Origin: Gluconobacter potus
Lineage (GTDB): Bacteria > Pseudomonadota > Alphaproteobacteria > Acetobacterales > Acetobacteraceae
Assembly (NCBI RefSeq): GCF_015244705.1
Contig: NZ_JABCQF010000001.1
Coordinates: forward strand, 496,001 to 560,000
Length of the DNA: 64,000 nucleotides
Direction: 5' to 3'
Shown: piece by piece, positions 1-64,000 of the stretch
Layout: every line of letters begins with the position of its first letter
How positions within the stretch are numbered: position 1 is the first letter of the stretch
Translations under genes and position numbers: made by a program
Notes under the pieces: model-generated
Told to the model about the DNA's origin: nothing
Database searches by the model: none
The model's input: only the letters and a program-made list of their open reading frames with translations

Positions 1-116
1 CGAACTGTCTCCGCGTCAACGCTAGAGGGTTTCCGATGTGCGGAACTGTATTCGTCCCGGCTTTGTTGTGGGTCATGGTGGAATTATAGCACGCCATGAC
101 CTGTGGTTGTTCGATT

Positions 117-311
117 CTATGCCAGCCTGATGAACTCTTCCCCAATACCGATTTCCGCGAACGCTTCATCTTCCCCATCGATTGAGCGACCGAATACTAC
201 CGTGCGACCCGATGAACGGCGCACCGTGCGGAACGTCCCAGCTTTTAGGGCGCGATCCATTGATTCAGAGACGATTTCGGCGCTTGCGAAGTAAGAGTCG
301 ATGTTATGCAC
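117..311 (-). CDS. small hypothetical protein (64 aa)
   Basis: Unrecognised small protein. The start is GTG (codon at 309-311), preceded at a good distance by AAGGAATT, which supports real translation. The sequence is balanced and mildly acidic in its second half, with no membrane segment or signal peptide. It is the last minus-strand gene visible in the element-like segment at the left edge, downstream of the rep-linked small genes. No function can be assigned. Confidence 0.5.
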   Translation of the reverse strand: MHNIDSYFASAEIVSESMDRALKAGTFRTVRRSSGRTVVFGRSIDGEDEAFAEIGIGEEFIRLA

Positions 312-401
312 TGATTAATTCCTTGTTTGTTGGCAAGGGAGAGCAAAACACTGCGAATCTATCGTGGTCAAGAAATAGTTTAGTTATCTATTACTAACTA
401 A

Positions 402-629
402 CTATTCAATGTATCTGATTAAAAACCCGCCTATGTGAGGATTTGAATAGATATTTATTGTTTTTCCGCCTCTTTTTACCATCCTGACGGCGTAGTGAAT
501 ACCCTCAATGGTTTCAGGGAATAGACGGATCGTCTTGCTTTGCGCGATCAATTCGATTCCGGCGTTCTTGGTCATGAAAAGAACGGGTGGGACGGGATAT
601 GGCGCTGGGCTGGTGATATCCACGCTCAT
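402..629 (-). CDS. small hypothetical protein (75 aa)
   Basis: Unrecognised small protein starting MSVDITSP. I chose the internal ATG at 627-629 because the sequence upstream in this frame (to 701) looks like an out-of-frame reading of the neighbouring gene, whereas the part after this ATG has ordinary protein composition. It overlaps the 3' end of the gene at 514-1074 by 116 bp, which is unusual for this tightly packed element. One explanation is a frameshift near the end of that gene, since an ATGA stop/start overlap is present here in the third frame. Function unknown. Confidence 0.45.
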   Translation of the reverse strand: MSVDITSPAPYPVPPVLFMTKNAGIELIAQSKTIRLFPETIEGIHYAVRMVKRGGKTINIYSNPHIGGFLIRYIE

Positions 630-1074
630 GGGGCAGCTTTCGCTCTGGGGCGCTTTTTGATCTTTTTGGGTGCCATCTGCCGGACGATGGCTGGGGCGCA
701 TCCAGCGGCTCGGAAAACAGTTCCAACGCCGTGTCTCCGAAGAATACGGCGGCTCCTGCGATCTCCAAAGGCGACTTGATGGCGTTAAGCTCCGCCTTCA
801 GGGTTTCCCGGTGCCAAGCGAAACCCCCTTCAAACGGGGTGCCTTGGATTGTCCTGATGTGGGCGAGAATGTGTGGCTGATTCTCGATGGTGCAGGACAG
901 GATTTCAACGTCCCCCCATTGCTTCGATGCCACGCGACCCTGATGCTGGACGTCGGATGCAATGTGCATGATTTCGGGCCATCCGAACGGCGGGATGAAA
1001 TGCGTCTCTTCGTCCGATGCGCCGGTCGGTGATGGTAGGATCGTATTGCAATAATGCTTGATGAATGGCGTCAC
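514..1074 (-). CDS. hypothetical protein coupled to rep (186 aa, C-terminus doubtful)
   Basis: Unrecognised protein. It begins with GTG in a GTGA overlap with the stop of the upstream replication protein, so it is probably translationally coupled to it. Residues 1 to about 140 have normal composition; the last 40-45 residues are Arg/Pro/Ser-rich and look like a shadow of the overlapping 75-aa frame. A 1-nt indel close to the true end would explain the long overlap. No conserved domain is evident. Its position suggests a role linked to the element's replication or maintenance, but this is only context. Confidence 0.5.
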   Translation of the reverse strand: MTPFIKHYCNTILPSPTGASDEETHFIPPFGWPEIMHIASDVQHQGRVASKQWGDVEILSCTIENQPHILAHIRTIQGTPFEGGFAWHRETLKAELNAIKSPLEIAGAAVFFGDTALELFSEPLDAPQPSSGRWHPKRSKSAPERKLPHERGYHQPSAISRPTRSFHDQERRNRIDRAKQDDPSIP

Positions 1075-2786
1075 AAATGCTCCTCTCTTTCGAGAGTTAT
1101 TATAGCAGAAATGGCAGATTTTGGCGAGTTTTCAGGCTCTCGGGGAAGGAATGATGGTGCTCGCGACGAGTAGGCTGGAAGGGCGCGCCGATGGATACCG
1201 TCCCGCCTGTTGCGTTCGGACTTCAGGAGCCACCCGGCATCACCTGCCTTGTCTGGTGTGAAGCCATCCACTGCCAGTGCGGCCCATCCCAGACACCTGC
1301 TGAAGCGGACACGCTTTGTGATCGATATATCGGCGTTCTGCTGCTGATAGGCTCTGATGTCCTGCATGTGACGGAGGTGTTTTCGTTCGTCCACCTCTGG
1401 CCTGATGGCTCCGAGACTGGTTGAGCGCCCGGCGATGGTGGCCTCTATGTCCTGCGCGGCGCTCTTGCAGAGATATGCGGCGCTTTGCCATGACCGCTTC
1501 TCCGAGGCAAAGCGGGCGTCGGGATTGCGGACGAAAGACTCTTCTCCTCTGACGTCGAACGGCAGGTGGTTGCTGTCCGCAAGACGCTGGAAGTTCTGAA
1601 CCATCTCCGGCGTTGTATTCGTGAACTTCGATAGCCTCCGGATGAGGATCTGCACCGCTTCGCGATCCGGCAGGTGGGCCTTTATGTGGACGTGGAGTCC
1701 TGAACCTCCTTTCGCTGGAAGCTCATAGACGGCGATGTATGGGACAGGAGCGCCCGTATCTCTGCCTAGTGCTTCGAGAAGGCGCGACAATGCGTTCGCT
1801 GAGGCCCTGCGGGCCTGCGCTCTCGCCTGTCTCTCGCCTTCAGAGTTCGGGCTTCGTATTTTCCCTTTCGAGTCCGGGGATGGGTTCCAGAATTTTCTGT
1901 ATGCGGATGTCTTCTCCAGACGAACCATGATTTCGATGTTGAGCGGCTTTGATCTGGCTTGGGAGGCGAGCATGGCGAGCCGGACATGGGCGATCTCTTC
2001 CGCCGTCATGTCTGATGCTCTCTTGCGGTGCTTTCTTGCCGGGCTGGCTGGTAGCGTCTTGGACGCGCTGGGCGCGTCCTCGGCGCGGATAGCCGGTGTG
2101 GCGGGCCGCTGGCTTTCTTGCGGTGATGAGGCTGTCAGAATTGGATCTGAAACTGAAGCTAGGGGAGGGGACACTAATGGTCCATGCGTTTTTTCTCCCT
2201 CGCTCATGCCCTGATCGGCAGTATTCCGGGCGGCAGGAAACTGCGGATTTTTTGATGCGGCCTCATCGGATGAAATGAGGGGCGAATCTCCCATGAAATT
2301 GCAGGGCGAATCTCCCATGAAATGAGGGGCAAATGTCCCATCGAATGAGGGCGAATGTCCCTCAAAATCGAGGGGCGAATCTCCCACCGATTTTCCATTC
2401 CGCTTGGTGTCGAGGTGGTGCAGGTAAGACGCTAGGGCGCTCATGTCGGCGTCCTCGCCCATACCCGTTCGGCCGGGCACATTGAGGATTTCCAGAGCGG
2501 CTTCTGGGTCGCCATCAGCCTTCTTCATCAGCGCATCCACGATACGGGCGCGGACCTTCTGGGATGGCAGGGTCTCGCCGATACGCATTACCCGTCGCTT
2601 CGCTTCTGGGGCGCCCGGCAAATGGTGGTGACGTGCGAAATCCAGCACGGCGCGCGCAATCAGGTCGCGGCTCTCATGCTGGCAGACGTTCTTGATGAAT
2701 TCTTGGAATGACGGTGCTAGTTCGCGGTGGTGTGCGCTGATATGCGCGATTACCGCCTTCGCGGCCTGTCGATAATGGTGGTCCAT
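1071..2786 (-). CDS. HUH-family replication initiator of a mobile element or plasmid
   Basis: Predicted rolling-circle-type initiator that nicks DNA through a tyrosine. Numbered from the first possible codon (TTG at 2942), the HUH metal motif is LHVHI (His417, His419) and the probable nicking tyrosine with its lysine is YLCK (Tyr490, Lys493), in the order HUH then YxxK expected of single-Tyr Rep proteins. I place the start near MDHHYRQ (ATG at 2786) because the region before it is occupied by a large inverted repeat and the alternative starts lack a good Shine-Dalgarno. The middle of the protein is low complexity and contains GDSP-type repeats encoded by iteron-like DNA (2270-2385). The gene is followed by a GTGA-coupled small gene. 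A relaxase-like role is the main alternative. Confidence 0.65.
   Translation of the reverse strand: MDHHYRQAAKAVIAHISAHHRELAPSFQEFIKNVCQHESRDLIARAVLDFARHHHLPGAPEAKRRVMRIGETLPSQKVRARIVDALMKKADGDPEAALEILNVPGRTGMGEDADMSALASYLHHLDTKRNGKSVGDSPLDFEGHSPSFDGTFAPHFMGDSPCNFMGDSPLISSDEAASKNPQFPAARNTADQGMSEGEKTHGPLVSPPLASVSDPILTASSPQESQRPATPAIRAEDAPSASKTLPASPARKHRKRASDMTAEEIAHVRLAMLASQARSKPLNIEIMVRLEKTSAYRKFWNPSPDSKGKIRSPNSEGERQARAQARRASANALSRLLEALGRDTGAPVPYIAVYELPAKGGSGLHVHIKAHLPDREAVQILIRRLSKFTNTTPEMVQNFQRLADSNHLPFDVRGEESFVRNPDARFASEKRSWQSAAYLCKSAAQDIEATIAGRSTSLGAIRPEVDERKHLRHMQDIRAYQQQNADISITKRVRFSRCLGWAALAVDGFTPDKAGDAGWLLKSERNRRDGIHRRALPAYSSRAPSFLPREPENSPKSAISAIITLEREEHL
2270..2385. repeat. five iteron-like direct repeats inside the rep gene
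   Basis: Five copies of GGGCGAATCTCCC or close variants have their GGGC at about 2280, 2304, 2327, 2349 and 2373. Each is preceded by an AT-rich spacer such as ATGAAATGA. Each core is itself a short dyad (GGG...CCC). The spacings are 24, 23, 22 and 24 bp, so the third copy is read in a different codon frame from the other four. The DNA motif is therefore kept independently of the protein it encodes, as expected for binding sites of an initiator protein or an origin embedded in rep. Confidence 0.6.
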
Positions 2787-2855
2787 ATCCTTGCTGGGGT
2801 TCGGGGTTTCAGAGGCTCCTTTTGCCTCTAACCCCCTCCCGGCTGTGCTGTAGGA

Positions 2856-2928
2856 GAGGGGCATGTTTGAACTAACCCACTTGCAGGCTGGCGGGTGGGA
2901 CAGTCCTGCAAATTCAAACCTGCCCCTC
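2856..2928. promoter_or_regulatory. large nested inverted repeat in the rep leader (origin or control element)
   Basis: Arms 2856-2871 and 2913-2928 pair over 16 bp with one mismatch. Inside them TTGCAGG (2881-2887) pairs with CCTGCAA (2905-2911), and CCCAC (2876-2880) can pair alternatively with GTGGG (2895-2899). This gives a long stem-loop with competing internal pairings about 70-140 bp upstream of the probable rep start. It could be the nicking hairpin of a rolling-circle origin, an attenuator or a Rep operator. The function is inferred. Confidence 0.5.
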
Positions 2929-3107
2929 TTGGAGCCCTGCAACCCAGCCCATAAGGCTATCGGCGCGGTGAGTGTAACAATATAGGCAATTTAGATTCCA
3001 GTAAAAACGATCGATTCTAGATGTTTTAATTTGCAGATTTTCGAATTTATGGCCGATTTTGTAGGCTATCCTTAGCCGAATTCTGGCAGTTTTCTAAGAC
3101 TTCGCGC

Positions 3108-3725
3108 CTATTCTTCAGTTATAACTAATTTTTCTTCGTCTGACTCGTCGTTAGATGCCTCTTCCTTGAGGGCTGCCAGTTCTGCTGGGTCCAGGTCTCC
3201 ATTCTCCAGACGCTGTTTGGCTCGGATCGCCGCGACCTCTTCCGGGGTAATCTCTCGGACTACCAGTTCAGGGATGATCTCGTCGGCTGCGTGTTTGTCC
3301 ACTTCCAGAATGTCAGCACCTATCTTGATGAGATTGCGTAGAGCGTCGGCGCCTGCTGTGAAGGCCCGGATTGCGCGTGCGTCTGGTGCTGGTTTGCTCA
3401 TCTCTTCGCGTAAACGCGCCTGAATCGCCTGACTGTCGGCCCATGCTGTCGCCCGCCAATGCTTCGTGGCTTCTTCGCGTTCGGTCACGTTCGGGACAGA
3501 GGCGGTGGCGATAGAGGGAACGGGCGACGTTGCCGCTGTTCCTGTCACACTGGCTGCCAGTGCTGCGCGTCGGCGGTCTAGCGCGTCATGTAGGTTGTTC
3601 GCGACAGAGCGCACGGAAACATTCAGTCTTTCTGCAATATCGTCCTGAGTCAGCCCTCGGCTATATAGCTCGGCGGCTTCATCCCACGTGGCTGTGGTGG
3701 GTCTCACATATTTTCGGGTCTTCAT
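3108..3725 (-). CDS. HTH-domain protein with acidic C-terminus (205 aa)
   Basis: DNA-binding-type protein of unknown role. An N-terminal helix-turn-helix resembling sigma-70 region 4 or Homeodomain-like modules spans roughly residues 14-45 (EAAELYSRGLTQDDIAERLN and onward). It is followed by an Ala/Thr/Pro-rich linker, a helical middle part and a strongly acidic, Glu-rich tail. I chose the ATG at 3725 (MKTRKYV) over the upstream TTG at 3767. Its position next to rep and a resolvase suggests an element-borne regulator or terminase-small-subunit-like protein. No family could be named from the sequence alone. Confidence 0.6.
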   Translation of the reverse strand: MKTRKYVRPTTATWDEAAELYSRGLTQDDIAERLNVSVRSVANNLHDALDRRRAALAASVTGTAATSPVPSIATASVPNVTEREEATKHWRATAWADSQAIQARLREEMSKPAPDARAIRAFTAGADALRNLIKIGADILEVDKHAADEIIPELVVREITPEEVAAIRAKQRLENGDLDPAELAALKEEASNDESDEEKLVITEE

Positions 3726-3766
3726 TGTTTCGTTGGTCCTGCAATCTCGGATATGTTGAGAGACCA

Positions 3767-3797
3767 ATTATACCATATTATATAGTGATAATGGTGA
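3767..3797 (-). promoter_or_regulatory. candidate promoter of the HTH gene
   Basis: On the minus strand a TATAAT (complement of 3767-3772) lies about 40 bp upstream of the HTH gene start, and a weak -35-like TTCACC (complement of 3792-3797) sits 19 bp further upstream. The surrounding region is AT-rich compared with its neighbours. The assignment rests only on similarity to the sigma-70 consensus. Confidence 0.3.
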
Positions 3798-3935
3798 ATT
3801 GCAGGTTCCGTGCAGCAGTGAAGAGGCGGAACGTCCGCGACGCCCACTATCCTCAACGGAATTATCGTGATGGTATTTCCCAACGGCGCTTTGGATACGA
3901 AAAGACCGGCACTGGGGGCCGGTCTACGTTGCGAT

Positions 3936-4511
3936 TCAGACTTTGGCTTTGGCGGGTTGATCCCAATAGGCATATAGAGTGGCGCGGCTTATCCCGAGTG
4001 CTTTTGCGATCTGTGCCTTGGGTTCCTTAGCATCAATCCGGGCATGTAGTTCGTTGATCTGCTCCGGTGACAGGGTCTTCTTTCGGCCCGGCAGCTTGCC
4101 TTTCGCGCGGGCAGCGATCTGCCCTTCCTTCTGACGTTCCCGGATCATGGAGCGTTCAAATTGCGCGAAAGACCCCATGACCTGAAGGATCATCGTCTGC
4201 ATTGGGTTCTCATTGCCGGTGAAGGTCAGGTTCTCGTTCATGAACCGGACGCCAACGCCACGGGCCGTCAATTCCTTGACCAGTTCCATCAGGTCTTGCA
4301 GGTCCCTCGCGAAACGGTCGATGGAATGGCAGACGATGGTGTCGCCGTCTCGGACATATTCCAGCATCTCTGTGAGTGCCGGGCGGTTGCGCGTTCCGCC
4401 GCTGCACTTGTCGGTAAAGGTCTTGTTGATTTGCACGCCGTCGAACGTCTGGCGGTCGGTGTTCTGATCTGCTGACGATACCCGGACGTATGCGACGGTC
4501 TGACCTGGCAT
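3936..4511 (-). CDS. serine recombinase, Tn3-type resolvase/invertase family
   Basis: Site-specific recombinase (191 aa, usual length for small resolvases). The catalytic domain starts with YVRVSSADQ, with the nucleophile predicted at Ser12, and keeps the SIDRFARDL motif carrying catalytic arginines. It is followed by the long dimer helix (MGSFAQFERSMIRERQKEG) and a C-terminal helix-turn-helix ending KALGISRATLYAYW. It probably resolves multimers or cointegrates of the element rather than integrating it. Inverted repeats that could be its res or operator sites lie directly upstream (4520-4645). No transposase is visible next to it. Confidence 0.9.
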   Translation of the reverse strand: MPGQTVAYVRVSSADQNTDRQTFDGVQINKTFTDKCSGGTRNRPALTEMLEYVRDGDTIVCHSIDRFARDLQDLMELVKELTARGVGVRFMNENLTFTGNENPMQTMILQVMGSFAQFERSMIRERQKEGQIAARAKGKLPGRKKTLSPEQINELHARIDAKEPKAQIAKALGISRATLYAYWDQPAKAKV

Positions 4512-4519
4512 GATTAGGC

Positions 4520-4548
4520 TCCCTAGTGTGTATTGGAATATCTAGGGA
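4520..4548. promoter_or_regulatory. inverted repeat at the resolvase start (possible resolvase site)
   Basis: TCCCTAG (4520-4526) and CTAGGGA (4542-4548) form a perfect 7-bp dyad with a 15-bp spacer, 8 bp upstream of the resolvase ATG. Resolvases typically bind 28-34 bp dyads next to their own gene and autoregulate, so this is a natural candidate subsite. Confidence 0.4.
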
Positions 4549-4578
4549 ATGCTGTGCATGTGTCAATAAACTAAAATC

Positions 4579-4645
4579 GCATATTTTCTGGACGGTCAAA
4601 AAGCGCGGTTTCTCGTTGGCGGCCAATCTGACCAGAAAAGTATGC
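4579..4645. promoter_or_regulatory. second, longer inverted repeat upstream of the resolvase
   Basis: GCATATTTTCTGG (4579-4591) is the inverse of CCAGAAAAGTATGC (4632-4645) apart from a single extra base, with 40 bp between the arms. A further CTGGAC lies just outside at about 4648. Together with the dyad at 4520-4548 this could make up a multi-subsite res locus. It could alternatively be a binding site for another regulator. Confidence 0.35.
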
Positions 4646-4666
4646 AATCTGGACATAAGCTATGCC

Positions 4667-5392
4667 TTAGGTCGGTAGCGGGAGTGCACTTACCCGCAGC
4701 ATCGCTTCTCCATAGTCGCGCGCCGATTTTTCATGTTCAGGGGTCAAATGAGGGGCATGTAAAAGCATGAGCCAGACTGCTGGAGAAAATCTAAGGATCA
4801 TTTCTCGCAACCAAGCATCCAAACGATGTTCCACGAATTGTGGACCAGCCATAGGAGAATCCGTATCCAGGAGCATGTTAAATCCTGCTGGAGTTGGATG
4901 AACTGCAATATCACATAGCGTCCAATATGCTATGGATAGGTTATTATTTTCAATATTATGTTTACTCTTTATTTTATTTCTAATTTTTTGTGCTGAATAT
5001 TTATTTCTTCTGTCCTCGCTATTGGATTTTGCCCAGACTAAAACTTCTTCTGGGAGTAGTCGAAAATACTCTAGAAGGTTTCCAGTCTCTATCATGTCTC
5101 TGATTATTGAAAGTGACGCTTGAGGATATCCCTGCATTATGAGAGAAACACTCGATAATGAAGAATTTAGAAGACGTAATCCGAGCATCTGCTTAACGTG
5201 ATCAGATTCGTTATTGTTTTCCCAATCCACTATGCAAAGGTGGAGCAAGGTAATTCCCCATTCTATTAATGAGAAACACTTGCGTCTCCATTCGTTAGAC
5301 AGGATTGCTTTTTTGCTTTCCTCTTCATTCGTTCTTTCTAGATTTCTTATGTCCCCGTATGGGCCAAATGTTGGCCATGTGTTTTCGTCCAC
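4667..5392 (-). CDS. hypothetical AT-rich protein (241 aa), possibly DUF5677-like
   Basis: Soluble, helix-rich protein with no signal peptide and a base composition clearly more AT-rich than its surroundings, a sign of recent transfer. A central segment (about residues 75-125, including GYPQASLSIIRDMIETGN) resembles helical DUF5677/HEPN-like folds, in which repeated contacts with hydrophobic helices are common. I recognise this only weakly. It lies downstream of, and on the same strand as, the HNH endonuclease (58 bp gap), so the two may form an operon. No catalytic motif could be identified. Confidence 0.6.
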   Translation of the reverse strand: MDENTWPTFGPYGDIRNLERTNEEESKKAILSNEWRRKCFSLIEWGITLLHLCIVDWENNNESDHVKQMLGLRLLNSSLSSVSLIMQGYPQASLSIIRDMIETGNLLEYFRLLPEEVLVWAKSNSEDRRNKYSAQKIRNKIKSKHNIENNNLSIAYWTLCDIAVHPTPAGFNMLLDTDSPMAGPQFVEHRLDAWLREMILRFSPAVWLMLLHAPHLTPEHEKSARDYGEAMLRVSALPLPT

Positions 5393-5450
5393 GCATCGCC
5401 CTCTTTCTCTGTGGTCGTGTTCAATGCTTCAAATTGTATGTTCAATTCTG

Positions 5451-6215
5451 TCAGAGCGTTTCCCCTCCATTCTTTCCTTGTGAATCTAGAAGAGCGCGAA
5501 GTTCGTCCACGCTCAGCCAGGGCCGCTTCGCGTGGATCATCCTGTGGCAATTTGCACAAAGAAGCGCCAGGTCGGCTAACCGCGTATTTCCTGCTTCGGC
5601 CAAGTCTGCCAGCGGCTTTGTATGGTGGCACTCTATAAACCCATCCCCGCGAGCACCGTATCGTTCGGCGAAATCAAAGCTACAAGCCTCGCAGGTCAGG
5701 CGGCCCGCCTTTTTCAAGACGTCCTGCTTCTTTGCCTTAACGATCTTTCGCGACCGCTCCCGGCGATGATGCATGACTGTCAGAAGCCGTCCTTCTGGAG
5801 CTTCCACCTCGTTTGGATCCAGAACTTCATCGCTTTCGACCTCAATGTGGATAGCTTTTCCCGACACAATCGCTTGCCGAATTGCATCAGCCGTCTCTTT
5901 GAGATGTCGAGGATCATCTGCGAAGTCAGTCCATACCTCACGTTCTATATGATTTCCTGCTTTCAGGCCTGCCTTGTCAGCATGTGCGGGATCATGGGCG
6001 CGAAGGTTCATGAGCTTCATTTTCACGCCATTAGCATTGCGCAGTGTCGCTCCTTCATGGCCCTGGGCGCGCCAGAAGCTATTAAGGGTATCGCTGAGCG
6101 CAGCGACGCGAGGATCACTCTCCCGGGGCCAGGCCCCTTCAACTTGTCGATAGAGGTCCAACGCCAAGATGATCTCGTCACGGGTCCAAGGTGGGTTGCG
6201 CTTCTTTTCCGCCAT
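5451..6215 (-). CDS. HNH endonuclease, McrA-like
   Basis: Predicted DNA endonuclease (254 aa). The N-terminal domain starting PPWTRDEIILALDLYRQVEG is a recurrent module in bacterial HNH proteins. The C-terminal HNH/beta-beta-alpha-metal domain carries the zinc knuckle CEAC (about residue 175) with CANC, the core ECHHTKPL and the final CHRMIH. Such proteins are often modification-dependent restriction (type IV-like) enzymes or free-standing nucleases. It is the right-most gene of the accessory segment and is followed by a hypothetical gene on the same strand, which may form a defence-type pair. Specificity cannot be read from the sequence. Confidence 0.85.
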   Translation of the reverse strand: MAEKKRNPPWTRDEIILALDLYRQVEGAWPRESDPRVAALSDTLNSFWRAQGHEGATLRNANGVKMKLMNLRAHDPAHADKAGLKAGNHIEREVWTDFADDPRHLKETADAIRQAIVSGKAIHIEVESDEVLDPNEVEAPEGRLLTVMHHRRERSRKIVKAKKQDVLKKAGRLTCEACSFDFAERYGARGDGFIECHHTKPLADLAEAGNTRLADLALLCANCHRMIHAKRPWLSVDELRALLDSQGKNGGETL

Positions 6216-6558
6216 TATTCAGTTAGCCGCATACTATCTTCAAAGATGTCCCAGGATACGTTCTGCGGGGAGAGAAAACTATTCCGCAGATTGACAATTC
6301 GCCTCTATCACGAGACCGTCCGCGACGGCTGATATGCTGCTCGCCGGGCTGTAGCACCACGAGAGTCAATCTTCGGATTTTTGAGACGATAACTGTATGT
6401 TTTTTATGGTGTTTTATGATGAATGAGAGCTGTTTCCAACTCTCTCCACCAGGTCAGCTCATTCTTTAAAATCGGTGTCCTTTAGCTGCCTTTCCGGACA
6501 TCCCGGACAGGAACGGGTTGTCGGGCACCTGTCTGACGTGACAGATGCCCGAAGTGGC
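6216..6558. other. intergenic junction between accessory segment and core genes
   Basis: A 343-bp stretch without a credible gene. It contains the promoter region of the HNH gene on its left, AT-rich sequence around 6380-6430 and the terminator hairpin of the aldehyde dehydrogenase at 6521-6552. No tRNA, integrase site or long direct repeat to the accessory segment was seen, so the exact element boundary is not defined. Confidence 0.4.
6521..6552 (-). terminator. hairpin downstream of the first aldehyde dehydrogenase
   Basis: TCGGGCACCTGTC (6521-6533) pairs with GACAGATGCCCGA (6540-6552) over 13 bp with one mismatch and a 6-nt loop. It begins 7 bp beyond the stop of the aldehyde dehydrogenase. 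There is no strong T-run. Confidence 0.5.
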
Positions 6559-7929
6559 TTATCCGATCCGGACAAGCTTGCGGTTGATGAATTCCTCGAT
6601 GCCGAGGAAGGACAGTTCCCGTCCGAAGCCGGAATTCTTGATCCCGCCGAAGGGGAGTTCCGGGGCGGCTGCGGTGGCCGTGTTGATGAAGACCATGCCG
6701 GTCTCGACCTGCTCGGCGACCTTTTCCGCACGCGCGATATCCCGTGAGAAAACCGCACCTCCAAGCCCGTAAGGCGAATCATTGGCCAGATCGATCGCGG
6801 CCTGCTCGGAGGCGACCTTGTGGACAACCGCCACCGGGCCGAAGATCTCCTGATAAAAGACCGGATTGTCCTTTGACACATCCGTCAGGATGGTCGGCTC
6901 CATGAAGAACCCCTTGCGGTCCATCCGCTTGCCGCCGGCCACAAGCGTCGCGCCGCCCTTGACCGCTTCCGCCGTCTGATCGAGCGCCAGTTCCATTGCC
7001 CGCAGACTGCTCATCGGACCATGGGTGGTGTCCCTGTCGAGCGGGTTCCCGATCCGGAAACGGGTGATGGCGGCTTTGAGCCCATCGAGAAAGGCATCGT
7101 AAACCTTTTCATGCACGATCATGCGCTTGGCCGCAGTGCAGACCTGTCCGTTATTGGCAAACCGTCCCCAGACGGCCCATTTCACGGCCAGATCAAGGTC
7201 GGCGTCGTCAAGCACGATGAACGCATCGCTGCCGCCCAGTTCCATCGTGTCCTTCTTGAGCGCAGCCCCCGCCTGGGCCGCCACGGCCTGACCGGCGCGT
7301 TCACTTCCCGTCAGTGCCACGCCACGGATACGCTCATCTTTGATGAGTTCTGCGGACTGGTCATTATCCAGAAAAATATTGGCATAGGCCCCGACGGGCG
7401 CGCCTGCGTCGTGAAACAGTTTCTCAAACGCCAGGGCGCATTGCGGCACGTTGGGGGCATGTTTGGCAATGACGACATTGCCCGCCATGAGATTGGGGCC
7501 CGCGACACGCGCCAGCTGGTAATACGGGAAATTCCATGGCTCGATACAGTAAATGATCCCAAGCGGCTGGTTGATGATCTTCGCCTGGCCGGTCTTCACC
7601 TTGAGAGGCGTGGGAGCAAGAAACTCTTCCGCGCCGTTTGCATAGAACGACAGGATATCAGCCGTAACGTCGATTTCCTCAAGCGCGTCGGGCAGGGCCT
7701 TGCCCATTTCCGTGGCGATCAGGCTGGCATGATGCTGCCGGTCCCGGCGCAGCAGATCAGCGGCCCTGGACACGATCTCCTTGCGTTGGGCAATGCTCCG
7801 CAGCTTCCAGTCCGTCTTCCAGACATGCTCGGCACGGTCCGTGATGTCCTTCATCTGCGCCGGCGTGTGCAGGTCAAAGCTGCGTTCGACGGTTTCCGTC
7901 GTTGGATTAAGAGTCTGATAGACGATCAT
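6559..7929 (-). CDS. aldehyde dehydrogenase, succinate-semialdehyde dehydrogenase type
   Basis: NAD(P)-dependent oxidation of an aldehyde to its acid in the cytoplasm (456 aa). Seen: the general-base motif ELGGSDAFIVLDDAD, the nucleophile in NNGQVCTAAKR, the cofactor-site GSERAGQ and the C-terminal motif PFGGIKNSGFGRELS. The start at 7929 (MIVYQTLNP) is supported by an AAGGAAAAG ribosome site; the upstream ATG would add 18 atypical residues. It is divergent from an HxlR regulator and close to a tautomerase, suggesting an aldehyde stress or carbonyl-degradation unit. It is a paralogue of the dehydrogenase at 27057-28448. The substrate is not proven. Confidence 0.9.
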   Translation of the reverse strand: MIVYQTLNPTTETVERSFDLHTPAQMKDITDRAEHVWKTDWKLRSIAQRKEIVSRAADLLRRDRQHHASLIATEMGKALPDALEEIDVTADILSFYANGAEEFLAPTPLKVKTGQAKIINQPLGIIYCIEPWNFPYYQLARVAGPNLMAGNVVIAKHAPNVPQCALAFEKLFHDAGAPVGAYANIFLDNDQSAELIKDERIRGVALTGSERAGQAVAAQAGAALKKDTMELGGSDAFIVLDDADLDLAVKWAVWGRFANNGQVCTAAKRMIVHEKVYDAFLDGLKAAITRFRIGNPLDRDTTHGPMSSLRAMELALDQTAEAVKGGATLVAGGKRMDRKGFFMEPTILTDVSKDNPVFYQEIFGPVAVVHKVASEQAAIDLANDSPYGLGGAVFSRDIARAEKVAEQVETGMVFINTATAAAPELPFGGIKNSGFGRELSFLGIEEFINRKLVRIG

Positions 7930-8130
7930 GTCGGCTTTTCCTTTCCATGAAATAACTGGAACTGTAGCCAGGCGCTTCTTCACTAATACGTGTGGTCAGG
8001 GCAAAGAAAGCAGGTGATCAGGCCGGGTTTAAAACAGGAAAATGTTCTCTGTCCTGTCATTCAGGATTGTCCCGTTGACTTTGCCGCGCAAGAACGCACA
8101 TAAACCGCCATTAGTGTCAGGAATGATACC

Positions 8131-8520
8131 ATGCCGCGAACACGTCACACGACCCTCAACTGTAGTCCGGGCTGCACAGTCGAAGCCACGCTCGAATTGT
8201 TCGGCGGGAAGTGGAAAGCCCTGATCCTGTATCATCTGTTCGAAGAACCGGTGCTGCGTTTCGGAGAATTCCGCCACCGCCTGCCCAATGTCACGCAGCG
8301 CATGCTGACCAACCAGCTCCGTGAACTGGAAGCGGACGGTCTCGTTTCCCGGACCGTGTTCCCGGTCGTCCCCCCGCATGTCGAATACCGTCTGACGGAT
8401 CTGGGAAAGACCCTGAAACCCGTCATCCAGGCCCTCAAGACATGGGGGGACCAGTATGCCCATTCCGCCGAAAGAGAAAAAAGACTGAAACAGGATCAGT
8501 CTGCGCAAATCACCGCATGA
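8131..8520 (+). CDS. HxlR-family winged-helix transcriptional regulator
   Basis: Compact MarR-like winged helix (129 aa). It shows the HxlR hallmarks: an N-terminal Cys near a CTVEATLELFGGKWKALIL segment (Cys19), the recognition part LPNVTQRMLTNQLRELEADG and the wing VEYRLTDLGKTL. HxlR-type proteins often sense aldehydes or quinones through that cysteine. It starts 201 bp from, and divergent to, the aldehyde dehydrogenase, and is followed by a tautomerase on the same strand, so it most likely controls both. The ribosome site AGGAATG supports the start. Confidence 0.9.
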   Translation: MPRTRHTTLNCSPGCTVEATLELFGGKWKALILYHLFEEPVLRFGEFRHRLPNVTQRMLTNQLRELEADGLVSRTVFPVVPPHVEYRLTDLGKTLKPVIQALKTWGDQYAHSAEREKRLKQDQSAQITA

Positions 8521-8664
8521 ACCGGTAGATTTCTGCGGCACCTTCCGGATGTAGTTCCCAAATAATCGTACCCGGGACGATCAGGATGAATTTACTTCCT
8601 GACCAAGCCGGTGCGCCGTCATTCTGGATTCCGGTTTTCATTGCCTGAAGACAGGAGACACCCC

Positions 8665-9072
8665 ATGCCTCTCATCCGCTTTGACCTGCTGGAAGGCCGT
8701 TCCGAAACGGAACTGGCCGCAATCCTCGATACGGCCCATCAGGCCGTCCTCGACGCGTTTCACGTGCCACCGCGTGACCGCTACCAGATTGTTTACGAAC
8801 ACAGGAAAAGCCGGGTGCGGATCGAGGATACGGGGCTGGGCATCCCCCGCACCGATGACGTCATGATCCTCTCGATTACGACGCGCCCGCGCAGCGTGGA
8901 GGAAAAGACTGCCTTCTTCCGTATCCTGACCGAAGCATTGTCCGAAAAATGCGGCATCGCCCCCAGCGACGTAATGGTGAATTACGTTGAAAACACGGAT
9001 GCCGACTGGTCTTTCGGCAACGGGGAGGCCCAGTTCCTGAACGGAAAGCTGGGCACTCCCAAGGAGTCCTGA
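8665..9072 (+). CDS. tautomerase-superfamily protein
   Basis: Member of the MIF/4-oxalocrotonate tautomerase superfamily (135 aa, longer two-unit type). The second residue is proline, which becomes the N-terminal catalytic Pro1 after Met removal. That fixes the start at 8665, preceded by AGGAG at 8653-8657, rather than the longer frame from 8611. It follows the HxlR regulator by 144 bp and ends just before a bidirectional terminator. The likely role is keto-enol isomerisation of a small carbonyl compound together with the adjacent dehydrogenase. The exact substrate is unknown. Confidence 0.85.
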   Translation: MPLIRFDLLEGRSETELAAILDTAHQAVLDAFHVPPRDRYQIVYEHRKSRVRIEDTGLGIPRTDDVMILSITTRPRSVEEKTAFFRILTEALSEKCGIAPSDVMVNYVENTDADWSFGNGEAQFLNGKLGTPKES

Positions 9073-9091
9073 CCGGAACGCGCTGATCCGT

Positions 9092-9120
9092 GATCCGGAC
9101 GGGGAAAACCCGTCCGGATC
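9092..9120. terminator. bidirectional terminator between the tautomerase and giant genes
   Basis: GATCCGGACGGG (9092-9103) and CCCGTCCGGATC (9109-9120) form a perfect 12-bp stem with loop GAAAA. It lies between two convergent genes, 20 bp after one stop and 8 bp from the other. Confidence 0.75.
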
Positions 9121-9128
9121 TGCTGGAT

Positions 9129-12100
9129 TCAGACGGCTTTCTGCAGGGCCGGCCTCTCGCTGAGGGCAAGTTCCAGCGCTGTGGTAACAGCCCGGCTGGA
9201 GTAGCCTTCGTCTGCAAAGGCCTGACCGGCTTCGACCAGTCCGGACAGGTCCGGGCTGTTGTGCAGGGCCACAATCTGTGCGGCCAGAGCCGCCGCATCC
9301 CCCTGCACGAGGCCCTCAAGCGCACCCGGAAGGCCGAGCCCTTCGGCTGCGACCGGCGTCATGACGCAGGGCAGGCCGGAGGCGAGACTTTCAACCACCT
9401 TGCCCTTGATGCCCGCCCCGAAACGCAGCGGAGCGACGCTCAGGCGATGGGCCGCCAGAACCATGCCGAGATCCTGCGCATGTCCAAGAACCCGGATGCG
9501 GTCATCCGTGAGCGCATGGAGGCTCTCGGGCATGTCCGCTCCGACCAGCGTGCAGCAGATGGTCGGATCAGCCGCCCAGACGGCCGGCATGATCTCGTCC
9601 ACCAGCCAGCGGGCCGCATCGGCGTTGGGCGCATGGGCATAATTACCCACGAACACCACGCCATCGCGACGGACGGAAGAACCACTCTGCGCAGGAATGG
9701 CCCAGGGCACAACATGCACATTCGCCTGCGGCAGATCCTTGCGAAGCTGTGCGGCCTCGGCTTCGGAATGCGTCAGGACAGCATCCGCCTGAAGGGCCGC
9801 CCTGTATTCGGCAACACGGATCTGATTGGCCTGCGCCATCAGTTCGGGCCGTCCCTGAACGGCGGCCTGACGGGCAAGACGCAGGAAGTGCAGATCCGCG
9901 ACGCTGTACAGCACGCGGGCCCTGCGCTGGTTGCGGCGCACCAGCGCCATGTAGCGCGTCGCGATGTCCTCGCGATGCAGATACACGACGTCGAAGCTGT
10001 TGGCCTGACGCCGCAGCACGTCTTCCACCGACGCAAAGAACGGCTGCCCGAGGACGGTGACGCCGGGCAGCGTGTCCAGTGGGAACACCCGGTCCATCTG
10101 GTCTGCGGCGACGAAGCAGACGTCGTAGCCGAGTGCTTCAAGAGCCGCCATATGCGACAGGATGGCCTGTGATCCGGCATCGCGTTTCGCGTCCGGATGC
10201 TGCCCGTCGATGACCAGCGCCCGTTTACGCGTGACAGAGCCTTTCGCGGACAGCCCACGGCGACGCAGGGCCGCATCGAACGTGGCCGTCGCCGTGCCAC
10301 TCGCGGCATCCGAGCGCCCCTGACGGAGCTTTTCCACCTGTGCCAGCAGGAAGGACAGGACCTGATCGCCGTCCTGATCCTCCGCAGCAGCAGCCACGGC
10401 GCGCGCGACACTGCGGGTCATGTCGGCGTCGAAAGCGTTCGCCGGTTCGATGACCTGCGGTTCGCCAAGAAGCGCACCGTCAGAACTGCGCCGGACTTCC
10501 AGAACATGGCGCGTCATGGGCGACAGGCCCCCAGGCAGCAGGACATCGAAGCCGCACAGCACCGGCCGCCCGGTGCGCGCCACGTCCGGACGACGCCCGT
10601 TGGCGACGACCGAAGCAAGAACGGCACCGTTATCAACGATCTGCAGCGTCACGGCCTCATCGGGCGTGGCCGGGTTGCAGACCCAGCCTGCGATGCGGTT
10701 GCGCGTTGCAATATCGATGCAGCCCTCCAGCGGTGCGGCGGGGACGGTCGCGACAATGGCCTGGCGCGGCTGCTGCGCGGCCTGATCCATCATCCAGGGG
10801 CAATGGCCGAGCACGGCATGATCATCGGCGCGGCGGATTTCCAGAACGTGACGTTCCACAGCGGACAGGCCACCCGGAATGTCGAAATGAAAACCGCAGG
10901 CACTGCCGACATCGTCCCGCATGCGATCGGCCAGAACCTCGCCCAGAACCACACCGTTATCGACGATCTGCAGCCGCACGAGCCGGTCACTACCGGGCAC
11001 GCGGGCCCAGCCCCCGACATGGCTGTGGGTGGCGACGTCCAGATACCCTTCAAGCGGCGCCAATGCCGTACTTTTTCGGGCAGAAGGGTTCAGGCGGTTG
11101 CGGATGGCCTCAAGCTGTGCGCCTTCCTCGACGCGCGGCGCACAGTAGCGGGCTGCCACCGTACCGGCATCCGGATAAAGGACGTCATATTCGCAGGCAT
11201 TGTGGAACATGCCGCGCGAATGATCGTCCACGAAGGTTTCGGACTGCGTGCCGTTGGCGATGATGATGTCGTGCTGTTCCAGCTCGACATGGAAATAGGC
11301 CACTTCATCCATGCGCTCGGCCTGCACGATGGTGCTGCCATTGACCAGCAGGACAGCCGGAACCAGCACGCCATCCAGATACATCGCATGCAGCGGCGAA
11401 ACCGACAGATCCTGATGCGGCAGACCATGCCCGAGTGATCCCCGACGGAACACGACCGGCAGGATATCGCGGTTGCCGTTCGCGAACGTGCCGGAATAGC
11501 TGCGGTGGCCAATCCAGCGGATCGGGCGCAGACCATTGGTGGTGGTCTGGACCAGGTCGCCGATCTGCAGCGTCTCGACAGGCACTTCGCCACGATCCGT
11601 AAGGATCAGCGTCCCCCGGCAATAGCAGGGCGTGCCTTCCGCCAGCAGCATCGTACCACCGGACCCATCGGCGGCCAGGCTGAAGAAATCGGCGTCATAC
11701 GAACCGTCGAAGCTGATCGCATAGGTGCTGCTTCTGCTCGTGACAGTGAGTGTTGACGCATCCGTCAGGGTCGCGGTGGCATCGCTGGACCAGGCCATCT
11801 CCGGCAGATCGATCTTTGCTCCGCTGGCAAGAGTGATGCCGCTGGCAGTGCTACCCGCATACAGGGCAAGGCGGCTGCCATCCCCGACCGTGATCCCGGA
11901 GGCCGTGCTGCCGCTGTGAACGGCGGCAGTCTGCCCGGAAGTCAGGCTGACATTCGACAGGGCCGCACCGTTCGTTGCGCTGTAATCCGTCATTTCCAGC
12001 AGGGTAACGGACGGATCATGATCGGACTCGCCCGTCAGCGACCCCGTGTTGACGTGGATCGTCTCGAACTTCCCGGCGCTGGCAAAAGCCGAACTGCCGA

Positions 12101-14348
12101 TCGTGTGATCCAGCGATTCCGCATTGCCTTCAAAGATATAGGTGTAGCGGTTGGACGGATCTTCCGTGGTGCTCATGTCCGTCAGGCCGGCATTGGCATA
12201 GACCTGCTGGGCGTCGCTCCATTCGGTGTCGTTGAAATCGCCGAGGATGCCCACCTTGGCGGTCGGATCACTGGTCAGCAGTCCGTTGACGTAGTTCGTG
12301 ATGTACTGCGCCTGCGCGATGCGGTTGTTGACCGTATCCGTCGTGCCGCCATGGTTCACGGGCGGCTGCGTCGAACCATAAAGCTCGCTGCTGCCAGCCT
12401 GTGAGGACAGATGCACGTTGACGAGCGTGACCGACTGGCCATTGAACTCGAACGTGCCGACCAGCGGCAGACGGGTGTTCTTGAACGTGCCGCTGGCCAG
12501 TTCCTCGTCACCAATGGTCGTGACAGGCGCGGCAAGGGTGACGCGCTCGGGATTGTACAGAAAGACGCTGCGGATATTGCCGCCCGAAACGCCGCCCGAG
12601 GCATTGTTGGTCGGGTCCACCTCCGCCCAGGAATAGGTCGGGCCACCCGCATCCGCGATGGCCTTGACGATGGCCGCCAGGTTCTGTTCCGCGCTGACGG
12701 TGCCGTCATTGGTCGTGCCGCTGTCGTCCTGGATTTCCTGAAGCGCCAGCACGTCCGGGCTGTCGAGATTGTTGACGATGATCTGCGCGACCTGCTTCAG
12801 ACGGTCGGCATTCGCAGGGTCCAGCGCGTTGAAGTTCTCAATGTTGTAGTCACTGACCAGCAGGTTCTGGTCGTCCTTGTGCAGGGACGTGACCGGCGCT
12901 GGCGTGTCGGTATGCAGAACGGTGACCTGCGTGGTCGGGACCAGCTCATAGACGCCATTATAATAGGTCAGCACACCCGTGATATCGCCGAGCTTGTCCC
13001 CGACTTCCGCACTGATGGCAGACCCCGGCGTGACACCGCTGTCATAATAAAGCTCGATCCGCTGCGTATTGACGCTGTCGGCCGTTTCCTGAAGCGCGCC
13101 GGTTGGCGTCAGCAGACCATCGCCACCATCGGGCACGACCCAGGTCGCGTTCGAGGCCGTGGCACCGACGGCCACGGCATCATGGATCGTGATGACCTGA
13201 CCAATCAGGTTGCGGTAGAAATCGAGCGCATTGGTGTCGGGGCTGAGAGAGGCTGTGCTTTTGTTCAGATCGATCGCCTGCGTCAGATCGCCCAGATAGG
13301 ACGCCGCCGGAACCGTCAGACCGCCCTGACCAACAACCGTCGGCGTCACGTTCACATAGGCCGCGCCGGTGTCGGTGTAGGAGACAAGGTTGATTTCCGG
13401 CAGGGTGAGGGACTTGCTCCATGATGTGCCGGAATAGTTCGTGACCGTTCCCGTAACGGACACGGTCTCGCCCACCGTCGGCAGCGTCGCCGTCTTGCCC
13501 GCATAGATGAAGATGCCCGCACTGCCGATCGTGTTCTTGTCGGCATTCGTCTGCTGGATCCAGAAACCGATGCTGCCATTCGTGTCCACACCCGTCACAA
13601 CACCCGTGGTCATGACGGAGGTGTTGGCATACGGGCTGTAATAGCCGGTGCCGTTGATCTGCTGGATCGTCAGGTCCTGCGGCGTCGTATCACTGCCCGA
13701 GCCGGAGCCGCTTCCCCCAGTGTCACTTCCGCCCGTATCCGAACTGCCCGATCCACCAGTGCTGTCCCCCGAAGAGGTACCGTCATTCGCCGCCCCCGGC
13801 GTGACCAGAACCTTGCCTGCCGCGGCAACGGTGCCATAGCCGTCGATCCCGGCGAGGGACGGGTCATCCGCAACCCAGTCCGAGGTGCTGTCCGTATCCG
13901 TCCCGTCGGGGATGCGCGAGGCGCCGTTGATGATCGAACCCGTCAGGACAGGCGCGCCGGCATAGGTCGGATCGCCCTTGCCGCCATCGGACACGGCGAT
14001 CGTGTCCCCGATTTCGGACCAGGGGGTGGATGTGAACGTCCCCGCATTGGCCGTATCGAGGTCATCGCCGACCTTTCCGGTGAAATCCTTGACGAGAAGA
14101 ACAGTCTGCGTGCCGTTCTGCAGCGTGTTCGTCTGGAAAGGCGTGACCCAGTAACCGGCGCTGTTCGTAACGCCCAGTGTAAAGACATTGTCGATCTTGC
14201 CCGCCGCCGTGCCGTCACCATCGACGACAATCAGGGACCAGGCGCTGTAATCCGTGCTGGCGTCGCCCTTTACTTCAATAAATTCGTCAGGATCACCGGC
14301 TACACTTGGGTTGAACATGAACTCATTTATGAGAAGCTTTGACGCCAT
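9129..14348 (-). CDS. 1739-aa fusion: lamin-tail, EEP nuclease, AIDA-like, Hint and glycosyltransferase
   Basis: Very large multidomain protein. Order seen: lamin-tail-like beta domain (1-190, IEVKGDASTDYSAWSLIVV); Ser/Gly linker (191-222); OB-like region of ExeM/NucH-type nucleases (225-480); endonuclease/exonuclease/phosphatase domain (495-790) with Glu538, His646, GDFND (703-707) and Asp776-His777; AIDA-like repeats containing GSTASGIT (812-849); Hint_2 domain (905-1055) with Cys908/Cys910, His987 and His1049-Asn1050; two copies of a beta domain (1096-1185 and 1204-1295); and a GT4-type glycosyltransferase (about 1370-1739) with Glu1653 in KVVESLASG. No signal peptide or membrane segment is visible, odd for an ExeM-like nuclease. 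A Hint reaction could separate or anchor the parts. Fusion with a glycosyltransferase is unusual; the reading frame is intact throughout. Confidence 0.85.
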   Translation of the reverse strand: MASKLLINEFMFNPSVAGDPDEFIEVKGDASTDYSAWSLIVVDGDGTAAGKIDNVFTLGVTNSAGYWVTPFQTNTLQNGTQTVLLVKDFTGKVGDDLDTANAGTFTSTPWSEIGDTIAVSDGGKGDPTYAGAPVLTGSIINGASRIPDGTDTDSTSDWVADDPSLAGIDGYGTVAAAGKVLVTPGAANDGTSSGDSTGGSGSSDTGGSDTGGSGSGSGSDTTPQDLTIQQINGTGYYSPYANTSVMTTGVVTGVDTNGSIGFWIQQTNADKNTIGSAGIFIYAGKTATLPTVGETVSVTGTVTNYSGTSWSKSLTLPEINLVSYTDTGAAYVNVTPTVVGQGGLTVPAASYLGDLTQAIDLNKSTASLSPDTNALDFYRNLIGQVITIHDAVAVGATASNATWVVPDGGDGLLTPTGALQETADSVNTQRIELYYDSGVTPGSAISAEVGDKLGDITGVLTYYNGVYELVPTTQVTVLHTDTPAPVTSLHKDDQNLLVSDYNIENFNALDPANADRLKQVAQIIVNNLDSPDVLALQEIQDDSGTTNDGTVSAEQNLAAIVKAIADAGGPTYSWAEVDPTNNASGGVSGGNIRSVFLYNPERVTLAAPVTTIGDEELASGTFKNTRLPLVGTFEFNGQSVTLVNVHLSSQAGSSELYGSTQPPVNHGGTTDTVNNRIAQAQYITNYVNGLLTSDPTAKVGILGDFNDTEWSDAQQVYANAGLTDMSTTEDPSNRYTYIFEGNAESLDHTIGSSAFASAGKFETIHVNTGSLTGESDHDPSVTLLEMTDYSATNGAALSNVSLTSGQTAAVHSGSTASGITVGDGSRLALYAGSTASGITLASGAKIDLPEMAWSSDATATLTDASTLTVTSRSSTYAISFDGSYDADFFSLAADGSGGTMLLAEGTPCYCRGTLILTDRGEVPVETLQIGDLVQTTTNGLRPIRWIGHRSYSGTFANGNRDILPVVFRRGSLGHGLPHQDLSVSPLHAMYLDGVLVPAVLLVNGSTIVQAERMDEVAYFHVELEQHDIIIANGTQSETFVDDHSRGMFHNACEYDVLYPDAGTVAARYCAPRVEEGAQLEAIRNRLNPSARKSTALAPLEGYLDVATHSHVGGWARVPGSDRLVRLQIVDNGVVLGEVLADRMRDDVGSACGFHFDIPGGLSAVERHVLEIRRADDHAVLGHCPWMMDQAAQQPRQAIVATVPAAPLEGCIDIATRNRIAGWVCNPATPDEAVTLQIVDNGAVLASVVANGRRPDVARTGRPVLCGFDVLLPGGLSPMTRHVLEVRRSSDGALLGEPQVIEPANAFDADMTRSVARAVAAAAEDQDGDQVLSFLLAQVEKLRQGRSDAASGTATATFDAALRRRGLSAKGSVTRKRALVIDGQHPDAKRDAGSQAILSHMAALEALGYDVCFVAADQMDRVFPLDTLPGVTVLGQPFFASVEDVLRRQANSFDVVYLHREDIATRYMALVRRNQRRARVLYSVADLHFLRLARQAAVQGRPELMAQANQIRVAEYRAALQADAVLTHSEAEAAQLRKDLPQANVHVVPWAIPAQSGSSVRRDGVVFVGNYAHAPNADAARWLVDEIMPAVWAADPTICCTLVGADMPESLHALTDDRIRVLGHAQDLGMVLAAHRLSVAPLRFGAGIKGKVVESLASGLPCVMTPVAAEGLGLPGALEGLVQGDAAALAAQIVALHNSPDLSGLVEAGQAFADEGYSSRAVTTALELALSERPALQKAV

Positions 14349-14648
14349 TGCACATCATCCTGACGAAAGGGGTTTTCCGTAAGTGTTACTAAACGGTAAA
14401 CGCCTATTCGGAGGAATGTGAAGTAAAGAGTCAATATGTTTCATTTAAAATACGAAAGGAATCACATAACCTTCATTATGTAACTTTGTATTTCAAATAT
14501 ATGATCCTGTGTGTCACGTTCCGGCATGGTTTCTGACGCCGGGACATCTGTTGCCGTAAAGCTGTGTCATTGTTCGTTGCTGTGCCAACGGTTCATGTCG
14601 GTTATGACAGACGCCCCGTATCAGCCCCGGTCCGGGAAGGAGCAGCGT
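14349..14648. other. AT-rich divergent promoter region
   Basis: A 300-bp intergenic region between the giant fusion gene (minus) and the lipoprotein gene (plus). The part from 14390 to 14510 is markedly AT-rich and holds a dyad at 14464-14481. No credible gene is present; the upstream extension of the lipoprotein frame from 14511 lacks support. Confidence 0.5.
14464..14481. promoter_or_regulatory. dyad ACATAA-N6-TTATGT
   Basis: A perfect 6-bp inverted repeat with a 6-bp spacer in the AT-rich divergent region, about 115 bp upstream of the giant fusion gene. It is a possible operator; no regulator is assigned. Confidence 0.3.
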
Positions 14649-14948
14649 GTGACACAGCGGATTTTTGTCGTGATGATTCTGGCAGGTCTGGCGGGATGTT
14701 CCCATCCGCGCCCGCAACCGGCCGACAGCCGCTCGGCGCTGCTGCGCCCCCTCGCGACCAGCGGTTCGGACAACCAGAAAGACACCACCAGGTCGGATCA
14801 CAAAATCCATGGCGCCGTCAGCGTCGGAACAGGTTTCGGCGGCGGGGGAAATTACGGCCTTGGCCCCCAGTCCGGCTTGCAGTCCGGTCTGGGGACCATG
14901 ACCGGAACCGGTACAAGCGGAATGGGGCTGACGCCGGAAGGCTGGTAA
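14649..14948 (+). CDS. small glycine-rich lipoprotein (99 aa)
   Basis: Probable outer-membrane lipoprotein. The GTG at 14649 is preceded by GGAAGGAG at ideal spacing and gives a short lipoprotein signal peptide with lipobox LAGC (Cys at about residue 16). The mature part is short, polar and becomes Gly-rich (GTGFGGGGNYGLG, then repeated SGLQSGLG), suggesting an unstructured surface or matrix tail. The longer frame from 14511 would destroy the signal peptide and is not favoured. No catalytic function is visible. It is divergent from the giant fusion gene, so the two could share regulation. Confidence 0.7.
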   Translation: MTQRIFVVMILAGLAGCSHPRPQPADSRSALLRPLATSGSDNQKDTTRSDHKIHGAVSVGTGFGGGGNYGLGPQSGLQSGLGTMTGTGTSGMGLTPEGW

Positions 14949-14969
14949 AGCCCCCGGCGTTGCGCGCCC

Positions 14970-16094
14970 TCAGTCCAGAGGGGCGATCTTCACAACGATA
15001 TACGGCATGACTTCCAGGTCCTTACCGCCGTGGAAAACCGGCAGCCGCGCCCACTGTCCGATCGTGCCATACAGGGCGCCATTGGCGTAGGTCAGGCCAT
15101 CGGGCTCGGTCATGCGCGGATCATGGGCCACGACGGACATTTCGCCATCCGGCTTGCGGCGCAGGATGGCATGACGCTCGTCATCCGTGATGTAGAGCGA
15201 CCCGTCCGGCCCGGTCGCCATGCCGTCTCCCATGCCGGTTTCGCCCTCATCCTTCACGGCCCGCTCCAGCGTCGCTTCGCTGGCTTTGGGATCGGACAGC
15301 ACGGCCGTCGGTGCGGAATAAAGGCGGCGGCTGGTCTGCGGCTGCCAGTAGAGCGTCTGCTGGTCCGGGCTGATGGCAATGCCGTTCACACCACCCTGCG
15401 GCACCACGGCATGGTTCGGATCATAACGCCCCGCAACACCGTCCATCACGGCCACAAAACCCTGAACCGGCATGACGGAAACCGTATCGGCCAGAATACG
15501 CCGCTGATGCCCCGTCGCGAGATCAACAACGACCAGCGCCGGATGCACATCCGTGGATGTATCGGTGATGAACGCCGCCCCCGCCGCACCATGCGTCAGA
15601 TCGATCCGCACGTCATTGACGTGGCTGTCCGGCAGCAGGGCCGGTGCCCCCAGCGGAATGACCTGCGCGATCTTCCCGCTTGCAGGATCGATCCGGAAGA
15701 GCTTCTGCGCGCCCGCAACAGTCCCCGTTCCCGCAACCATGCCTTCATCCAGAACCCAGAGCTGCCCCTTCGCATCAACCGTCATGCCAAGCGGGGAGAC
15801 AAACTGCTCCTGCGCGGCCGCATCGGGGAAGGGCGTCAGCCTGCCATTGGCATAGAGCGCCAGACGCGGCCCGGAATGTTCATGCGCACTGCGCGGAAAG
15901 CCCAGCACCAGACGGCCATCGGGCAGCACGGCAATGCCGGACGGCTGGGCATTGGAAAACCGCCCGATGATCTGCACATTGCCCGAAGGGAGCGTGCCCT
16001 TGTCCACCGTCTGGGCGGCGAGGGCAGGGGACGCAGCGGACAGCGCTGCGAGACCGGCGCTGAAAGTGAGGGCCAGAAGTGTCTGACGGGGCAT
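14970..16094 (-). CDS. periplasmic Yellow/major royal jelly-family protein
   Basis: Secreted beta-propeller-type protein (374 aa). The start at 16094 (MPRQTLLAL) has an AAGGAG site and gives a clean Sec signal peptide cleaved after ALA near residue 27. Family features include repeated blade strands such as SPLGMTVDAKGQLWVLDEG, HVNDVRIDL, NGIAISPDQQTLYWQPQTS and GPDGSLYITDDERHAILR. Bacterial members are often annotated as dopachrome-tautomerase-related or gluconolactonase-like, but their reaction is rarely known. A role in periplasmic sugar or lactone metabolism is plausible in acetic acid bacteria but not shown here. Confidence 0.85.
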   Translation of the reverse strand: MPRQTLLALTFSAGLAALSAASPALAAQTVDKGTLPSGNVQIIGRFSNAQPSGIAVLPDGRLVLGFPRSAHEHSGPRLALYANGRLTPFPDAAAQEQFVSPLGMTVDAKGQLWVLDEGMVAGTGTVAGAQKLFRIDPASGKIAQVIPLGAPALLPDSHVNDVRIDLTHGAAGAAFITDTSTDVHPALVVVDLATGHQRRILADTVSVMPVQGFVAVMDGVAGRYDPNHAVVPQGGVNGIAISPDQQTLYWQPQTSRRLYSAPTAVLSDPKASEATLERAVKDEGETGMGDGMATGPDGSLYITDDERHAILRRKPDGEMSVVAHDPRMTEPDGLTYANGALYGTIGQWARLPVFHGGKDLEVMPYIVVKIAPLD

Positions 16095-16168
16095 GGTTGA
16101 AATCTCCTTTGCCGCACAGGACCAGAGCGGCTGCATGATGACAACTCACGCAAACGCGAGCACAGAGG

Positions 16169-17380
16169 TCAGGTTCGCAGCAGCCGCTCACGCAGGGCGG
16201 GATCATGGGCATACAGGAACAGCCCGTGGATGCCGCGTGTGAGGATGACATTCAGCGCATTGAGAATGACGCGCTTCTTCGCGTCTTCCGGCGTCGCAAT
16301 CCCGTCGCGTCCCTGAAACGCCGCACTGTCCTCATAACGCTCCGGCCGCACCCCGATCCGGTCGTTCTTCGCATCATAGAACAGCGACGGCCCGAGAATG
16401 ACGCCCGCATAATTCAGATCGAAGCCCTGGATCGTATAGACCGACCCCACCTCGTCGATCGTATCCGGACGCTCGGCCCAGGGCAGTTTTTCGCTCGGCA
16501 GGGACCGGTCCCAGCGCAGACGGAACGCGCCTTCGGTGATGAAATGATCCTCACCGTTGAGCGTGTAGGGGTAGTCATAGGTCGAAAGCAGGCGGCACAG
16601 GCCGTATTTCGCATTGCACGCACACAGATCCGCATAGAGCTTCGCGCAGTCATCATAGATCCGCAGATCAAAAGACGGATCTTTCGGGCGCGGCAGGATC
16701 TCCCCCTGGCCCAGCGCATCAATCCACGAACATGTCACCGGACTGGCCGAAACGCGGAACTGCGTGTCGAGATGGAACGTCTCCGAAGGGCGCCCCTTGC
16801 GGAAACTCTCCAGAAGATCGGTGGACCAGTGGCTCTTGAACTTCAGGACCTGCAACGGATCGAACACCACCACCACGATCCGCGCCCAGCGCAGGATTTC
16901 TTCCAGATGGTTCTGCTGCGCGAAATGGTTGTAACGGTCCGGCCGCGTCAGCAGCAGATGCGCCTCGTCCACCAGAACGATATCCGCGCGCTTGCCGGTT
17001 TTGGCTGATTTGTTGATGAACGTCGTCGGGCGCTCGTAATCGCTCTTGCGCAGGTTGGGCATGGTGGCCGCGATGTTGCGATAGAGCTTGAGCATCTCCG
17101 GATGGTTGACGATCACCATGTTCCGCAGACCGCGCAGCGGATCATCCGCCGCCCCACTCCGCGCCCGGGTCTGGAGCGTATTGAAGATCGCGTTCAGGAC
17201 AACGCTTTTCCCCGTCCCCGCCGCACCTTCGATCACGAAGAGCGCGCTGTCATCCGACTGATGCCGCTCGCAGAACGACACCACCCGATGCAGCAGCTCC
17301 GTCTGCGGTCCGGACAGCGCAAGCTCGGGGGAGAGCTTGTGCGTCGCGGCATTGTCCAGCGCCATGGGGGAAGCGGTCAC
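16169..17380 (-). CDS. DUF2075-family superfamily I ATPase/helicase-like protein
   Basis: P-loop ATPase (403 aa) of the DUF2075 family, related to UvrD-like and Schlafen-type helicases. Walker A is GAAGTGKS, Walker B is VLVDEAHLLL, later motifs include the arginine-bearing DTQFRVS, and VGSVYTIQGFDLNYAGVILG matches helicase motif V. The C-terminal part ends with an LTRGIHGLFLYAHD motif typical of this group. It is only 5 bp downstream of ybaK and co-directional, so the two are likely co-transcribed. Cellular role unknown; nucleic-acid remodelling or phage defence are possibilities from the family. Confidence 0.85.
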   Translation of the reverse strand: MTASPMALDNAATHKLSPELALSGPQTELLHRVVSFCERHQSDDSALFVIEGAAGTGKSVVLNAIFNTLQTRARSGAADDPLRGLRNMVIVNHPEMLKLYRNIAATMPNLRKSDYERPTTFINKSAKTGKRADIVLVDEAHLLLTRPDRYNHFAQQNHLEEILRWARIVVVVFDPLQVLKFKSHWSTDLLESFRKGRPSETFHLDTQFRVSASPVTCSWIDALGQGEILPRPKDPSFDLRIYDDCAKLYADLCACNAKYGLCRLLSTYDYPYTLNGEDHFITEGAFRLRWDRSLPSEKLPWAERPDTIDEVGSVYTIQGFDLNYAGVILGPSLFYDAKNDRIGVRPERYEDSAAFQGRDGIATPEDAKKRVILNALNVILTRGIHGLFLYAHDPALRERLLRT

Positions 17381-17385
17381 GCGGA

Positions 17386-17865
17386 TCAGTCCGCGGCGAT
17401 ATCGGCCACTTTGGCATCCGTGGCGCGCTGGGCATCCGCCGGCGTGATCCGCACGACAAAACCCTGACCGCCCGCATTGATATAGACATGCTCGCGCGGC
17501 ATGGCGTCCTGCGAGATCACCACGGGGATCGGCGTTTTCGAGCCGAACGGGCTGGTCCCGCCGGACTGGAACCCCGTCAGTTCCTGCGCCTTCTCGGGGT
17601 TCATCATCCGCGCATTGCGCCCGTCAAACAGCGCCGCGACCTTCTTCAGGTTCATCCGCTGATGAGCCGGGGCCACCACGCACACCGGCTGCTTCTTGTC
17701 CACTTCGACCACCAGCGTCTTGAGCACGTCTTCAGGCGCCACGCCGATGGCCTCGGCCGCCTGCATCCCGATCAGCCCGCCATTGGGGGCGTATTCGTAA
17801 TCATGGACGCTGAAGGGAATGTTTTTCGCTGCCAGAAAGGCCGTTGCAGCTGTTTCGCGGGTCAT
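17386..17865 (-). CDS. ybaK: YbaK/EbsC-family aminoacyl-tRNA deacylase
   Basis: Cytoplasmic trans-editing enzyme (159 aa) that hydrolyses mischarged tRNA, typically Cys-tRNA(Pro). The family pattern is present: DVLKTLVVEVDKKQPVCVVAPAHQRMNLKKVAA, whose lysines position the tRNA ester, followed by the GFQSGGTSPFG loop and the C-terminal GGQGFVVRITPADA strand. The start at 17865 (MTRETAATAF) fits the family length better than the ATG at 17916. It is the first gene of a probable two-gene unit with the DUF2075 ATPase. Confidence 0.9.
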   Translation of the reverse strand: MTRETAATAFLAAKNIPFSVHDYEYAPNGGLIGMQAAEAIGVAPEDVLKTLVVEVDKKQPVCVVAPAHQRMNLKKVAALFDGRNARMMNPEKAQELTGFQSGGTSPFGSKTPIPVVISQDAMPREHVYINAGGQGFVVRITPADAQRATDAKVADIAAD

Positions 17866-18178
17866 GTGAGCGCTCCGTTGCCAGAAACAGGTCTCCACGG
17901 GCCGGGCGGCTGACACCGGTCAGGATCAGTCCCGGCAGGACCTGCAATATTCTGACATCTGTATGGAGGCCTGGAACCGGATTGGCAACACGACGCTTTA
18001 CTCAGGGAGCATCCCCGCCCCGGGCCCTGTTTCAGAGGCGGAGAGATGTATCGTTATTCATGGGACGGGTGCCGTTTTTTCTGTTATGGTTTAGCGGTAA
18101 AGATATTCCGGAGAAGTCGGGATCCGGGAGAATCGGCATGAGTGCCCGGCCAGTTGAAACCCTGTCGTGAGGTTAACC
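17866..18178. other. divergent intergenic region upstream of ybaK and tpiA
   Basis: About 310 bp separating ybaK (minus) and the isomerase gene (plus). It must carry both promoters. A TTTTTTCTGTTATGG segment near 18072-18090 resembles an extended -10 region for the rightward unit, but no clear -35 was found. No gene, tRNA or repeat was seen. Confidence 0.35.
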
Positions 18179-18967
18179 GTGGATCAGAAGACCGTCTGGA
18201 TCGGGACGAACTGGAAAATGAACAAGGGCCCCGCCGAAGCCGTTGCGGCGGCCCGGGCCCTTGCGGCCTTTCGTCCCCCCGAGGGCGTTCGGACCTTCGT
18301 GAATCCGCCGTTCACGTCCCTGAAAGACGTGAGCGCGGTCCTTCAGGACAGCCCCATGATCGTGGGGGCGCAGAACATGTTCTGGGAAGACAGCGGCGCC
18401 TGGACGGGGGAAATTTCCGCCCCGATGATCGCCGAATGTGGTGCGTCCATGGTGGTGATCGGCCATTCGGAACGCCGGCAGCATTTTGGCGAAACCGACT
18501 GGACGGTGAACCTCAAGGTCCGTGCGGCTCTGAAGCACGGTCTGCGGCCGCTGGTCTGCATCGGCGATACGCTGGACGAGTTCGAATTCGGGGTTTCGCA
18601 GGAAACACTGGCTCGGCAGGCGAAAATCGCGCTGCACGAGCTGTCGCAGGAGGATTTCGCCCGGGTTCTGATCGCCTATGAGCCGGTCTGGGCCATTGGT
18701 GCGGCAGGCCGCCCGGCAGAAGCCCCGTTCGTGTCGCAGATCCATACGAAACTGCGCGCCGTGATGCAGGACATCACCGGCCCCGACAGCACCGTCCGGA
18801 TCCCGCTGCTCTATGGCGGCAGCGTGTCGCAGACCAATATCCGCGACTATGTCGCCCTGCCGGACGTGGACGGAGTTCTGATCGGCCGCGCAGGCTGGGA
18901 GCCTGCGGATTTCATGAAACTGATCGACAGCGTCAGCACGCTCGTCTCTGCCAGGGTGGATGCCTGA
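18179..18967 (+). CDS. tpiA: triosephosphate isomerase
   Basis: TIM-barrel isomerase interconverting dihydroxyacetone phosphate and glyceraldehyde 3-phosphate (262 aa). Catalytic Lys13 (GTNWKMNKG), His96 (GHSERR) and Glu168 (AYEPVWAIG) are intact, as is the phosphate loop LYGGSVS. The GTG at 18179 has GAGG six bases upstream; a GTG at 18167 is the alternative. The stop overlaps the start of a DeoR-type regulator (TGATG), an arrangement more typical of carbohydrate catabolic loci than of a glycolytic housekeeping gene, so a specialised isomerase (for example of erythrulose phosphate) is possible. Confidence 0.92.
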   Translation: MDQKTVWIGTNWKMNKGPAEAVAAARALAAFRPPEGVRTFVNPPFTSLKDVSAVLQDSPMIVGAQNMFWEDSGAWTGEISAPMIAECGASMVVIGHSERRQHFGETDWTVNLKVRAALKHGLRPLVCIGDTLDEFEFGVSQETLARQAKIALHELSQEDFARVLIAYEPVWAIGAAGRPAEAPFVSQIHTKLRAVMQDITGPDSTVRIPLLYGGSVSQTNIRDYVALPDVDGVLIGRAGWEPADFMKLIDSVSTLVSARVDA

Positions 18968-19788
18968 TGAATGCCGTGCTCGTGGAAGGGCAGGTTCTGT
19001 CTGGCCGCCGGCGCGGGATCCTTGACTATGTCACGGAGCGGGGCGTGGTGCCGGTTGGTGACCTGCTGGAGCGGTTTTCGTTAAGCCGGGCCTCGATCAA
19101 CCGGGACCTTCTGGCCCTGTCCGCGCAGGGACTGCTCCGCCGGATCGGGCCGGACATCACGGCCCTGCCGAGCGCAAGTTCATCGGGGAGCGTGGTGTAC
19201 CGCGCGCGGCAGGCCGTTGCGCAGAAACAGGCCATCGCCGCGCTCGCCGCCTCCCTGATCAGCCCGGGCGATACGGTGGCGCTCGATGATTCCACAACGG
19301 TGCGGGCGATGGCAGACAGCCTTTCCGCCATCGCGCCGCTGACGGTCGTGACCAACAGCCTGGGGCTCGGGACGCGTCTGGGAGCTTGCGAGACGCTCGG
19401 CCTGATCGGTCTGGGTGGACGGTACAGCCCGACATTCGAAGCCTTCGTGGGGATGGTCTGCGAACAGAGCGTGATGTCCATGCGCATCGACCTGGCCTTC
19501 GTCTCCGCTGCCGCCGTCCACGGTCTGACGGCCTATCATCAGGTCGAGGAAGTCATCCGCGCCAAGCAGGCCCTGATGGCGGTGGCGGACTCCCGCGTGC
19601 TTCTGGTGGACAGCGGAAAGTTCGGCAACTCGGCCATGAGCCGGCTGGCGTTACTTTCCGAGTTCGACGTGGTCATCACCGATGACGGCATTGATCCCGC
19701 TTACGCCGCAATGCTGCGCGACGCGGGCGTAACGCTGAAAATCGCGGCCGTGTCCCCGCCTGTGGAGAGCGCCCTTACTGCGGGGTAA
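18967..19788 (+). CDS. DeoR/GlpR-family transcriptional regulator
   Basis: Sugar-phosphate-responsive repressor (273 aa, normal length). The N-terminal DeoR helix-turn-helix is RRRGILDYVTERGVVPVGDL plus SLSRASINRDLLALSAQGLL. The C-terminal sensor domain has the DeoRC signature (TVALDDSTTVRAMAD, TNSLGLGTRLGACETLGLIGLGG, ADSRVLLVDSGKFG). It is translationally coupled to the triosephosphate isomerase, implying that the ligand is a phosphorylated C3-C5 sugar. Its end overlaps the convergent alpha-E gene by 14 bp. Confidence 0.9.
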   Translation: MNAVLVEGQVLSGRRRGILDYVTERGVVPVGDLLERFSLSRASINRDLLALSAQGLLRRIGPDITALPSASSSGSVVYRARQAVAQKQAIAALAASLISPGDTVALDDSTTVRAMADSLSAIAPLTVVTNSLGLGTRLGACETLGLIGLGGRYSPTFEAFVGMVCEQSVMSMRIDLAFVSAAAVHGLTAYHQVEEVIRAKQALMAVADSRVLLVDSGKFGNSAMSRLALLSEFDVVITDDGIDPAYAAMLRDAGVTLKIAAVSPPVESALTAG

Positions 19789-20809
19789 GCGTCTCCTCGC
19801 GCGTCATGACCGGGGCCGCGGGCCAGAATGTGACCGAGACTTCCGCCTGCAGGGCCGCCAGCTGATCCTGGATATAGGTCATGTATTCATGCAGCCCGCG
19901 GGAAATGATGTCCTCGGCCGTCTGGTCCTCAAGCGTGGCGCGCAGATTGATGATGCGCTCCTGAAGCGGGCTGCACTGATGGCGCAGGTTGTAATGGGTG
20001 GACAGCGCGTTGAGCGTGTTGTCCACCTGCCGCAGATTGAGCATCAGGGAGCGCGGAAACCCCTCGTTCTTGAGCAGGAATCCCACCACATTGGCAGGCG
20101 TCGTCGTAACGGGCTGCAGACGCCGGAACGCGTGATACGCCGCTGCGGAGCGCAGGACAGACCCCCACTGCGTGATATCCATCTGCGACCCCGAGGTTTC
20201 ACCGCCGGGCAGAAGCGTATGGTAGCGGATGTCGATCAGACGGGTAATCTGGTCGGAACGCTCGAGATATTTTCCCAGCAGATAGAAAAGCCAGGCCTGA
20301 TCGCGGTACAGCGTGCCTTCCGTGACGCCGAAATGGGTCTGACAGTCCTGTTTGAGACGGTTGCACAGCCCGGACAACCCGTTGCGCCGGATGTCGGGGG
20401 TGGAGAGCTCCATCATGCTCCGGGTGAAGACATTGAGCTGCATCCACATCTCGGTGGAAATCAGCGGCCTCGCCGAGCGTGCATTCTCGCGGACCATGTG
20501 CGCCATGGCGCGGATGGAGGTCGGGTTCGCGCTTTCGGTGATGTAGAAGGCGAGGATGTTCTCTTCCGTCGCGGGAAGGGGATAGATCGCGGCGTAGCGC
20601 TCCTCGTCCGAATTGATCTGAAGGATCGAATCCCAGCCAGGGCTGCCATCGGGGTTGCGGACGAAGGCTTCCGTGACTTCCAGAAGGCGCGCGAGGTTCT
20701 CGATCCGCTCCATATAGCGGGCAAGCCACATCATGCTCTCGCCATAGCGCGACAGCAGCATGTTCAGATTGGCGAGCATGGCGGGAAAACGTGTGCTGGT
20801 CTGTGTCAT
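19775..20809 (-). CDS. alpha-E domain protein (DUF403)
   Basis: All-helical alpha-E protein (344 aa), beginning with the family signature MLSRYGESMMWLARYMERIENLARLLEVTEAF. The ATG at 20809 overlaps the stop of the upstream ATP-grasp gene by 4 bp (ATGA), which decides the start and implies translational coupling. The family almost always accompanies circularly permuted ATP-grasp proteins and transglutaminases in predicted peptide-modification operons (described by comparative genomics). Its biochemical role is not established. Confidence 0.9.
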   Translation of the reverse strand: MTQTSTRFPAMLANLNMLLSRYGESMMWLARYMERIENLARLLEVTEAFVRNPDGSPGWDSILQINSDEERYAAIYPLPATEENILAFYITESANPTSIRAMAHMVRENARSARPLISTEMWMQLNVFTRSMMELSTPDIRRNGLSGLCNRLKQDCQTHFGVTEGTLYRDQAWLFYLLGKYLERSDQITRLIDIRYHTLLPGGETSGSQMDITQWGSVLRSAAAYHAFRRLQPVTTTPANVVGFLLKNEGFPRSLMLNLRQVDNTLNALSTHYNLRHQCSPLQERIINLRATLEDQTAEDIISRGLHEYMTYIQDQLAALQAEVSVTFWPAAPVMTREETLTPQ

Positions 20810-22338
20810 CGGGCCATCACCCATGTATCTTTCGAGCCGCCGCCCTGAGAGGAATTGACGACCAGCGAGCCCTTGCGCAGGGCAACGCGGGACAGTCCGC
20901 CGGGGAGAACCCATGTGTTGTGTCCGGTCAGGGCGAACGGCCGGAGATCCACATGCCGCGCCTCGACCCCGCTGGGACACAGCGTCGGGGAGACGGACAG
21001 GTCGATGACAGGCTGGCTGATATAGTTGGACGGGTCCTCCAGCAGTTTGGCGCGGAACTCGTCCAGCTCTGTCTGCGTGGCCTGCGAGCCGATCAGCAGG
21101 CCATAGCCGCCGGACTCGCCAACCGGCTTGATGACCAGCTTGTCCATATTGGCCAGCGTGTAAGCGAGACCTTCCTCTTCGGCGCAGATATTGGTCTGCA
21201 CGCTGTCGAGAATGGGATCTTCGCCCAGATAATAGCGGATAAGACGCGGCATATAGGCATAAACGGCCTTGTCATCCGCCACCCCCGTTCCCAGCGCATT
21301 GGCCAGCGTGACATTCCCGCGCCGATAGGCTTCCACAAGGCCGGGCACGCCGAGCATGCTGTCGGGGTTGAAGGCCAGCGGGTCCAGAAACTCGTCGTTG
21401 AGACGGCGATAGATCGAATGGACCGGGCGAAGCCCTGCCACGGTCCGCATATAGACGCGATGGTTCTCAACGATCAGGTCCCGCCCTTCAACAAGCGGCA
21501 CCCCCATCTCGCGCGCCAGAAAAACATGCTCGAAATAGGCAGAATTATAAATGCCTGGCGAGAACAGCACGACCTGCGGATCGCTCACGCCCTCGGGTGC
21601 GACCTCGCACAGCGTCTGGTGCAGCTTCAGCCCATATTCCTCGACCGACCGCAGAGGCATGCCCGACGCCAGATCCGGCATCAGCCGCAGCATCATGTGC
21701 CGGTTCTCGATGACGTAAGACACACCCGACGGCGTGCGGGCATTGTCTTCGAGCACCATGAAACGCCCGCTGCGGTCGCGGATCAGATCGGTCCCGTTGA
21801 TATGGACGTAGACGTCGCCGGGCACGCGCACGCCGACCATCGCTTCGCAGTAATTCGGATTGTTGAGCACCAGACCGGCAGGGATGATGCCGTCCCGCAG
21901 GACATGGCGCTCATGATAGATGTCCCGCAGGAACAGATTGAGCGCCTTGACGCGCTGCTGCACGCCACGATCAATATGATCCCATTCCGCAGCCGTAAGG
22001 ACACGCGGGATCATGTCGAAAGGCAGGATGCGGTCGATCGCTTCGCGGTCGGAATAGACGGTGAAAGTAATGCCCAGACGATAGAGCTGCGCTTCCGCCG
22101 TATTGGTGCGGTGGCGCAGTTCGGCAAGATCGAACCCCGCGAGACGGTCACGAACGGTCTGAAGGCTCGGAGGGAGCACATCCGTCCGGTTCATGAGTTC
22201 GCAGAAGAAATCCGGCGTGTCATAGGCGGCGAACATCCCGGCCGCACTCTTGGCAGAGGCGCCGGAAGCCGGGGCGGCACTGGCTGGAGAAGTGCTGACG
22301 GGGGCGGGACTGGGAGACTGCAAAACCGGCCTGTTCAT
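20806..22338 (-). CDS. circularly permuted ATP-grasp protein (DUF404/DUF407)
   Basis: Predicted carboxylate-amine ligase (about 510 aa). Family motifs are present: NIYHERHVL-like LRDIYHERHVLRDGIIP, PGDVYVHINGTDLIR, VLEDNARTPSGVSYVIENR, and the ATP-site lysine region MDKLVIKPVGESGGYG near residue 400, ending with GGLSRVALRKGSLVVNSSQGGGSKDTWV. The start at 22338 (MNRPVLQ) has GAGG at good spacing; the ATG at 22362 is an alternative. It is the first gene of a two-gene unit with alpha-E and is divergent from a transglutaminase/peptidase pair. Reaction inferred: peptide bond formation on a small peptide or amine. Confidence 0.92.
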   Translation of the reverse strand: MNRPVLQSPSPAPVSTSPASAAPASGASAKSAAGMFAAYDTPDFFCELMNRTDVLPPSLQTVRDRLAGFDLAELRHRTNTAEAQLYRLGITFTVYSDREAIDRILPFDMIPRVLTAAEWDHIDRGVQQRVKALNLFLRDIYHERHVLRDGIIPAGLVLNNPNYCEAMVGVRVPGDVYVHINGTDLIRDRSGRFMVLEDNARTPSGVSYVIENRHMMLRLMPDLASGMPLRSVEEYGLKLHQTLCEVAPEGVSDPQVVLFSPGIYNSAYFEHVFLAREMGVPLVEGRDLIVENHRVYMRTVAGLRPVHSIYRRLNDEFLDPLAFNPDSMLGVPGLVEAYRRGNVTLANALGTGVADDKAVYAYMPRLIRYYLGEDPILDSVQTNICAEEEGLAYTLANMDKLVIKPVGESGGYGLLIGSQATQTELDEFRAKLLEDPSNYISQPVIDLSVSPTLCPSGVEARHVDLRPFALTGHNTWVLPGGLSRVALRKGSLVVNSSQGGGSKDTWVMAR

Positions 22339-22635
22339 TCTCTGCCTCACAACCCTGTTCATCGCCGACCTTGTGCCGATGGAAAACCCGATCAGCCGTG
22401 CCGGTTCATTACGATATTTTATTAACGGAGCAAGATTCCAGCGCTTTGCCAAGCGTGAAATTTTCCATTTGGACGGATCGGGAAAAGTCCGGCGGAAATT
22501 GTTGCGGTTCCCGGGAAGACTGATAGGGTAATGTTTCGACTGCTGTCAGACCCAATGGTTGCCGGAACGGGATGGCCCGAAAATCACGTGTCTGAATACG
22601 AGTATCTGAAACCGTTTCCACAGGGCCTCCTGAGC

Positions 22636-23538
22636 ATGAATTCCCGCGTCATACTGCGCCACCAGACCCGATATCAGTATGACCGGCCCGTCTTCCTGGG
22701 GCGTCAGACCGTGCGTCTGTGCCCCGTACCGCAGGTGCGATCCGCGATCCGCGATTATGCGCTGGAGGTCTCCCCGGAGAACGCGGATGTAACCTGGCGG
22801 CAGGACGCCTATGGCAACCGGGTAGCGGAAGTGCGGGTTCCGGAGCGTGTGACGGGCTTCGACGTTTCGGTTCGCATGGATGTGGATCTGGGCGCCCGGC
22901 CAACCCTGTCCGCGCTTGCGGAAGCGCCGGTCTGTACCGCCTATCGCGATGTGGACGCGGCCGGCGCGCAGATGTCGCGCTTCGTCGAATCCTGGCGGAT
23001 GGCGGGAGCGGAAAAGACCTCGGAAGCAGTGGCGGATCTCAACCGCGCCGTGGCGGAGCGCCTGACCTATCAGCGCCGGCTTGAGCCGGGGGTCTGGACG
23101 CCCGAAGAGACGCTGCAGCGGCAAAGCGGGTCCTGCCGGGACAGTGCGTGGCTGCTGGTGACGGTCCTGCGGCATCTGGGATTTTCGGCGCGCTTCGTGT
23201 CCGGCTATCTGATCCAGTCGGACACGGCGGATGGCCTGAGCTGCGATCTTCATGCCTGGGCGGAAGCCTGGATCCCCGGAGACGGCTGGGTTGGCTTTGA
23301 TACGACATCGGGGCTGGTGGTGGCGCAGCATCACATTCCGCTGGCGGTGACCGGCCGGCCCGAGGAAGCCGCGCCCATTTCCGGAATGCTGGACCGCTGT
23401 CGCGCCACGTTCGACGTGACGATGCACGCGGAGCCCCTTCTGTCCGGGCGCGAGGCCCCGGAACTGGCCCCGGAACTGGCCCCGGAACTGGCGATGATCG
23501 GGCAACCCGGTGTAATGCGATCCCATGAAGCTCTTTGA
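22636..23538 (+). CDS. transglutaminase-family cysteine peptidase
   Basis: Cytoplasmic protein (300 aa) with an N-terminal beta domain typical of bacterial transglutaminase-like proteins (LRHQTRYQYDRPVFLGRQTVRL) and a papain-like core. The catalytic triad is in SGSCRDSAWL (Cys), DLHAWAEAW (His) and GFDTTSG (Asp). The start at 22636 matches the family N-terminus. A 12-bp unit encoding APEL is repeated three times near the 3' end (23458-23490), a slippage-prone tail. It is divergent from the ATP-grasp/alpha-E genes, with which this family commonly co-occurs; it probably hydrolyses or transfers amide bonds made by the ligase. Confidence 0.9.
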   Translation: MNSRVILRHQTRYQYDRPVFLGRQTVRLCPVPQVRSAIRDYALEVSPENADVTWRQDAYGNRVAEVRVPERVTGFDVSVRMDVDLGARPTLSALAEAPVCTAYRDVDAAGAQMSRFVESWRMAGAEKTSEAVADLNRAVAERLTYQRRLEPGVWTPEETLQRQSGSCRDSAWLLVTVLRHLGFSARFVSGYLIQSDTADGLSCDLHAWAEAWIPGDGWVGFDTTSGLVVAQHHIPLAVTGRPEEAAPISGMLDRCRATFDVTMHAEPLLSGREAPELAPELAPELAMIGQPGVMRSHEAL

Positions 23539-24601
23539 GTGCCAGTCCTGCGGCCAGATCCTCTTTTTTGAAAATACGGTTTGCGAGCATTGCCGCCACG
23601 CCGTCGGCTATCTGCCCGAACAGTCGCTGCTGACGGCGCTGGACCCGGCCGGGGACCGGCTGTGGCACCCGCTGGCGCCATCGGTGAAGCACGAGCAGGT
23701 CCTGTATTGTTCCAATCATGACGATGACGTCTGCAACTGGCTGACGACACCGGGTGCGACAGGGGGCAGGTCGTTCTGTCTGGCCTGCCGGTTCAACCGG
23801 ACGATCCCGAACCTCGACATCCCCGGAAATCTTGAGCGCTGGCGGAAGATCGAGGTCGCCAAGCACCGTCTCTTCTACACGCTGCTGCGCCTGAAACTGC
23901 CGCTGAAGGACCGGCGTCAGGACCCCGAAAACGGGCTGGTGTTCGATTTCCTCGACGATGCGCCGGACGGATCGTCCTCCGTCATGACCGGACATGCCAA
24001 CGGCGTCATCACCATCGCCATGCGCGAAGCCGATGATGCGTCCCGTGAGCGCATGCGCGTCGAGATGGGCGAATATTATCGCACCCTTCTGGGGCATTTC
24101 CGGCACGAGATCGGGCATTATTACTGGAACGTCCTTGTGCGCGACGCCGGACGCCTCGACGAGTGCCGGGCAGTGTTCGGGGATGACCGCGCGGATTACC
24201 AGAAGGCGCTCCAGGTCTATTACGACAGCCCCACACCGCCTGACTGGCAGGACAGCCATGTCAGCGTCTACGCCACGTCCCACCCCTGGGAGGACTTTGC
24301 CGAGACCTGGGCGCATTACCTGCATATCGTCTCCACGCTGGAGACGGCCTGTGCGTTCGGCGTGAGCGTGGATCCGCGGGTGCCCGGGATCGGCCATGCC
24401 TCGGGCCGCACACTGGGTGACCCGTATACGCAAGCGTCCTTCGAGGACATCATGCAGGCCTGGCTGCCGCTGACCTATGCGGTGAACAGTCTGAACCGCT
24501 CCATGGGGCTGGCGGATTTCTACCCGTTCGTGCTGACGGCCGGGATCATGCACAAGCTGGCCTTCATCCACCGCCTGATCCGTGAGAGCCAGCCGGCCTG
24601 A
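23525..24601 (+). CDS. zinc-ribbon metallopeptidase-like protein (DUF2248)
   Basis: Predicted cytoplasmic zinc peptidase (358 aa). It has an N-terminal zinc ribbon with two CxxC knuckles (CQSCGQ and CEHCRH) and further cysteines (YCSNHDDDVC, CLAC), then a metalloprotease-like core with HEIGHYYW (HExxH) at about residue 195 and a downstream acidic helix PWEDFAETWAHYLH, matching a gluzincin arrangement. It overlaps the transglutaminase gene by 14 bp, so the two are co-translated. The family recurs beside ATP-grasp/alpha-E/transglutaminase genes. The substrate is unknown. Confidence 0.88.
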   Translation: MKLFECQSCGQILFFENTVCEHCRHAVGYLPEQSLLTALDPAGDRLWHPLAPSVKHEQVLYCSNHDDDVCNWLTTPGATGGRSFCLACRFNRTIPNLDIPGNLERWRKIEVAKHRLFYTLLRLKLPLKDRRQDPENGLVFDFLDDAPDGSSSVMTGHANGVITIAMREADDASRERMRVEMGEYYRTLLGHFRHEIGHYYWNVLVRDAGRLDECRAVFGDDRADYQKALQVYYDSPTPPDWQDSHVSVYATSHPWEDFAETWAHYLHIVSTLETACAFGVSVDPRVPGIGHASGRTLGDPYTQASFEDIMQAWLPLTYAVNSLNRSMGLADFYPFVLTAGIMHKLAFIHRLIRESQPA

Positions 24602-24614
24602 AGGCCGGGTTTAT
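24593..24614 (+). terminator. hairpin overlapping the peptidase stop
   Basis: CCGGCC-TGAA-GGCCGG (24593-24608) followed by GTTTATT. The stop codon lies in the tetraloop. It is a plausible intrinsic terminator for the transglutaminase/peptidase unit. Confidence 0.5.
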
Positions 24615-24765
24615 TCAGGGCGCGTGCCGTCCGGTTGCGCAGCGCATATCGTGTCTTTTTCGGGATCGGGCCCAGTGTGTCCCGGAACGACCCGCCTCCG
24701 GCTTTCGATACTGATCCGAACCCGTTTCCGCGCCATTCCTGCTGGCCTGCTCAGGTGGACTGTCT

Positions 24766-25421
24766 ATGTGTAAACGATCCGGCGTCCTGCACTTCGCACT
24801 TTCGGTGACGACGATGCTGTCTGCCGTTTTTTCCCCGTCCCTCATGGCCGCGACCTGTCATCCGGCCGTTGCGCATACACATGTTTCACGGGCTACGGCG
24901 CTGGTGCTGCGGTTACGAGCGGGGAAAGCCTGACGGTAGCCAAGCCGTTCCTGCCGCATATCAGCGCGGACTGGCATTTCCTGAAGGATCACGAGCTGTA
25001 TTTCGATATTTCGGAAAACACCCGGACCTATGCGGAATCCGGCTACAAGCTCTCGAACTCGCCGTTTGCAGTGTCCCAGACGGCGTATGACGATACGAAA
25101 TCCTCGATCCGTCCCGAGACAGCCTGGACCTATGCGATCGGCTATCGCTACACGGGAGACGTCAAAAGCCCCGGTTACTGGCTGACGAATGTGGGCGTGC
25201 AGTACAGCTTCGGGAACATGAAGAAGTACAATCGTTATCTGGGCGCCATCAAAAACCTGACGGTCGCGTTCAACGGCTCCAACCTGACGAACAAGCGCTA
25301 TATTTCCACGATGGGGCAAAACGGCAATCCGGCGGATATCGCCTCGGGCGCGCTGACGGATCAGTCCATGCAGATCGGAGCACCCCGGATGTTCTTCGGC
25401 AGTGTACGGGCGGACTTCTAG
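24766..25421 (+). pseudogene. TonB-dependent receptor remnant with large internal deletion and frameshift
   Basis: The 5' end (ATG at 24766) encodes a typical signal peptide (MCKRSGVLHF onward, with a hydrophobic core) in a frame that runs to a TGA at 24931-24933. From about 24880 a different frame encodes an outer-membrane receptor C-terminus without a start: GYGAGAAVTSGESLTVAKPF, HISADWHF, then barrel strands through NLTVAFNGSNLTNKRYIS to the terminal aromatic (SVRADF). The plug and most of the barrel (normally several hundred residues) are missing. This is best explained by a deletion joining the signal peptide to the last roughly 180 residues out of frame. Receptors of this tail type often carry siderophores. 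Confidence 0.85.
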
Positions 25422-25424
25422 GAC

Positions 25425-25457
25425 AAAAAGCCCGTGGCGTAGGCCGCGGGCTTTTTT
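25425..25457. terminator. bidirectional intrinsic terminator
   Basis: GCCCGTGGC (25430-25438) pairs with GCCGCGGGC (25443-25451), with one G-T pair, and is flanked by AAAAA on the left and TTTTTT on the right. It can therefore act on both strands, between the receptor remnant and the convergent NADH dehydrogenase gene. Confidence 0.8.
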
Positions 25458-25491
25458 GCTGTCAGGCGGGTTTCTCAGGCGCGGATGATGC

Positions 25492-26784
25492 TCAGTCCAG
25501 GCGCACGGAAGGCCGGACGAAGGTTTCGACCCAGTCGGAGTAAAAGGACATCAGCCCCCGGTAATAGCCAAACAGTTCGATCTGGTGCTGGCGATAGAGC
25601 ATGAGATGGGCCATCCGCGCTGAAAAGCCGTGCGAGATGCCTCCCCCCCAGACCGTACCGCCGGGCAGGGCCGCCCAGCCATTGTATTTTCCCAGAGCCA
25701 CGATTGCGCCCTTGTTGTGGAAAATACAGCCTGGAACCTTCTGGCCATGCTCGATCCAGGCCGGCAGATGGCGCGCAAGATGCCGGGCCTGCTGGCGGGC
25801 GACCTGCGCCGTGGCGGGCAGGGGATCGTCCTGGATGAAGGAGCAGTCTCCCATGGCGAAAATCCGCTCGTCATCAATGGAGGACAGGTTCGGATTGACG
25901 AGGATCTGACCGGTCCTGTTGATCGTCAGCCCACCATAGGCAGTCGTGACCTCAGGGGCTCGGACGCCAGCCGCCCAGACGCGCAGCTTGGCCGAAACAT
26001 AGGACCCGTCCTTGAGCGTGAAACCATGCTCATCGGCCGCCGCGACGCGCGCATTGGTGCGGACGGTAACGCCGATATGTTCGAGTTCCTGCTGTGCCGC
26101 AGCCGAGACGGATTCCGGAAAAGCGGGAAGAATGCGCGCGCCGGACTGCAGGAGCGTGACATGGAGCTTGGGCGGGGCCTTGCCAAAAGCATGCAGGTTG
26201 TACGGCCCCACGATTTCCAGTGCCTTGTGAAGCTCGGCGGCGAGTTGCACACCGGTCGCACCGCCGCCGACGATCGCGATGTCCAGTTCGGAATTGTTGG
26301 CGAAGGCGCGGAGCAGCTCCATCCGGAACTTCTCGTTGAACGCATTGGCGTCCACGAGATTGTCGATGGACATGCAGTGTTCCTTGACGCCGGGCGTGCC
26401 GAAATCATTGGCGGTACTGCCGATCGCGATGACGATCGTGTCATATTTCATGCGCCGGCTTTCCAGAATGACGGTGCCGTCGGCTTCCAGAAGCGGGCTG
26501 AGAACGACCTCGCGGTTCTCGCGGTCAATGGAGGCAACCTCGCCGGGCCAGAACTCGAAATGGTGCCCGCTGGCCTGGGAGATGAAGTTCACCTTGTCGT
26601 TTTCGTTGCTGACCGTGCCGGAGGCAAAGCAGTGCAGCATCGGTTTCCAGACATGGGAAAAGCTCTTGTCGATCAGCGTGATGCGCGCCTTTCCGGATTT
26701 TCCCATCGACTTGCCGAGGCGGGTTGCAAGGGAAAGACCGGCAACACCGCCACCGACAATCAGAATTTCAGATCGAGACGCCAT
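25492..26784 (-). CDS. ndh: type II NADH dehydrogenase
   Basis: Membrane-associated, non-proton-pumping NADH:ubiquinone oxidoreductase (430 aa). The N-terminal FAD-binding motif is GGGVAGLSLATRLG and the central NADH-binding motif is IAIVGGGATGVQLAAEL. The second FAD motif is RIFAMGDCSF, and the quinone-site region has ATAQVARQQA and VALGKYNGWA. The C-terminal amphipathic part (about 370-430) should bind the membrane. Acetic acid bacteria, especially Gluconobacter, rely on this enzyme for NADH oxidation. It is a single-gene unit with an inverted repeat upstream at 26842-26869. Confidence 0.93.
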   Translation of the reverse strand: MASRSEILIVGGGVAGLSLATRLGKSMGKSGKARITLIDKSFSHVWKPMLHCFASGTVSNENDKVNFISQASGHHFEFWPGEVASIDRENREVVLSPLLEADGTVILESRRMKYDTIVIAIGSTANDFGTPGVKEHCMSIDNLVDANAFNEKFRMELLRAFANNSELDIAIVGGGATGVQLAAELHKALEIVGPYNLHAFGKAPPKLHVTLLQSGARILPAFPESVSAAAQQELEHIGVTVRTNARVAAADEHGFTLKDGSYVSAKLRVWAAGVRAPEVTTAYGGLTINRTGQILVNPNLSSIDDERIFAMGDCSFIQDDPLPATAQVARQQARHLARHLPAWIEHGQKVPGCIFHNKGAIVALGKYNGWAALPGGTVWGGGISHGFSARMAHLMLYRQHQIELFGYYRGLMSFYSDWVETFVRPSVRLD

Positions 26785-26841
26785 CGGTTTTCAGGCCTCC
26801 GTTCAGGGGGTGGGCAACAGAAAAAGACACGAGGGAAGAGA

Positions 26842-26869
26842 CGTTTACCGCGCACGGCGGCAGTAAACG
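26842..26869. promoter_or_regulatory. inverted repeat CGTTTAC-N14-GTAAACG upstream of ndh
   Basis: A perfect 7-bp dyad (26842-26848 and 26863-26869) about 58 bp upstream of the ndh start, in the promoter position. It is a candidate operator for a redox or respiratory regulator. The identity of that regulator is unknown. Confidence 0.35.
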
Positions 26870-27013
26870 CGCTTATTAAACGGTAGAGTCCGCACAGACT
26901 GTTATGAGGATTCCGGATATGCCGAAAATCATATTCAGGTGACTGTAATAAAGACCGGCGAATTCTTTCCGGAATTCAGTAAAGAACTCAAATCAACGTG
27001 ATGCGTCAGGGGC

Positions 27014-27048
27014 GGGATGTGCCGGGAAGGAGTCTCCCGGCACATCCC
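27014..27048 (-). terminator. strong hairpin after the second aldehyde dehydrogenase
   Basis: GGGATGTGCCGGGA (27014-27027) and TCCCGGCACATCCC (27035-27048) make a perfect 14-bp stem with a 7-nt loop, 9 bp beyond the stop of the aldehyde dehydrogenase gene. No T-run follows. Confidence 0.6.
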
Positions 27049-27056
27049 CGCTGTCC

Positions 27057-28448
27057 TCAGATCGGGGCGTCGATATCCACGATGTTGATGAGCTTGTGGT
27101 TCACGAACTCCTTGATCCCCAGCCCCACCAGCTCGCGGCCATAGCCGGAACGGGCGATGCCGCCGAACGGAAGATCGGCCTTCGGGATCAGGGGATGATT
27201 GATGTAGACCATGCCCGTGCGGATCTTCGACGCCACCCGTGCACCGCGGCTCTCGTCCTTCGTGAAGACCGCACCACCCAGACCATAGGGGGAGTCATTG
27301 GCGATGCGGATGGCATCGGCTTCGTCCTTGGCGCGATAGAGCTGCGTGACCGGCCCGAAGAATTCCCAGTGACGGGCTCCATTATTCTCGTGCAGGTTGG
27401 TCATCAGCAGCGGCTGGAAAAAGGAACCCTTCGTGGGAACCGGGGCTCCAATGGCCTCAACCTTCGCGCCATGCTTCTTGGCTTCCTCGACCTGTTTGCG
27501 TAGATCATCCGCCGCACCCTGCGAACAGAGCGGAGCAAGCGAGGTGGACGGATCCATCGGATCACCGGCTTTCAGCTCGGAAACGCCCTTCCTGTAGATC
27601 TCCAGAAAGCGGTCATAGACCGCATCCGCCACGATGATGCGCTTGGCCGAAACGCAGACCTGACCGGCATTCCAGTGGCGGCCCATGACGGCCCATTTCG
27701 CAGCCTTTTCGACGTCCGCATCATCCAGCACGATGAAGGCATCGGCGCCGCCGAGTTCCATCGTAGCCTTCTTGAGCGCCTTGCCAGCCGTGCCAGCGAT
27801 GATGACACCTGCACCCTCGGAACCCGTCAGCGCCACGCCGCAGACGCGGGGGTCATTCAGGATCATTTCCGTATGGGGACGGGCAAGATAGAGGTTGCGG
27901 AACAGACCCTTGGGCAGTCCGGCCTCGTTCATCAGGTCCTCGCAGATGGCGGCACACTGCGGCAGGTTGGATGCGTGTTTGAGCAGCACAGCATTACCGG
28001 CCGAAAGCTGCGGCGCGATGATGCGGACGACTTGATAGAACGGGAAGTTCCACGGCTCGATAGCCAGCACGATGCCGAGAGGTTCGTGGACCAGCGTGGC
28101 CTTGCCCTCGGCCGGATTGGCGACCGGAAGCGTCTCGGGCTTCAGCAGTTCTTCGGCATATTTGGCGTAATATTCAAAGATCTCGGCGGAGAGAATGATC
28201 TCCAGTTTCGACTCTGTGAACAGCTTGCCCATTTCCAGCGTGCCGAGGCGGGCGTATTTGTCGATGTCGCGGCGCAGGATGGCTGCGGCAGCGTTCATGA
28301 TCTTTGCCCGTTCGGCAAAGGGGGTGTCGCGCCAGCTTTCGAAAGCCGCATGCGCTTCGGAGAGGGCCGCCTGGACTTCTTCATCCGTTGCGTTGGGGAA
28401 GGTCTTGAGGACTTCGCCAGTAAGGGGATTTGTCGTTGCGTAGGCCAT
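27057..28448 (-). CDS. NAD(P)-dependent succinate-semialdehyde dehydrogenase type
   Basis: Cytoplasmic aldehyde dehydrogenase (463 aa). Motifs: EPWNFPFYQVVR, general base in ELGGADAFIVLDDAD, catalytic Cys in NAGQVCVSAKR, HWEFFGPV and the C-terminal PFGGIARSGYGRELVGLG. GAGGTAAAA upstream supports the start MAYATTNP. It is the same subfamily as the enzyme at 6559-7929, giving two paralogues within 20 kb. In Acetobacteraceae such enzymes take part in the variant TCA cycle via succinate semialdehyde, but the physiological substrate here is not shown. Confidence 0.92.
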   Translation of the reverse strand: MAYATTNPLTGEVLKTFPNATDEEVQAALSEAHAAFESWRDTPFAERAKIMNAAAAILRRDIDKYARLGTLEMGKLFTESKLEIILSAEIFEYYAKYAEELLKPETLPVANPAEGKATLVHEPLGIVLAIEPWNFPFYQVVRIIAPQLSAGNAVLLKHASNLPQCAAICEDLMNEAGLPKGLFRNLYLARPHTEMILNDPRVCGVALTGSEGAGVIIAGTAGKALKKATMELGGADAFIVLDDADVEKAAKWAVMGRHWNAGQVCVSAKRIIVADAVYDRFLEIYRKGVSELKAGDPMDPSTSLAPLCSQGAADDLRKQVEEAKKHGAKVEAIGAPVPTKGSFFQPLLMTNLHENNGARHWEFFGPVTQLYRAKDEADAIRIANDSPYGLGGAVFTKDESRGARVASKIRTGMVYINHPLIPKADLPFGGIARSGYGRELVGLGIKEFVNHKLINIVDIDAPI

Positions 28449-28695
28449 TTTTACCTCGTTACCGATTGGGAGAAGGCGACAGGGCGCAGGGCGTCCGGGC
28501 GTGAGAGGCTCTGTTTCTGGATTTCGTGCTGGAAAAGGACAGTATACGCGGCACAGGATGGAATAATGGAGTGACGAAAATCAGGTCGTGGGCAAAAGTA
28601 TTCCACGGGATTACGGCCGATCTTCAACATCCATTTCGTCCTTTATCCGGATTGAAAACAGATAGACTGTCGAGAAACAGGTTGTCGTCAAAATA

Positions 28696-28710
28696 TGGCA
28701 CCGAGTGCCA
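28696..28710. promoter_or_regulatory. 15-bp palindrome TGGCAC-CGA-GTGCCA
   Basis: A perfect 6-bp dyad with a 3-bp centre in the otherwise empty intergenic region, about 250 bp upstream of the second aldehyde dehydrogenase. LysR and GntR operators can look like this, but no regulator gene is adjacent. Confidence 0.3.
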
Positions 28711-28981
28711 GAAACGGGTATTATCCAAATCTCGGATGATGACCAGAGCGCGAGCATCACATGGGTGTGAGGTTCAGCGGCAGGACCGGGGCCCGGAAGT
28801 GGTGCAGGAAATGCAAGACCGCTGAAAATGCGCAGAAAATCCGATCGTCCAGTCATGCGGGATTTTCTCATCGCAGGGGAGGATCGGGTTGCGCCTTCAG
28901 AGGGCGCGGGACAGGTTTTCAGAGTCGAAAAGGGGAGTCGCCGGTCTGCGGAGATGCAGGCGCGCGATCAGGCAGGGGAGA

Positions 28982-29006
28982 CCCGGGACATGCGTCATGT
29001 CCCGGG
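28982..29006 (-). terminator. hairpin after pgm
   Basis: CCCGGGACATG (28982-28992) and CATGTCCCGGG (28996-29006) form a perfect 11-bp stem with a 3-nt loop, just beyond the phosphoglucomutase stop. There is no T-run. Confidence 0.55.
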
Positions 29007-29017
29007 GATGGCGTGAT

Positions 29018-30664
29018 TTAAGAAGCAAAAACCTTGGAGATGGCGTCCTGCGCTTCCTGCTGGATCGCGCGCAGATGCTCCTCGCTGACGAAGCTCTCGG
29101 CATAGATCTTGTAGACATCTTCAGTGCCGGACGGACGGGCGGCGAACCAGCCGTTCTCGGTCACGACCTTCAGCCCGCCGATCGGCGCGTCATTGCCCGG
29201 CGCACGGGTCAGCTTGCTGATGATCTTGTCGCCTGCCAGCGTCTCCAGCGGGAACTGTTCGGGCGTGAGCTTGCTGAGCTTGGCCTTCTGTTCCGGATTG
29301 GCGGCGGCATCGATGCGTTCGTAATAGGGCGTGCCGAGGCGGGCGATGATCTCGTGATAATGCACGCTCGGGTTCTTGCCGGTCTTGGCGGTGATTTCCG
29401 CCGCCAGCAGACCCAGGATGAGACCGTCCTTATCCGTGGTCCAGACGGTGCCGTCACGACGCAGGAACGTGGCACCCGCGCTTTCCTCACCGCCAAAACC
29501 CAGCGAGCCATCCATCAGCCCTGGGACGAACCATTTTAGCCCGACGGGTACTTCAACGAGCTTGCGGCCCATGTCTTTTGCCACGCGGTCAATCAGGCCA
29601 CTGCTGACGAGCGTCTTGCCCACACCCAGTTCCGGGCTCCACTCCGGACGGTTCCGGAACAGGTAGGAAATCGCCACCGCAAGATAGTGGTTCGGGTTCA
29701 TCAACCCGTCGGGCATGGCAACGATGCCGTGACGGTCCGCGTCGGTATCATTGGCGAAAGCAACGTCGAAGCGGTCGCCCATCTCGATCAGGCGCGCCAT
29801 GGCATAAGGCGAAGAGCAGTCCATGCGGATCTGTCCGTCCCAGTCGGCGGTCATGAAGGAGAACGTCGGGTCAACCACGTCACTGACGACGGTGGCGTTC
29901 AGGCCGTAGCGGTCGATGATGGGCTTCCAGTAAGCCACGGCAGCCCCGCCCAGCGGATCAATGCCGATCTTCACGCCCGCGTCGCGGATCGCCTTCATGT
30001 CGATCACGGAGTCCAGATCGTTCACATAAGGTGTAATGAAATCGTAGCCCTTGATGCAGGCTTCCTGCCGCGCCTGTTCGTAAGGCAGGCGTTTGACGTC
30101 CTTCAGATCGTTGGCAAGGAAGTCATTGGCCATGTCCTGAATGGCTTTGGTGATGGCCGTGTCAGCCGGTCCACCATTGGTCGGGTTGTATTTGAACCCT
30201 CCATCGGATGGCGGATTATGCGACGGCGTGATGACCACACCATCGGCCAGACCCGTGGTGCGGCCCTTGTTGTAGGTCAGAATGGCATGGGAAATGACGG
30301 GCGTCGGCGTGTAGCCGCCATTTTCGTCAATCCGGGCGTCGATCCCGTGGGCTGCAAAAACCTCGATGGCGGATTTCTGCGCCGGGCCGGACAGGGCATG
30401 GCTGTCCATGCCGATGAAGAGCGGACCGTTGATGCCCTCCGCCTTGCGATGGCGGCAGATGGCTTCGCAGATGGCGAGGATATGGTTTTCATTGAAGCTG
30501 GTATGGAACGAAGAGCCCCGGTGGCCGGAAGTGCCGAACGAAACGCGCTGCGTGGCAATCGAAGGGTCGGGCTTGCGGTCATAATAAGCCGCGATCAGGG
30601 CGGGAATATCGGTCAGTTGGTCGGGGGAAAGCGTTTTGCCGGCCAGGGGGCTGAGATGGGCCAT
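29018..30664 (-). CDS. pgm: alpha-D-glucose phosphate-specific phosphoglucomutase
   Basis: Interconverts glucose 1-phosphate and glucose 6-phosphate in the cytoplasm (548 aa, normal for this class). The phosphoserine loop is VVITPSHNPPSDGGFKYNP. The metal loop is FANDTDADRHG, the sugar loop GFGGEESAG and the C-terminal phosphate loop ARPSGTEDVYKIYAE. The start at 30664 (MAHLSPLAG) matches the family N-terminus better than the ATG at 30697. It probably supplies nucleotide sugars for envelope and exopolysaccharide synthesis. It stands alone, followed by a hairpin. Confidence 0.93.
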   Translation of the reverse strand: MAHLSPLAGKTLSPDQLTDIPALIAAYYDRKPDPSIATQRVSFGTSGHRGSSFHTSFNENHILAICEAICRHRKAEGINGPLFIGMDSHALSGPAQKSAIEVFAAHGIDARIDENGGYTPTPVISHAILTYNKGRTTGLADGVVITPSHNPPSDGGFKYNPTNGGPADTAITKAIQDMANDFLANDLKDVKRLPYEQARQEACIKGYDFITPYVNDLDSVIDMKAIRDAGVKIGIDPLGGAAVAYWKPIIDRYGLNATVVSDVVDPTFSFMTADWDGQIRMDCSSPYAMARLIEMGDRFDVAFANDTDADRHGIVAMPDGLMNPNHYLAVAISYLFRNRPEWSPELGVGKTLVSSGLIDRVAKDMGRKLVEVPVGLKWFVPGLMDGSLGFGGEESAGATFLRRDGTVWTTDKDGLILGLLAAEITAKTGKNPSVHYHEIIARLGTPYYERIDAAANPEQKAKLSKLTPEQFPLETLAGDKIISKLTRAPGNDAPIGGLKVVTENGWFAARPSGTEDVYKIYAESFVSEEHLRAIQQEAQDAISKVFAS

Positions 30665-30893
30665 TGCTTCAAAATCCTTGCATTCGCCGTTGGGCATTGC
30701 CGTCGGTTAACGGCCGTAACGCATGAACGCCCGGTCGGGGCGCGTCGTTCGGGCAGGAAAACTTGTATCCGGGTCGATGTCCAGAGAGGCGCGTCAGTTC
30801 TGTGAAGATTGCACCGCGACCAGCCCGGCTGGAACGGACGCCATGCAGGGTGCATGATAGCCCCGCGAAACAGCCAGAAGCGGAGACGGACTG

Positions 30894-32123
30894 ATGCGAC
30901 ACTCCTGTGGGAATGTTTTTGGCGGACTGCGCAGTCTTGTGCCGGTCTGCTCCATCCCGCCCGCTCTGGAAGCGTTTTTCCGGGCCCTCAGAGACGTGAT
31001 CCGATCCGAGATTACTCCCCGTGCTACGGAAAACGACCGGCTCGGACGCTATCCCCGCGCCTCCATTCAGGCGCTGAAAAACTGCGGCCTGATGAAAGCG
31101 CCCCTGCCCGTGGCGCTCGGAGGCCTCGGTCTGTCCCAGGCGCTCTCGCAGGAGATTTTTCTGGAACTCGGCATGGCGGACCCGTCCGTGGCGCAGATTT
31201 ACAAGGTGCATGACGACGCGGTGCGGGAACTGCTGTCCGTGGCCACGCCGGAAATGTGCCGCCATCTGGCGGAGCGGATCTGTGCGGATCAGGCCATGAT
31301 CGGCATGGCACTGGCGGAAAACGGAAAGCGGGCGGTCGATTTCGGGCATGTCGTCTCCCGGCCCGAAGGCGAAGGGCACCTCATCGACGGCCGCAAGATC
31401 TATGCGACAGGCGCCGTAGGCGCGGACCTGCTGCTGGTGTCGTCCTATGACGTGGTCGCGCAGACGATGCGTCTGGACCTGCTGCCCTCCGGAACACCGG
31501 GCGTAAGCTTCGGGGAAGACTGGAACCGGCTGGGGCAGCGGGCAACGGAGTCCGGCAGCGTCGTTCTGGACCGTGTCCAGACCAGACCGGAATGGTCGGT
31601 ACTGACCGCACAGTCCGCGCCGCAGGTCCATGCGCCCCTGCGCTATCAGAACGGATTTTCGATGATCCTCGTGGGGATCGGACTGGCCGCGCTGGAGGCG
31701 GCGGCGGCCTTCGTGCGCGAACACAGCCGTCCCTGGGCATCTGCCGGGGTGAATGAAGCAGCGGATGATCTTCTGGTCCGTCGCCTGTTCGGAGAGATCG
31801 GTGCGGAACTGGCCGCGGCCTGCGCAAGTGCGCGGACAGCAGCCGGACTGCTGGATGTTTTCGAACATGGCGGCTGCTCGCGGACGGATGTGGCCATCCC
31901 CGTCTACGCGTCGCGCTCCTCGGCATCCCGGGCCTCCCTGCGGGCAGGGTCAGACCTCATGTCCGCCCTCGGCGCGCGCGTAACGGATGCGAGGTACGGG
32001 TTCGACCGCTACTGGCGCGATGCACGAACACTCTCGCTGCACGATCCCGTGGAATGGAAACACGAAGAAATCGGCCGCCACCTCCTGACCGGCTGGGACC
32101 CAGCGCCGGGGCTGTACCAGTAA
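30894..32123 (+). CDS. acyl-CoA dehydrogenase-family flavoprotein (DszC/SfnB-like)
   Basis: FAD/FMN enzyme of the acyl-CoA dehydrogenase fold (409 aa). N-terminal helices include PRASIQALKNCGLMKAPLP, the middle beta domain GRKIYATGAVGADLLLVSS, and the C-terminus (DARYGFDRYWRDARTLSLHD followed by PVEWKHEEIG) resembles flavin monooxygenases of the DszC/SfnB group more than fatty-acid dehydrogenases. It may therefore oxygenate a sulfur- or nitrogen-containing compound using reduced flavin from elsewhere. No partner reductase or CoA-linked gene is adjacent. The exact N-terminus is uncertain. Confidence 0.75.
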   Translation: MRHSCGNVFGGLRSLVPVCSIPPALEAFFRALRDVIRSEITPRATENDRLGRYPRASIQALKNCGLMKAPLPVALGGLGLSQALSQEIFLELGMADPSVAQIYKVHDDAVRELLSVATPEMCRHLAERICADQAMIGMALAENGKRAVDFGHVVSRPEGEGHLIDGRKIYATGAVGADLLLVSSYDVVAQTMRLDLLPSGTPGVSFGEDWNRLGQRATESGSVVLDRVQTRPEWSVLTAQSAPQVHAPLRYQNGFSMILVGIGLAALEAAAAFVREHSRPWASAGVNEAADDLLVRRLFGEIGAELAAACASARTAAGLLDVFEHGGCSRTDVAIPVYASRSSASRASLRAGSDLMSALGARVTDARYGFDRYWRDARTLSLHDPVEWKHEEIGRHLLTGWDPAPGLYQ

Positions 32124-32467
32124 GGGGGCTGTGCTGAATTCCGTCTTTTCAGCTTAGGGGAACGGGAAGACCTTGGTCTGAGTTACGAGTTGGGCAGCGG
32201 GCGCGCGTTCGGCCAGTCTGCCCTGTCTCGTTTCAGGATGAGGTTTCTCGTAAACGGTCTTGCATGTAATGCCGATTATGCGGTTCTGTATTCTCGCGGC
32301 CACATTCAGTATCTGAAGTGCAGCAGGGCATCCCAGAAATCCTTTGGACCGGTTTTTTTAAATATCTTCTGAACTGGATAATATTCCTAATCGACAGCAT
32401 CCGTCCCAGACGAAAGATCTGATAGCGAAGAGGGCGTGGTCGCTTCTGAGTTCCGGGCACTCCTGGA
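32124..32467. other. intergenic region, nothing recognised
   Basis: 344 bp between convergent genes (the acyl-CoA-dehydrogenase-like gene and the NamZ-type gene). It is somewhat AT-richer in the middle (32240-32400). No gene, tRNA or strong terminator hairpin was seen. Confidence 0.4.
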
Positions 32468-33766
32468 TTAGTACAGCAGGAAGGGGTGGCGCTGCCGATT
32501 GAACTCTGCTTCGTCTGCTTTCCAGGTCTCCAGAATATCGGGAACTGGCATGCCCTGTGAAAGCTGTCGGCGGAGAGCGCTGCTGCCAGCCAGGATGTCG
32601 AAGGTTGAACCGGATTTTCTCCATATCGGGTTATCCGATATTTTCAGCACAGTCTGAAGCATCGTCACGCCCGTCAGCAGGGGATCGAAGGATTTCCGGT
32701 CGGTGATGGCAAGCTGGAGCCCGTGGCATAGCTGGTCTTTTGCGACTTCAAACCCGGGAGTGAACCAGTCTTCCCTGAAGAGGCAACCCGGCAGGCCTGC
32801 GTTGCTCAATTCTTCTACCCAGCGGGTTGCGTCGAGATGGGGCGCGCCGAGTGTCAGAAAGGGCGAGGCCGTGCCACGCCCGACCGAGAGGGTCGTGCCT
32901 TCGAACAGGCAGGTTCCCGGATAGGCGACGGCCGTTGTCACGTCAGGCATGTTCGGGCTTGGCGGAACCCAGACGAGATCGGTGTCGTCCTGATAAAGGT
33001 CACGGTGCCAGCCGGTCATGGAGATAATGCTCAAGCGGACGGGGCGTCCTGCCAGCTGGGGCACATACCGGCTGTTGAACAGGCGTGCCAGTTCGCCAAC
33101 GGTCATGCCGTGTCGCAGCGGGATCGGGACTCTCCCTACGAATGATGAAAATGCCGGATCAAGGGTGGGGCCGCTGGCGTGCAGGCCCGTGATGGGGTTG
33201 GGTCTGTCCAGCACCATGAACGCGATGCCGCAGCGTGCGCAGGCGACGAGGGCGTCGAACATGGACCAGATATAGGTGTAGAACCGTGCGCCGATATCCT
33301 GAATATCGAAGATGAGAAGATCGATGTCTGCCGATTTCAGGAGCGCATCCAGCTTCGGGCCGGAGAGGGTGTACATGTCGTAAACGGGGATGCCTGTGCG
33401 GGGGTCGATGCCTTTGGCCTCGGAATGGCCAGCCTGCGCCGATCCGCGGAAGCCGTGTTCAGGTCCGAAAATGGCTTTCAGGTTTACGCCCGGGGCGGCG
33501 TGCAACTGGTCTGCAATATGGCGCAGGTGGCGGTCCACGCTTGTGGGGTTGGCGATCAGGCCCAGTTTCCGGCCTTTGAGCGCCTGATAGCCATCGGCTT
33601 CGAGAGCGTCATAGCCGGTTCGGACTTTGACCGGGGAAGGGCATCCCGCGGGCATTCCTGAAGCGGTTGCCCAGGATGATACGGCGGTTCCTGCGCACAG
33701 ACCCATGAAGGTACGGCGGCCGAGGGAGGTTTTGCGGGCAGGGGTTGCGGAAGGACGGTGGGGCAT
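32468..33766 (-). CDS. NamZ/YbbC-type exo-beta-N-acetylmuramidase (DUF1343)
   Basis: Exported protein (432 aa) of the DUF1343 family. Characterised members (NamZ) release terminal N-acetylmuramic acid from peptidoglycan fragments. It carries a twin-arginine signal (SLGRRTFMGLCAG) and the family blocks LKGRKLGLIANPTSVD, AIFGPEHGFRGSAQAG, IDLLIFDIQDIGARFYTYIW, LDRPNPITG, WVPPSPNMP and YPGTCLFEGTTLSVGRG. It lies 24 bp downstream of the DacB-type gene on the same strand, so the pair should be co-transcribed. This places muramidase and DD-peptidase activity together at one end of the D-amino-acid locus. Confidence 0.88.
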   Translation of the reverse strand: MPHRPSATPARKTSLGRRTFMGLCAGTAVSSWATASGMPAGCPSPVKVRTGYDALEADGYQALKGRKLGLIANPTSVDRHLRHIADQLHAAPGVNLKAIFGPEHGFRGSAQAGHSEAKGIDPRTGIPVYDMYTLSGPKLDALLKSADIDLLIFDIQDIGARFYTYIWSMFDALVACARCGIAFMVLDRPNPITGLHASGPTLDPAFSSFVGRVPIPLRHGMTVGELARLFNSRYVPQLAGRPVRLSIISMTGWHRDLYQDDTDLVWVPPSPNMPDVTTAVAYPGTCLFEGTTLSVGRGTASPFLTLGAPHLDATRWVEELSNAGLPGCLFREDWFTPGFEVAKDQLCHGLQLAITDRKSFDPLLTGVTMLQTVLKISDNPIWRKSGSTFDILAGSSALRRQLSQGMPVPDILETWKADEAEFNRQRHPFLLY

Positions 33767-33790
33767 GTCGTGCGGGCTCCCGGGATTTAG

Positions 33791-35305
33791 CTATTCGGCT
33801 TCGGCGACGGCAGTAACCAGATCATCCATGATTTTGGTCGGATGCGGCAGATCGTCCGGGATGTCGTTTGCGAAGATGGTGATCAGGAGGATCTGGTCGC
33901 GGGTGGTCTGAAGGTAGCCGGACAGGGAATGGGTGGCTGCGAGTGTGCCGGTTTTTGCATGCAGGTGGCCCGCGACGGGGGTGCCGATGAAGCGGTGCGC
34001 GAGCGTTCCGTCTCGGCCTGCGAGAGGGAGGTCGTCCCGCCAGTCTGCGCCCCAGGGTTGGCGGTCGGCGAGGCGCAGAAGCTGGATGACGGTCTGGGGT
34101 GTGACGCGGTTGTAGGGGGACATTCCCGAACCGTCGTAGAGCGAGAAGCCGGCGGCGGGCAGGCCCAGAGCAGTCAGTACCTGTCTGCGTTCGGTGAGGC
34201 CGTCTTCAGCAGAGCCGTTGCCGTGAATGAGAGCCAGGCGGCGCAGAAGAAGTTCGGCATGGAGATTCTGACTGACTTTCAGCAGATGGCGGATGTCGTC
34301 TTTCAGATCCGGGGCGGGGAGGGTGGCGAGGATGCGGGTGTCTGGCGCAGGAGTATCGGCAGCGGTTTTTGTCAGGCGGTGCCTGACCTGTATGTCCTGG
34401 ACCCGGATCCCTGCTTCGCGCAGCAGGGACCTGAAGTGTCGGGCGGCTGAGAGGGCCGGATCGTCGAGCCCGATTTTCAGTGTCTGAACGGGCACGCCTG
34501 CCGGAAGCGTTCCTGTCAGGACGACGCGGGTGTCGCCGGGCTTCTTTTCAAGACTCAGTTCGGGTTTGCCGTCCGGTACCGTCAGGGCCTGATTGACCAG
34601 CGTCAGTCCTTCGTCGGGTGCTGACCATTTGGGCAACGGGCGATCGCCGGGATGTGTTCCTGGCTGGACGGCCAGTCCGGCGACGTTGTCGTTCAGCGTC
34701 AGCGCCGAGACTGCGGTTCCCCACTGGGTCGGCAGGTTGTTCCAGCTCCAACCATCCCCCCAGCGTTCGTCCGCAAAAAGCTGGTCATCCGCGATGATGG
34801 CATGGATGCGTCTGAGCCGCTTGGCGGAGAGGGCGTCTGCCAGTGTTTTCAGGCAGTCGGTCTGGCAGGCCGCATTATCGGACAGGACGGCATCGCCCGA
34901 GCCACGCAGGATGAGGTCTGGGGCTCCATGAGGGCGGGGGGCGAGCAGGAGTGTCGTGGGGTGTTCGGCTGCTTCTTGGTCCAGTTTTGCAAGCTCTGCC
35001 ATTGCGGCGGCTGTCGTGAACAGTTTGGTATTCGAAGCCGGGATGAAGCGCCCGTTGGGATTGCGGGAGAACAGGACTTTTCCGTCTTGAGTGGCAATGA
35101 CGATCCCCCAGCGCATGCCCTGCTCCTGTGAGGCTTGCAGGATGGGAGAAAGGCGTTCTGCAAGCGCATGTGGCCCGAGCGGGGGCGGGGAGTTCTGGAC
35201 GGCGCAGGCACTCAGGGCGATGGGAAGTCCGGCGGCGGCGCGGGGGAGCAGCTCCCGGAAGAGCCGGGGCAAACGTTGCGAAACATGGCTGGAAATCTGA
35301 CGCAT
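33791..35305 (-). CDS. dacB: D-alanyl-D-alanine carboxypeptidase/endopeptidase, PBP4 (DacB) type
   Basis: Periplasmic class C penicillin-binding protein of family S13 (504 aa from the ATG at 35305). Nucleophile motif SNTK (Ser91-Lys94), second motif in YDGSGMSPYN, third motif in HAKTGTLAAT. The N-terminus has a lipobox-like LSAC (Cys34), so it may be a lipoprotein. The frame continues upstream to 35497, but that part overlaps the TonB receptor gene and is implausible. It cleaves D-Ala-D-Ala or D-centre cross-links in murein. It follows the TonB receptor after a terminator and is close to the NamZ gene. Confidence 0.9.
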   Translation of the reverse strand: MRQISSHVSQRLPRLFRELLPRAAAGLPIALSACAVQNSPPPLGPHALAERLSPILQASQEQGMRWGIVIATQDGKVLFSRNPNGRFIPASNTKLFTTAAAMAELAKLDQEAAEHPTTLLLAPRPHGAPDLILRGSGDAVLSDNAACQTDCLKTLADALSAKRLRRIHAIIADDQLFADERWGDGWSWNNLPTQWGTAVSALTLNDNVAGLAVQPGTHPGDRPLPKWSAPDEGLTLVNQALTVPDGKPELSLEKKPGDTRVVLTGTLPAGVPVQTLKIGLDDPALSAARHFRSLLREAGIRVQDIQVRHRLTKTAADTPAPDTRILATLPAPDLKDDIRHLLKVSQNLHAELLLRRLALIHGNGSAEDGLTERRQVLTALGLPAAGFSLYDGSGMSPYNRVTPQTVIQLLRLADRQPWGADWRDDLPLAGRDGTLAHRFIGTPVAGHLHAKTGTLAATHSLSGYLQTTRDQILLITIFANDIPDDLPHPTKIMDDLVTAVAEAE

Positions 35306-35362
35306 GACGGCCCTGGCTGAGTGGAGAGTGTGACGTGTCCGTCGGGATGCTGAAAAGACAGA

Positions 35363-35393
35363 AGGCTGCCTGTGTCGGGGGAACAGGCAGCCT
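35363..35393 (-). terminator. intrinsic terminator between the TonB receptor and dacB
   Basis: AGGCTGCCTGT (35363-35373) pairs with ACAGGCAGCCT (35383-35393), an 11-bp perfect stem. On the minus strand it is followed by a T-rich TTCTGTCTTTT, downstream of the receptor stop. Confidence 0.7.
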
Positions 35394-35426
35394 CGTCGTG
35401 GGCAGGACAGGTGTGAAAGACTGCGT

Positions 35427-38315
35427 TCAGAACTCCATGCGGATGCCGCCGCGATAGGAGCGGCCCAGCAGGCTGCTATAGGTTTCGTCGGCCTCAAGTC
35501 CCCCTTCCGGCAGCAGGATCGGGGAGGTGTTCGCGAGGTTGGTGACAGTCAGGAAGAGCTGCATCTTGCCGATTTTTTCGACGGGCAGATTATAGGTCGC
35601 GTTCATGTCGAAGTAAAAAATGCCCGTGACATGGTCATTGTTGATCGTAGGATAGTTGGCGTTATAGGCCGGGCATGTTCCCGAGCACTGGATGTAGCTG
35701 TTGGAGTAATTTCCCGCGCTGATACCCCGGGCAATGGCCGTGAGGCTGTATTTTGACGTCCTGTACGTGGCCGAGAAACGGTAGATCCAGCGCGGTGGCC
35801 CGGATGCGATGTCTCCTGACGTATCGACTGTATAGCCCATGCCGGAATCAGAGATATATTTCAGGTAGTTCGTGGCCTGTCCATGGATCGTAAATGTCCC
35901 GTCGGCATCGCGCAGAAAGCGGCTGAGCGGGAAGCTGTATGAGGCGTCGATGTCGATGCCGCTGGTTTCGAGCTTGGCAAAGTTGAAGGGAGAGGCGCTG
36001 ATCAGAAGATCACGCGTGCCGGTCGGGTCAGCGCGTATGGCCGAGCAGAATGTGGTGTATCCCGAATAACATTCATCAATGATGGACTGCGGATAGAACT
36101 GTTCGATTGCGTTCTTGATCTTGGTATGGAACCAGTCGACCGAGATAGCCAGACCAGACACATATCGCGGCGTGATGACCGCACCAACGACGGTCGTATT
36201 CGCCGTCTCGGGACGCAGTTTCGTGTTGCCCGTCGTTGTGGCGAGAACGGTATCTGTCTGGCCCGTGACCGGATCGAGCACGGTTGTCGTCTGGGATGTC
36301 CCGGCATTGTAGAGTTCGTTGATGTTGGGCGCGCGGATGTCATGCGACTGGGTGGCACGGAACAGGACGTCTCTGATGGGCTGCCAGGTCCCACCGATTT
36401 TCCATGTCGTGACATAACCGGAGGTCGAGTAGTCCGTTCCGCGAACGGCGCCGTTGAAGGACAGGCCTTTTGCCAGAGGGACTGCGGTTTCGAGATAGGC
36501 CTCCTTGACGTTGTAGTGGCCAAATGTCGGCAGGTAATTACCGACAGACCAGCCTGACTGGTATTCCGTCGGAACGTATCCTGAGGAACGTTCGTCACGA
36601 TATTCGCCACCGACAGCGACGTTCACGTCTCCAGCCCATGTTGCAAACGGGATCATTGAGAGGTTCACGCCCGAGACGATTTCCTGAAACCGCTGGTTTC
36701 GCCATGGCGAACCAAGAACGTAATCAATGGCCGAGGAGGACATGACGCCCGTTCCCAGCCAGTCGATCGGGGAACAGCCATTCCCGGGGTCCGTCAGGGA
36801 TGAGCGGCAGACAATCTGTCCGGCCGAGTTGCGCACGGCATCAGTCGCGTTGGCGATCTTCGCCGTGTTCATGACGTTATAGATCTGCTCATGCGTATGG
36901 GTGACGCCATACTGGGCGTAGGCACTCCATGACGCGCGTTTGTTGAACATCTCGAAATTGCCTTCGCCACCGAACGTATAACGCTGGACGTTGCGGCGGT
37001 TGTCGGTCCGGCGGTAAGGCATGTCGAGCGCGGTCGTGCCGACCGTGACGGACGAGACGTCCTGCAGGGCGTCGGCGCCCAGAGCGTCCACGAGATAGGG
37101 GTTTGTTCCCTTCAGCGAGATCGAGCTGAGATACTGGGGGCCGGAGTTGTAAACGTATTCGCTATCGTTGTAGGCGCCTTCCGCATAGAGGGTCATCCAG
37201 GGGGCGACGTCGTAGCTCAGGCGTCCGAAGAGATTTTTGCGGTCGCTCTGGGGTTCCAGGCCGATGTCCTTGTTGTTGTTGGCCAGGTTCTGGTCGCCAC
37301 CGACGGAAACGCTGGATGTCGAGAGGGAGCCATAATTGTAATGGTTAATGCTTCCGCCAGGGCCAAAATAGATCCCGCGCAGGGAGTTGGTTACACCGCC
37401 CGTGGACGCGTTGATGATGCCGCCGGGCATGACGTTGTTGGTGCCGGCATCGCTGACACGGAGATAGTAAGGCTGACCATTTCCGGCGACATAGTCAGGA
37501 TTGTTGACAATACGGTCGCCGTTCACATTCCAGCTTCGGGAGACCTGGAAAATGCCGTCCTGATGGGCAATGTCGCCGCTGAGGAGGACATGTCCTTTTC
37601 CGTGGGCAAAGCCGAAGCCACCGGCGATGGCGGCATGTTCGTTCTCTCCGTCCCCATAATCCGAGATGCCGGAATCCGCCGTGACCTTCAGGCCCGTATA
37701 GGTCTTGTCGAGCACGAAGTTCGTGACACCCGCAACGGCATCGGAACCGTACTGCGCGGAAGCACCGCCCGTTACCACGTCCACGCGTTTGATCAGCTGC
37801 TGGGGGATCGTGTTGATGTCGACGATGCCGGTGATGGCAGAGGGCGTAATCCGTCGGCCATCCATCAGCACGAGCGAACGGACGGCGCCAAGATTGCGAA
37901 GGTTGAGCGCGTTGATGCCGGCTGTGCCATCGCTCAGGGAATATGCCGAGTTCTGGGGCGTCTGGCTGCCCGCGAACTGCGGCATCTGATTGATCAGGTC
38001 GGCAATGTTGTTGCTGGGCGCCTGATTCAGGATTTCCTGCTGGTTCAGAGAGCTGATGGGGGTCGGGGATTTGATATGGGAGTTTGCAATATGACTGCCC
38101 GTAACGGTGATGACTTCCCGGTTGGATTCTGTCTGCTTCTGTGTCTTTTTATGACTTGCGGCAGGTTTGGAAGGCTGCGCAGATGAATGCTTGGTATCGG
38201 CAGGCTTGGCCACTGTTGCTGCGGCGTAAGCCTGCTGCGGCATGAGGAATGTTGCGCCCGACGACAGGGCGGCAAAGGACAGGAAATAAGACTTTAGGGG
38301 CAGTCTGACCGTCAT
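35427..38315 (-). CDS. TonB-dependent outer-membrane receptor
   Basis: Outer-membrane gated channel (962 aa). It has a Sec signal peptide cleaved after QAYA (about residue 31), then a basic/polar linker. The TonB-box-like EVITVTGS is followed by a plug domain (SPTPISSLNQQEILNQAPSN through GGASAQYGSDAVAGVTNFVL) and a 22-strand-type barrel ending in an aromatic residue (GIRMEF). It is large, resembling receptors for peptides or oligosaccharides rather than simple siderophores. It is surrounded by murein and D-amino-acid enzymes, and a T-N11-A palindrome lies 105 bp upstream. Substrate inferred: cell-wall or D-amino-acid peptides. Confidence 0.92.
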   Translation of the reverse strand: MTVRLPLKSYFLSFAALSSGATFLMPQQAYAAATVAKPADTKHSSAQPSKPAASHKKTQKQTESNREVITVTGSHIANSHIKSPTPISSLNQQEILNQAPSNNIADLINQMPQFAGSQTPQNSAYSLSDGTAGINALNLRNLGAVRSLVLMDGRRITPSAITGIVDINTIPQQLIKRVDVVTGGASAQYGSDAVAGVTNFVLDKTYTGLKVTADSGISDYGDGENEHAAIAGGFGFAHGKGHVLLSGDIAHQDGIFQVSRSWNVNGDRIVNNPDYVAGNGQPYYLRVSDAGTNNVMPGGIINASTGGVTNSLRGIYFGPGGSINHYNYGSLSTSSVSVGGDQNLANNNKDIGLEPQSDRKNLFGRLSYDVAPWMTLYAEGAYNDSEYVYNSGPQYLSSISLKGTNPYLVDALGADALQDVSSVTVGTTALDMPYRRTDNRRNVQRYTFGGEGNFEMFNKRASWSAYAQYGVTHTHEQIYNVMNTAKIANATDAVRNSAGQIVCRSSLTDPGNGCSPIDWLGTGVMSSSAIDYVLGSPWRNQRFQEIVSGVNLSMIPFATWAGDVNVAVGGEYRDERSSGYVPTEYQSGWSVGNYLPTFGHYNVKEAYLETAVPLAKGLSFNGAVRGTDYSTSGYVTTWKIGGTWQPIRDVLFRATQSHDIRAPNINELYNAGTSQTTTVLDPVTGQTDTVLATTTGNTKLRPETANTTVVGAVITPRYVSGLAISVDWFHTKIKNAIEQFYPQSIIDECYSGYTTFCSAIRADPTGTRDLLISASPFNFAKLETSGIDIDASYSFPLSRFLRDADGTFTIHGQATNYLKYISDSGMGYTVDTSGDIASGPPRWIYRFSATYRTSKYSLTAIARGISAGNYSNSYIQCSGTCPAYNANYPTINNDHVTGIFYFDMNATYNLPVEKIGKMQLFLTVTNLANTSPILLPEGGLEADETYSSLLGRSYRGGIRMEF

Positions 38316-38419
38316 ACCCTGGTTCCCTCGATAAGCGCCGATGGGCGGTGATGTTGCGATATCGAACTAATGTTGCATATCTGTCATGCCGTCGTCGATT
38401 TTGAAACTGCGCGCGCCAT

Positions 38420-38434
38420 ATAACCTGAAGTTAT
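38420..38434. promoter_or_regulatory. LysR-type box 1: ATAACCTGAAGTTAT
   Basis: A 15-bp near-palindrome (ATAAC-N5-GTTAT) with the T-N11-A pattern of LysR-type binding sites, 105 bp upstream of the TonB receptor start. Matching sequences occur at 45570, 47411 and 48459. It is inferred to be bound by the LysR protein encoded at 47436-48326. Confidence 0.6.
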
Positions 38435-38474
38435 GTCTGCGTCGTTTCCTGGCGATTCAGGGATTGAAAAGAGA

Positions 38475-40547
38475 TCAGCGAGGCTGTTGAGCCTGAAGTT
38501 TTGTGTCAAAGAAATGCAGCGTCCACAGATAGGCGTTCAGCCAGTCCTGCGTGCGCAGGAAAGCGTGGCGTTCGCCGGGGAAGACATGATCCTCAAACGG
38601 AATATTCCGCTCCACGAGCATGCGCGCCAACAGGACGGATTGTTCGAATTCGACGTTGAAGTCATCATCCCCGTGGATCAGCAGGACCGGTGAGCGCCAG
38701 TGGGCGATGTCGGCGATTGGGGAGGAACGCCATTCGCTGTTCTTTTCCCGCTGCTTTTCTTCGGGGGACAGGCCGGAATGATCGGGTTCCGTCATGTCGT
38801 GGACGCCGTGGAAGTCCGCTCCCGCCACGAACAGGTCGCTGTTGCGGGCCAAGGCCAGGGCCGTAAGATAGCCACCCCAGCTTCCGCCCCAGATGCCGAT
38901 CCTGCCCGGAGCTACGTCGGAGCGGCTGCGCAGGAACAGTCCGGCTGCGTGGACGTCCTTGTATTCGCTGGCGCCAGCCCGACCGATGCCGGGAGCGGTC
39001 CGGAAGGCGAGGCCATAGCCGGTGCCGCTGCGATAATTGACGGCCAGCACCACATATCCGCGCGATGCCAGAAACTGGTTCATGGCATAGGCATTGGAAT
39101 AATAGCCCATCGGATTAAAGGCCGGGAGCATCTGCCGGTGCGGACCGCCATGCACGAAGACCAGCGCCGGATGCGGGCTGGCTGTTTCGGCGGGAGGCAG
39201 AAACAGTTGTCCGTGAATGTCGCGGCCATCATCGCTGCGGATATGCACGATCTGAGGGGCTGTGAATGTAAAGCCGTCCGGGACAGTGGCTGTGACGGGC
39301 AGGTACCGGGTATTGTTCTGGAGCACGACCGGGTGGGCAGGCAGGTCTTTACCCGTGGCCATCATGGCGAGGGCCGGCCCAGCCATTGTGAGGTCCATGA
39401 CCTGTTCGTTCGGGTCGCTGAGGGCAACGGGCTGGCCGTTATCGAGGGGCTGCGACCAGGCGCGCCAGTGATCCGGATCGCCGATATTGGCGGTGTAGAG
39501 CAGACGGGTTTCATCCGCCGACAGACGGTAGGACGCGATTTCGGCACCATCCGGCGTCAGGCAGCGTGGCGTTGTCGCAGGGGTAGCGACGGGCAGGACG
39601 CAGAGCCTGAGCCAGCCACTGCCTTCCCATGGAAAAAGAAGCTGTCCGTTGCGGGTCCATGTCAGGCCCATGCCTTCCGGGGCCCAGAAGCGGTTTCCGG
39701 GCCCTTCCGGTGCGGTCCAGAGCGTGTGTTCTGCGCCGGATGCGGTGTCATAAACCTGAACGGACCAAAAATGTCCCTTGTCGCGTTCGGCCGTCAGCAA
39801 TGGTTGATAGGCTCGGACGAAGGCGATGGAGCGACCGTCCGGCGAGAATGTCGCTTCCTGATCGTGTCCCAGTGCGGCGGGCAGGAACACGGGCGCGGCG
39901 CTGCTGTTTCTGGCGTCCCAGAGTGCGATCAGGCTGTGGGAGCCACGGTCGATTTCGAGTGCAAGGCTGCTGCTGTCCGGGGACCAGTGCAGGGCGGTGA
40001 TCTCGCCCGGTGTGGTCATGACGACATGTGGCGTCTGACCCGGTTGGCCGACCAGAAGCGCGCCGCCCCGCATAAAGGCCAGCAGGCGTCCGTCCGGGGA
40101 GAAGACCGGGCTGTGTCCTTCCCCGGCGGTGACGGTCCGGCCATTGGGCAGGATGACGCGCACGGTTTCCTTGCCCGGCACGGCTGCGTTGCCTGCGTTC
40201 GGGGCGTGGTCGTTGGGATATTCTGCGTCGCCGCCTTCGACGAAGGTCAGTGTTCGCCCGTCCGGGCTGAGGGCGAGGCCCCACAGATCGGTTCCGTCAT
40301 CCTGCATATAGGCGGTGACTTTGCGGGGGGCCGCGCCTCCGTCGGAAATCAGGATATTGCGGATGCCATCCCGACGTTCCACCCAGGCCAGACGCGCCGT
40401 TTTTGCGGCGCCTGTCAGGCCGTTGGCATAGGGCATGGCCAGCAGGGCGCCCAGTTGGGTTGTGTCCTGCGTGGAGGCTGCGTTTGCGCCTGAACAGCCG
40501 ATCGCGAGCAGTGCTGAGGCGGCGAGAAGGGACAGTCGGATGGTCAT
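38475..40547 (-). CDS. S9-family prolyl-oligopeptidase-like exported peptidase
   Basis: Probably a lipoprotein or periplasmic peptidase (690 aa). The signal peptide ends in a lipobox-like AIGC (Cys18), followed by a TolB/WD-like propeller (about 30-420). The C-terminal alpha/beta hydrolase has Ser556 in GGSWGG, Asp629 in HGDDDFNV and His661 in GERHAF. S9 peptidases of this kind cleave short peptides. Its ATG overlaps the stop of the upstream serine hydrolase (ATGA), making it the last gene of a four-gene coupled operon beginning with the D-amino acid dehydrogenase. Confidence 0.9.
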   Translation of the reverse strand: MTIRLSLLAASALLAIGCSGANAASTQDTTQLGALLAMPYANGLTGAAKTARLAWVERRDGIRNILISDGGAAPRKVTAYMQDDGTDLWGLALSPDGRTLTFVEGGDAEYPNDHAPNAGNAAVPGKETVRVILPNGRTVTAGEGHSPVFSPDGRLLAFMRGGALLVGQPGQTPHVVMTTPGEITALHWSPDSSSLALEIDRGSHSLIALWDARNSSAAPVFLPAALGHDQEATFSPDGRSIAFVRAYQPLLTAERDKGHFWSVQVYDTASGAEHTLWTAPEGPGNRFWAPEGMGLTWTRNGQLLFPWEGSGWLRLCVLPVATPATTPRCLTPDGAEIASYRLSADETRLLYTANIGDPDHWRAWSQPLDNGQPVALSDPNEQVMDLTMAGPALAMMATGKDLPAHPVVLQNNTRYLPVTATVPDGFTFTAPQIVHIRSDDGRDIHGQLFLPPAETASPHPALVFVHGGPHRQMLPAFNPMGYYSNAYAMNQFLASRGYVVLAVNYRSGTGYGLAFRTAPGIGRAGASEYKDVHAAGLFLRSRSDVAPGRIGIWGGSWGGYLTALALARNSDLFVAGADFHGVHDMTEPDHSGLSPEEKQREKNSEWRSSPIADIAHWRSPVLLIHGDDDFNVEFEQSVLLARMLVERNIPFEDHVFPGERHAFLRTQDWLNAYLWTLHFFDTKLQAQQPR

Positions 40548-41827
40548 GGGGCTGATGTCCCGGCTTCGGCGAGGGCGGTGAAGATTTCTTCCTCGACGCG
40601 GGTGAATGAGGAATAGGCGCCCGGCCGTTCCTGCCCGGCGTCAGAGAAGCCGTCTGCGGCAAACAGGAAGCCGTCGCCAGTTGCGGGGTCGTACCAGAAG
40701 CCTGAATGCAACGAATAGGCGTCTCCGAGATGGCCGGCCAGATCGCCGGAATAGCCTTTATAGGGCCGGGTTTCGCGGCCGGAAGAATCCCGTGCTCCAG
40801 TCAGGCGCGCCATGCTCAGGCCATAGCTGGCGATCGGGTAGGGGCAGTCGCCGTTCCTGCCGTCATACTGCCAGGTGGGGGTCTGCATCAGGTCGATGCT
40901 GCGTTGCGAAAGCAGTGTTCTGCCGTCCAGTGTGCCGTGGCCGAGCATGAAGCGGGCAAGACGGGTCAGCCCTTCCATGGAAATGCGCAGGCCACCCTGC
41001 GGGGAGAACAGCGTGCCGTTTGTGCCCGGCATGTAGCTGGCGAGGGCTGCGGCGTTCCAGCTCGGGGTCAGGGGCTGGGTGTCCGTCTCGGCTTCCCATC
41101 CTTTGGGCTGGTGGCTGTAGAGCGTGGCCAGACGGTCGGGATGGGCGAGGGCCATACGGTTATAGCCGCCGTCGATCCCGAGTGGATCCAGCACATGCGT
41201 CTGCTGGTAGTGGTCGAAGCGTTCGCCGCTGACACGTTCCATGATCGTGCCCACGAGGCCGTAGCAGAGATTGCAGTACTCGAACCATGTGCCCGGCGCG
41301 TGTCCGTCTCCATGCGCGAAGTGATAGCCGGGATCACTGGGTTTGCGGGTGGCGTCGAAGAACTCGCTGATCCTGTGCTCCGGCGGGAGCGTATAGCCGT
41401 CGGCGTCGCGGATGCTGGAGGTGTGGTTGAGCAGCATCCGCACGGTGATGGGTGTCTGCGGGAAATCCGGGTTCCGGAGCCGGAAGCCCAGATAGTCGGA
41501 GGCGTCGTGGTCGAGGTCAATTTTGCCCTGCTCGACCAGTTCCATCAGCCCGATGGTTGTGACGACTTTCGAGACTGAGGCGATGCGGAAAAGCGTCTGC
41601 GGACCGACGGGGACGGCTCCATCCGGGCTCTGCCGGGCAAATCCGCCGTAATAGCTGTAAGCGACGCGACCGTGCCGCAGACGGACTGCGGCGATGGCAG
41701 CCAAGGGGCGGACTTCGCCCTGCGTCAGGACGCGATCCAGCGCGTGGGTGGTCTCGGTGGGCGTCTGGGCGTGTGCGGCTGAAGACAGGACCGTGAGGGC
41801 GGCCAGTGTGAGGCCCCGGATGGTCAA
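40544..41827 (-). CDS. exported serine hydrolase, beta-lactamase/S12 family
   Basis: Periplasmic SxxK hydrolase (427 aa) of the class C beta-lactamase/D-aminopeptidase fold: SVSK (Ser84-Lys87), YCN (Tyr184-Asn186) and a Gly-rich third motif region near HSGFWYD. I assign the start to a TTG at 41827 because it overlaps the stop of the upstream gene (TTGA), has GGAGG seven bases upstream and gives a clean signal peptide ending AHA. The long frame upstream to 42445 merely runs through the acylase gene. S12 enzymes include D-stereospecific peptidases and esterases, which fits the dehydrogenase operon context. Confidence 0.88.
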   Translation of the reverse strand: MTIRGLTLAALTVLSSAAHAQTPTETTHALDRVLTQGEVRPLAAIAAVRLRHGRVAYSYYGGFARQSPDGAVPVGPQTLFRIASVSKVVTTIGLMELVEQGKIDLDHDASDYLGFRLRNPDFPQTPITVRMLLNHTSSIRDADGYTLPPEHRISEFFDATRKPSDPGYHFAHGDGHAPGTWFEYCNLCYGLVGTIMERVSGERFDHYQQTHVLDPLGIDGGYNRMALAHPDRLATLYSHQPKGWEAETDTQPLTPSWNAAALASYMPGTNGTLFSPQGGLRISMEGLTRLARFMLGHGTLDGRTLLSQRSIDLMQTPTWQYDGRNGDCPYPIASYGLSMARLTGARDSSGRETRPYKGYSGDLAGHLGDAYSLHSGFWYDPATGDGFLFAADGFSDAGQERPGAYSSFTRVEEEIFTALAEAGTSAP

Positions 41828-44211
41828 GGTTGAGCCTCCGGGCGGAGCGTTATGCGTCGGACGGCGGCTGCATCGACACTGCGGGTGCTGAATGACAGAG
41901 GCTGCATGGCGCCGCGCAGCCAGACGGGCAGAAAATCGGCGTAATGGGGTGATTTCGGATCCGCTGACTGACCGGGGAAGTTGAGATACAGCGAGCGGTC
42001 CCAGTTCCCGACATCGCACACCATCAGATAGCTGGCCCCGCCGGTGCTGGCATAGGCATTCACACCGCCTTTCTGGGGGCTGTACCAGCGGGCCATGACG
42101 GTATAGGGGTCTCCGCCGCTCTGGGCTGACGGGCCGCCGATCGTGGGGAAAGCTGCCGCAACAGCCGGGACGACTGCGAGCGGGTGACGCAGCGTGATGG
42201 TGTGGAGCGCGCCCCAGCGCCAGGCGGCGGGGAGAGGGCCGAGCCGTTCCCGCAGTTCCTGAACGGCCTCCCGGAACTGTTCGACGAGCATCCTGTTCCG
42301 CGCGCTCACCGGATCGGCGCCAAAGCGGGCATCGGGGGACTGGAACAGGGCGAGCTGAACGGTGGCGTTTACAGGGCCCGGAAGCAGGTCGTGCAGGGTG
42401 GGCGGTATGATGAGGGCGTGCAGCGCGCGTTCGAGACGGGTCCACCAGACTTCATATAGCGCGGCCGCCGCACTGCTGGCATCGACGCGGCCATTCCATG
42501 CCTTCAGCAGAGCAGCCTCTGCGGCGAGATCGGGCGGGACGTCGGGCAGGAGCCGGACCATCTGCAGGGCCAGAACGGATAATGTGTCGTGTTGCAGGGC
42601 CACGCTGTCCGCAAGGGTTGCACGCGGTGTTGCATCCAGCATCTGGGCTACGCGTTCGTGGCGGAAGCCGTCACGCCATTCGAAACTCACGCGCCGTTCC
42701 TCGACCGGATAGCCGCGGGGCAGGTTCATTTCGTTGGATGTTCCGAACCAGCCGCGTGCGGGATTGAAGCTGCTGGGCAGGGCTTCGAGCGGCTGAAGAC
42801 CCTGCCAGTCATATCGTCCGTCTCCCGGTGCAGGCATCAACCCGTCATGTCCCGGAGCGCGACGTGGCAGGCCACCGGCGGCCTGCCAGCCGATATTGCC
42901 GCTGGTATCGGCATAGGTGAAGTTGGTCGGGCTGGTATGGACGCGCAGGGCTTCGCGGAAGCTGGGCCAGTCATGCGCCAGATTGATGCCGATATTGGCC
43001 AGAAGCCCGTTCGCGCCGGGGGCGAGCCAGGTGGCGGAGACTGCCGTGGCGCGATTGCGGGTTGGATCACGTGAGACGACCGGGCCGTGGACCGAGTAGA
43101 ACAGGTTCACCACCTGCTCGGCTTCACCACGGACCGCGATCCGTGTCTCGACCTGCTTCATGCGTTTCCAGCCGCCCTGATGGGCGTAGCGCAGCGGATC
43201 GGCGGGGTCGGTGCGCAGGATGAACAGGTCTTCCTGATCGATATGGAAATTGGTCCGGCCGAAGGCGATCGTTGCGTTATGGCCCTGCATAACGCCGGGC
43301 ATGCCTGCGCCACCGCCGCCGATCACATCCAGTCCCGGGGCCGTCAGATGGATGACGTGACGCGGACCCGGCACGCCGAAGGACAGATGCGGATCATTGG
43401 CCAAGATCGGGCGGCCAGTGGCGGTGCGGGAGGGGGCGATGACCCATGAATTGCTGCCCTCGTTCCGCCGCCGCGTTCCGTCTTCGGCTGTTGCATGGAG
43501 GTCGTGTCGGGGCAGGGGGGCCTGAAGGACGCCAAAAAGCCCGAGGTCGGCTTCGCTGATGGCGGCGGTGTCCAGCCCTTCCGGGACATGCAAATCATGG
43601 ACGGGTTCCAGCGGCGTGATGAGCGCGTCATAGGCGAGCCCCCCGCGTGCTGCCAGTCGGGCCCGGCGGATTTCGGTCTGCGTGTTGCCTGTGACTTCGG
43701 CGCGGACGCGGATCAGGTCCAGCACGTCCCAGTGCAGCGGTGTGGTAGCGAAAATGCCGAATTCCGGCGGCAGGAGCGAAGGCGTGGCGGTAACTTCCGC
43801 GATGCGCGCATTGATCCCGGCGACATAGGCGCGTGCGCAGTCCTGCGTCAGCGAGGGGAAGGCTGCGAGTTCGCGTTCGGCGTCTCCGCGGAACAGCACC
43901 AGCCGGTTGGCCGTATCGGACGGGACGAAGGCCGGGCCAAAGACTTCTGCCAGTTGTCCCAGAGACCTGCGATGTCCGAAATCCAGTTCCCACAGCCTGT
44001 CCCGCGCGATCAGATAGCCATCGGCAAAGAAAGCATCGGGGATGCTCTGTGCGCGGACATGGGGGACGCCCCAGCAATCTTCCAGAACCTCGACCGGCTG
44101 GCCAAGACCGGGCAGGCCCTGAAGGGGAGCCGTGGCACGGGCGCGGCGTCCCGGCGCGGACAGGGTGGCGGCGACGCCGCCAAGAAGAACCGTGCGGCGG
44201 GTGGCCTGCAT
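41824..44211 (-). CDS. penicillin-acylase-family Ntn hydrolase
   Basis: Exported, autoprocessed amidase (795 aa, normal for family S45). It has a Tat-like signal (TRRTVLLGG). The alpha part includes GVPHVRAQSIPDAFFADGYL, followed by a spacer and the autocleavage site RNEGSNSWVI, where Ser253 becomes the N-terminal nucleophile of the beta chain. Further family blocks are ANDPHL, PGVMQGHN and FGRTNFHIDQEDLF. It hydrolyses amides such as N-acyl amino acids, acyl-homoserine lactones or beta-lactam side chains. It sits between the D-amino acid dehydrogenase (17 bp) and the serine hydrolase (TTGA overlap), so here it may deacylate D-amino-acid derivatives. Confidence 0.9.
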   Translation of the reverse strand: MQATRRTVLLGGVAATLSAPGRRARATAPLQGLPGLGQPVEVLEDCWGVPHVRAQSIPDAFFADGYLIARDRLWELDFGHRRSLGQLAEVFGPAFVPSDTANRLVLFRGDAERELAAFPSLTQDCARAYVAGINARIAEVTATPSLLPPEFGIFATTPLHWDVLDLIRVRAEVTGNTQTEIRRARLAARGGLAYDALITPLEPVHDLHVPEGLDTAAISEADLGLFGVLQAPLPRHDLHATAEDGTRRRNEGSNSWVIAPSRTATGRPILANDPHLSFGVPGPRHVIHLTAPGLDVIGGGGAGMPGVMQGHNATIAFGRTNFHIDQEDLFILRTDPADPLRYAHQGGWKRMKQVETRIAVRGEAEQVVNLFYSVHGPVVSRDPTRNRATAVSATWLAPGANGLLANIGINLAHDWPSFREALRVHTSPTNFTYADTSGNIGWQAAGGLPRRAPGHDGLMPAPGDGRYDWQGLQPLEALPSSFNPARGWFGTSNEMNLPRGYPVEERRVSFEWRDGFRHERVAQMLDATPRATLADSVALQHDTLSVLALQMVRLLPDVPPDLAAEAALLKAWNGRVDASSAAAALYEVWWTRLERALHALIIPPTLHDLLPGPVNATVQLALFQSPDARFGADPVSARNRMLVEQFREAVQELRERLGPLPAAWRWGALHTITLRHPLAVVPAVAAAFPTIGGPSAQSGGDPYTVMARWYSPQKGGVNAYASTGGASYLMVCDVGNWDRSLYLNFPGQSADPKSPHYADFLPVWLRGAMQPLSFSTRSVDAAAVRRITLRPEAQP

Positions 44212-44228
44212 AAGAACCTGTTCCTTTC

Positions 44229-45449
44229 TCAGCTGACGGCGCGGGTGTCGAACCCGGCCACGATCTCTTTCAGTCTCAGGCCCGAGCCGACCGAGAGTGT
44301 GAAGCCAAGGGCACCATGCCCCACATTGAGCAGAAGATTATCATACCGGGTGCGGGCGATGATCGGAACGCCGGTGGGGGTGGCGGGCCGCAGTCCGGCC
44401 CAGGGTGTATCGTCGCCCTGACCCAGCGCGCCGGGAAGCGTCTCCGCTACGAGAGTGCGCAGCTCTCCGAGGCGTTTGGGGTTCAGGTGGGTGTTTTCGG
44501 AACCGATATCGACCATCGCGGCGATCCGCAGGCGATCGCCCAGCCCGGCATAGACCACGCGGTTATCGTAATCCGTCACGCTGACCGAGGGCACGAGGCC
44601 GGGACGCGGACGCGTGGTCAGGCTGTAGCCTTTCAGTCCATAGAGCGGCAGGTTGAGCCCGAGAGGTCGCGCCAGTTTCCGGGAGCCGATCCCGGCTGCG
44701 AGAACGACGAGATCGGTTTCGAACGGCTTGCCATCCAGCTGGACTTCGCAGCGGTTTTTCGGGCCTGTCGTGAGCGTGGCGTCGCCCTGTATGAGACGGA
44801 AGTTCGGTGAAGCGGTGAGGGTTTCGCGCAGGGCCTGGCAGAACAGGAAGCAGTCCCCGACTTCGTCTTCGGGCGAGAAGATGCCGCCTGCGATCTGTTC
44901 CCGCAGGCCTGCGAATGCCGGTTCGACATCCCTGCATTCGGAAGGAGAGAGTGCGCGCTGACGTTCCGGGTCGCTGACGGATTTTGCGGCTTTGCGGAAG
45001 GTGGCGGCATTGCGGTACAGGACGAGCTTCCCTGGTCGGCGCCACAGGAAATCGCTCAGTCCCTCCTCGCGATATTTCTCAAGCTCGGCCTGTCCGCTGA
45101 GGGCGAGATCGAGCAGGACTGCGGCATTGCGGCGGTTTGTGTGCCGGTTGCAGGCGCACAGGAATGCCAGCAGCCAGCGCCACTGATGCGGATCGGCTTT
45201 CAGCCGCAGCGAGATCGGGGAGTTCGGGCGGAACAGCCAGCCCAAAGCCTCCTGCGCGATGCCAGCATCGGCCAGCGGGCTGACATAGCGATAACTGAGC
45301 TGGCCGCCATTCGCAAAGCTGGCTTCCCGCCCGACGTCGTCGCGGCGTTCGATCAGGGTGACGTCATGTCCGTCCCTGACAAGGGTGTAGGCGGAGGTCA
45401 GGCCGATAACGCCTCCGCCAATAATGGTGATGGTCCGTCTACCGGCCAT
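44229..45449 (-). CDS. dadA: D-amino acid dehydrogenase (DadA-like)
   Basis: FAD-dependent, membrane-associated oxidative deaminase of D-amino acids (406 aa). FAD motif IIGGGVIGLTSAYTL at the N-terminus, the diagnostic ASFANGGQLSYRYVSPLADA, and the C-terminal PWAGLRPATPTGVPIIARTR and NVGHGALGFTLSVGSG. It yields 2-oxo acids and ammonia while feeding electrons to quinone. It is the promoter-proximal gene of an operon with acylase, serine hydrolase and S9 peptidase, and box 2 (45570-45584) lies 121 bp upstream. It should consume the D-amino acids released by those hydrolases. Confidence 0.92.
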   Translation of the reverse strand: MAGRRTITIIGGGVIGLTSAYTLVRDGHDVTLIERRDDVGREASFANGGQLSYRYVSPLADAGIAQEALGWLFRPNSPISLRLKADPHQWRWLLAFLCACNRHTNRRNAAVLLDLALSGQAELEKYREEGLSDFLWRRPGKLVLYRNAATFRKAAKSVSDPERQRALSPSECRDVEPAFAGLREQIAGGIFSPEDEVGDCFLFCQALRETLTASPNFRLIQGDATLTTGPKNRCEVQLDGKPFETDLVVLAAGIGSRKLARPLGLNLPLYGLKGYSLTTRPRPGLVPSVSVTDYDNRVVYAGLGDRLRIAAMVDIGSENTHLNPKRLGELRTLVAETLPGALGQGDDTPWAGLRPATPTGVPIIARTRYDNLLLNVGHGALGFTLSVGSGLRLKEIVAGFDTRAVS

Positions 45450-45569
45450 AAGTGTCCCAAGCGTCCAGAGGCTGGGCGCAGGGAAAAACTGCGTTCTCCT
45501 GCGCCGTTATCAGGAACAAAACCTACATTTCCCAAACGGATCGGCCTAATGCAAAGAGACCCGCTTCCC

Positions 45570-45584
45570 ATAACCTGCGGTTAA
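45570..45584. promoter_or_regulatory. LysR-type box 2: ATAACCTGCGGTTAA
   Basis: The same T-N11-A near-palindrome as box 1 (11 of 15 positions identical), 121 bp upstream of the D-amino acid dehydrogenase operon, in the gap after the serine hydrolase at 45687-47300. Inferred LysR operator. Confidence 0.55.
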
Positions 45585-45686
45585 CACATGGTGTCTCTGC
45601 GAACACGACATGCGGGGCCGCAGAAAGGCTTTTAGCCCATTTCGGGGAGACAAATTTCCATCCTGTCCGATGGCCTTCAGAATGGA

Positions 45687-47300
45687 TCAGGGAGTTTGGG
45701 TTCCTTCAGCTACAGAAGTACTGACCTTCTTCGGGTTCAGATCCTGCGCGTCAAAGCTGAAATCGGAGCCGATCACCTGCATTTTGATGCCCGTGACCTG
45801 ACCCGAGACATTACGTTCGAACTGTACATAAGAGTCGTCTTCGGCATCCTGTCCCCGGTCATCCCAGCGGACAACAAACAGATCATGCGGCAGGGCGGAG
45901 AGCGTTCCGGTCAGGCCATCGGCGTGGCTGAAAGACATCCGCAGGTCTGTTCCCCGCCGGCTGATCGTGATCGGGCCGCGCCAGTCATCGCGATAGGTCC
46001 CGACATAATCCTGTTGTGCATCGTGTGAGAGCGTGATGAAGGGGCGTGTGGGGGAACCCGGGCCCGTTTCGGCGGCTTTTTTCGCGTTTGCGGCCTGTCT
46101 GGCGGTTTTTTCGTGCAGGAAATGCGTAACCCAGTCCGCACTTTTTCCGGTTGCGACATAGGAACTGAGTGTTGTTGCGATGGCGTATGTCGCGGCATGG
46201 TCATCGTGGTTGGTCAGAATGACAATGCCTGAGCGGCGTTCGGGCAGGAAGGTCACATAGCTGACCATGCCGTCGATGGTGCCGGTATGCCAGACACGCT
46301 TCAGGCCAAAGAAATCTTCCATGAACCAGCCGTACCCATAAGCGCGGAAATGCGTTTTTGTGGCGTCCGCCGTATCGGGCAGAGGCAGCAGTCCGTGCGG
46401 ACCCCAGAGCGCATCGCGGCTGGCCTGGCTGAAGATCTGTCGGCCGTTCGGGGCGCGGCCGCCATTGAGATAGGTCTGGACCCAGCGCGCCATGCCATCG
46501 GCGCTGCACCAGATACTACCGGCGGGTGCGACCGCTGGCAGGCGGAGGGCGCTTTTGCCAGGCAGCACACTGCTTTCGCCTTCACCGGTGGCCACGTTCG
46601 TCTGGCCTTTGACCGGCGGTGTGCTCTGGCAGGCTGGCAGATCCGCGGCATTGATCAGGCGCTTCTGCACCACGTCTTCCCAGCTCTGCCCTGTTATGCG
46701 TTCGACCAGCGCGCCTGCGACGACATACAGAAGATTGTTATAGGCGTATTCGCTGCGAAACGGGGCTGTGAACGGCATGAACGGCAGCCCGGCCAGGACT
46801 TCCGGGCGGGTGAACGTGCTGTGTGAAAACAGCATCAGGTCCCCGGCACCCTGTCCCATGCCGCTGTGATGCGTCAGCAGATCCGAGACGCGGAAGTCCC
46901 GCGTGATGGACGGGTCGGCCACGCGGAACTCCGGCATGTGGTCGATGACGCGATCGTTCCAGCCCAGTTTGCCCTGATCGACCAGTTGCGCCAGTGCTGT
47001 GGTAGTGAATTCCTTGGTGTTGGAGCCGATTGCAAACAGCGTGCGGCCGTCAACCGGGGCGCTCGTCTTGTCCTGCGCGCGCCGCCCATAGTCACGGCTG
47101 AACACGACCTCGCCGTCCTGCACTACCGCGACCGCAATTCCCGGCACGTCGAAGGCCGAGCGTGCATGTTCCACTGTCGTGCCGATTTCCTGCTCGGTCA
47201 GTCCTGACGGAAGCGTCGCGGCTTGGGCGACGTATGATGTGGAAAGAAGGAGTGCTGCCGGGAGGGCGAGCATAAGTGACTGTCTGGGAAACTGGATCAT
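45687..47300 (-). CDS. exported serine hydrolase, class C beta-lactamase-like with C-terminal beta domain
   Basis: Periplasmic SxxK hydrolase (537 aa). It has a Sec signal peptide ending AQA (about residue 27), SNTK (Ser93-Lys96), YNN (Tyr187-Asn189) and HTG in WHTGTIDG. A C-terminal lipocalin-like extension (about 430-520, DYVGTYRDDWRGPITI) is typical of DUF3471-type members. Relatives include D-aminopeptidases and D-peptidases as well as esterases. It is monocistronic and box 4 (47411-47425) lies 111 bp upstream. It is the second such hydrolase in the locus. Confidence 0.9.
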   Translation of the reverse strand: MIQFPRQSLMLALPAALLLSTSYVAQAATLPSGLTEQEIGTTVEHARSAFDVPGIAVAVVQDGEVVFSRDYGRRAQDKTSAPVDGRTLFAIGSNTKEFTTTALAQLVDQGKLGWNDRVIDHMPEFRVADPSITRDFRVSDLLTHHSGMGQGAGDLMLFSHSTFTRPEVLAGLPFMPFTAPFRSEYAYNNLLYVVAGALVERITGQSWEDVVQKRLINAADLPACQSTPPVKGQTNVATGEGESSVLPGKSALRLPAVAPAGSIWCSADGMARWVQTYLNGGRAPNGRQIFSQASRDALWGPHGLLPLPDTADATKTHFRAYGYGWFMEDFFGLKRVWHTGTIDGMVSYVTFLPERRSGIVILTNHDDHAATYAIATTLSSYVATGKSADWVTHFLHEKTARQAANAKKAAETGPGSPTRPFITLSHDAQQDYVGTYRDDWRGPITISRRGTDLRMSFSHADGLTGTLSALPHDLFVVRWDDRGQDAEDDSYVQFERNVSGQVTGIKMQVIGSDFSFDAQDLNPKKVSTSVAEGTQTP

Positions 47301-47410
47301 GGACGGCTCTGAATACGAATTTCCGGCTCCGGATTATGGGAGGACCGTAAGGAAGACTGAGTCAGAGCACGAAACGTTCCGCCTGTCCTGTCTCAAGATG
47401 CAGGCTGTCC

Positions 47411-47425
47411 TTAACCTTGGATTAA
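47411..47425. promoter_or_regulatory. LysR-type box 4: TTAACCTTGGATTAA
   Basis: A more diverged T-N11-A near-palindrome sharing TAACCT-N4/5-TTA with the other boxes, 111 bp upstream of the serine hydrolase gene and 11 bp beyond the end of lysR. It is the weakest of the four. Confidence 0.4.
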
Positions 47426-47435
47426 GTCCCGGCCA

Positions 47436-48326
47436 TTATTTTTTCAGGCTGAGCAGGTCCACGTCCAGTTCGCTGCGCAGCAGGGTAAGGATGCTCTGGG
47501 AGATATGAGACAAGGCATGATCGGCGCGGAACAGGACCGTACAGGTCACGCTCAGGGGGGGAGAAAGAGGGCGTGGGCGAGGCAGGCCCGGATGATGCAG
47601 GGCTGTGACAGCATCCACGATGGCACACCCGCCACCGAGACGTACGAGTTCGGCTGCCATGAAATGGGTCCGCACCCGCACATGCGCCTTGATGGGAATG
47701 CGGGCTTCTTCCATTACCATATCAAGCATGCGGGCCGTAGGATCGTTCTCACTGAGCCCGATATAGCGTTCAGGGTTGATTTCGGTGACACTGACCGGCC
47801 CTTCTCCTTCTTCCGCATCAATCATCATCAGCGGAATATCTGCGATATGCAGGGCCGTCAGTCCGTCATATGTGTAGTCGCCGAACACAATTCCGAGGTC
47901 GAGATCATGATTCATGATGCGTGACACGATTTCGGGTCCGTGCATGGCATCGATCGTCAGTTCCATGCCTGGATGATCGGCCCGATAGCGTTGCACGACA
48001 CGGGGTACGAGGCTCAGCCCCAGACTCGGTACGCATCCGATACTGATCGAATGTCCGTCGCGGGCGTAACGCAGATTGTCGGTCAGGCGTTTGAGGTCGG
48101 ACAGTTTCTCGAAGATCGCGTTGACATGGGGCAGCATGATGCGGGCCTCGCGGGTCGGCACCAGTCGTCCTCCCGCCCGTTCAAACAGCGCAAATCCCAG
48201 GGACTGCTCGGCATAGCGCAGAACCTTGCTTGCCGCCGGCTGCGAGACATGAAGCAGCTCGGCAGCGCGCCGGAGTGAACCCGCCGTCATAATCGCATAA
48301 AAAACTTCGATCTGGCGCAGGCGCAT
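47436..48326 (-). CDS. LysR-family transcriptional regulator
   Basis: LysR-type regulator (296 aa, normal). N-terminal winged HTH MRLRQIEVFYAIMTAGSLRR with AAELLHVSQPAASKVLRYAE (about 3-60), then a substrate-binding domain starting SISIGCVPSLGLSLVPRVV. It is divergent from the D-amino-acid-oxidase-like gene and next to the serine hydrolase. A palindrome of the shared type lies 133 bp upstream (48459-48473), consistent with autoregulation. The likely inducer is a D-amino acid or murein-derived peptide. The repeated boxes suggest it controls the whole 35-50 kb locus. Confidence 0.92.
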   Translation of the reverse strand: MRLRQIEVFYAIMTAGSLRRAAELLHVSQPAASKVLRYAEQSLGFALFERAGGRLVPTREARIMLPHVNAIFEKLSDLKRLTDNLRYARDGHSISIGCVPSLGLSLVPRVVQRYRADHPGMELTIDAMHGPEIVSRIMNHDLDLGIVFGDYTYDGLTALHIADIPLMMIDAEEGEGPVSVTEINPERYIGLSENDPTARMLDMVMEEARIPIKAHVRVRTHFMAAELVRLGGGCAIVDAVTALHHPGLPRPRPLSPPLSVTCTVLFRADHALSHISQSILTLLRSELDVDLLSLKK

Positions 48327-48681
48327 TGGAGTTCCTTGCTTTGAAAGATGGGTTTCTGAACTGTTCGCAGGTGAAGTGGGGGAATGAAATCCTTTTTGTC
48401 ACCCTTTTGCAAAAGGTGATGCAAATAGCGAAGCCAGATCTGCTACCCGCAGAGCCTCATAACCTGAAGCTATGTTTCACGAGCTTTTTGAGAATTCCAT
48501 TCCGGCTCGGATTTTCCGATGGTTGATATCCGTTCGGAATGAAACTTGTGGCTTCCCATGTTGCGACAGAATGAGGGGTTATCCTGATCGTATCAGGTCC
48601 ACACAAGTGAAGTCATGCGGTTCCAGCCGCCCCCGCGTCTGTCTGCGGATCACTCTTTTTCCAAGCCGGAAGATTTTTACA
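48327..48681. other. divergent lysR/oxidase regulatory region
   Basis: 355 bp between divergent genes, holding box 3 at 48459-48473. The plus-strand frame is open from 48472 but has no family resemblance before 48682, so it is treated as leader. No other gene was seen. Confidence 0.5.
48459..48473. promoter_or_regulatory. LysR-type box 3: ATAACCTGAAGCTAT
   Basis: Differs from box 1 by a single base. It lies between lysR (133 bp from its start) and the oxidase-like gene (209 bp upstream), the classic position for a LysR recognition site in a divergent pair. Confidence 0.6.
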
Positions 48682-49854
48682 ATGCCTCTTCTTTCCCGTC
48701 GGCGTGCCATGACAAGGGGAGCATCCCTTTTAGGCCTCTCCAGTCTTTCCGGATGCGCGGGCGAAACCCTTCTTCAGCCTGATCTGGATGCGGATGTCCG
48801 TTCCCTGCCTGTCATCCGGGCGCGGACTGACAGAATTGACCGGATTACGGTCTGTCTGCGCCCTTTCCGGGCGGCGGGTCCCCGCCTGGATGTCGAGCAG
48901 GTGGAGCGTAAGACGGTTGTTCACAACTATGGACATGGGGGAAGTGGCTGGTCGCTGTCCTGGGGAAGCGCAAAGCTGGCTGTAGAACGGGCGTTGCCGG
49001 TCAGTTCCCGGAATATCGGTGTCATTGGATGTGGCGCGATTGGCCTGACAACGGCCATTGTCGCCCAGCAGGCCGGGGCGCAGGTTACGATCTATGCAGA
49101 GGCTCTTCCACCATTCGTCCGGTCTGCACGGGCGTCGGGAAGCTGGACACCATCTTCCCGTATCGCCCGTAAAGACGCCGTGACGCCGGAGTTTGCCACA
49201 CGATGGGAGAGCATGGCCCGGTATTCGTTTTCCTGTTACCAGAATCTTCAGGGACTGCCCGGCCATCCCGTGGAATGGGATACGTTCTATGGCCTGCATT
49301 CCCGTGAACCGTCGGCTCCTCATACCGATCCCATCGGGTTCGCCAGCCTGGACGACCGTATTCAGGATATTGAACCTCAGGGGAATCTGATCCGGATAAA
49401 CAACAGTCGGCTCCCGTACTCGGAAGTCCACAAGAAACCCAATCTGATTTTCAACGTCACCGGCTATGCGGATTATCTGCTGCGACAGTTTCTGGAGCGG
49501 GGCGGCAGGATCAAAATCCTGACCCTCCATCATCCCTCGGACCTGACGGCTCTGCCGGAGCCGGTTTTTATCAACTGCACCGGCTATGGCGCACGGGCTC
49601 TTTGGAGCGACAATACGATTGTTCCCATACGTGGGCAGATTGCATGGCTGATTCCCCAGCCCGAGGCGCTGTGCAGCATGAGTTTCGGGAATGTGTATGT
49701 CGTTTCACGAAGAGACGGCATTGTTATTCAATGGATGGGTACTGATATGGGGTTTGGCTATGACAATACAGATGAAAAGCCTGACCTGACAGAAGCCAGG
49801 CGCGGTGTTTCGATAATCAACGGATTATACAGAAACATGGGATATAATATTTAA
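48682..49854 (+). CDS. exported D-amino-acid-oxidase-like flavoprotein, permuted type
   Basis: FAD-dependent oxidoreductase (390 aa) with a combined Tat and lipobox-like leader (SRRRAM ... LSGCAG). The DAO substrate and FAD block VVHNYGHGGSGWSLSWGSAK, normally near the C-terminus of D-amino acid oxidases, comes at residues 79-98, before the Rossmann motif GVIGCGAIGLTTAIVAQQAG. The protein belongs to a recognised permuted group of exported oxidases. The remainder has DAO-like blocks (FINCTGYGARALW, VPIRGQIAWL). The start at 48682 is chosen because the earlier frame is unstructured. It is divergent from LysR; the likely role is oxidation of D-amino acids outside the cytoplasm. Confidence 0.8.
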   Translation: MPLLSRRRAMTRGASLLGLSSLSGCAGETLLQPDLDADVRSLPVIRARTDRIDRITVCLRPFRAAGPRLDVEQVERKTVVHNYGHGGSGWSLSWGSAKLAVERALPVSSRNIGVIGCGAIGLTTAIVAQQAGAQVTIYAEALPPFVRSARASGSWTPSSRIARKDAVTPEFATRWESMARYSFSCYQNLQGLPGHPVEWDTFYGLHSREPSAPHTDPIGFASLDDRIQDIEPQGNLIRINNSRLPYSEVHKKPNLIFNVTGYADYLLRQFLERGGRIKILTLHHPSDLTALPEPVFINCTGYGARALWSDNTIVPIRGQIAWLIPQPEALCSMSFGNVYVVSRRDGIVIQWMGTDMGFGYDNTDEKPDLTEARRGVSIINGLYRNMGYNI

Positions 49855-50140
49855 TCTGCTTTCTATCATATCCACGTCAGGAGAGGGGCCTGTCCTGACT
49901 GGAGGGAGGCAAAGGCCAACATTCGTCAATGGTTCTGCAGTTTTCCATCCGCCAGGAAGGATAAGAACAGCTTACGGTAGGATAGAAAAAAACATACATT
50001 CCGTTATCGTTCTGAAGTTCGTTAGATTTTCCCTCAAGGTGATCGGCTGAGTGCGGGAGGTCACCGGGAACATTCAGAACTTCCGGATGCCTGGATTGAG
50101 CGACAGGCACGCGGGAGACGAGCGGGAAGAATATCAGCCG
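49855..50140. other. promoter region of the second TonB receptor
   Basis: 286 bp without a gene. A weak hairpin GTCAGGA ... TCCTGAC at 49876-49899 may end the oxidase transcript. AT-rich sequence at 49975-50040 is the likely promoter of the receptor/nickel/urease operon. I could not find a convincing NikR-type dyad or a riboswitch fold. Confidence 0.4.
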
Positions 50141-52576
50141 ATGAAAAAGGTCTCCATTCCTCTAAGTGCCCTTCTGCTCACCTGCGTGGCGAGCCAGCTG
50201 GTCTGTCTGCAGGCCTACGCGGCAGATCCCGCACCGGAAAAAGGCAGCGTCCCAGCCCGCAAGGCGGCAGGTATCCGTGCAGCGTCAAAACAGAAGGCGG
50301 CGTCGCTCCCCAAGGAAGACGAAACCGTCATCGTGACCGGAACGCGTGACCCGCACCAGACGGTCCGCAAAAGCGCCAGTCCGATCCAGGTCGTGACCTC
50401 TGCCGAAATTTCCCGCACGGGCCAGTCCGATCTCCGTGATGCCCTGACACAGCTGACACCCTCCCTGACGCGCGCGCCGCTTCTGATCGGCAATGCCAAC
50501 ATGGTGGATGTGCTGCGTCTGCGCGGGCTGTCCCCCAACCACACCCTGATCCTTGTCGACGGAAAACGCCGTCACGCGACCTCCGTGCTGTCCAACAATT
50601 CCGGGCCGCAGCAGGGATCGAACGGTGTTGATATCGACATGATCCCGATCTCCGCGATCGATCATGTGGAGATTCTTCAGGACGGTGCTGCTGCCCTTTA
50701 CGGCTCCGATGCCGTGGCAGGCGTCATCAACATCATTCTCAAGCACCGCAAGTCCGGCATCACGATGCAGGCCACCAATGGCGGACGTTACGCTGGAGAC
50801 GGTTTCCAGTCAGGTGAGTCCATCAATGCGGGCTTTGACCTGATGGGACGCGGCTTTTTCGATCTGAGCGCGGAGTACAAATACCAGGATCACACCATCC
50901 GCAATTCGGCCGACAGCCGGAACGGCAAGTATGACTTCAAGGATGAGGGCGATCCGCGTCAGCAGCGGGGCACCATTTCCTACAATATGCAGTATGACTT
51001 CCTGCCGGACCTGTCGCTGTATTCGTTTTCGACTTACGGCCATCGCTATGGCGAGAGCTATCAGGATGCGCGCGTCGCCTCTTCGGAATGGCCCATGTAT
51101 CCCAACGGTTTCAGCCCGAAGGAGAGCGTTTCGGAAGACGATTACAGCGTCACCCTCGGCCTGAAGGGCGAGAAGTTCGGCTGGAACTGGGATCTCAGCA
51201 CGACCTATGGCAGCGACCATACGTCGATGGATCTCTTCAATACCGTCAATCCGTCGCTTTATGCGGCAACGGGTGCCTCTCCGACGAGCTTCCACGAAAT
51301 GGCGTTCACCAACACTCAGTGGACAAATGATTTCGGCATCCACCGCAGCTTTCACACGCCGATCTTCGCAGGCCCGATCAACCTCGCGATGGGCGCACAG
51401 TACCGCTACGACGAGTTCGACATCATGTCCGGTGACGCCAACTCGTATTACGGCACCGGCCCACAGGGTCTGCACGGTCTGAGTCCGCAGAACGCCAGTG
51501 AAAGCAACCGTGATGTCACGGCAGGTTATGTCGAACTCTCGATGCGCCCACTGAAGAACTGGCAGGTCGATTTCGCCGGGCGCTACGAGTACTATACAGA
51601 TGCCGGAGACACGAAGACCGGCAAGGTCTCCACGCGCTACGATTTCAACAAGTATTTCGCCCTGCGCGGGACGATCTCAAACGGCTTCAGTGCTCCCTCC
51701 CTGCTTCAGGAACACTGGTCCAACCTGTCCGTCGCGCCGACCTATGCAACGGGTTATCTGCCGGTCAATTCCGCCGGTGCACGCCTGATCGGGGCCAAGC
51801 CGCTCCATCCGGAACACACGATGAGCTACAGCGCGGGCTTCACGCTGGACCCGCTGCCGCGCCTGCATATCAGTGTGGATGCGTATCAGATCACCATCAA
51901 GAACCGCATCCTGGCGGCAGGCGTCTATAACGGCGCGAATGCGATCGAAGCCCTTCGTCTCGATGGCTTTACGGTGCCGTCCACGCTCCAGTCCAACGCC
52001 GTCACCGCCTCCTATTACGCCAATGCGGCCGACACGCGGACGCGGGGCCTGGACGTAACCGCACGGTACGAAACCCGCTTCCGAGACTGGGGTAAGATCG
52101 ACTGGGACGTGGCCCTGAACCTCAACGAGACCGATCTGACCCATACCGGCAAGGACGGGAACGGCAACAGTCTGCTGAACTCCCAGCAGGCCGCATACAT
52201 CACGAGCTATACGCCCAAGAACAAGCTGATCTTTGGCGGCACCTGGCAGTATAAAAAGCTCGGTGTCTCGGTCCATGAAGTCCGCTACGGCCACGCGACC
52301 TCGTCCCTGACCTATTACGAAGGCCCGCTGGCCTATTCGAATACCGACTTCATGCGCTACGTGAACAAGGCCCGCTTCGAAACCAATCTGGCCGTGTCCT
52401 ATCAGGTTCTGCCGCAGCTTGGGCTGACGCTCGGCGGAAACAATGTCGGCAACGCAAAGCAGCGCCGTATTCCCAAGGAATTCCGCTACCTTGGTGCGTT
52501 CCAGTATGACTATCAGATTGAACAGCTCGGCTATAACGGTGGATACTACTACCTGCAGGCCAATCTGAACTTCTAG
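50141..52576 (+). CDS. TonB-dependent receptor, probably for nickel uptake
   Basis: Outer-membrane receptor (811 aa). It has a signal peptide ending QAYA (about residue 28), a basic linker and a TonB-box-like DETVIVTGTR. The plug runs from SASPIQVVTSAEISRTGQSD to LQDGAAALYGSDAVAGVINI, and the barrel ends YYLQANLNF with terminal Phe. I chose the ATG at 50141 because it gives the signal peptide. The gene is followed almost directly by a nickel permease and the urease operon, so nickel or a nickel chelate is the best guess for its substrate. The evidence for substrate is context only. Confidence 0.88.
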   Translation: MKKVSIPLSALLLTCVASQLVCLQAYAADPAPEKGSVPARKAAGIRAASKQKAASLPKEDETVIVTGTRDPHQTVRKSASPIQVVTSAEISRTGQSDLRDALTQLTPSLTRAPLLIGNANMVDVLRLRGLSPNHTLILVDGKRRHATSVLSNNSGPQQGSNGVDIDMIPISAIDHVEILQDGAAALYGSDAVAGVINIILKHRKSGITMQATNGGRYAGDGFQSGESINAGFDLMGRGFFDLSAEYKYQDHTIRNSADSRNGKYDFKDEGDPRQQRGTISYNMQYDFLPDLSLYSFSTYGHRYGESYQDARVASSEWPMYPNGFSPKESVSEDDYSVTLGLKGEKFGWNWDLSTTYGSDHTSMDLFNTVNPSLYAATGASPTSFHEMAFTNTQWTNDFGIHRSFHTPIFAGPINLAMGAQYRYDEFDIMSGDANSYYGTGPQGLHGLSPQNASESNRDVTAGYVELSMRPLKNWQVDFAGRYEYYTDAGDTKTGKVSTRYDFNKYFALRGTISNGFSAPSLLQEHWSNLSVAPTYATGYLPVNSAGARLIGAKPLHPEHTMSYSAGFTLDPLPRLHISVDAYQITIKNRILAAGVYNGANAIEALRLDGFTVPSTLQSNAVTASYYANAADTRTRGLDVTARYETRFRDWGKIDWDVALNLNETDLTHTGKDGNGNSLLNSQQAAYITSYTPKNKLIFGGTWQYKKLGVSVHEVRYGHATSSLTYYEGPLAYSNTDFMRYVNKARFETNLAVSYQVLPQLGLTLGGNNVGNAKQRRIPKEFRYLGAFQYDYQIEQLGYNGGYYYLQANLNF

Positions 52577-52588
52577 GAAACGCGCTTC

Positions 52589-52621
52589 ATGAGGGTGCCA
52601 GACACGGGAGAAAGCTCCTGA
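52589..52621 (+). other. possible 10-codon leader ORF coupled to the nickel permease
   Basis: The ATG at 52589 has AGGAAA at good spacing and encodes MRVPDTGESS then TGA at 52619-52621. The permease frame has no ATG, GTG or TTG upstream of its first conserved motif, but a CTG overlaps this TGA (CTGA). Either this is a leader peptide whose termination hands ribosomes to the CTG, or it is the true start of the permease disrupted by a frameshift. Confidence 0.4.
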
Positions 52622-53586
52622 CAGGGAAGGATCTCCCCCATCGTTCCGGAGCACTGCGCCTGATCGGACCTCTGATTGGAGCCAACGTTCTGGCGTGGCT
52701 TCTGGCAGTCCTGCTGTTCCATGGAAACGCCCTTCTTCTGGGCGCCGCCTCCCTGGCCTACGGGCTGGGCCTGCGTCACGCCCTGGATGCGGACCATATC
52801 GCCGTCATCGACAACGTCACCCGCGCCGCCCTGCGCAAGAACCGGCAGGCCCGTGCGGCCGGACTTTTCTTCTCGCTGGGTCACTCCACCATCGTCTGTC
52901 TGGCCACACTCGTGATCGTCCTCGCCGGACAGCATTACCGCACGCAGATCGACACTTTCGCGACCCAGGGCGGCCTGTTCGGAACATGGATCTCTGTCTT
53001 GTTCCTGCTTGTCATCGCCACCCTCAACGCCACGACCTTGCATGATCTGTGGCGCAGACGGCGCGGCGCAGAAACCACTTCCCCCGAAATGCCACCCCGC
53101 GGCCTCGCCCGCCTGCTCACCCCGGTCCTGCGTCAGGTCTCAGTCAGCTGGCACCTCTATCCAGTCGGGTTTCTCTTCGGCCTGGGCTTCGATACCGCTT
53201 CGGAAATCAGCCTTCTGGGCATTTCCATCGTTCAGAACCAGCACGGCCTGCTGATCTGGCAGATCATGATGTTCCCGCTGCTTTTCACCGCCGGAATGGC
53301 CCTGCTGGACACTGCCGACAGCGTCCTGATGCACGGCCTGTACCAAAGGGCAGGGCGCAGGATGAACTGGAATCTGGCCCTGACCACCATCTCCGTTATG
53401 CTGGCGCTCGTCATTGCGGGGATCGAACTGGTGAACCTTCTTGCGGACCATCTGCCGGGACTGGAAACGCTCACGTCTCTCGCCAGTCTGCTGTCCGATC
53501 ATTTTGAACTGATCGGCGCCGCCGTCTTCTGCGCCTCCGTCCTCGGATGGTTCCTGCTGCGATCCTGCCGGGAGGAACCTGCATGA
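52618..53586 (+). CDS. NiCoT-family nickel/cobalt permease
   Basis: Inner-membrane nickel (or cobalt) importer, about 322 aa with eight predicted membrane segments. The diagnostic TM2 signature RHALDADHIAVIDNVTR starts at 52774. LGHSTIV, LGFDTASEI and the TM segments around MFPLLFTAGMALLDTADSV are also typical. The frame is open from 52537 but contains no ATG, GTG or TTG before the signature, so the start is either a CTG at 52618 or upstream in another frame with a frameshift. The end overlaps ureD by ATGA. It supplies nickel to the urease encoded downstream. Confidence 0.88.
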   Translation: MTGKDLPHRSGALRLIGPLIGANVLAWLLAVLLFHGNALLLGAASLAYGLGLRHALDADHIAVIDNVTRAALRKNRQARAAGLFFSLGHSTIVCLATLVIVLAGQHYRTQIDTFATQGGLFGTWISVLFLLVIATLNATTLHDLWRRRRGAETTSPEMPPRGLARLLTPVLRQVSVSWHLYPVGFLFGLGFDTASEISLLGISIVQNQHGLLIWQIMMFPLLFTAGMALLDTADSVLMHGLYQRAGRRMNWNLALTTISVMLALVIAGIELVNLLADHLPGLETLTSLASLLSDHFELIGAAVFCASVLGWFLLRSCREEPA

Positions 53587-54410
53587 GTACCGCAGTTCTT
53601 CAGCGCGCCCGGGGCTGGTTCGGCCTGACGGCAAAACTCCGTGACGGGCAGACCGTCCGCGGCGATCTGGAGCAGGGCGGATGCTGCCGCCTCCTTTTCC
53701 CGCGCGTGGATGGCGCTTCTCTGGAAGCCGTCACCGTCAATATTTCCGGTGGCATCGCAGGTGGGGACCGGATTGAAGGCCGTATCGCCTGCGCTCCGGA
53801 CACGGAACTTCTGGTCACATCGCAGGCCGCAGAACGCATCTACCGCGCCCGTGCCAGCGATACCTCGCCCGAAATCCTCACATCCTGCCACATCGCAGAC
53901 GGAGCCCGGCTGGACTGGTTGCCCCACGGAACAATCTTCTTCGATGGCAGCCAGCTCCGCCGACACATGACGGTGGACATGGACGCCTCGTCCAGCTTTC
54001 TTTTTCTGGAAAGTCGGATGTTCGGCCGCACCGGATCCGGCGAAATCCTGCAAACACTGGCACTGCGGGACCGGCTGACAGTCCGGCGGGACGACCGCCT
54101 CATTCTGGAAGACCTCGTGCGGCTGGAAAGCCCCGACGTCTCCGCCCTGATGGCCCGCAAAGCCATGAGCGCGGACCAGTTCGCGGTCGCCACGCTGGTT
54201 CTGGTCTCACCGCTCGCGGAAACGTATCTCGACGCCGTGCGCGCCGTGCTGGACGCCATCGCGCCGCATGAGTTTGCAGCATCGGCGTGGAATGGCATGC
54301 TGGTCATCCGCGGGGTGGCATCGGGTGGCTGGCCGCTGGAAAAGACGATCAGACAGATCCTGCCGGTCCTGCGGGACGGGCGCCCCATGCCGGCCACATG
54401 GCGGTCATGA
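53583..54410 (+). CDS. ureD: urease accessory protein UreD
   Basis: Urease maturation factor (275 aa) that binds apo-urease and forms the UreDFG complex for nickel insertion and lysine carbamylation. Family blocks are [45 protein letters not shown] and an LLEDLVRL-like [10 protein letters not shown]. The ATG at 53583 overlaps the nickel permease stop by 4 bp. It is the first gene of the urease set; the acid-stable order D-A-B-C-E-F-G follows without interruption. Confidence 0.93.
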
Positions 54411-54435
54411 CACAGAGTTCGGAACGGAGCAGGAC

Positions 54436-54738
54436 ATGAAGCTTACCCCACGGGAAAAGGACAAGCTGCTGGTGGCGATGGCGGCAAACGTCGCGCGCCG
54501 ACGGCTGGAACGCGGTGTCGTGCTCAATTATCCGGAAGCCGTGGCCCTCATCACCGATCACGTCGTCGAAGGCGCACGGGACGGCAAAAGCGTGGCCGAA
54601 CTCATGGCCAGCGGCGGCCGCGTTCTGACGCGCGACCAGGTCATGCAGGGCGTGGCTGAAATGATTCATGACGTGCAGGTGGAAGCGACTTTCCCCGATG
54701 GCACAAAGCTGGTGACCGTTCATGACCCGATACGCTGA
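54436..54738 (+). CDS. ureA: urease gamma subunit UreA
   Basis: Structural gamma subunit (100 aa, full length), starting [20 protein letters not shown] at an ATG with AGGA upstream. Conserved [20 protein letters not shown] and [20 protein letters not shown] are present. It assembles with UreB and UreC as the (ABC)3 enzyme. The UreA 3' end overlaps ureB by 17 bp. Confidence 0.95.
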
Positions 54739-55066
54739 ATCCCTCACAGCCGGTGCCATTCCCGGCGAAATCCTGCCCGCCGAAGGCGAGATCGTCCTCA
54801 ATGAAGGCCAGCCGCGCCGGACGCTTCTGGTGACGAATACCGGCGACCGTCCGGTGCAGGTCGGCAGCCATTATCATTTTGCCGAGGTTAATCCGGCCCT
54901 GAAATTCGACCGCTCGCAGGCCACAGGCTGGCGTCTGGACGTTGCGTCGGGCGGGGCCATCCGGTTTGAACCGGGGCAGGACCGCGAAGTTACGCTCGTC
55001 CCCCTGCGTGGCCTGCGGCGCGTCGTGGGCTTCCGGGGCGATGTCATGGGGAGTGTGGATCAGTGA
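54722..55066 (+). CDS. ureB: urease beta subunit UreB
   Basis: Structural beta subunit (114 aa). It contains [19 protein letters not shown] and [18 protein letters not shown], hallmarks of UreB. A slightly later start would match the shortest family members, but the ATG at 54722 overlaps ureA in the manner usual for this operon. The stop overlaps the ureC start (TGATG). Confidence 0.94.
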
Positions 55067-56769
55067 TGCGTCTTTCCAGACATGACTATGCCGGACAGTT
55101 CGGCCCCACGGTCGGCGACCGCCTGCGCCTCGCCGATACCGCGCTGCTCGTGGAAATCGAGCGTGATCACACGATTTATGGCGAGGAAGTCCGCTTCGGC
55201 GGCGGCAAGACCATCCGTGACGGCATGGGCCAGTCGCAGGTCACGCGGGCCGAAGGGGCAGCGGATACGGTCATCACCAATGCCGTAATTATCGATCACT
55301 GGGGGATCGTGAAGGCCGATGTCGCACTCCGCGACGGACGGATCGCTGCCATCGGCAAGGCGGGCAATCCCGACATCCAGCCGGGCGTGGACATCATCAT
55401 CGGCCCGGGCACGGAAATCATCGCGGGCGAGGGCAAGATCCTGACCGCCGGCGGGATCGACAGCCACATCCATTTCATCTGCCCGCAGCAGATCGAGGAA
55501 GCGCTGGCATCGGGCATCACGACCATGCTCGGCGGCGGCACCGGCCCCGCCACCGGCACGGCCGCCACAACCTGCACACCCGGCCCATGGCATCTGGCGC
55601 GGATGCTTCAGGCAGCAGAGGCCTTCCCGGTCAATCTGGCGTTCGCGGGCAAGGGCAATGCCTCCCGCCCGGACGGGCTGGAGGAAATGGTGCGCGCCGG
55701 GGCCTGCTGCCTCAAACTGCATGAAGACTGGGGCTCAACCCCCGCCGCCATCGACTGCTGCCTGAGCGTTGCGGACCGCATGGACGTGCAGGTCATGATC
55801 CATACCGATACGCTGAATGAAAGCGGCTTCGTCGAAGATACGATCGCCGCCTTTCAGGGCCGCACGATCCACGCTTTTCATACGGAAGGCGCGGGCGGGG
55901 GCCATGCGCCGGACATCATCCGCGTGGCAGGCCTGCCCAACGTCCTGCCGTCCTCGACCAACCCCACACGCCCGTTCACCGTCAACACGCTGGACGAACA
56001 TCTGGACATGCTGATGGTCTGCCATCATCTGGACCAGCGCGTGCCGGAAGACATCGCCTTCGCCGAAAGCCGCATCCGCCGCGAGACAATCGCCGCCGAA
56101 GACATTTTCCATGACATGGGCGTGCTCTCGATGATGTCTTCGGACAGTCAGGCCATGGGCCGCGTGGGCGAAGTTCCGCTGCGCACATGGCAGACGGCCC
56201 ATAAAATGAAAATCCAGCGCGGCTCTCTGGCCGGGGATGGTGCGGCGGATAATGCCCGCGTGAAGCGCTATATCGCCAAATACACCATCAACCCCGCCAT
56301 CTCGCATGGCCTGTCCCATGAAGTCGGATCCATCGCAGTCGGCAAGCTGGCGGATCTGGTGCTGTGGGAACCCGCTTTCTTCGGCGTCAAACCCGATCTG
56401 GTCATCAAGGGCGGGGCCATCGTCTATGCGATGATGGGCGATCCCAACGCCTCGATCCCCACGCCGCAGCCCGTGCATGGCCGCATGATGTTCGGCGGCT
56501 ATGGCGGCGCGCTGACCCATACCAGCCTGACCTTCGTGTCACAGGCCGCGCTCGAAGACGATATCGGCAAAAAGCTGGGACTGCGCCGGCCGCTCTCGGC
56601 CGTCTCGAACGTGCGCGGCGGGATCGGCAAGCGCAGCATGATCCATAACGACGCCATGCCCCATATCGAAGTCGATCCCGAAACCTATGAAGTGCGGGCC
56701 GATGGCGTGCTCCTGACCTGTGAGCCCGCCGAAGTCCTGCCCATGGCCCAGAGGTATTTCCTGTTCTGA
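55066..56769 (+). CDS. ureC: urease alpha subunit UreC
   Basis: Catalytic subunit (567 aa, the same length and numbering as the Klebsiella enzyme) hydrolysing urea to ammonia and carbamate. The nickel ligands and active-site residues are intact: His134 and His136 (HIHF), carbamylated Lys217 and His219 (CLKLHEDW), the flap Cys-His-His in MVCHHL and the aspartate in SSDSQAMG. The ATG at 55066 overlaps ureB by one base; the preceding GTG is unlikely. The stop overlaps ureE (TGATG). Confidence 0.97.
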
Positions 56770-57263
56770 TGACCCAAATCCTGGATATCCTTCCCGCCGG
56801 AAGCTGGCCCGAAACCGAGGCCAGCGGCACCTTCGCCGCCGATTACGAAGGGCGGCACCGTCGCCGGATGATGCTGACCCTGCAGAACGGTGAGAAAATC
56901 CGGCTGGAGCTGGAACATGCCCGCCTGCTTCAGGCCGGGGAGGGGCTGCGTCTGGAGGACGGCCGCATCATCCGCGTGGAAGCCCTGCCCGAAGAGCTGA
57001 TGGAAGTCACGGCCCACAGCCCCCTGCAACTGCTTCAGCTCGCCTGGCATCTGGGCAACCGCCACCTGCCCGCCGCCATTGCGGAACACGCCATCCTCGT
57101 GCGCCGCGATCACGTCATCGCCGACATGATCCACGGTCTGGGCGGGCATGTGCGCATGGTGGAAGCACCGTTCGACCCGGAAAGCGGAGCCTATGCCTCC
57201 CGCGCGGGCGACCACGAGCCGCACCACCACGGGGACGGGCACCATCACCACACGCATGACTGA
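56769..57263 (+). CDS. ureE: urease nickel chaperone UreE
   Basis: Nickel-delivery metallochaperone (164 aa). The C-terminal dimerisation/metal domain has LAWHLGNRHLPAAI and VRRDHVIADMIHGLGG, and the tail is His-rich ([17 protein letters not shown]), a variable nickel reservoir seen in many UreE proteins. The ATG overlaps the ureC stop by one base, and the 3' end overlaps ureF by 8 bp. Confidence 0.95.
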   Translation: MTQILDILPAGSWPETEASGTFAADYEGRHRRRMMLTLQNGEKIRLELEHARLLQAGEGLRLEDGRIIRVEALPEELMEVTAHSPLQLLQLAWHLGNRHLPAAIAEHAILVRRDHVIADMIHGLGGHVRMVEAPFDPESGAYASRAGDHEPHHHGDGHHHHTHD

Positions 57264-57942
57264 AACCCCGCTCCCGCAGACAGGGGCCGCCTTCCTGCGC
57301 CTCCTGTCATGGGTGTCGCCCGCTTTTCCAACGGGCGGATATGCCTACAGCCACGGTCTGGAATGGGCGGTGGAAAGCGGGGACGTCACGGATGTCGCAA
57401 CGCTCTGCGACTGGATCGGCTGCCTGCTGGAACACGGCGCGCCGGGCAGCGACCTGATCGTCCTTCAGGAAGCATGGAAGACTGCGCACGACATGCCCCG
57501 TCTGCGCGAACTTGCGGAATTTGCCTGCGCCTGCGCCTCCTCGCGGGAGCGCTATGACGAAACAGTCTATCAGGGCGAAGCCTTCCTCAAGGCCGCGTCC
57601 GTCTGGCCGGTCACGCCCGATCCGTCCGAACTGCGCGGCACGCGCTGGCCGCTGCCGGTCGCGCAGGGACTGGTGTTCCGGCGCGGCGGTCTGGCGCTGG
57701 AACAGGCACTGCTCTCGGGCGGATACGCCATCATCGCCGCCCTCGTCTCCGCAGCCGTGCGCCTCGTGCCGCTCGGACAGACGGACGGCCTGCACGCTCT
57801 GGCCCGGCTGGAACCGCTTCTTTCGCGCGCCGTGACCGTTACGAAAAGCCGGACCCTGGACGATGTCGGGGGCGCCTGTTTCCGCTCCGACCTCGCGGCC
57901 ATGCATCACGAAACCCAGACAACAAGGTTGTTCAGAACATGA
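57256..57942 (+). CDS. ureF: urease accessory protein UreF
   Basis: All-helical GTPase-regulating maturation factor (228 aa). It shows [20 protein letters not shown] at the N-terminus and the conserved [20 protein letters not shown] near the C-terminus. The start at 57256 is chosen by its match to the family and the short overlap with ureE; the open frame upstream to 57148 is inside ureE. It overlaps ureG by ATGA. Confidence 0.95.
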
Positions 57943-58553
57943 CAAAAGCAAAACACGGCCCGCTGCGGGTGGGGATCGGCGGCCCGGTCGGAACGGGCAA
58001 GACAGCCCTGATGGATGCCCTGTGCCGGACCTTCCGTGACGACTACAACATCGCTGCCATCACGAACGACATCTACACGCGCGAAGACGCCGAGTTCCTG
58101 ACCCGCGCGGGTTCCCTCCCGCCGGAGCGGATCAAGGGGATCGAGACGGGCGGCTGCCCCCACACGGCCATCCGCGAAGACGCCAGCATCAATCTGGCGG
58201 GCATCGCCGAACTGACGGAGCGCTTCGAGGGCCTGGATCTGGTTCTGGTGGAAAGCGGCGGCGACAATCTGGCCGCGACCTTCAGCCCCGAACTGGCCGA
58301 CCTGACGATCTATGTGATCGACGTCTCGGCCGGCGACAAGATCCCCCGCAAGGGCGGCCCCGGCATTACCCGGAGCGACCTGCTGGTCATCAACAAGATC
58401 GATCTTGCGCCTTATGTTGGTGCCGATCTGGGCGTGATGGACCGCGACAGCAAAAAGATGCGCGGCACACGACCCTTCGTCTTCGCCAATATCCGCGCGG
58501 GCGAAGGTGTGCCTGAAATCGCCCGCTTCATCGTCGAACAGGGCGGGCTCTAA
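57939..58553 (+). CDS. ureG: urease accessory GTPase UreG
   Basis: SIMIBI-class GTPase (204 aa) that powers nickel insertion. P-loop [11 protein letters not shown] (14-24), metal-binding [15 protein letters not shown], switch [15 protein letters not shown] and the guanine-specificity NKIDL. It is the last gene of the urease operon. A perfect-stem terminator follows 10 bp later. Confidence 0.96.
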
Positions 58554-58562
58554 GAACCTGTT

Positions 58563-58592
58563 CCGGCTGCCCCTGCGAGAAGGGGCAGCCGG
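58563..58592. terminator. bidirectional terminator between the urease and ornithine cyclodeaminase genes
   Basis: CCGGCTGCCCCT (58563-58574) and AGGGGCAGCCGG (58581-58592) form a perfect 12-bp stem with a 6-nt loop in the 48-bp gap between the two convergent operons. No long T-run is present. Confidence 0.7.
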
Positions 58593-58601
58593 AGTGGCGT
58601 T

Positions 58602-59672
58602 TCAGGCCTTGTCAGTGCCCTTGGAGCGCTGGAGCATCCCGAACAGATCGCGCGGATCATCCGGATCGGCGAGCATGTCCAGCTTCTCGTACAGGCCGGT
58701 TGCGTCCAGCTTGTCGCGCACATAGCGCAGCGCCGAGAAATCCTCGATCGCAAAGCCCACGGAATCAAACAGCGTGATCTGGCTGTCACTGGCGCGGCCC
58801 TTCGCCTCGCCGTTGATGACCTGCCACAGCTCCGTCACCGGATGGTCTTCCGGCAGCTGCTGGATCTCGCCTTCGATGCGCGTCTGCGGCGGATATTCCG
58901 CAAAGATGGAGGACCGCAGCAGGATATCGCGCTGAAGCTCCGTCTTGCCCGGGCAGTCCCCACCCACCGCGTTGATGTGAATGCCTGCGCCAACCATGTT
59001 GTCGGACAGGATCGTCGCGCACTGCTTGTCAGCCGTAACGGTCGTGATGATGTCCGCCCCGTCCACAGCCTCTTCACTGCTGTCGCAGATCGTGATGTCG
59101 AAGCCCTGTCCGCTCAGATTGCGGGCGCATTTCTCCGAAGCCGCCGGGTCCAGATCATACAGCCGCAGCGCCCGGATCCCGACGATCTCGCGGAAGGCCA
59201 TGGCCTGGAACTCGGACTGTGCACCGTTGCCGATGATCGCCATCGTCTTCGAATTTGCCGGTGCCAGATACTTTGCCGCCATGGCCGACGTCGCCGCCGT
59301 GCGAAGGGCCGTCAGCAGCGTCATTTCGGACAGAAGCGTCGGATAGCCCGAAGCCACATCCGCCAGCATGCCGAACGCCGTAACCGTCTGAAGGCCTTCC
59401 TTCGTGTTCTTGGGATGGCCGTTGACGTATTTGAACCCATAGAGGCTGCTGTCGCTCGTCGGCATCAGCTCGATGACGCCTTCAGCCGAATGCGCGGCCA
59501 CACGCGGCGTCTTGTCGAATTCCGGCCAGCGCTTGAAGTCGGCCTCAAGATACTCCGCAAGCTCGCGCAGGAAAGTTTCGATCCCGATGGTGTGGACCAG
59601 CGCCATCATGTTCTCGACCGAGACGAACGGCACGAAGGCGAGATGGGAAGGGGCAGGGGCGAAGGAAGTCAT
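58602..59672 (-). CDS. ocd: ornithine cyclodeaminase
   Basis: NAD-dependent conversion of L-ornithine to L-proline and ammonia (356 aa, usual length), mu-crystallin fold. Motifs: EGVIELMPTSDSSLYGFKYVNGHP, substrate/NAD block ALRTAATSAMAAKYLA, Rossmann IIGNGAQSEFQA and HINAVGGDCPGKTEL. The ATG at 59672 is one nucleotide beyond the arginase stop, giving tight coupling. The longer frame from 59714 would overlap arginase. It closes the arginine-to-proline route. Confidence 0.93.
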   Translation of the reverse strand: MTSFAPAPSHLAFVPFVSVENMMALVHTIGIETFLRELAEYLEADFKRWPEFDKTPRVAAHSAEGVIELMPTSDSSLYGFKYVNGHPKNTKEGLQTVTAFGMLADVASGYPTLLSEMTLLTALRTAATSAMAAKYLAPANSKTMAIIGNGAQSEFQAMAFREIVGIRALRLYDLDPAASEKCARNLSGQGFDITICDSSEEAVDGADIITTVTADKQCATILSDNMVGAGIHINAVGGDCPGKTELQRDILLRSSIFAEYPPQTRIEGEIQQLPEDHPVTELWQVINGEAKGRASDSQITLFDSVGFAIEDFSALRYVRDKLDATGLYEKLDMLADPDDPRDLFGMLQRSKGTDKA

Positions 59673-59673
59673 C

Positions 59674-60597
59674 TCAGTAGGTCCTTGTCTTGCGTTCGAG
59701 AACACGGCGGCCAAAGAGGCTGGCAGCCAGATCGGTCATGAGCAGGGCGGTCTTGGCGCGGACGTCGAGGAACGGATTGAGTTCCGCCAGATCCAGCGAC
59801 GTCACAAGCCCGCCGTCATGAAGCATCTCCATGATGAGATGCGCCTCACGGAAGGTCGCGCCACCATTGACGGTCGTGCCCACGGCCGGTGCGATGTCCG
59901 GGTCGAGGAAGTCCACGTCCAGGCTGACATGTAGCCGGCCATTGGCTGCGCGAACGCGGTCCAGAAAGCTGTTCAGCGGTCCGACGATGCCCTGCTCGTC
60001 AATGGCGCGCATGTCGAAGACGGTGATGCCGATTTCCGCAACATGACGCTTCTCGGCCTGATCGACCGAGCGGATGCCCATCATGCACATATTGCGCGGA
60101 TCGACGGGCGCGACAGGCGGCGGAAAGCCTTCGAACCCCGACTGCCCCGTGAAATAGGCGACCGGCGTGCCGTGCAGATTACCGCTCGTCGTCGTATGAA
60201 GCGTATGCAGGTCGGTATGGGCGTCCAGCCAGAGGACGAACTGGGGCTGCCCCAGATCCTGCGCATGACGCGCCACACCCGAAACCGTCCCGGCAGACAT
60301 GGAGTGATCCCCGCCCAGGAAAATCGGGAAATCGCAGGCTTTCGCCATCTCATAGGCCCGCTCACCGACGCTTTTCGTCCAGGCGATGATGGCGTCCAGA
60401 TTGCGCACGGCAGGGTTGGAATGGCTCACATCCGGCATCGCAGCCGGCACGGCGTCTCCCACATCCTCAACCTGCCATCCGAGTTCCTGCAGGATTTCGG
60501 GTAGTCCCGCGATGCGAAAGGCCGTCGGGCCCATGATGCAGCCTCTTTCGGAGGTTCCGCTCTGGGTGGGGACTCCCAGAATCTGGCACGTCTTCAT
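59674..60597 (-). CDS. rocF: arginase
   Basis: Manganese enzyme splitting L-arginine into ornithine and urea (307 aa). Metal ligands: GGDHS (His98), DAHTD (125-129) and SLDVDFLDP near residue 230. Start MKTCQILGVPTQSG. It is co-directional with ornithine cyclodeaminase downstream and an ABC transporter upstream, and its product urea is the substrate of the urease encoded on the opposite strand. The Agrobacterium Ti-plasmid nopaline operon shows a comparable arginase/ocd order. Confidence 0.94.
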   Translation of the reverse strand: MKTCQILGVPTQSGTSERGCIMGPTAFRIAGLPEILQELGWQVEDVGDAVPAAMPDVSHSNPAVRNLDAIIAWTKSVGERAYEMAKACDFPIFLGGDHSMSAGTVSGVARHAQDLGQPQFVLWLDAHTDLHTLHTTTSGNLHGTPVAYFTGQSGFEGFPPPVAPVDPRNMCMMGIRSVDQAEKRHVAEIGITVFDMRAIDEQGIVGPLNSFLDRVRAANGRLHVSLDVDFLDPDIAPAVGTTVNGGATFREAHLIMEMLHDGGLVTSLDLAELNPFLDVRAKTALLMTDLAASLFGRRVLERKTRTY

Positions 60598-60630
60598 CTC
60601 AACTCCTTTCCGATACTCTGCGCCGGGGCT

Positions 60631-61437
60631 TCAGCCCTGACGCGAAAAATGGCTGACAAACCTGTCGAAGCGCTCATCCATACCGCCTTTGAACAGATCC
60701 TGCGGGGCACCCTGAACGCGGACGGTTCCTTTTTCCAGAAACACGACCCGGCTTGAGACATCCCGCGCGAACGCCATTTCATGCGTGACAATCAGCATGG
60801 TCCTGCCTTCGGCCGCCAGCCCCTGCATGACTTTGAGCACTTCCCCGACCAGTTCCGGGTCCAGCGCGGAGGTCGGCTCGTCGAACAGCAGGACGCGTGG
60901 GCGCATGACGATGGCGCGGGCAATCGCGGCCCGCTGCTGCTGTCCGCCGGAGAGCTGGGACGGATAATAATCCGCCCGGTTCAGCAGACCGACACGGTCC
61001 AGCGCCTTCTCGGCTTCTTCACGCACCTCGTGGCGGTTGCGTCCCTGAACATGGACCGGGCCTTCCATGACGTTCTGTAAGACCGTCCGGTGGCTCCACA
61101 GGCAGAAGTTCTGGAACACCATGCCGACCTGCGACCGCAGGCGGTTGACCTGCCGCGCATCCGCAATCTGTCGCTCTGCGCCCTTCATCCGGAAGCGGAC
61201 ATCCTCGCCCAGCACGTTGAGCGTGCCGCCCGAAGGAACTTCCAGAAGGTTCAGACAGCGCAGGAACGTGGATTTTCCCGAGCCGGAAGCCCCCAGGATC
61301 GAAATCACCTCGCCTTCATGCGCGTCCAGATCAACGCCCCGCAGGACGTCCAGGGCGCCATAGCGTTTCGTCAGGCCGGTGGCGCTGATGACGGGGGAGG
61401 CGGACAGGGCCCCTGTGGCGGACTGGATCGGTTCCAT
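60631..61437 (-). CDS. polar amino acid ABC transporter, ATP-binding protein
   Basis: ATPase subunit (268 aa) of the HisP/ArtP/OccP family. Walker [11 protein letters not shown]-loop [14 protein letters not shown], signature LSGGQQQR, Walker [15 protein letters not shown] and H-loop [11 protein letters not shown]. The ATG at 61437 is preceded by GGAG and gives a normal family length; the frame to 61524 overlaps the permease. It works with the two permeases upstream. The binding protein is not in the window. Confidence 0.93.
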
Positions 61438-61468
61438 GGAAACTCCGGAAAAGACGGGGGCGTCAGGG

Positions 61469-62152
61469 TCAGACCCGGCGACAGGGCGTGAGGCGGCGTT
61501 CAAGGAGATGGACCCCCGTGGCAATCACAAAGGTCAGCGCAAGATAGATCAGACCCGCGACCGTGAAGATTTCTTCCGAACGATAGGTCTTCGAGACCAG
61601 CCTGTAAGCCAGACCCGTAACATCCATCAGCGTGATCACACTCGCGAGCGACGTTGCTTTGAGCAGCAGGATGGCCTCGTTGCCGTAATTGGCCAGCCCG
61701 TATTGCAGAGCCTGCGGCCAGATGATCCGCCGGCGCAGCAGCAGCCCGGACATGCCCATCGCGCGCGCCGCCTCGATCTCCCGCGCGGGAACAGCCGCAA
61801 TGGCGCCACGGATGATTTCCGCACCATAGGCCGAGGTGTTGAGCGAGAGCGCAAGAACGGCGCACCAGTACGCCTGCTGCAAAAACGGCCAGGCAAAGGA
61901 TGCCCGCAGAAAATCGATCTGCCCGAAGCCGTAATAGACGATGAAAATCTGCACCAGCAGCGGCGTGCCCTGAAAGAGCATCACATACAGCGCAGCCAGC
62001 CAGCGTGCCGGAGCAAACCGGCTCCCGGCCAGGGCAGCGATCCCGACCGCCAGCACAAACCCCGCGCAAAGCGACGTTGCTGCCAGTCTGAGCGTTAGCG
62101 GCACGCCCGTGAGGAGCGTCTTTGCCGTTGCGAAAAGAAAAGGCCAGTCCAT
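61469..62152 (-). CDS. polar amino acid ABC transporter permease (HisM/OccM type)
   Basis: Integral-membrane subunit (227 aa) with about five segments and the EAA-type cytoplasmic loop EIEAARAMGMSGLLLRRRIIWPQA that docks the ATPase. The ATG at 62152 begins 1 nt after the stop of the partner permease; the frame to 62386 overlaps that gene and is ignored. Closest in type to permeases for arginine, histidine, octopine or nopaline. Confidence 0.92.
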   Translation of the reverse strand: MDWPFLFATAKTLLTGVPLTLRLAATSLCAGFVLAVGIAALAGSRFAPARWLAALYVMLFQGTPLLVQIFIVYYGFGQIDFLRASFAWPFLQQAYWCAVLALSLNTSAYGAEIIRGAIAAVPAREIEAARAMGMSGLLLRRRIIWPQALQYGLANYGNEAILLLKATSLASVITLMDVTGLAYRLVSKTYRSEEIFTVAGLIYLALTFVIATGVHLLERRLTPCRRV

Positions 62153-62153
62153 C

Positions 62154-62867
62154 CTATCGCCCCCAGCAGCGTGCAAGACGTTTCTCGACAGTCCGGATGC
62201 CCAGCGCCGTGATCTGCCCCATGACAAGATAGAGCAGCGCAGCCACACCGTAGAACAGCAGCGGCTGCCGTGTCGCACCCGACGCAATCGTGGACTGCCG
62301 CAGAAGCTCGACAAGCCCGATGATGGACAAAAGCGCCGTCTCCTTGAGAACGGACTGCCAGATATTGCCCAGCGCAGGCAGCGCAAACCGCAGGGTCTGG
62401 GGTGCTATGACACGCCACAGCAGGACAAACCTAGACATACCGCAGGCCTTGCCCGCCTCGATCTGCCCACGCTCCAGCCGCAGATAAGCACTGCGATAGG
62501 CCTCGGTTTGATAGGCCCCCGAAACCAGCCCGATGGCCACGACACCGATAATGAAGGAGGGGAGGGAGAAGAACCCCGGAAACCCCGCCAGATGCATCAG
62601 TCGCGTCAGGGCAAGCGAGCCCCCGAAATAGAACAGATAGACGACGAGGATCTCCGGAATCCCCCGGAAAACCGTCGTGTAAAAAGTGCCAATCCCCCGC
62701 AGGCTCCGCGACGACGCCAGCTTGAGCGCCGCCCCTGCCGCTCCCAGCAGACTGCCCAGCGCAAAGCTGCACACCGCCGCCACGAGCGTCAGCCCGGCCG
62801 CCAGCAGCAGGAGCTTCCCCCAGCCTTCCGGGCCAAACCCGATGAGCGTGAAGGCCGGTGTGCTCAC
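62154..62867 (-). CDS. polar amino acid ABC transporter permease (HisQ/OccQ type)
   Basis: Second integral-membrane subunit (237 aa). Conserved TFYTTVFRGIPEILVVYLFY and the EAA loop QIEAGKACGMSRFVLLWRVIAPQ. The start is GTG in a GTGA overlap with the stop of the upstream oxidase gene, so transporter and oxidase are translationally coupled. It forms a heterodimer with the next permease. Confidence 0.92.
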   Translation of the reverse strand: MSTPAFTLIGFGPEGWGKLLLLAAGLTLVAAVCSFALGSLLGAAGAALKLASSRSLRGIGTFYTTVFRGIPEILVVYLFYFGGSLALTRLMHLAGFPGFFSLPSFIIGVVAIGLVSGAYQTEAYRSAYLRLERGQIEAGKACGMSRFVLLWRVIAPQTLRFALPALGNIWQSVLKETALLSIIGLVELLRQSTIASGATRQPLLFYGVAALLYLVMGQITALGIRTVEKRLARCWGR

Positions 62868-64000
62868 GCGGCGTCTCCCGCGTCAAAGCGCCTGCCGCTG
62901 AACGGCGCAAGCAACGGATCGACCGTCCCGCTGACCAGAGAGCGCCCAACAACATCGCCCACCGCCGGCGAAAGCTGGAACCCATGCCCGCAGAACCCGA
63001 AGACATGCCACAGATCCGGCGTGCCTTCGCCCGGTCCGATCACGGGAATCCCGTCCGGCGTCGCACCTTCAAGCCCGGTCCAGGTCCGCAGGACAGGCAC
63101 ATGCGCCAGAGCGGGGAACGCCTCAAGCGTGGCGGCCGCGCCCTCGGGCATCCGGTCCATGACGGTAAAGGATGTGTCATGATCCGCGTAGGGCTTCCCA
63201 AGAATGCCCCCGCCGATTACCAGCGATCCAACAGCGCTCTGCTTGAAGGACAGCGGTCGGTCGATCCCGATGACAACGGGCTCAAGGAACGGCTGCGTCC
63301 GCGCCGTGACCATCATGGAGGGGGCGACCACCTTCAGCGGCAGCGTCTGCCCCGCCATGGCCGCCACCTGCGCCCCCCAGGCCCCGGCACAGTTGACCAG
63401 CACGCCCGCTTCATACTGCCCCGACGCCGCCGCAACGGACCATCCGCCGCCCGGCAGACGCTCCAGCCCCAGAACGCGGCAGTTCTCGACGATCTTTGCG
63501 CCCGCCGCCATGGCTGCCTGCCTGAAAGCCCGGGTCGACGCGGCCGGATTGGCATGTCCGTCCCCGCGCGAAACAAGCCCGCCCAGAGCCTGATCCGTCA
63601 GACCGGGCAGCATCTTCCGGACTTCCGTGGCGGAGAGAAGCTCTTCCGCCCCCAGTCCCCGCCGTTCCATCTCCTGCACACGGCCCAGCGTCCAGGACAT
63701 TTCCGCCTCATCGAGCGCCACCGCGATCTGCCCGACGCCGAGCCGAACCTCACAGCTTTCCGCAGCCCCCGCACCAACAAGCCGGTCGAGATGCCGCCAG
63801 TGTTCCATCGCCAGTTCGGACAGCGGATATTCCCGCCAGTCCCGCATCAGCGTGCGCAGGCCCCCGGCATTGACGCTGGAGGCATGACGCCCGGCGACAT
63901 TCTTGTCGAGCAGCGTGACACGCCAGCCCGCACGCGCCAGGAACAGGGCGATCGAACAGCCCTGAAGTCCGGCACCGATGATCAGGGCGGTTTCATTCTG
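62864..64000 (-). CDS. FAD-dependent amino acid or opine oxidase (partial, runs off the right edge)
   Basis: DAO-type flavoprotein, at least 379 residues; the true start lies beyond 64000. The open frame is continuous to the window end and includes the FAD motif LIIGAGLQGCSIALFLARAG, then NAGGLRTLMRDW and the C-terminal PDGIPVIGPG and GFCGHGFQLSPAVGD. It resembles NoxB/OoxB-type opine oxidases, sarcosine oxidases and glycine oxidases. Coupling to a polar-amino-acid ABC transporter, arginase and ornithine cyclodeaminase suggests it oxidises an imported arginine- or ornithine-derived secondary amine or a D-amino acid. The partner subunit and binding protein may lie outside the window. Confidence 0.85.
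   Translation of the reverse strand, partial: QNETALIIGAGLQGCSIALFLARAGWRVTLLDKNVAGRHASSVNAGGLRTLMRDWREYPLSELAMEHWRHLDRLVGAGAAESCEVRLGVGQIAVALDEAEMSWTLGRVQEMERRGLGAEELLSATEVRKMLPGLTDQALGGLVSRGDGHANPAASTRAFRQAAMAAGAKIVENCRVLGLERLPGGGWSVAAASGQYEAGVLVNCAGAWGAQVAAMAGQTLPLKVVAPSMMVTARTQPFLEPVVIGIDRPLSFKQSAVGSLVIGGGILGKPYADHDTSFTVMDRMPEGAAATLEAFPALAHVPVLRTWTGLEGATPDGIPVIGPGEGTPDLWHVFGFCGHGFQLSPAVGDVVGRSLVSGTVDPLLAPFSGRRFDAGDAA

Follow-up and report, generated by a model that had tools for sequence, protein, structure and literature searches.

A LysR-linked locus of Gluconobacter potus probably dedicated to importing and dismantling murein-derived D-amino-acid peptides

What does a run of exported hydrolases, a TonB-dependent receptor and two proteins of the D-amino-acid oxidase (DAO) fold do beside a LysR-family gene in an acetic acid bacterium? 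The run lies in a window of 64,000 nucleotides from Gluconobacter potus, the whole stretch of DNA that was analysed, and comprises ten ORFs (32468-49854), for all of which Pfam bears out the family names given in the initial annotation:

32468..33766, minus strand: NamZ-family exo-N-acetylmuramidase (NamZ_N and NamZ_C, PF07075/PF20732)
33791..35305, minus strand: S13 D,D-peptidase of the PBP4/DacB family (Peptidase_S13, PF02113; over the TIGR00666 cut-off)
35427..38315, minus strand: TonB-dependent receptor, 962 aa (plug and barrel, PF07715/PF00593)
38475..40547, minus strand: S9 peptidase with a signal-like N-terminus (PF00326)
40544..41827, minus strand: S12 D-peptidase-like hydrolase, 427 aa, from TTG (PF00144, S12/beta-lactamase fold)
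41824..44211, minus strand: Ntn-hydrolase acylase (S45, penicillin amidase; PF01804, 616 bits)
44229..45449, minus strand: DadA-like flavoprotein dehydrogenase, DAO fold (PF01266; NF001933, 370 bits)
45687..47300, minus strand: S12 hydrolase with DUF3471 and a signal-like N-terminus (PF00144, PF11954)
47436..48326, minus strand: LysR-family regulator (PF00126, PF03466)
48682..49854, plus strand: D-amino-acid-oxidase-like protein, DAO fold, with an apparently circularly permuted segment order

Three of these starts, picked by eye from signal-like N-termini, differ from the ORFs as listed: the S13 ORF (33791-35497) probably starts at the ATG at 35305, the DAO-fold ORF (48472-49854) probably at 48682, and the first S12 ORF (40544-42445) was corrected to the TTG at 41827, so that it and the acylase stop overlap in TTGA. 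The S9 gene overlaps the S12 gene as ATGA; both overlaps that had been claimed for the locus are therefore real. Twenty chosen 20-kb stretches from two carrier genomes served as a control; no tested partner family turned up in them apart from a distant TonB receptor, seen in 3 of the 20. Judged against these stretches, the grouping of the genes is more than chance.

Several of the proteins are firm members of their families. The NamZ protein, the single match in its own genome, scores 255.5 bits for NamZ_N (cut-off 26.9) and 163.2 for NamZ_C (cut-off 25), and we take its N-terminus to carry a Tat-like motif; the S13 protein, presumably a lipoprotein by motif, passes the PBP4 equivalog TIGR00666 (201.4 bits, cut-off 107.8). 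The acylase, which by motif we assume to have a Tat-like signal, far exceeds the PF01804 cut-off (616 versus 21.3 bits), and its chain junction (G252 S253 N254) is invariant in 24 aligned rows; S253 falls on residue 1 of the beta chain in solved structures. A siderophore or quorum-signal acylase was considered and rejected, the PvdQ match being partial and weak (55 bits, cut-off 950), as was a lasso-peptide isopeptidase for the S9 gene (67 bits, cut-off 400). The nearest solved protein to the acylase is a D-succinylase (7eby), matched over its full length at 535 bits, which is a hint that the acylase may be D-selective. This Cupriavidus enzyme (7eby, 7ea4) is described as a D-selective amide hydrolase that is said to recognise the L-isomer too (PMC7431475). 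However, D-selectivity may not carry over, since an unlinked Massilia acylase that falls outside the clade of the window acylase scores higher with the D-succinylase (851 bits); a sphingomonad acylase scores 445.

The dehydrogenase falls just short of the DadA subfamily NF001933 (370 bits, cut-off 383) and is for that reason called DadA-like here; two of its orthologues narrowly pass (386 and 387 bits). A paralogue survey found a canonical DadA elsewhere in the genome (643 bits), making the protein of the locus a second, distinct paralogue. The D-amino-acid-oxidase-like protein beside the LysR gene appears from its segment order to be circularly permuted. Its gene lies near the locus in 11 of the 37 relatives, its structure model (ten-row alignment) has an unusable mean pLDDT of 42.5, and its membership in the pathway is uncertain.

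LysR-type operators follow the rule T-N11-A, and the promoters of the locus share operator-like dyads that fit it:

38421..38433, minus strand: LysR-type dyad TAACTTCAGGTTA, receptor promoter
45571..45583, minus strand: LysR-type dyad TAACCGCAGGTTA, DadA-like promoter
47412..47424, minus strand: weaker dyad TAATCCAAGGTTA, ahead of the S12 gene with DUF3471; differs from the query pattern at 2 positions
48460..48472, minus strand: weaker dyad TAGCTTCAGGTTA, in the gap that separates LysR from the divergent DAO-fold gene; differs from the query pattern at 1 position

The TAAC-N5-GTTA dyad recurs upstream of the DadA-like gene in every testable locus (34 of 34) and upstream of the receptor of the window's family in 9 of 9; 58 of the 60 sites in 37 acetic-acid-bacteria loci lie at most 400 nt upstream of locus genes. 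The sites of related promoters are non-independent events, and the rows of the promoter comparison were picked by exact match. A functional dyad is favoured because no testable DadA-like gene is without one, although its five central bases are variable. Genome-wide, the strict dyad occurs at three places, two of them in this locus, and is not commoner than its reversed control (seven places), so that the argument rests on position and not on number. The frames on either side of the third place (C16:12461, L153) look AraC-like and methyltransferase-like by eye, and we take this site as chance. Predicted T-N11-A dyads thus stand upstream of the target genes, as a LysR-type regulon should have them; the LysR protein of the locus would bind them, and this predicted box, common to the locus promoters, lends support to co-regulation. 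The dyad is absent from all 36 sphingomonad loci considered below, and a search for palindromes between the receptor and acylase genes gave no match in the five sphingomonad loci covered.

Conserved co-occurrence in relatives, whose absence the initial annotation had named as evidence against its own reading, is present, and with murein-linked neighbours. We compared 80 loci, seven of which (L114 and L116-L121) were excluded from both groups as distant; none of the partner families occurs in them, and the distant control gave weak DadA matches in 3 of 15. Around the acylase in the 37 acetic-acid-bacteria loci we find a DadA-like gene in 35, S9 in 30 and LysR in 28. Besides the window, a receptor of its family is present in only 9 of the 37, NamZ in 4 and MurQ in 1, several contigs being short; four more have another receptor type and two a weak receptor match. 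The best matches to the receptor in other carriers are 48-94% identical and exceed 850 bits. In three Acetobacter species the set adjoins NamZ, murQ or both: MurQ-NamZ-symporter adjoins LysR-receptor-S12-S12-DadA-like (L148), symporter-MurQ-isomerase-GH20 adjoins LysR (L146), and NamZ adjoins LysR (L143). The G. potus genome itself has murQ followed by anmK; all 27 MurQ matches fall under the TIGR00274 cut-off.

The sphingomonads have a version of the locus that links it to genes for D-Glu as well as murein. Among 36 loci (including L108, titled Arthrobacter, and L092, titled Proteobacteria), 25 combine the acylase with the same receptor family, and these 25 also hold genes for a D-aminoacylase-like protein (22), dgcA (19), S13 (18), dgcN (15), an AmpG-family protein (8) and murQ (4). 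One of them, L088, encodes DgcN (503 bits, cut-off 480), DgcA (450, cut-off 400), MurQ (336 against a cut-off of 168 for NF003915; 257 against 302 for TIGR00274), an AmpG-family permease (293, cut-off 350), an M19 protein and a D-aminoacylase-like protein. DgcN is found in 27 of 27 sphingomonad genomes, in 26 over the cut-off, and by our own reading of the matches the receptor lies within 20 kb of it in 22. NamZ occurs in none of the 36 loci; in each of three genomes tested it lies elsewhere.

We conclude that the locus probably forms a regulon under LysR control that takes up and breaks down D-amino-acid peptides derived from murein, murein being indicated by co-occurrence with NamZ, MurQ, AmpG-family, DgcN/DgcA, M19 and D-aminoacylase-like neighbours. 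We infer every substrate, and the location and direction of each step, as follows. The receptor would carry muropeptides, or peptides from them, across the outer membrane; in the periplasm, the exported NamZ, S13, S9, S45 acylase and two S12 enzymes would cleave both sugar and peptide bonds; the DadA-like dehydrogenase would oxidise the released D-amino acids into the respiratory chain; and MurNAc would pass to murQ-anmK elsewhere in the genome. Scavenging of murein or D-amino acids, as first proposed, is largely supported. The D-amino-acid part stands more firmly than the choice of substrate, since neither NamZ nor the receptor family is present in six of the 25 acylase-bearing acetic-acid-bacteria genomes (G042, G122, G123, G153, G154 and G161). 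More tentatively, at somewhat less than even confidence, members of the receptor family may import muropeptides or murein peptides in a TonB-dependent manner, and the linked S45 clade may be a periplasmic amidase for murein D-amino-acid bonds. The same front end would then have been joined to either of two unrelated back ends: DadA-like oxidation (acetic acid bacteria) or DgcN-DgcA (sphingomonads).

Those six genomes also speak for the best-surviving alternative, general scavenging of N-acyl-D-amino acids or of D-amino-acid peptides (e.g. non-ribosomal) with murein as one source or none, as do the D-succinylase being nearest to the acylase and the D-aminoacylase-like partner in 22 of the 25 receptor-bearing sphingomonad loci; yet genes for MurQ, NamZ, AmpG-family, DgcN/DgcA and D,D-peptidase proteins are repeatedly adjacent, and we consider this alternative unlikely. 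Salvage of wall material that the cell itself sheds, as opposed to food from elsewhere, could employ the same enzymes in a genome that has murQ and anmK, but we regard it as quite improbable. AmpG, the usual recycling permease, has no match in this genome (G000); of 12 acetic acid bacteria, 10 lack an AmpG-family match and the other 2 have weak ones. The outer-membrane receptor and the DadA-like gene also share a promoter dyad, which points to the uptake of external material. Slightly less probable still is a role in degrading beta-lactams or protecting against them, in which the penicillin-acylase and beta-lactamase-fold enzymes would answer to an AmpR-like LysR. In its favour, 18 of 37 acetic-acid-bacteria loci contain a class A beta-lactamase family, and S12 proteins have the fold of class C. 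Against it, the class A enzyme is in none of the ten locus ORFs or 36 sphingomonad loci, the two S12 proteins reach 42 and 75 bits where the class C cut-off is 415, the acylase is nearer to D-succinylase than to penicillin G acylases, and this reading leaves the receptor, DadA-like, DgcN/DgcA, MurQ and NamZ without an evident part.

To our knowledge, apart from AmpG and sugar uptake, little is known of how Gram-negative bacteria use the walls of other cells as food. We take YbbC to be a NamZ-type protein. The murein-peptide regulon proposed here resembles the muropeptide-scavenging ampG-ybbC and murTKQ operon of Tannerella forsythia in pairing a YbbC gene with MurQ and in the use of external muropeptides, whereas that system is AmpG-based and co-transcribed with murTKQ; the word TonB is absent from that paper, and in the portion drawn on here an acylase, DadA and D-peptidase set goes unmentioned (PMC5388701). 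The DgcN-DgcA route, the end point for D-Glu (PMC12363236, PMC10845958), has genes of both families in the sphingomonad version, whereas DgcN is found in 0 of 11 acetic-acid-bacteria genomes, whose loci have the DadA-like gene instead. The Caulobacter clusters with a GlcNAc receptor, treated in the literature alongside peptidoglycan recycling, likewise place a TonB receptor beside amino-sugar catabolism genes, but in the sections cited they use PTS sugar uptake and D-peptide enzymes are not mentioned (PMC13046382). By word count, the term muropeptide is absent from a 2024 review of TonB-dependent uptake (PMC11658791).

The locus may offer a biological role for relatives of D-succinylase, and its candidate operator motif could serve to find further members of the regulon. 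A receptor-plus-hydrolase set that is conserved and apparently co-regulated in acetic acid bacteria, and conserved in sphingomonads, is a testable candidate for feeding on cell walls.

The observation of the locus is confirmed. Family scans agree with the identities that the initial annotation had assigned to all ten ORFs (10 of 10), and the overlaps it had named exist: the first S12 gene has its TTG start at 41827 on the acylase stop codon, and the S9 and S12 genes have four bases in common. In the window's genome (3.42 Mb, 67 contigs), which its relatives place in Gluconobacter, nine locus genes lie on the minus strand, LysR first and NamZ last, with the D-amino-acid-oxidase-like gene divergent from them. 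The NamZ and acylase N-termini are twin-arginine-like, and that of the S13 protein is lipobox-like. Window features discussed here are:

9129-14348, minus strand: 1739-aa ORF, outside the locus
32468-33766, minus strand: NamZ
35427-38315, minus strand: TonB-dependent receptor
40544-41827, minus strand: first S12 gene
45687-47300, minus strand: S12-DUF3471 gene
47436-48326, minus strand: LysR
48682-49854, plus strand: D-amino-acid-oxidase-like protein
50051-52576, plus strand: second TonB receptor

Conservation of the gene set in relatives, a check proposed in the initial annotation, was examined by comparing the window acylase with the GTDB genome collection in one scan. This gave 97 related stretches, from which the nearest records may be missing; the best 80 of 97 were used, comprising 37 loci of acetic acid bacteria (AAB), 36 sphingomonad loci and 7 distant ones, and partner genes were counted within 10-kb flanks, several contigs being shorter. 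The set recurs in the 37 AAB loci among these best 80, with DadA-like in 35, S9 in 30, LysR in 28, S12-DUF3471 in 26, the first S12 in 25 and a third S12 type in 14, and, less often, the oxidase-like protein (11), S13 (6), NamZ (4) and MurQ (1). A strong receptor match occurs in 13 of the 37, nine of the window's family and four of another type like that of AAB locus L063, and two more have a weak match only. Eighteen of these AAB loci also have in or near them a class A beta-lactamase family gene (e.g. L063 15802-16746), which is absent from the window's ten ORFs. Two control sets were counted in the same way: 15 loci around more distant members of the acylase family gave three weak DadA matches and no other partner, and 20 selected 20-kb stretches from two carrier genomes gave three distant TonB receptors and no other partner. 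Some acylase match was found in 98 of 120 surveyed genomes of the family, at 60% identity or more in only five besides the window's own; the nearest among the tree rows, from G. vitians, is 95% identical.

An intergenic scan of the window found that the promoters of DadA-like and the receptor have a 13-base dyad in common (TAACCGCAGGTTA, TAACTTCAGGTTA), weaker versions of which lie upstream of S12-DUF3471 and between LysR and its divergent neighbour. Genome-wide, a stricter form has three occurrences, two of them in this locus. In the 37 AAB loci (best 80 of 97), TAAC-N5-GTTA occurs at 60 sites, as compared to ∼4.9 expected from base composition, and 58 of the 60 lie at most 400 nt upstream of locus genes; of the remaining two, one is separated by 6 bases from another receptor gene. 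Within this sample the motif precedes DadA-like in 34 of 34 testable loci, S12-DUF3471 in 8 of 22 and LysR in 5 of 22, and in the two loci that lack DadA-like (L067 and L073) it precedes the acylase instead. Among the 13 strong receptors, it is upstream of 9/9 of the window's family and 0/4 of the other type. The middle five bases vary across the 34 loci and the window. Ten random AAB stretches contain one site (∼1.0 expected), and there are none in 15 distant loci (∼0.7 expected) or in the 36 sphingomonad loci of the best 80 of 97 (∼1.4 expected). This pattern fits a LysR operator, to which LysR may bind. S9, S12, S13 and NamZ lack an individual dyad, which would be expected of genes that lie downstream in operons.

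Murein genes lie beside the set in several AAB. NamZ is present in 19 of the 27 AAB genomes searched, and in six genomes of Acetobacter and Gluconacetobacter (G120, G121, G156, G157, G160 and G162) no more than 2.5 kb separate it from MurQ; in one of these, A. senegalensis (G156), the receptor is ∼8 kb from NamZ and MurQ on one contig. In A. indonesiensis (L148), LysR, receptor, two S12 genes and DadA-like adjoin MurQ, NamZ and a sodium symporter; in A. cibinongensis (L146), LysR, two S12 genes, DadA-like, acylase and S9 adjoin a symporter, MurQ, an isomerase-like gene and GH20; and in A. farinalis (L143) NamZ adjoins LysR. In Gluconacetobacter aggeris (L145, 209-7275), NamZ and MurQ are accompanied by a second, paralogous receptor, DadA-like and two S12 genes. 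The window's genome has MurQ followed by AnmK 0.45 Mb from the locus, its MurQ scoring 258 bits, and all 27 MurQ matches fall below the TIGR00274 cut-off of 302. Counter to the murein link, the acylase occurs without NamZ and without a window-family receptor in 6 of 25 AAB genomes (G042, G122, G123, G153, G154 and G161; the 16 best receptor candidates per genome were scored).

In a quick tree with long branches elsewhere, the AAB and sphingomonad acylases form one clade (SH-aLRT 99), separate from all distant copies. Of the 36 sphingomonad loci among the best 80 of 97, 25 have the window-family receptor, and these 25 contain D-aminoacylase-like (22), a dicarboxylate-type symporter (21), DgcA (19), the third-type S12 (19, two weak), S13 (18), DgcN (15), LysR (14), AmpG-family (8), MurQ (4) and M19 dipeptidase (3) genes, with NamZ in none within 10-kb flanks; DgcN is in 2 of the 11 receptor-less loci of the same sample. 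NamZ is present in 3/3 sphingomonad genomes searched, never near the locus. With curated models, DgcN, DgcA and MurQ (NF003915) of sphingomonad locus L088 score above cut-off and its AmpG family member below; extended flanks of another, L151, place MurQ, LysR, DgcN, DgcA, D-aminoacylase-like, symporter, S13, S12, AmpG-family and receptor genes in one island. Whole-genome searches found DgcN in 27/27 sphingomonad genomes (26 over cut-off) and 0/11 AAB genomes. By our own reading of these searches, the best receptor match is within 20 kb of DgcN in 22 of the 27 (the others being G132, G133, G139, G142 and G149). Six of the 22 (G126, G128, G130, G131, G135 and G137) have DgcN grouped with the receptor and the S9 relative on a contig stretch away from the acylase. 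In several sphingomonads (L101-L105, L107 and L108), two acylase copies from separate subclades flank the receptor; L108, titled Arthrobacter sp. TPD3018, nests among Sphingomonas in the tree, and its title is probably wrong.

The oxidase-like protein has its usual C-terminal segment (with HNYGHGG) ahead of the nucleotide-binding segment. Against 7ct4, query 124-173 aligns with 322-371, 171-214 with 15-59 and 361-405 with 208-254; this order is retained across 10 alignment rows and resembles a circular permutation, of which our literature search listed no description. The second TonB receptor adjoins this gene, upstream of NicO and urease genes, and in G. wancherniae (L066) the oxidase and a similar receptor also lie beside S12-DUF3471.

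The nearest solved relative of the acylase is D-succinylase (535 bits, versus 205 for penicillin G acylase), which a review reports as D-selective, though not strictly (PMC7431475). A Massilia acylase, itself unlinked, is far closer to D-succinylase (851 bits), which leaves D-selectivity here as a hint. The locus DadA-like gene is a paralogue distinct from housekeeping DadA: all 25 AAB genomes searched have an over-cut-off canonical DadA elsewhere too. In Brytella (L072), solute-binding protein, amidase and permease genes lie downstream of the first S12 gene.

The initial annotation knew of no described system of such composition, and we likewise found none among the papers listed for muropeptide/TonB, penicillin acylase, Gluconobacter peptidoglycan and murQ/ampG clusters, in a full-text corpus with most subscription papers outside its coverage; within it, the nearest precedents are a Tannerella operon and the DgcN-DgcA route. 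Gluconobacter murein has unusual 1,3 cross-links (PMC10864386), which may or may not be relevant to the locus. Scavenging of murein-derived or other D-amino-acid peptides, as originally proposed, is supported by linkage and operator-like evidence, the substrates being putative. Because DadA-like in AAB and DgcN-DgcA in sphingomonads have the same front end, the comparison suggests that the pathway product is D-amino acids, D-Glu included.
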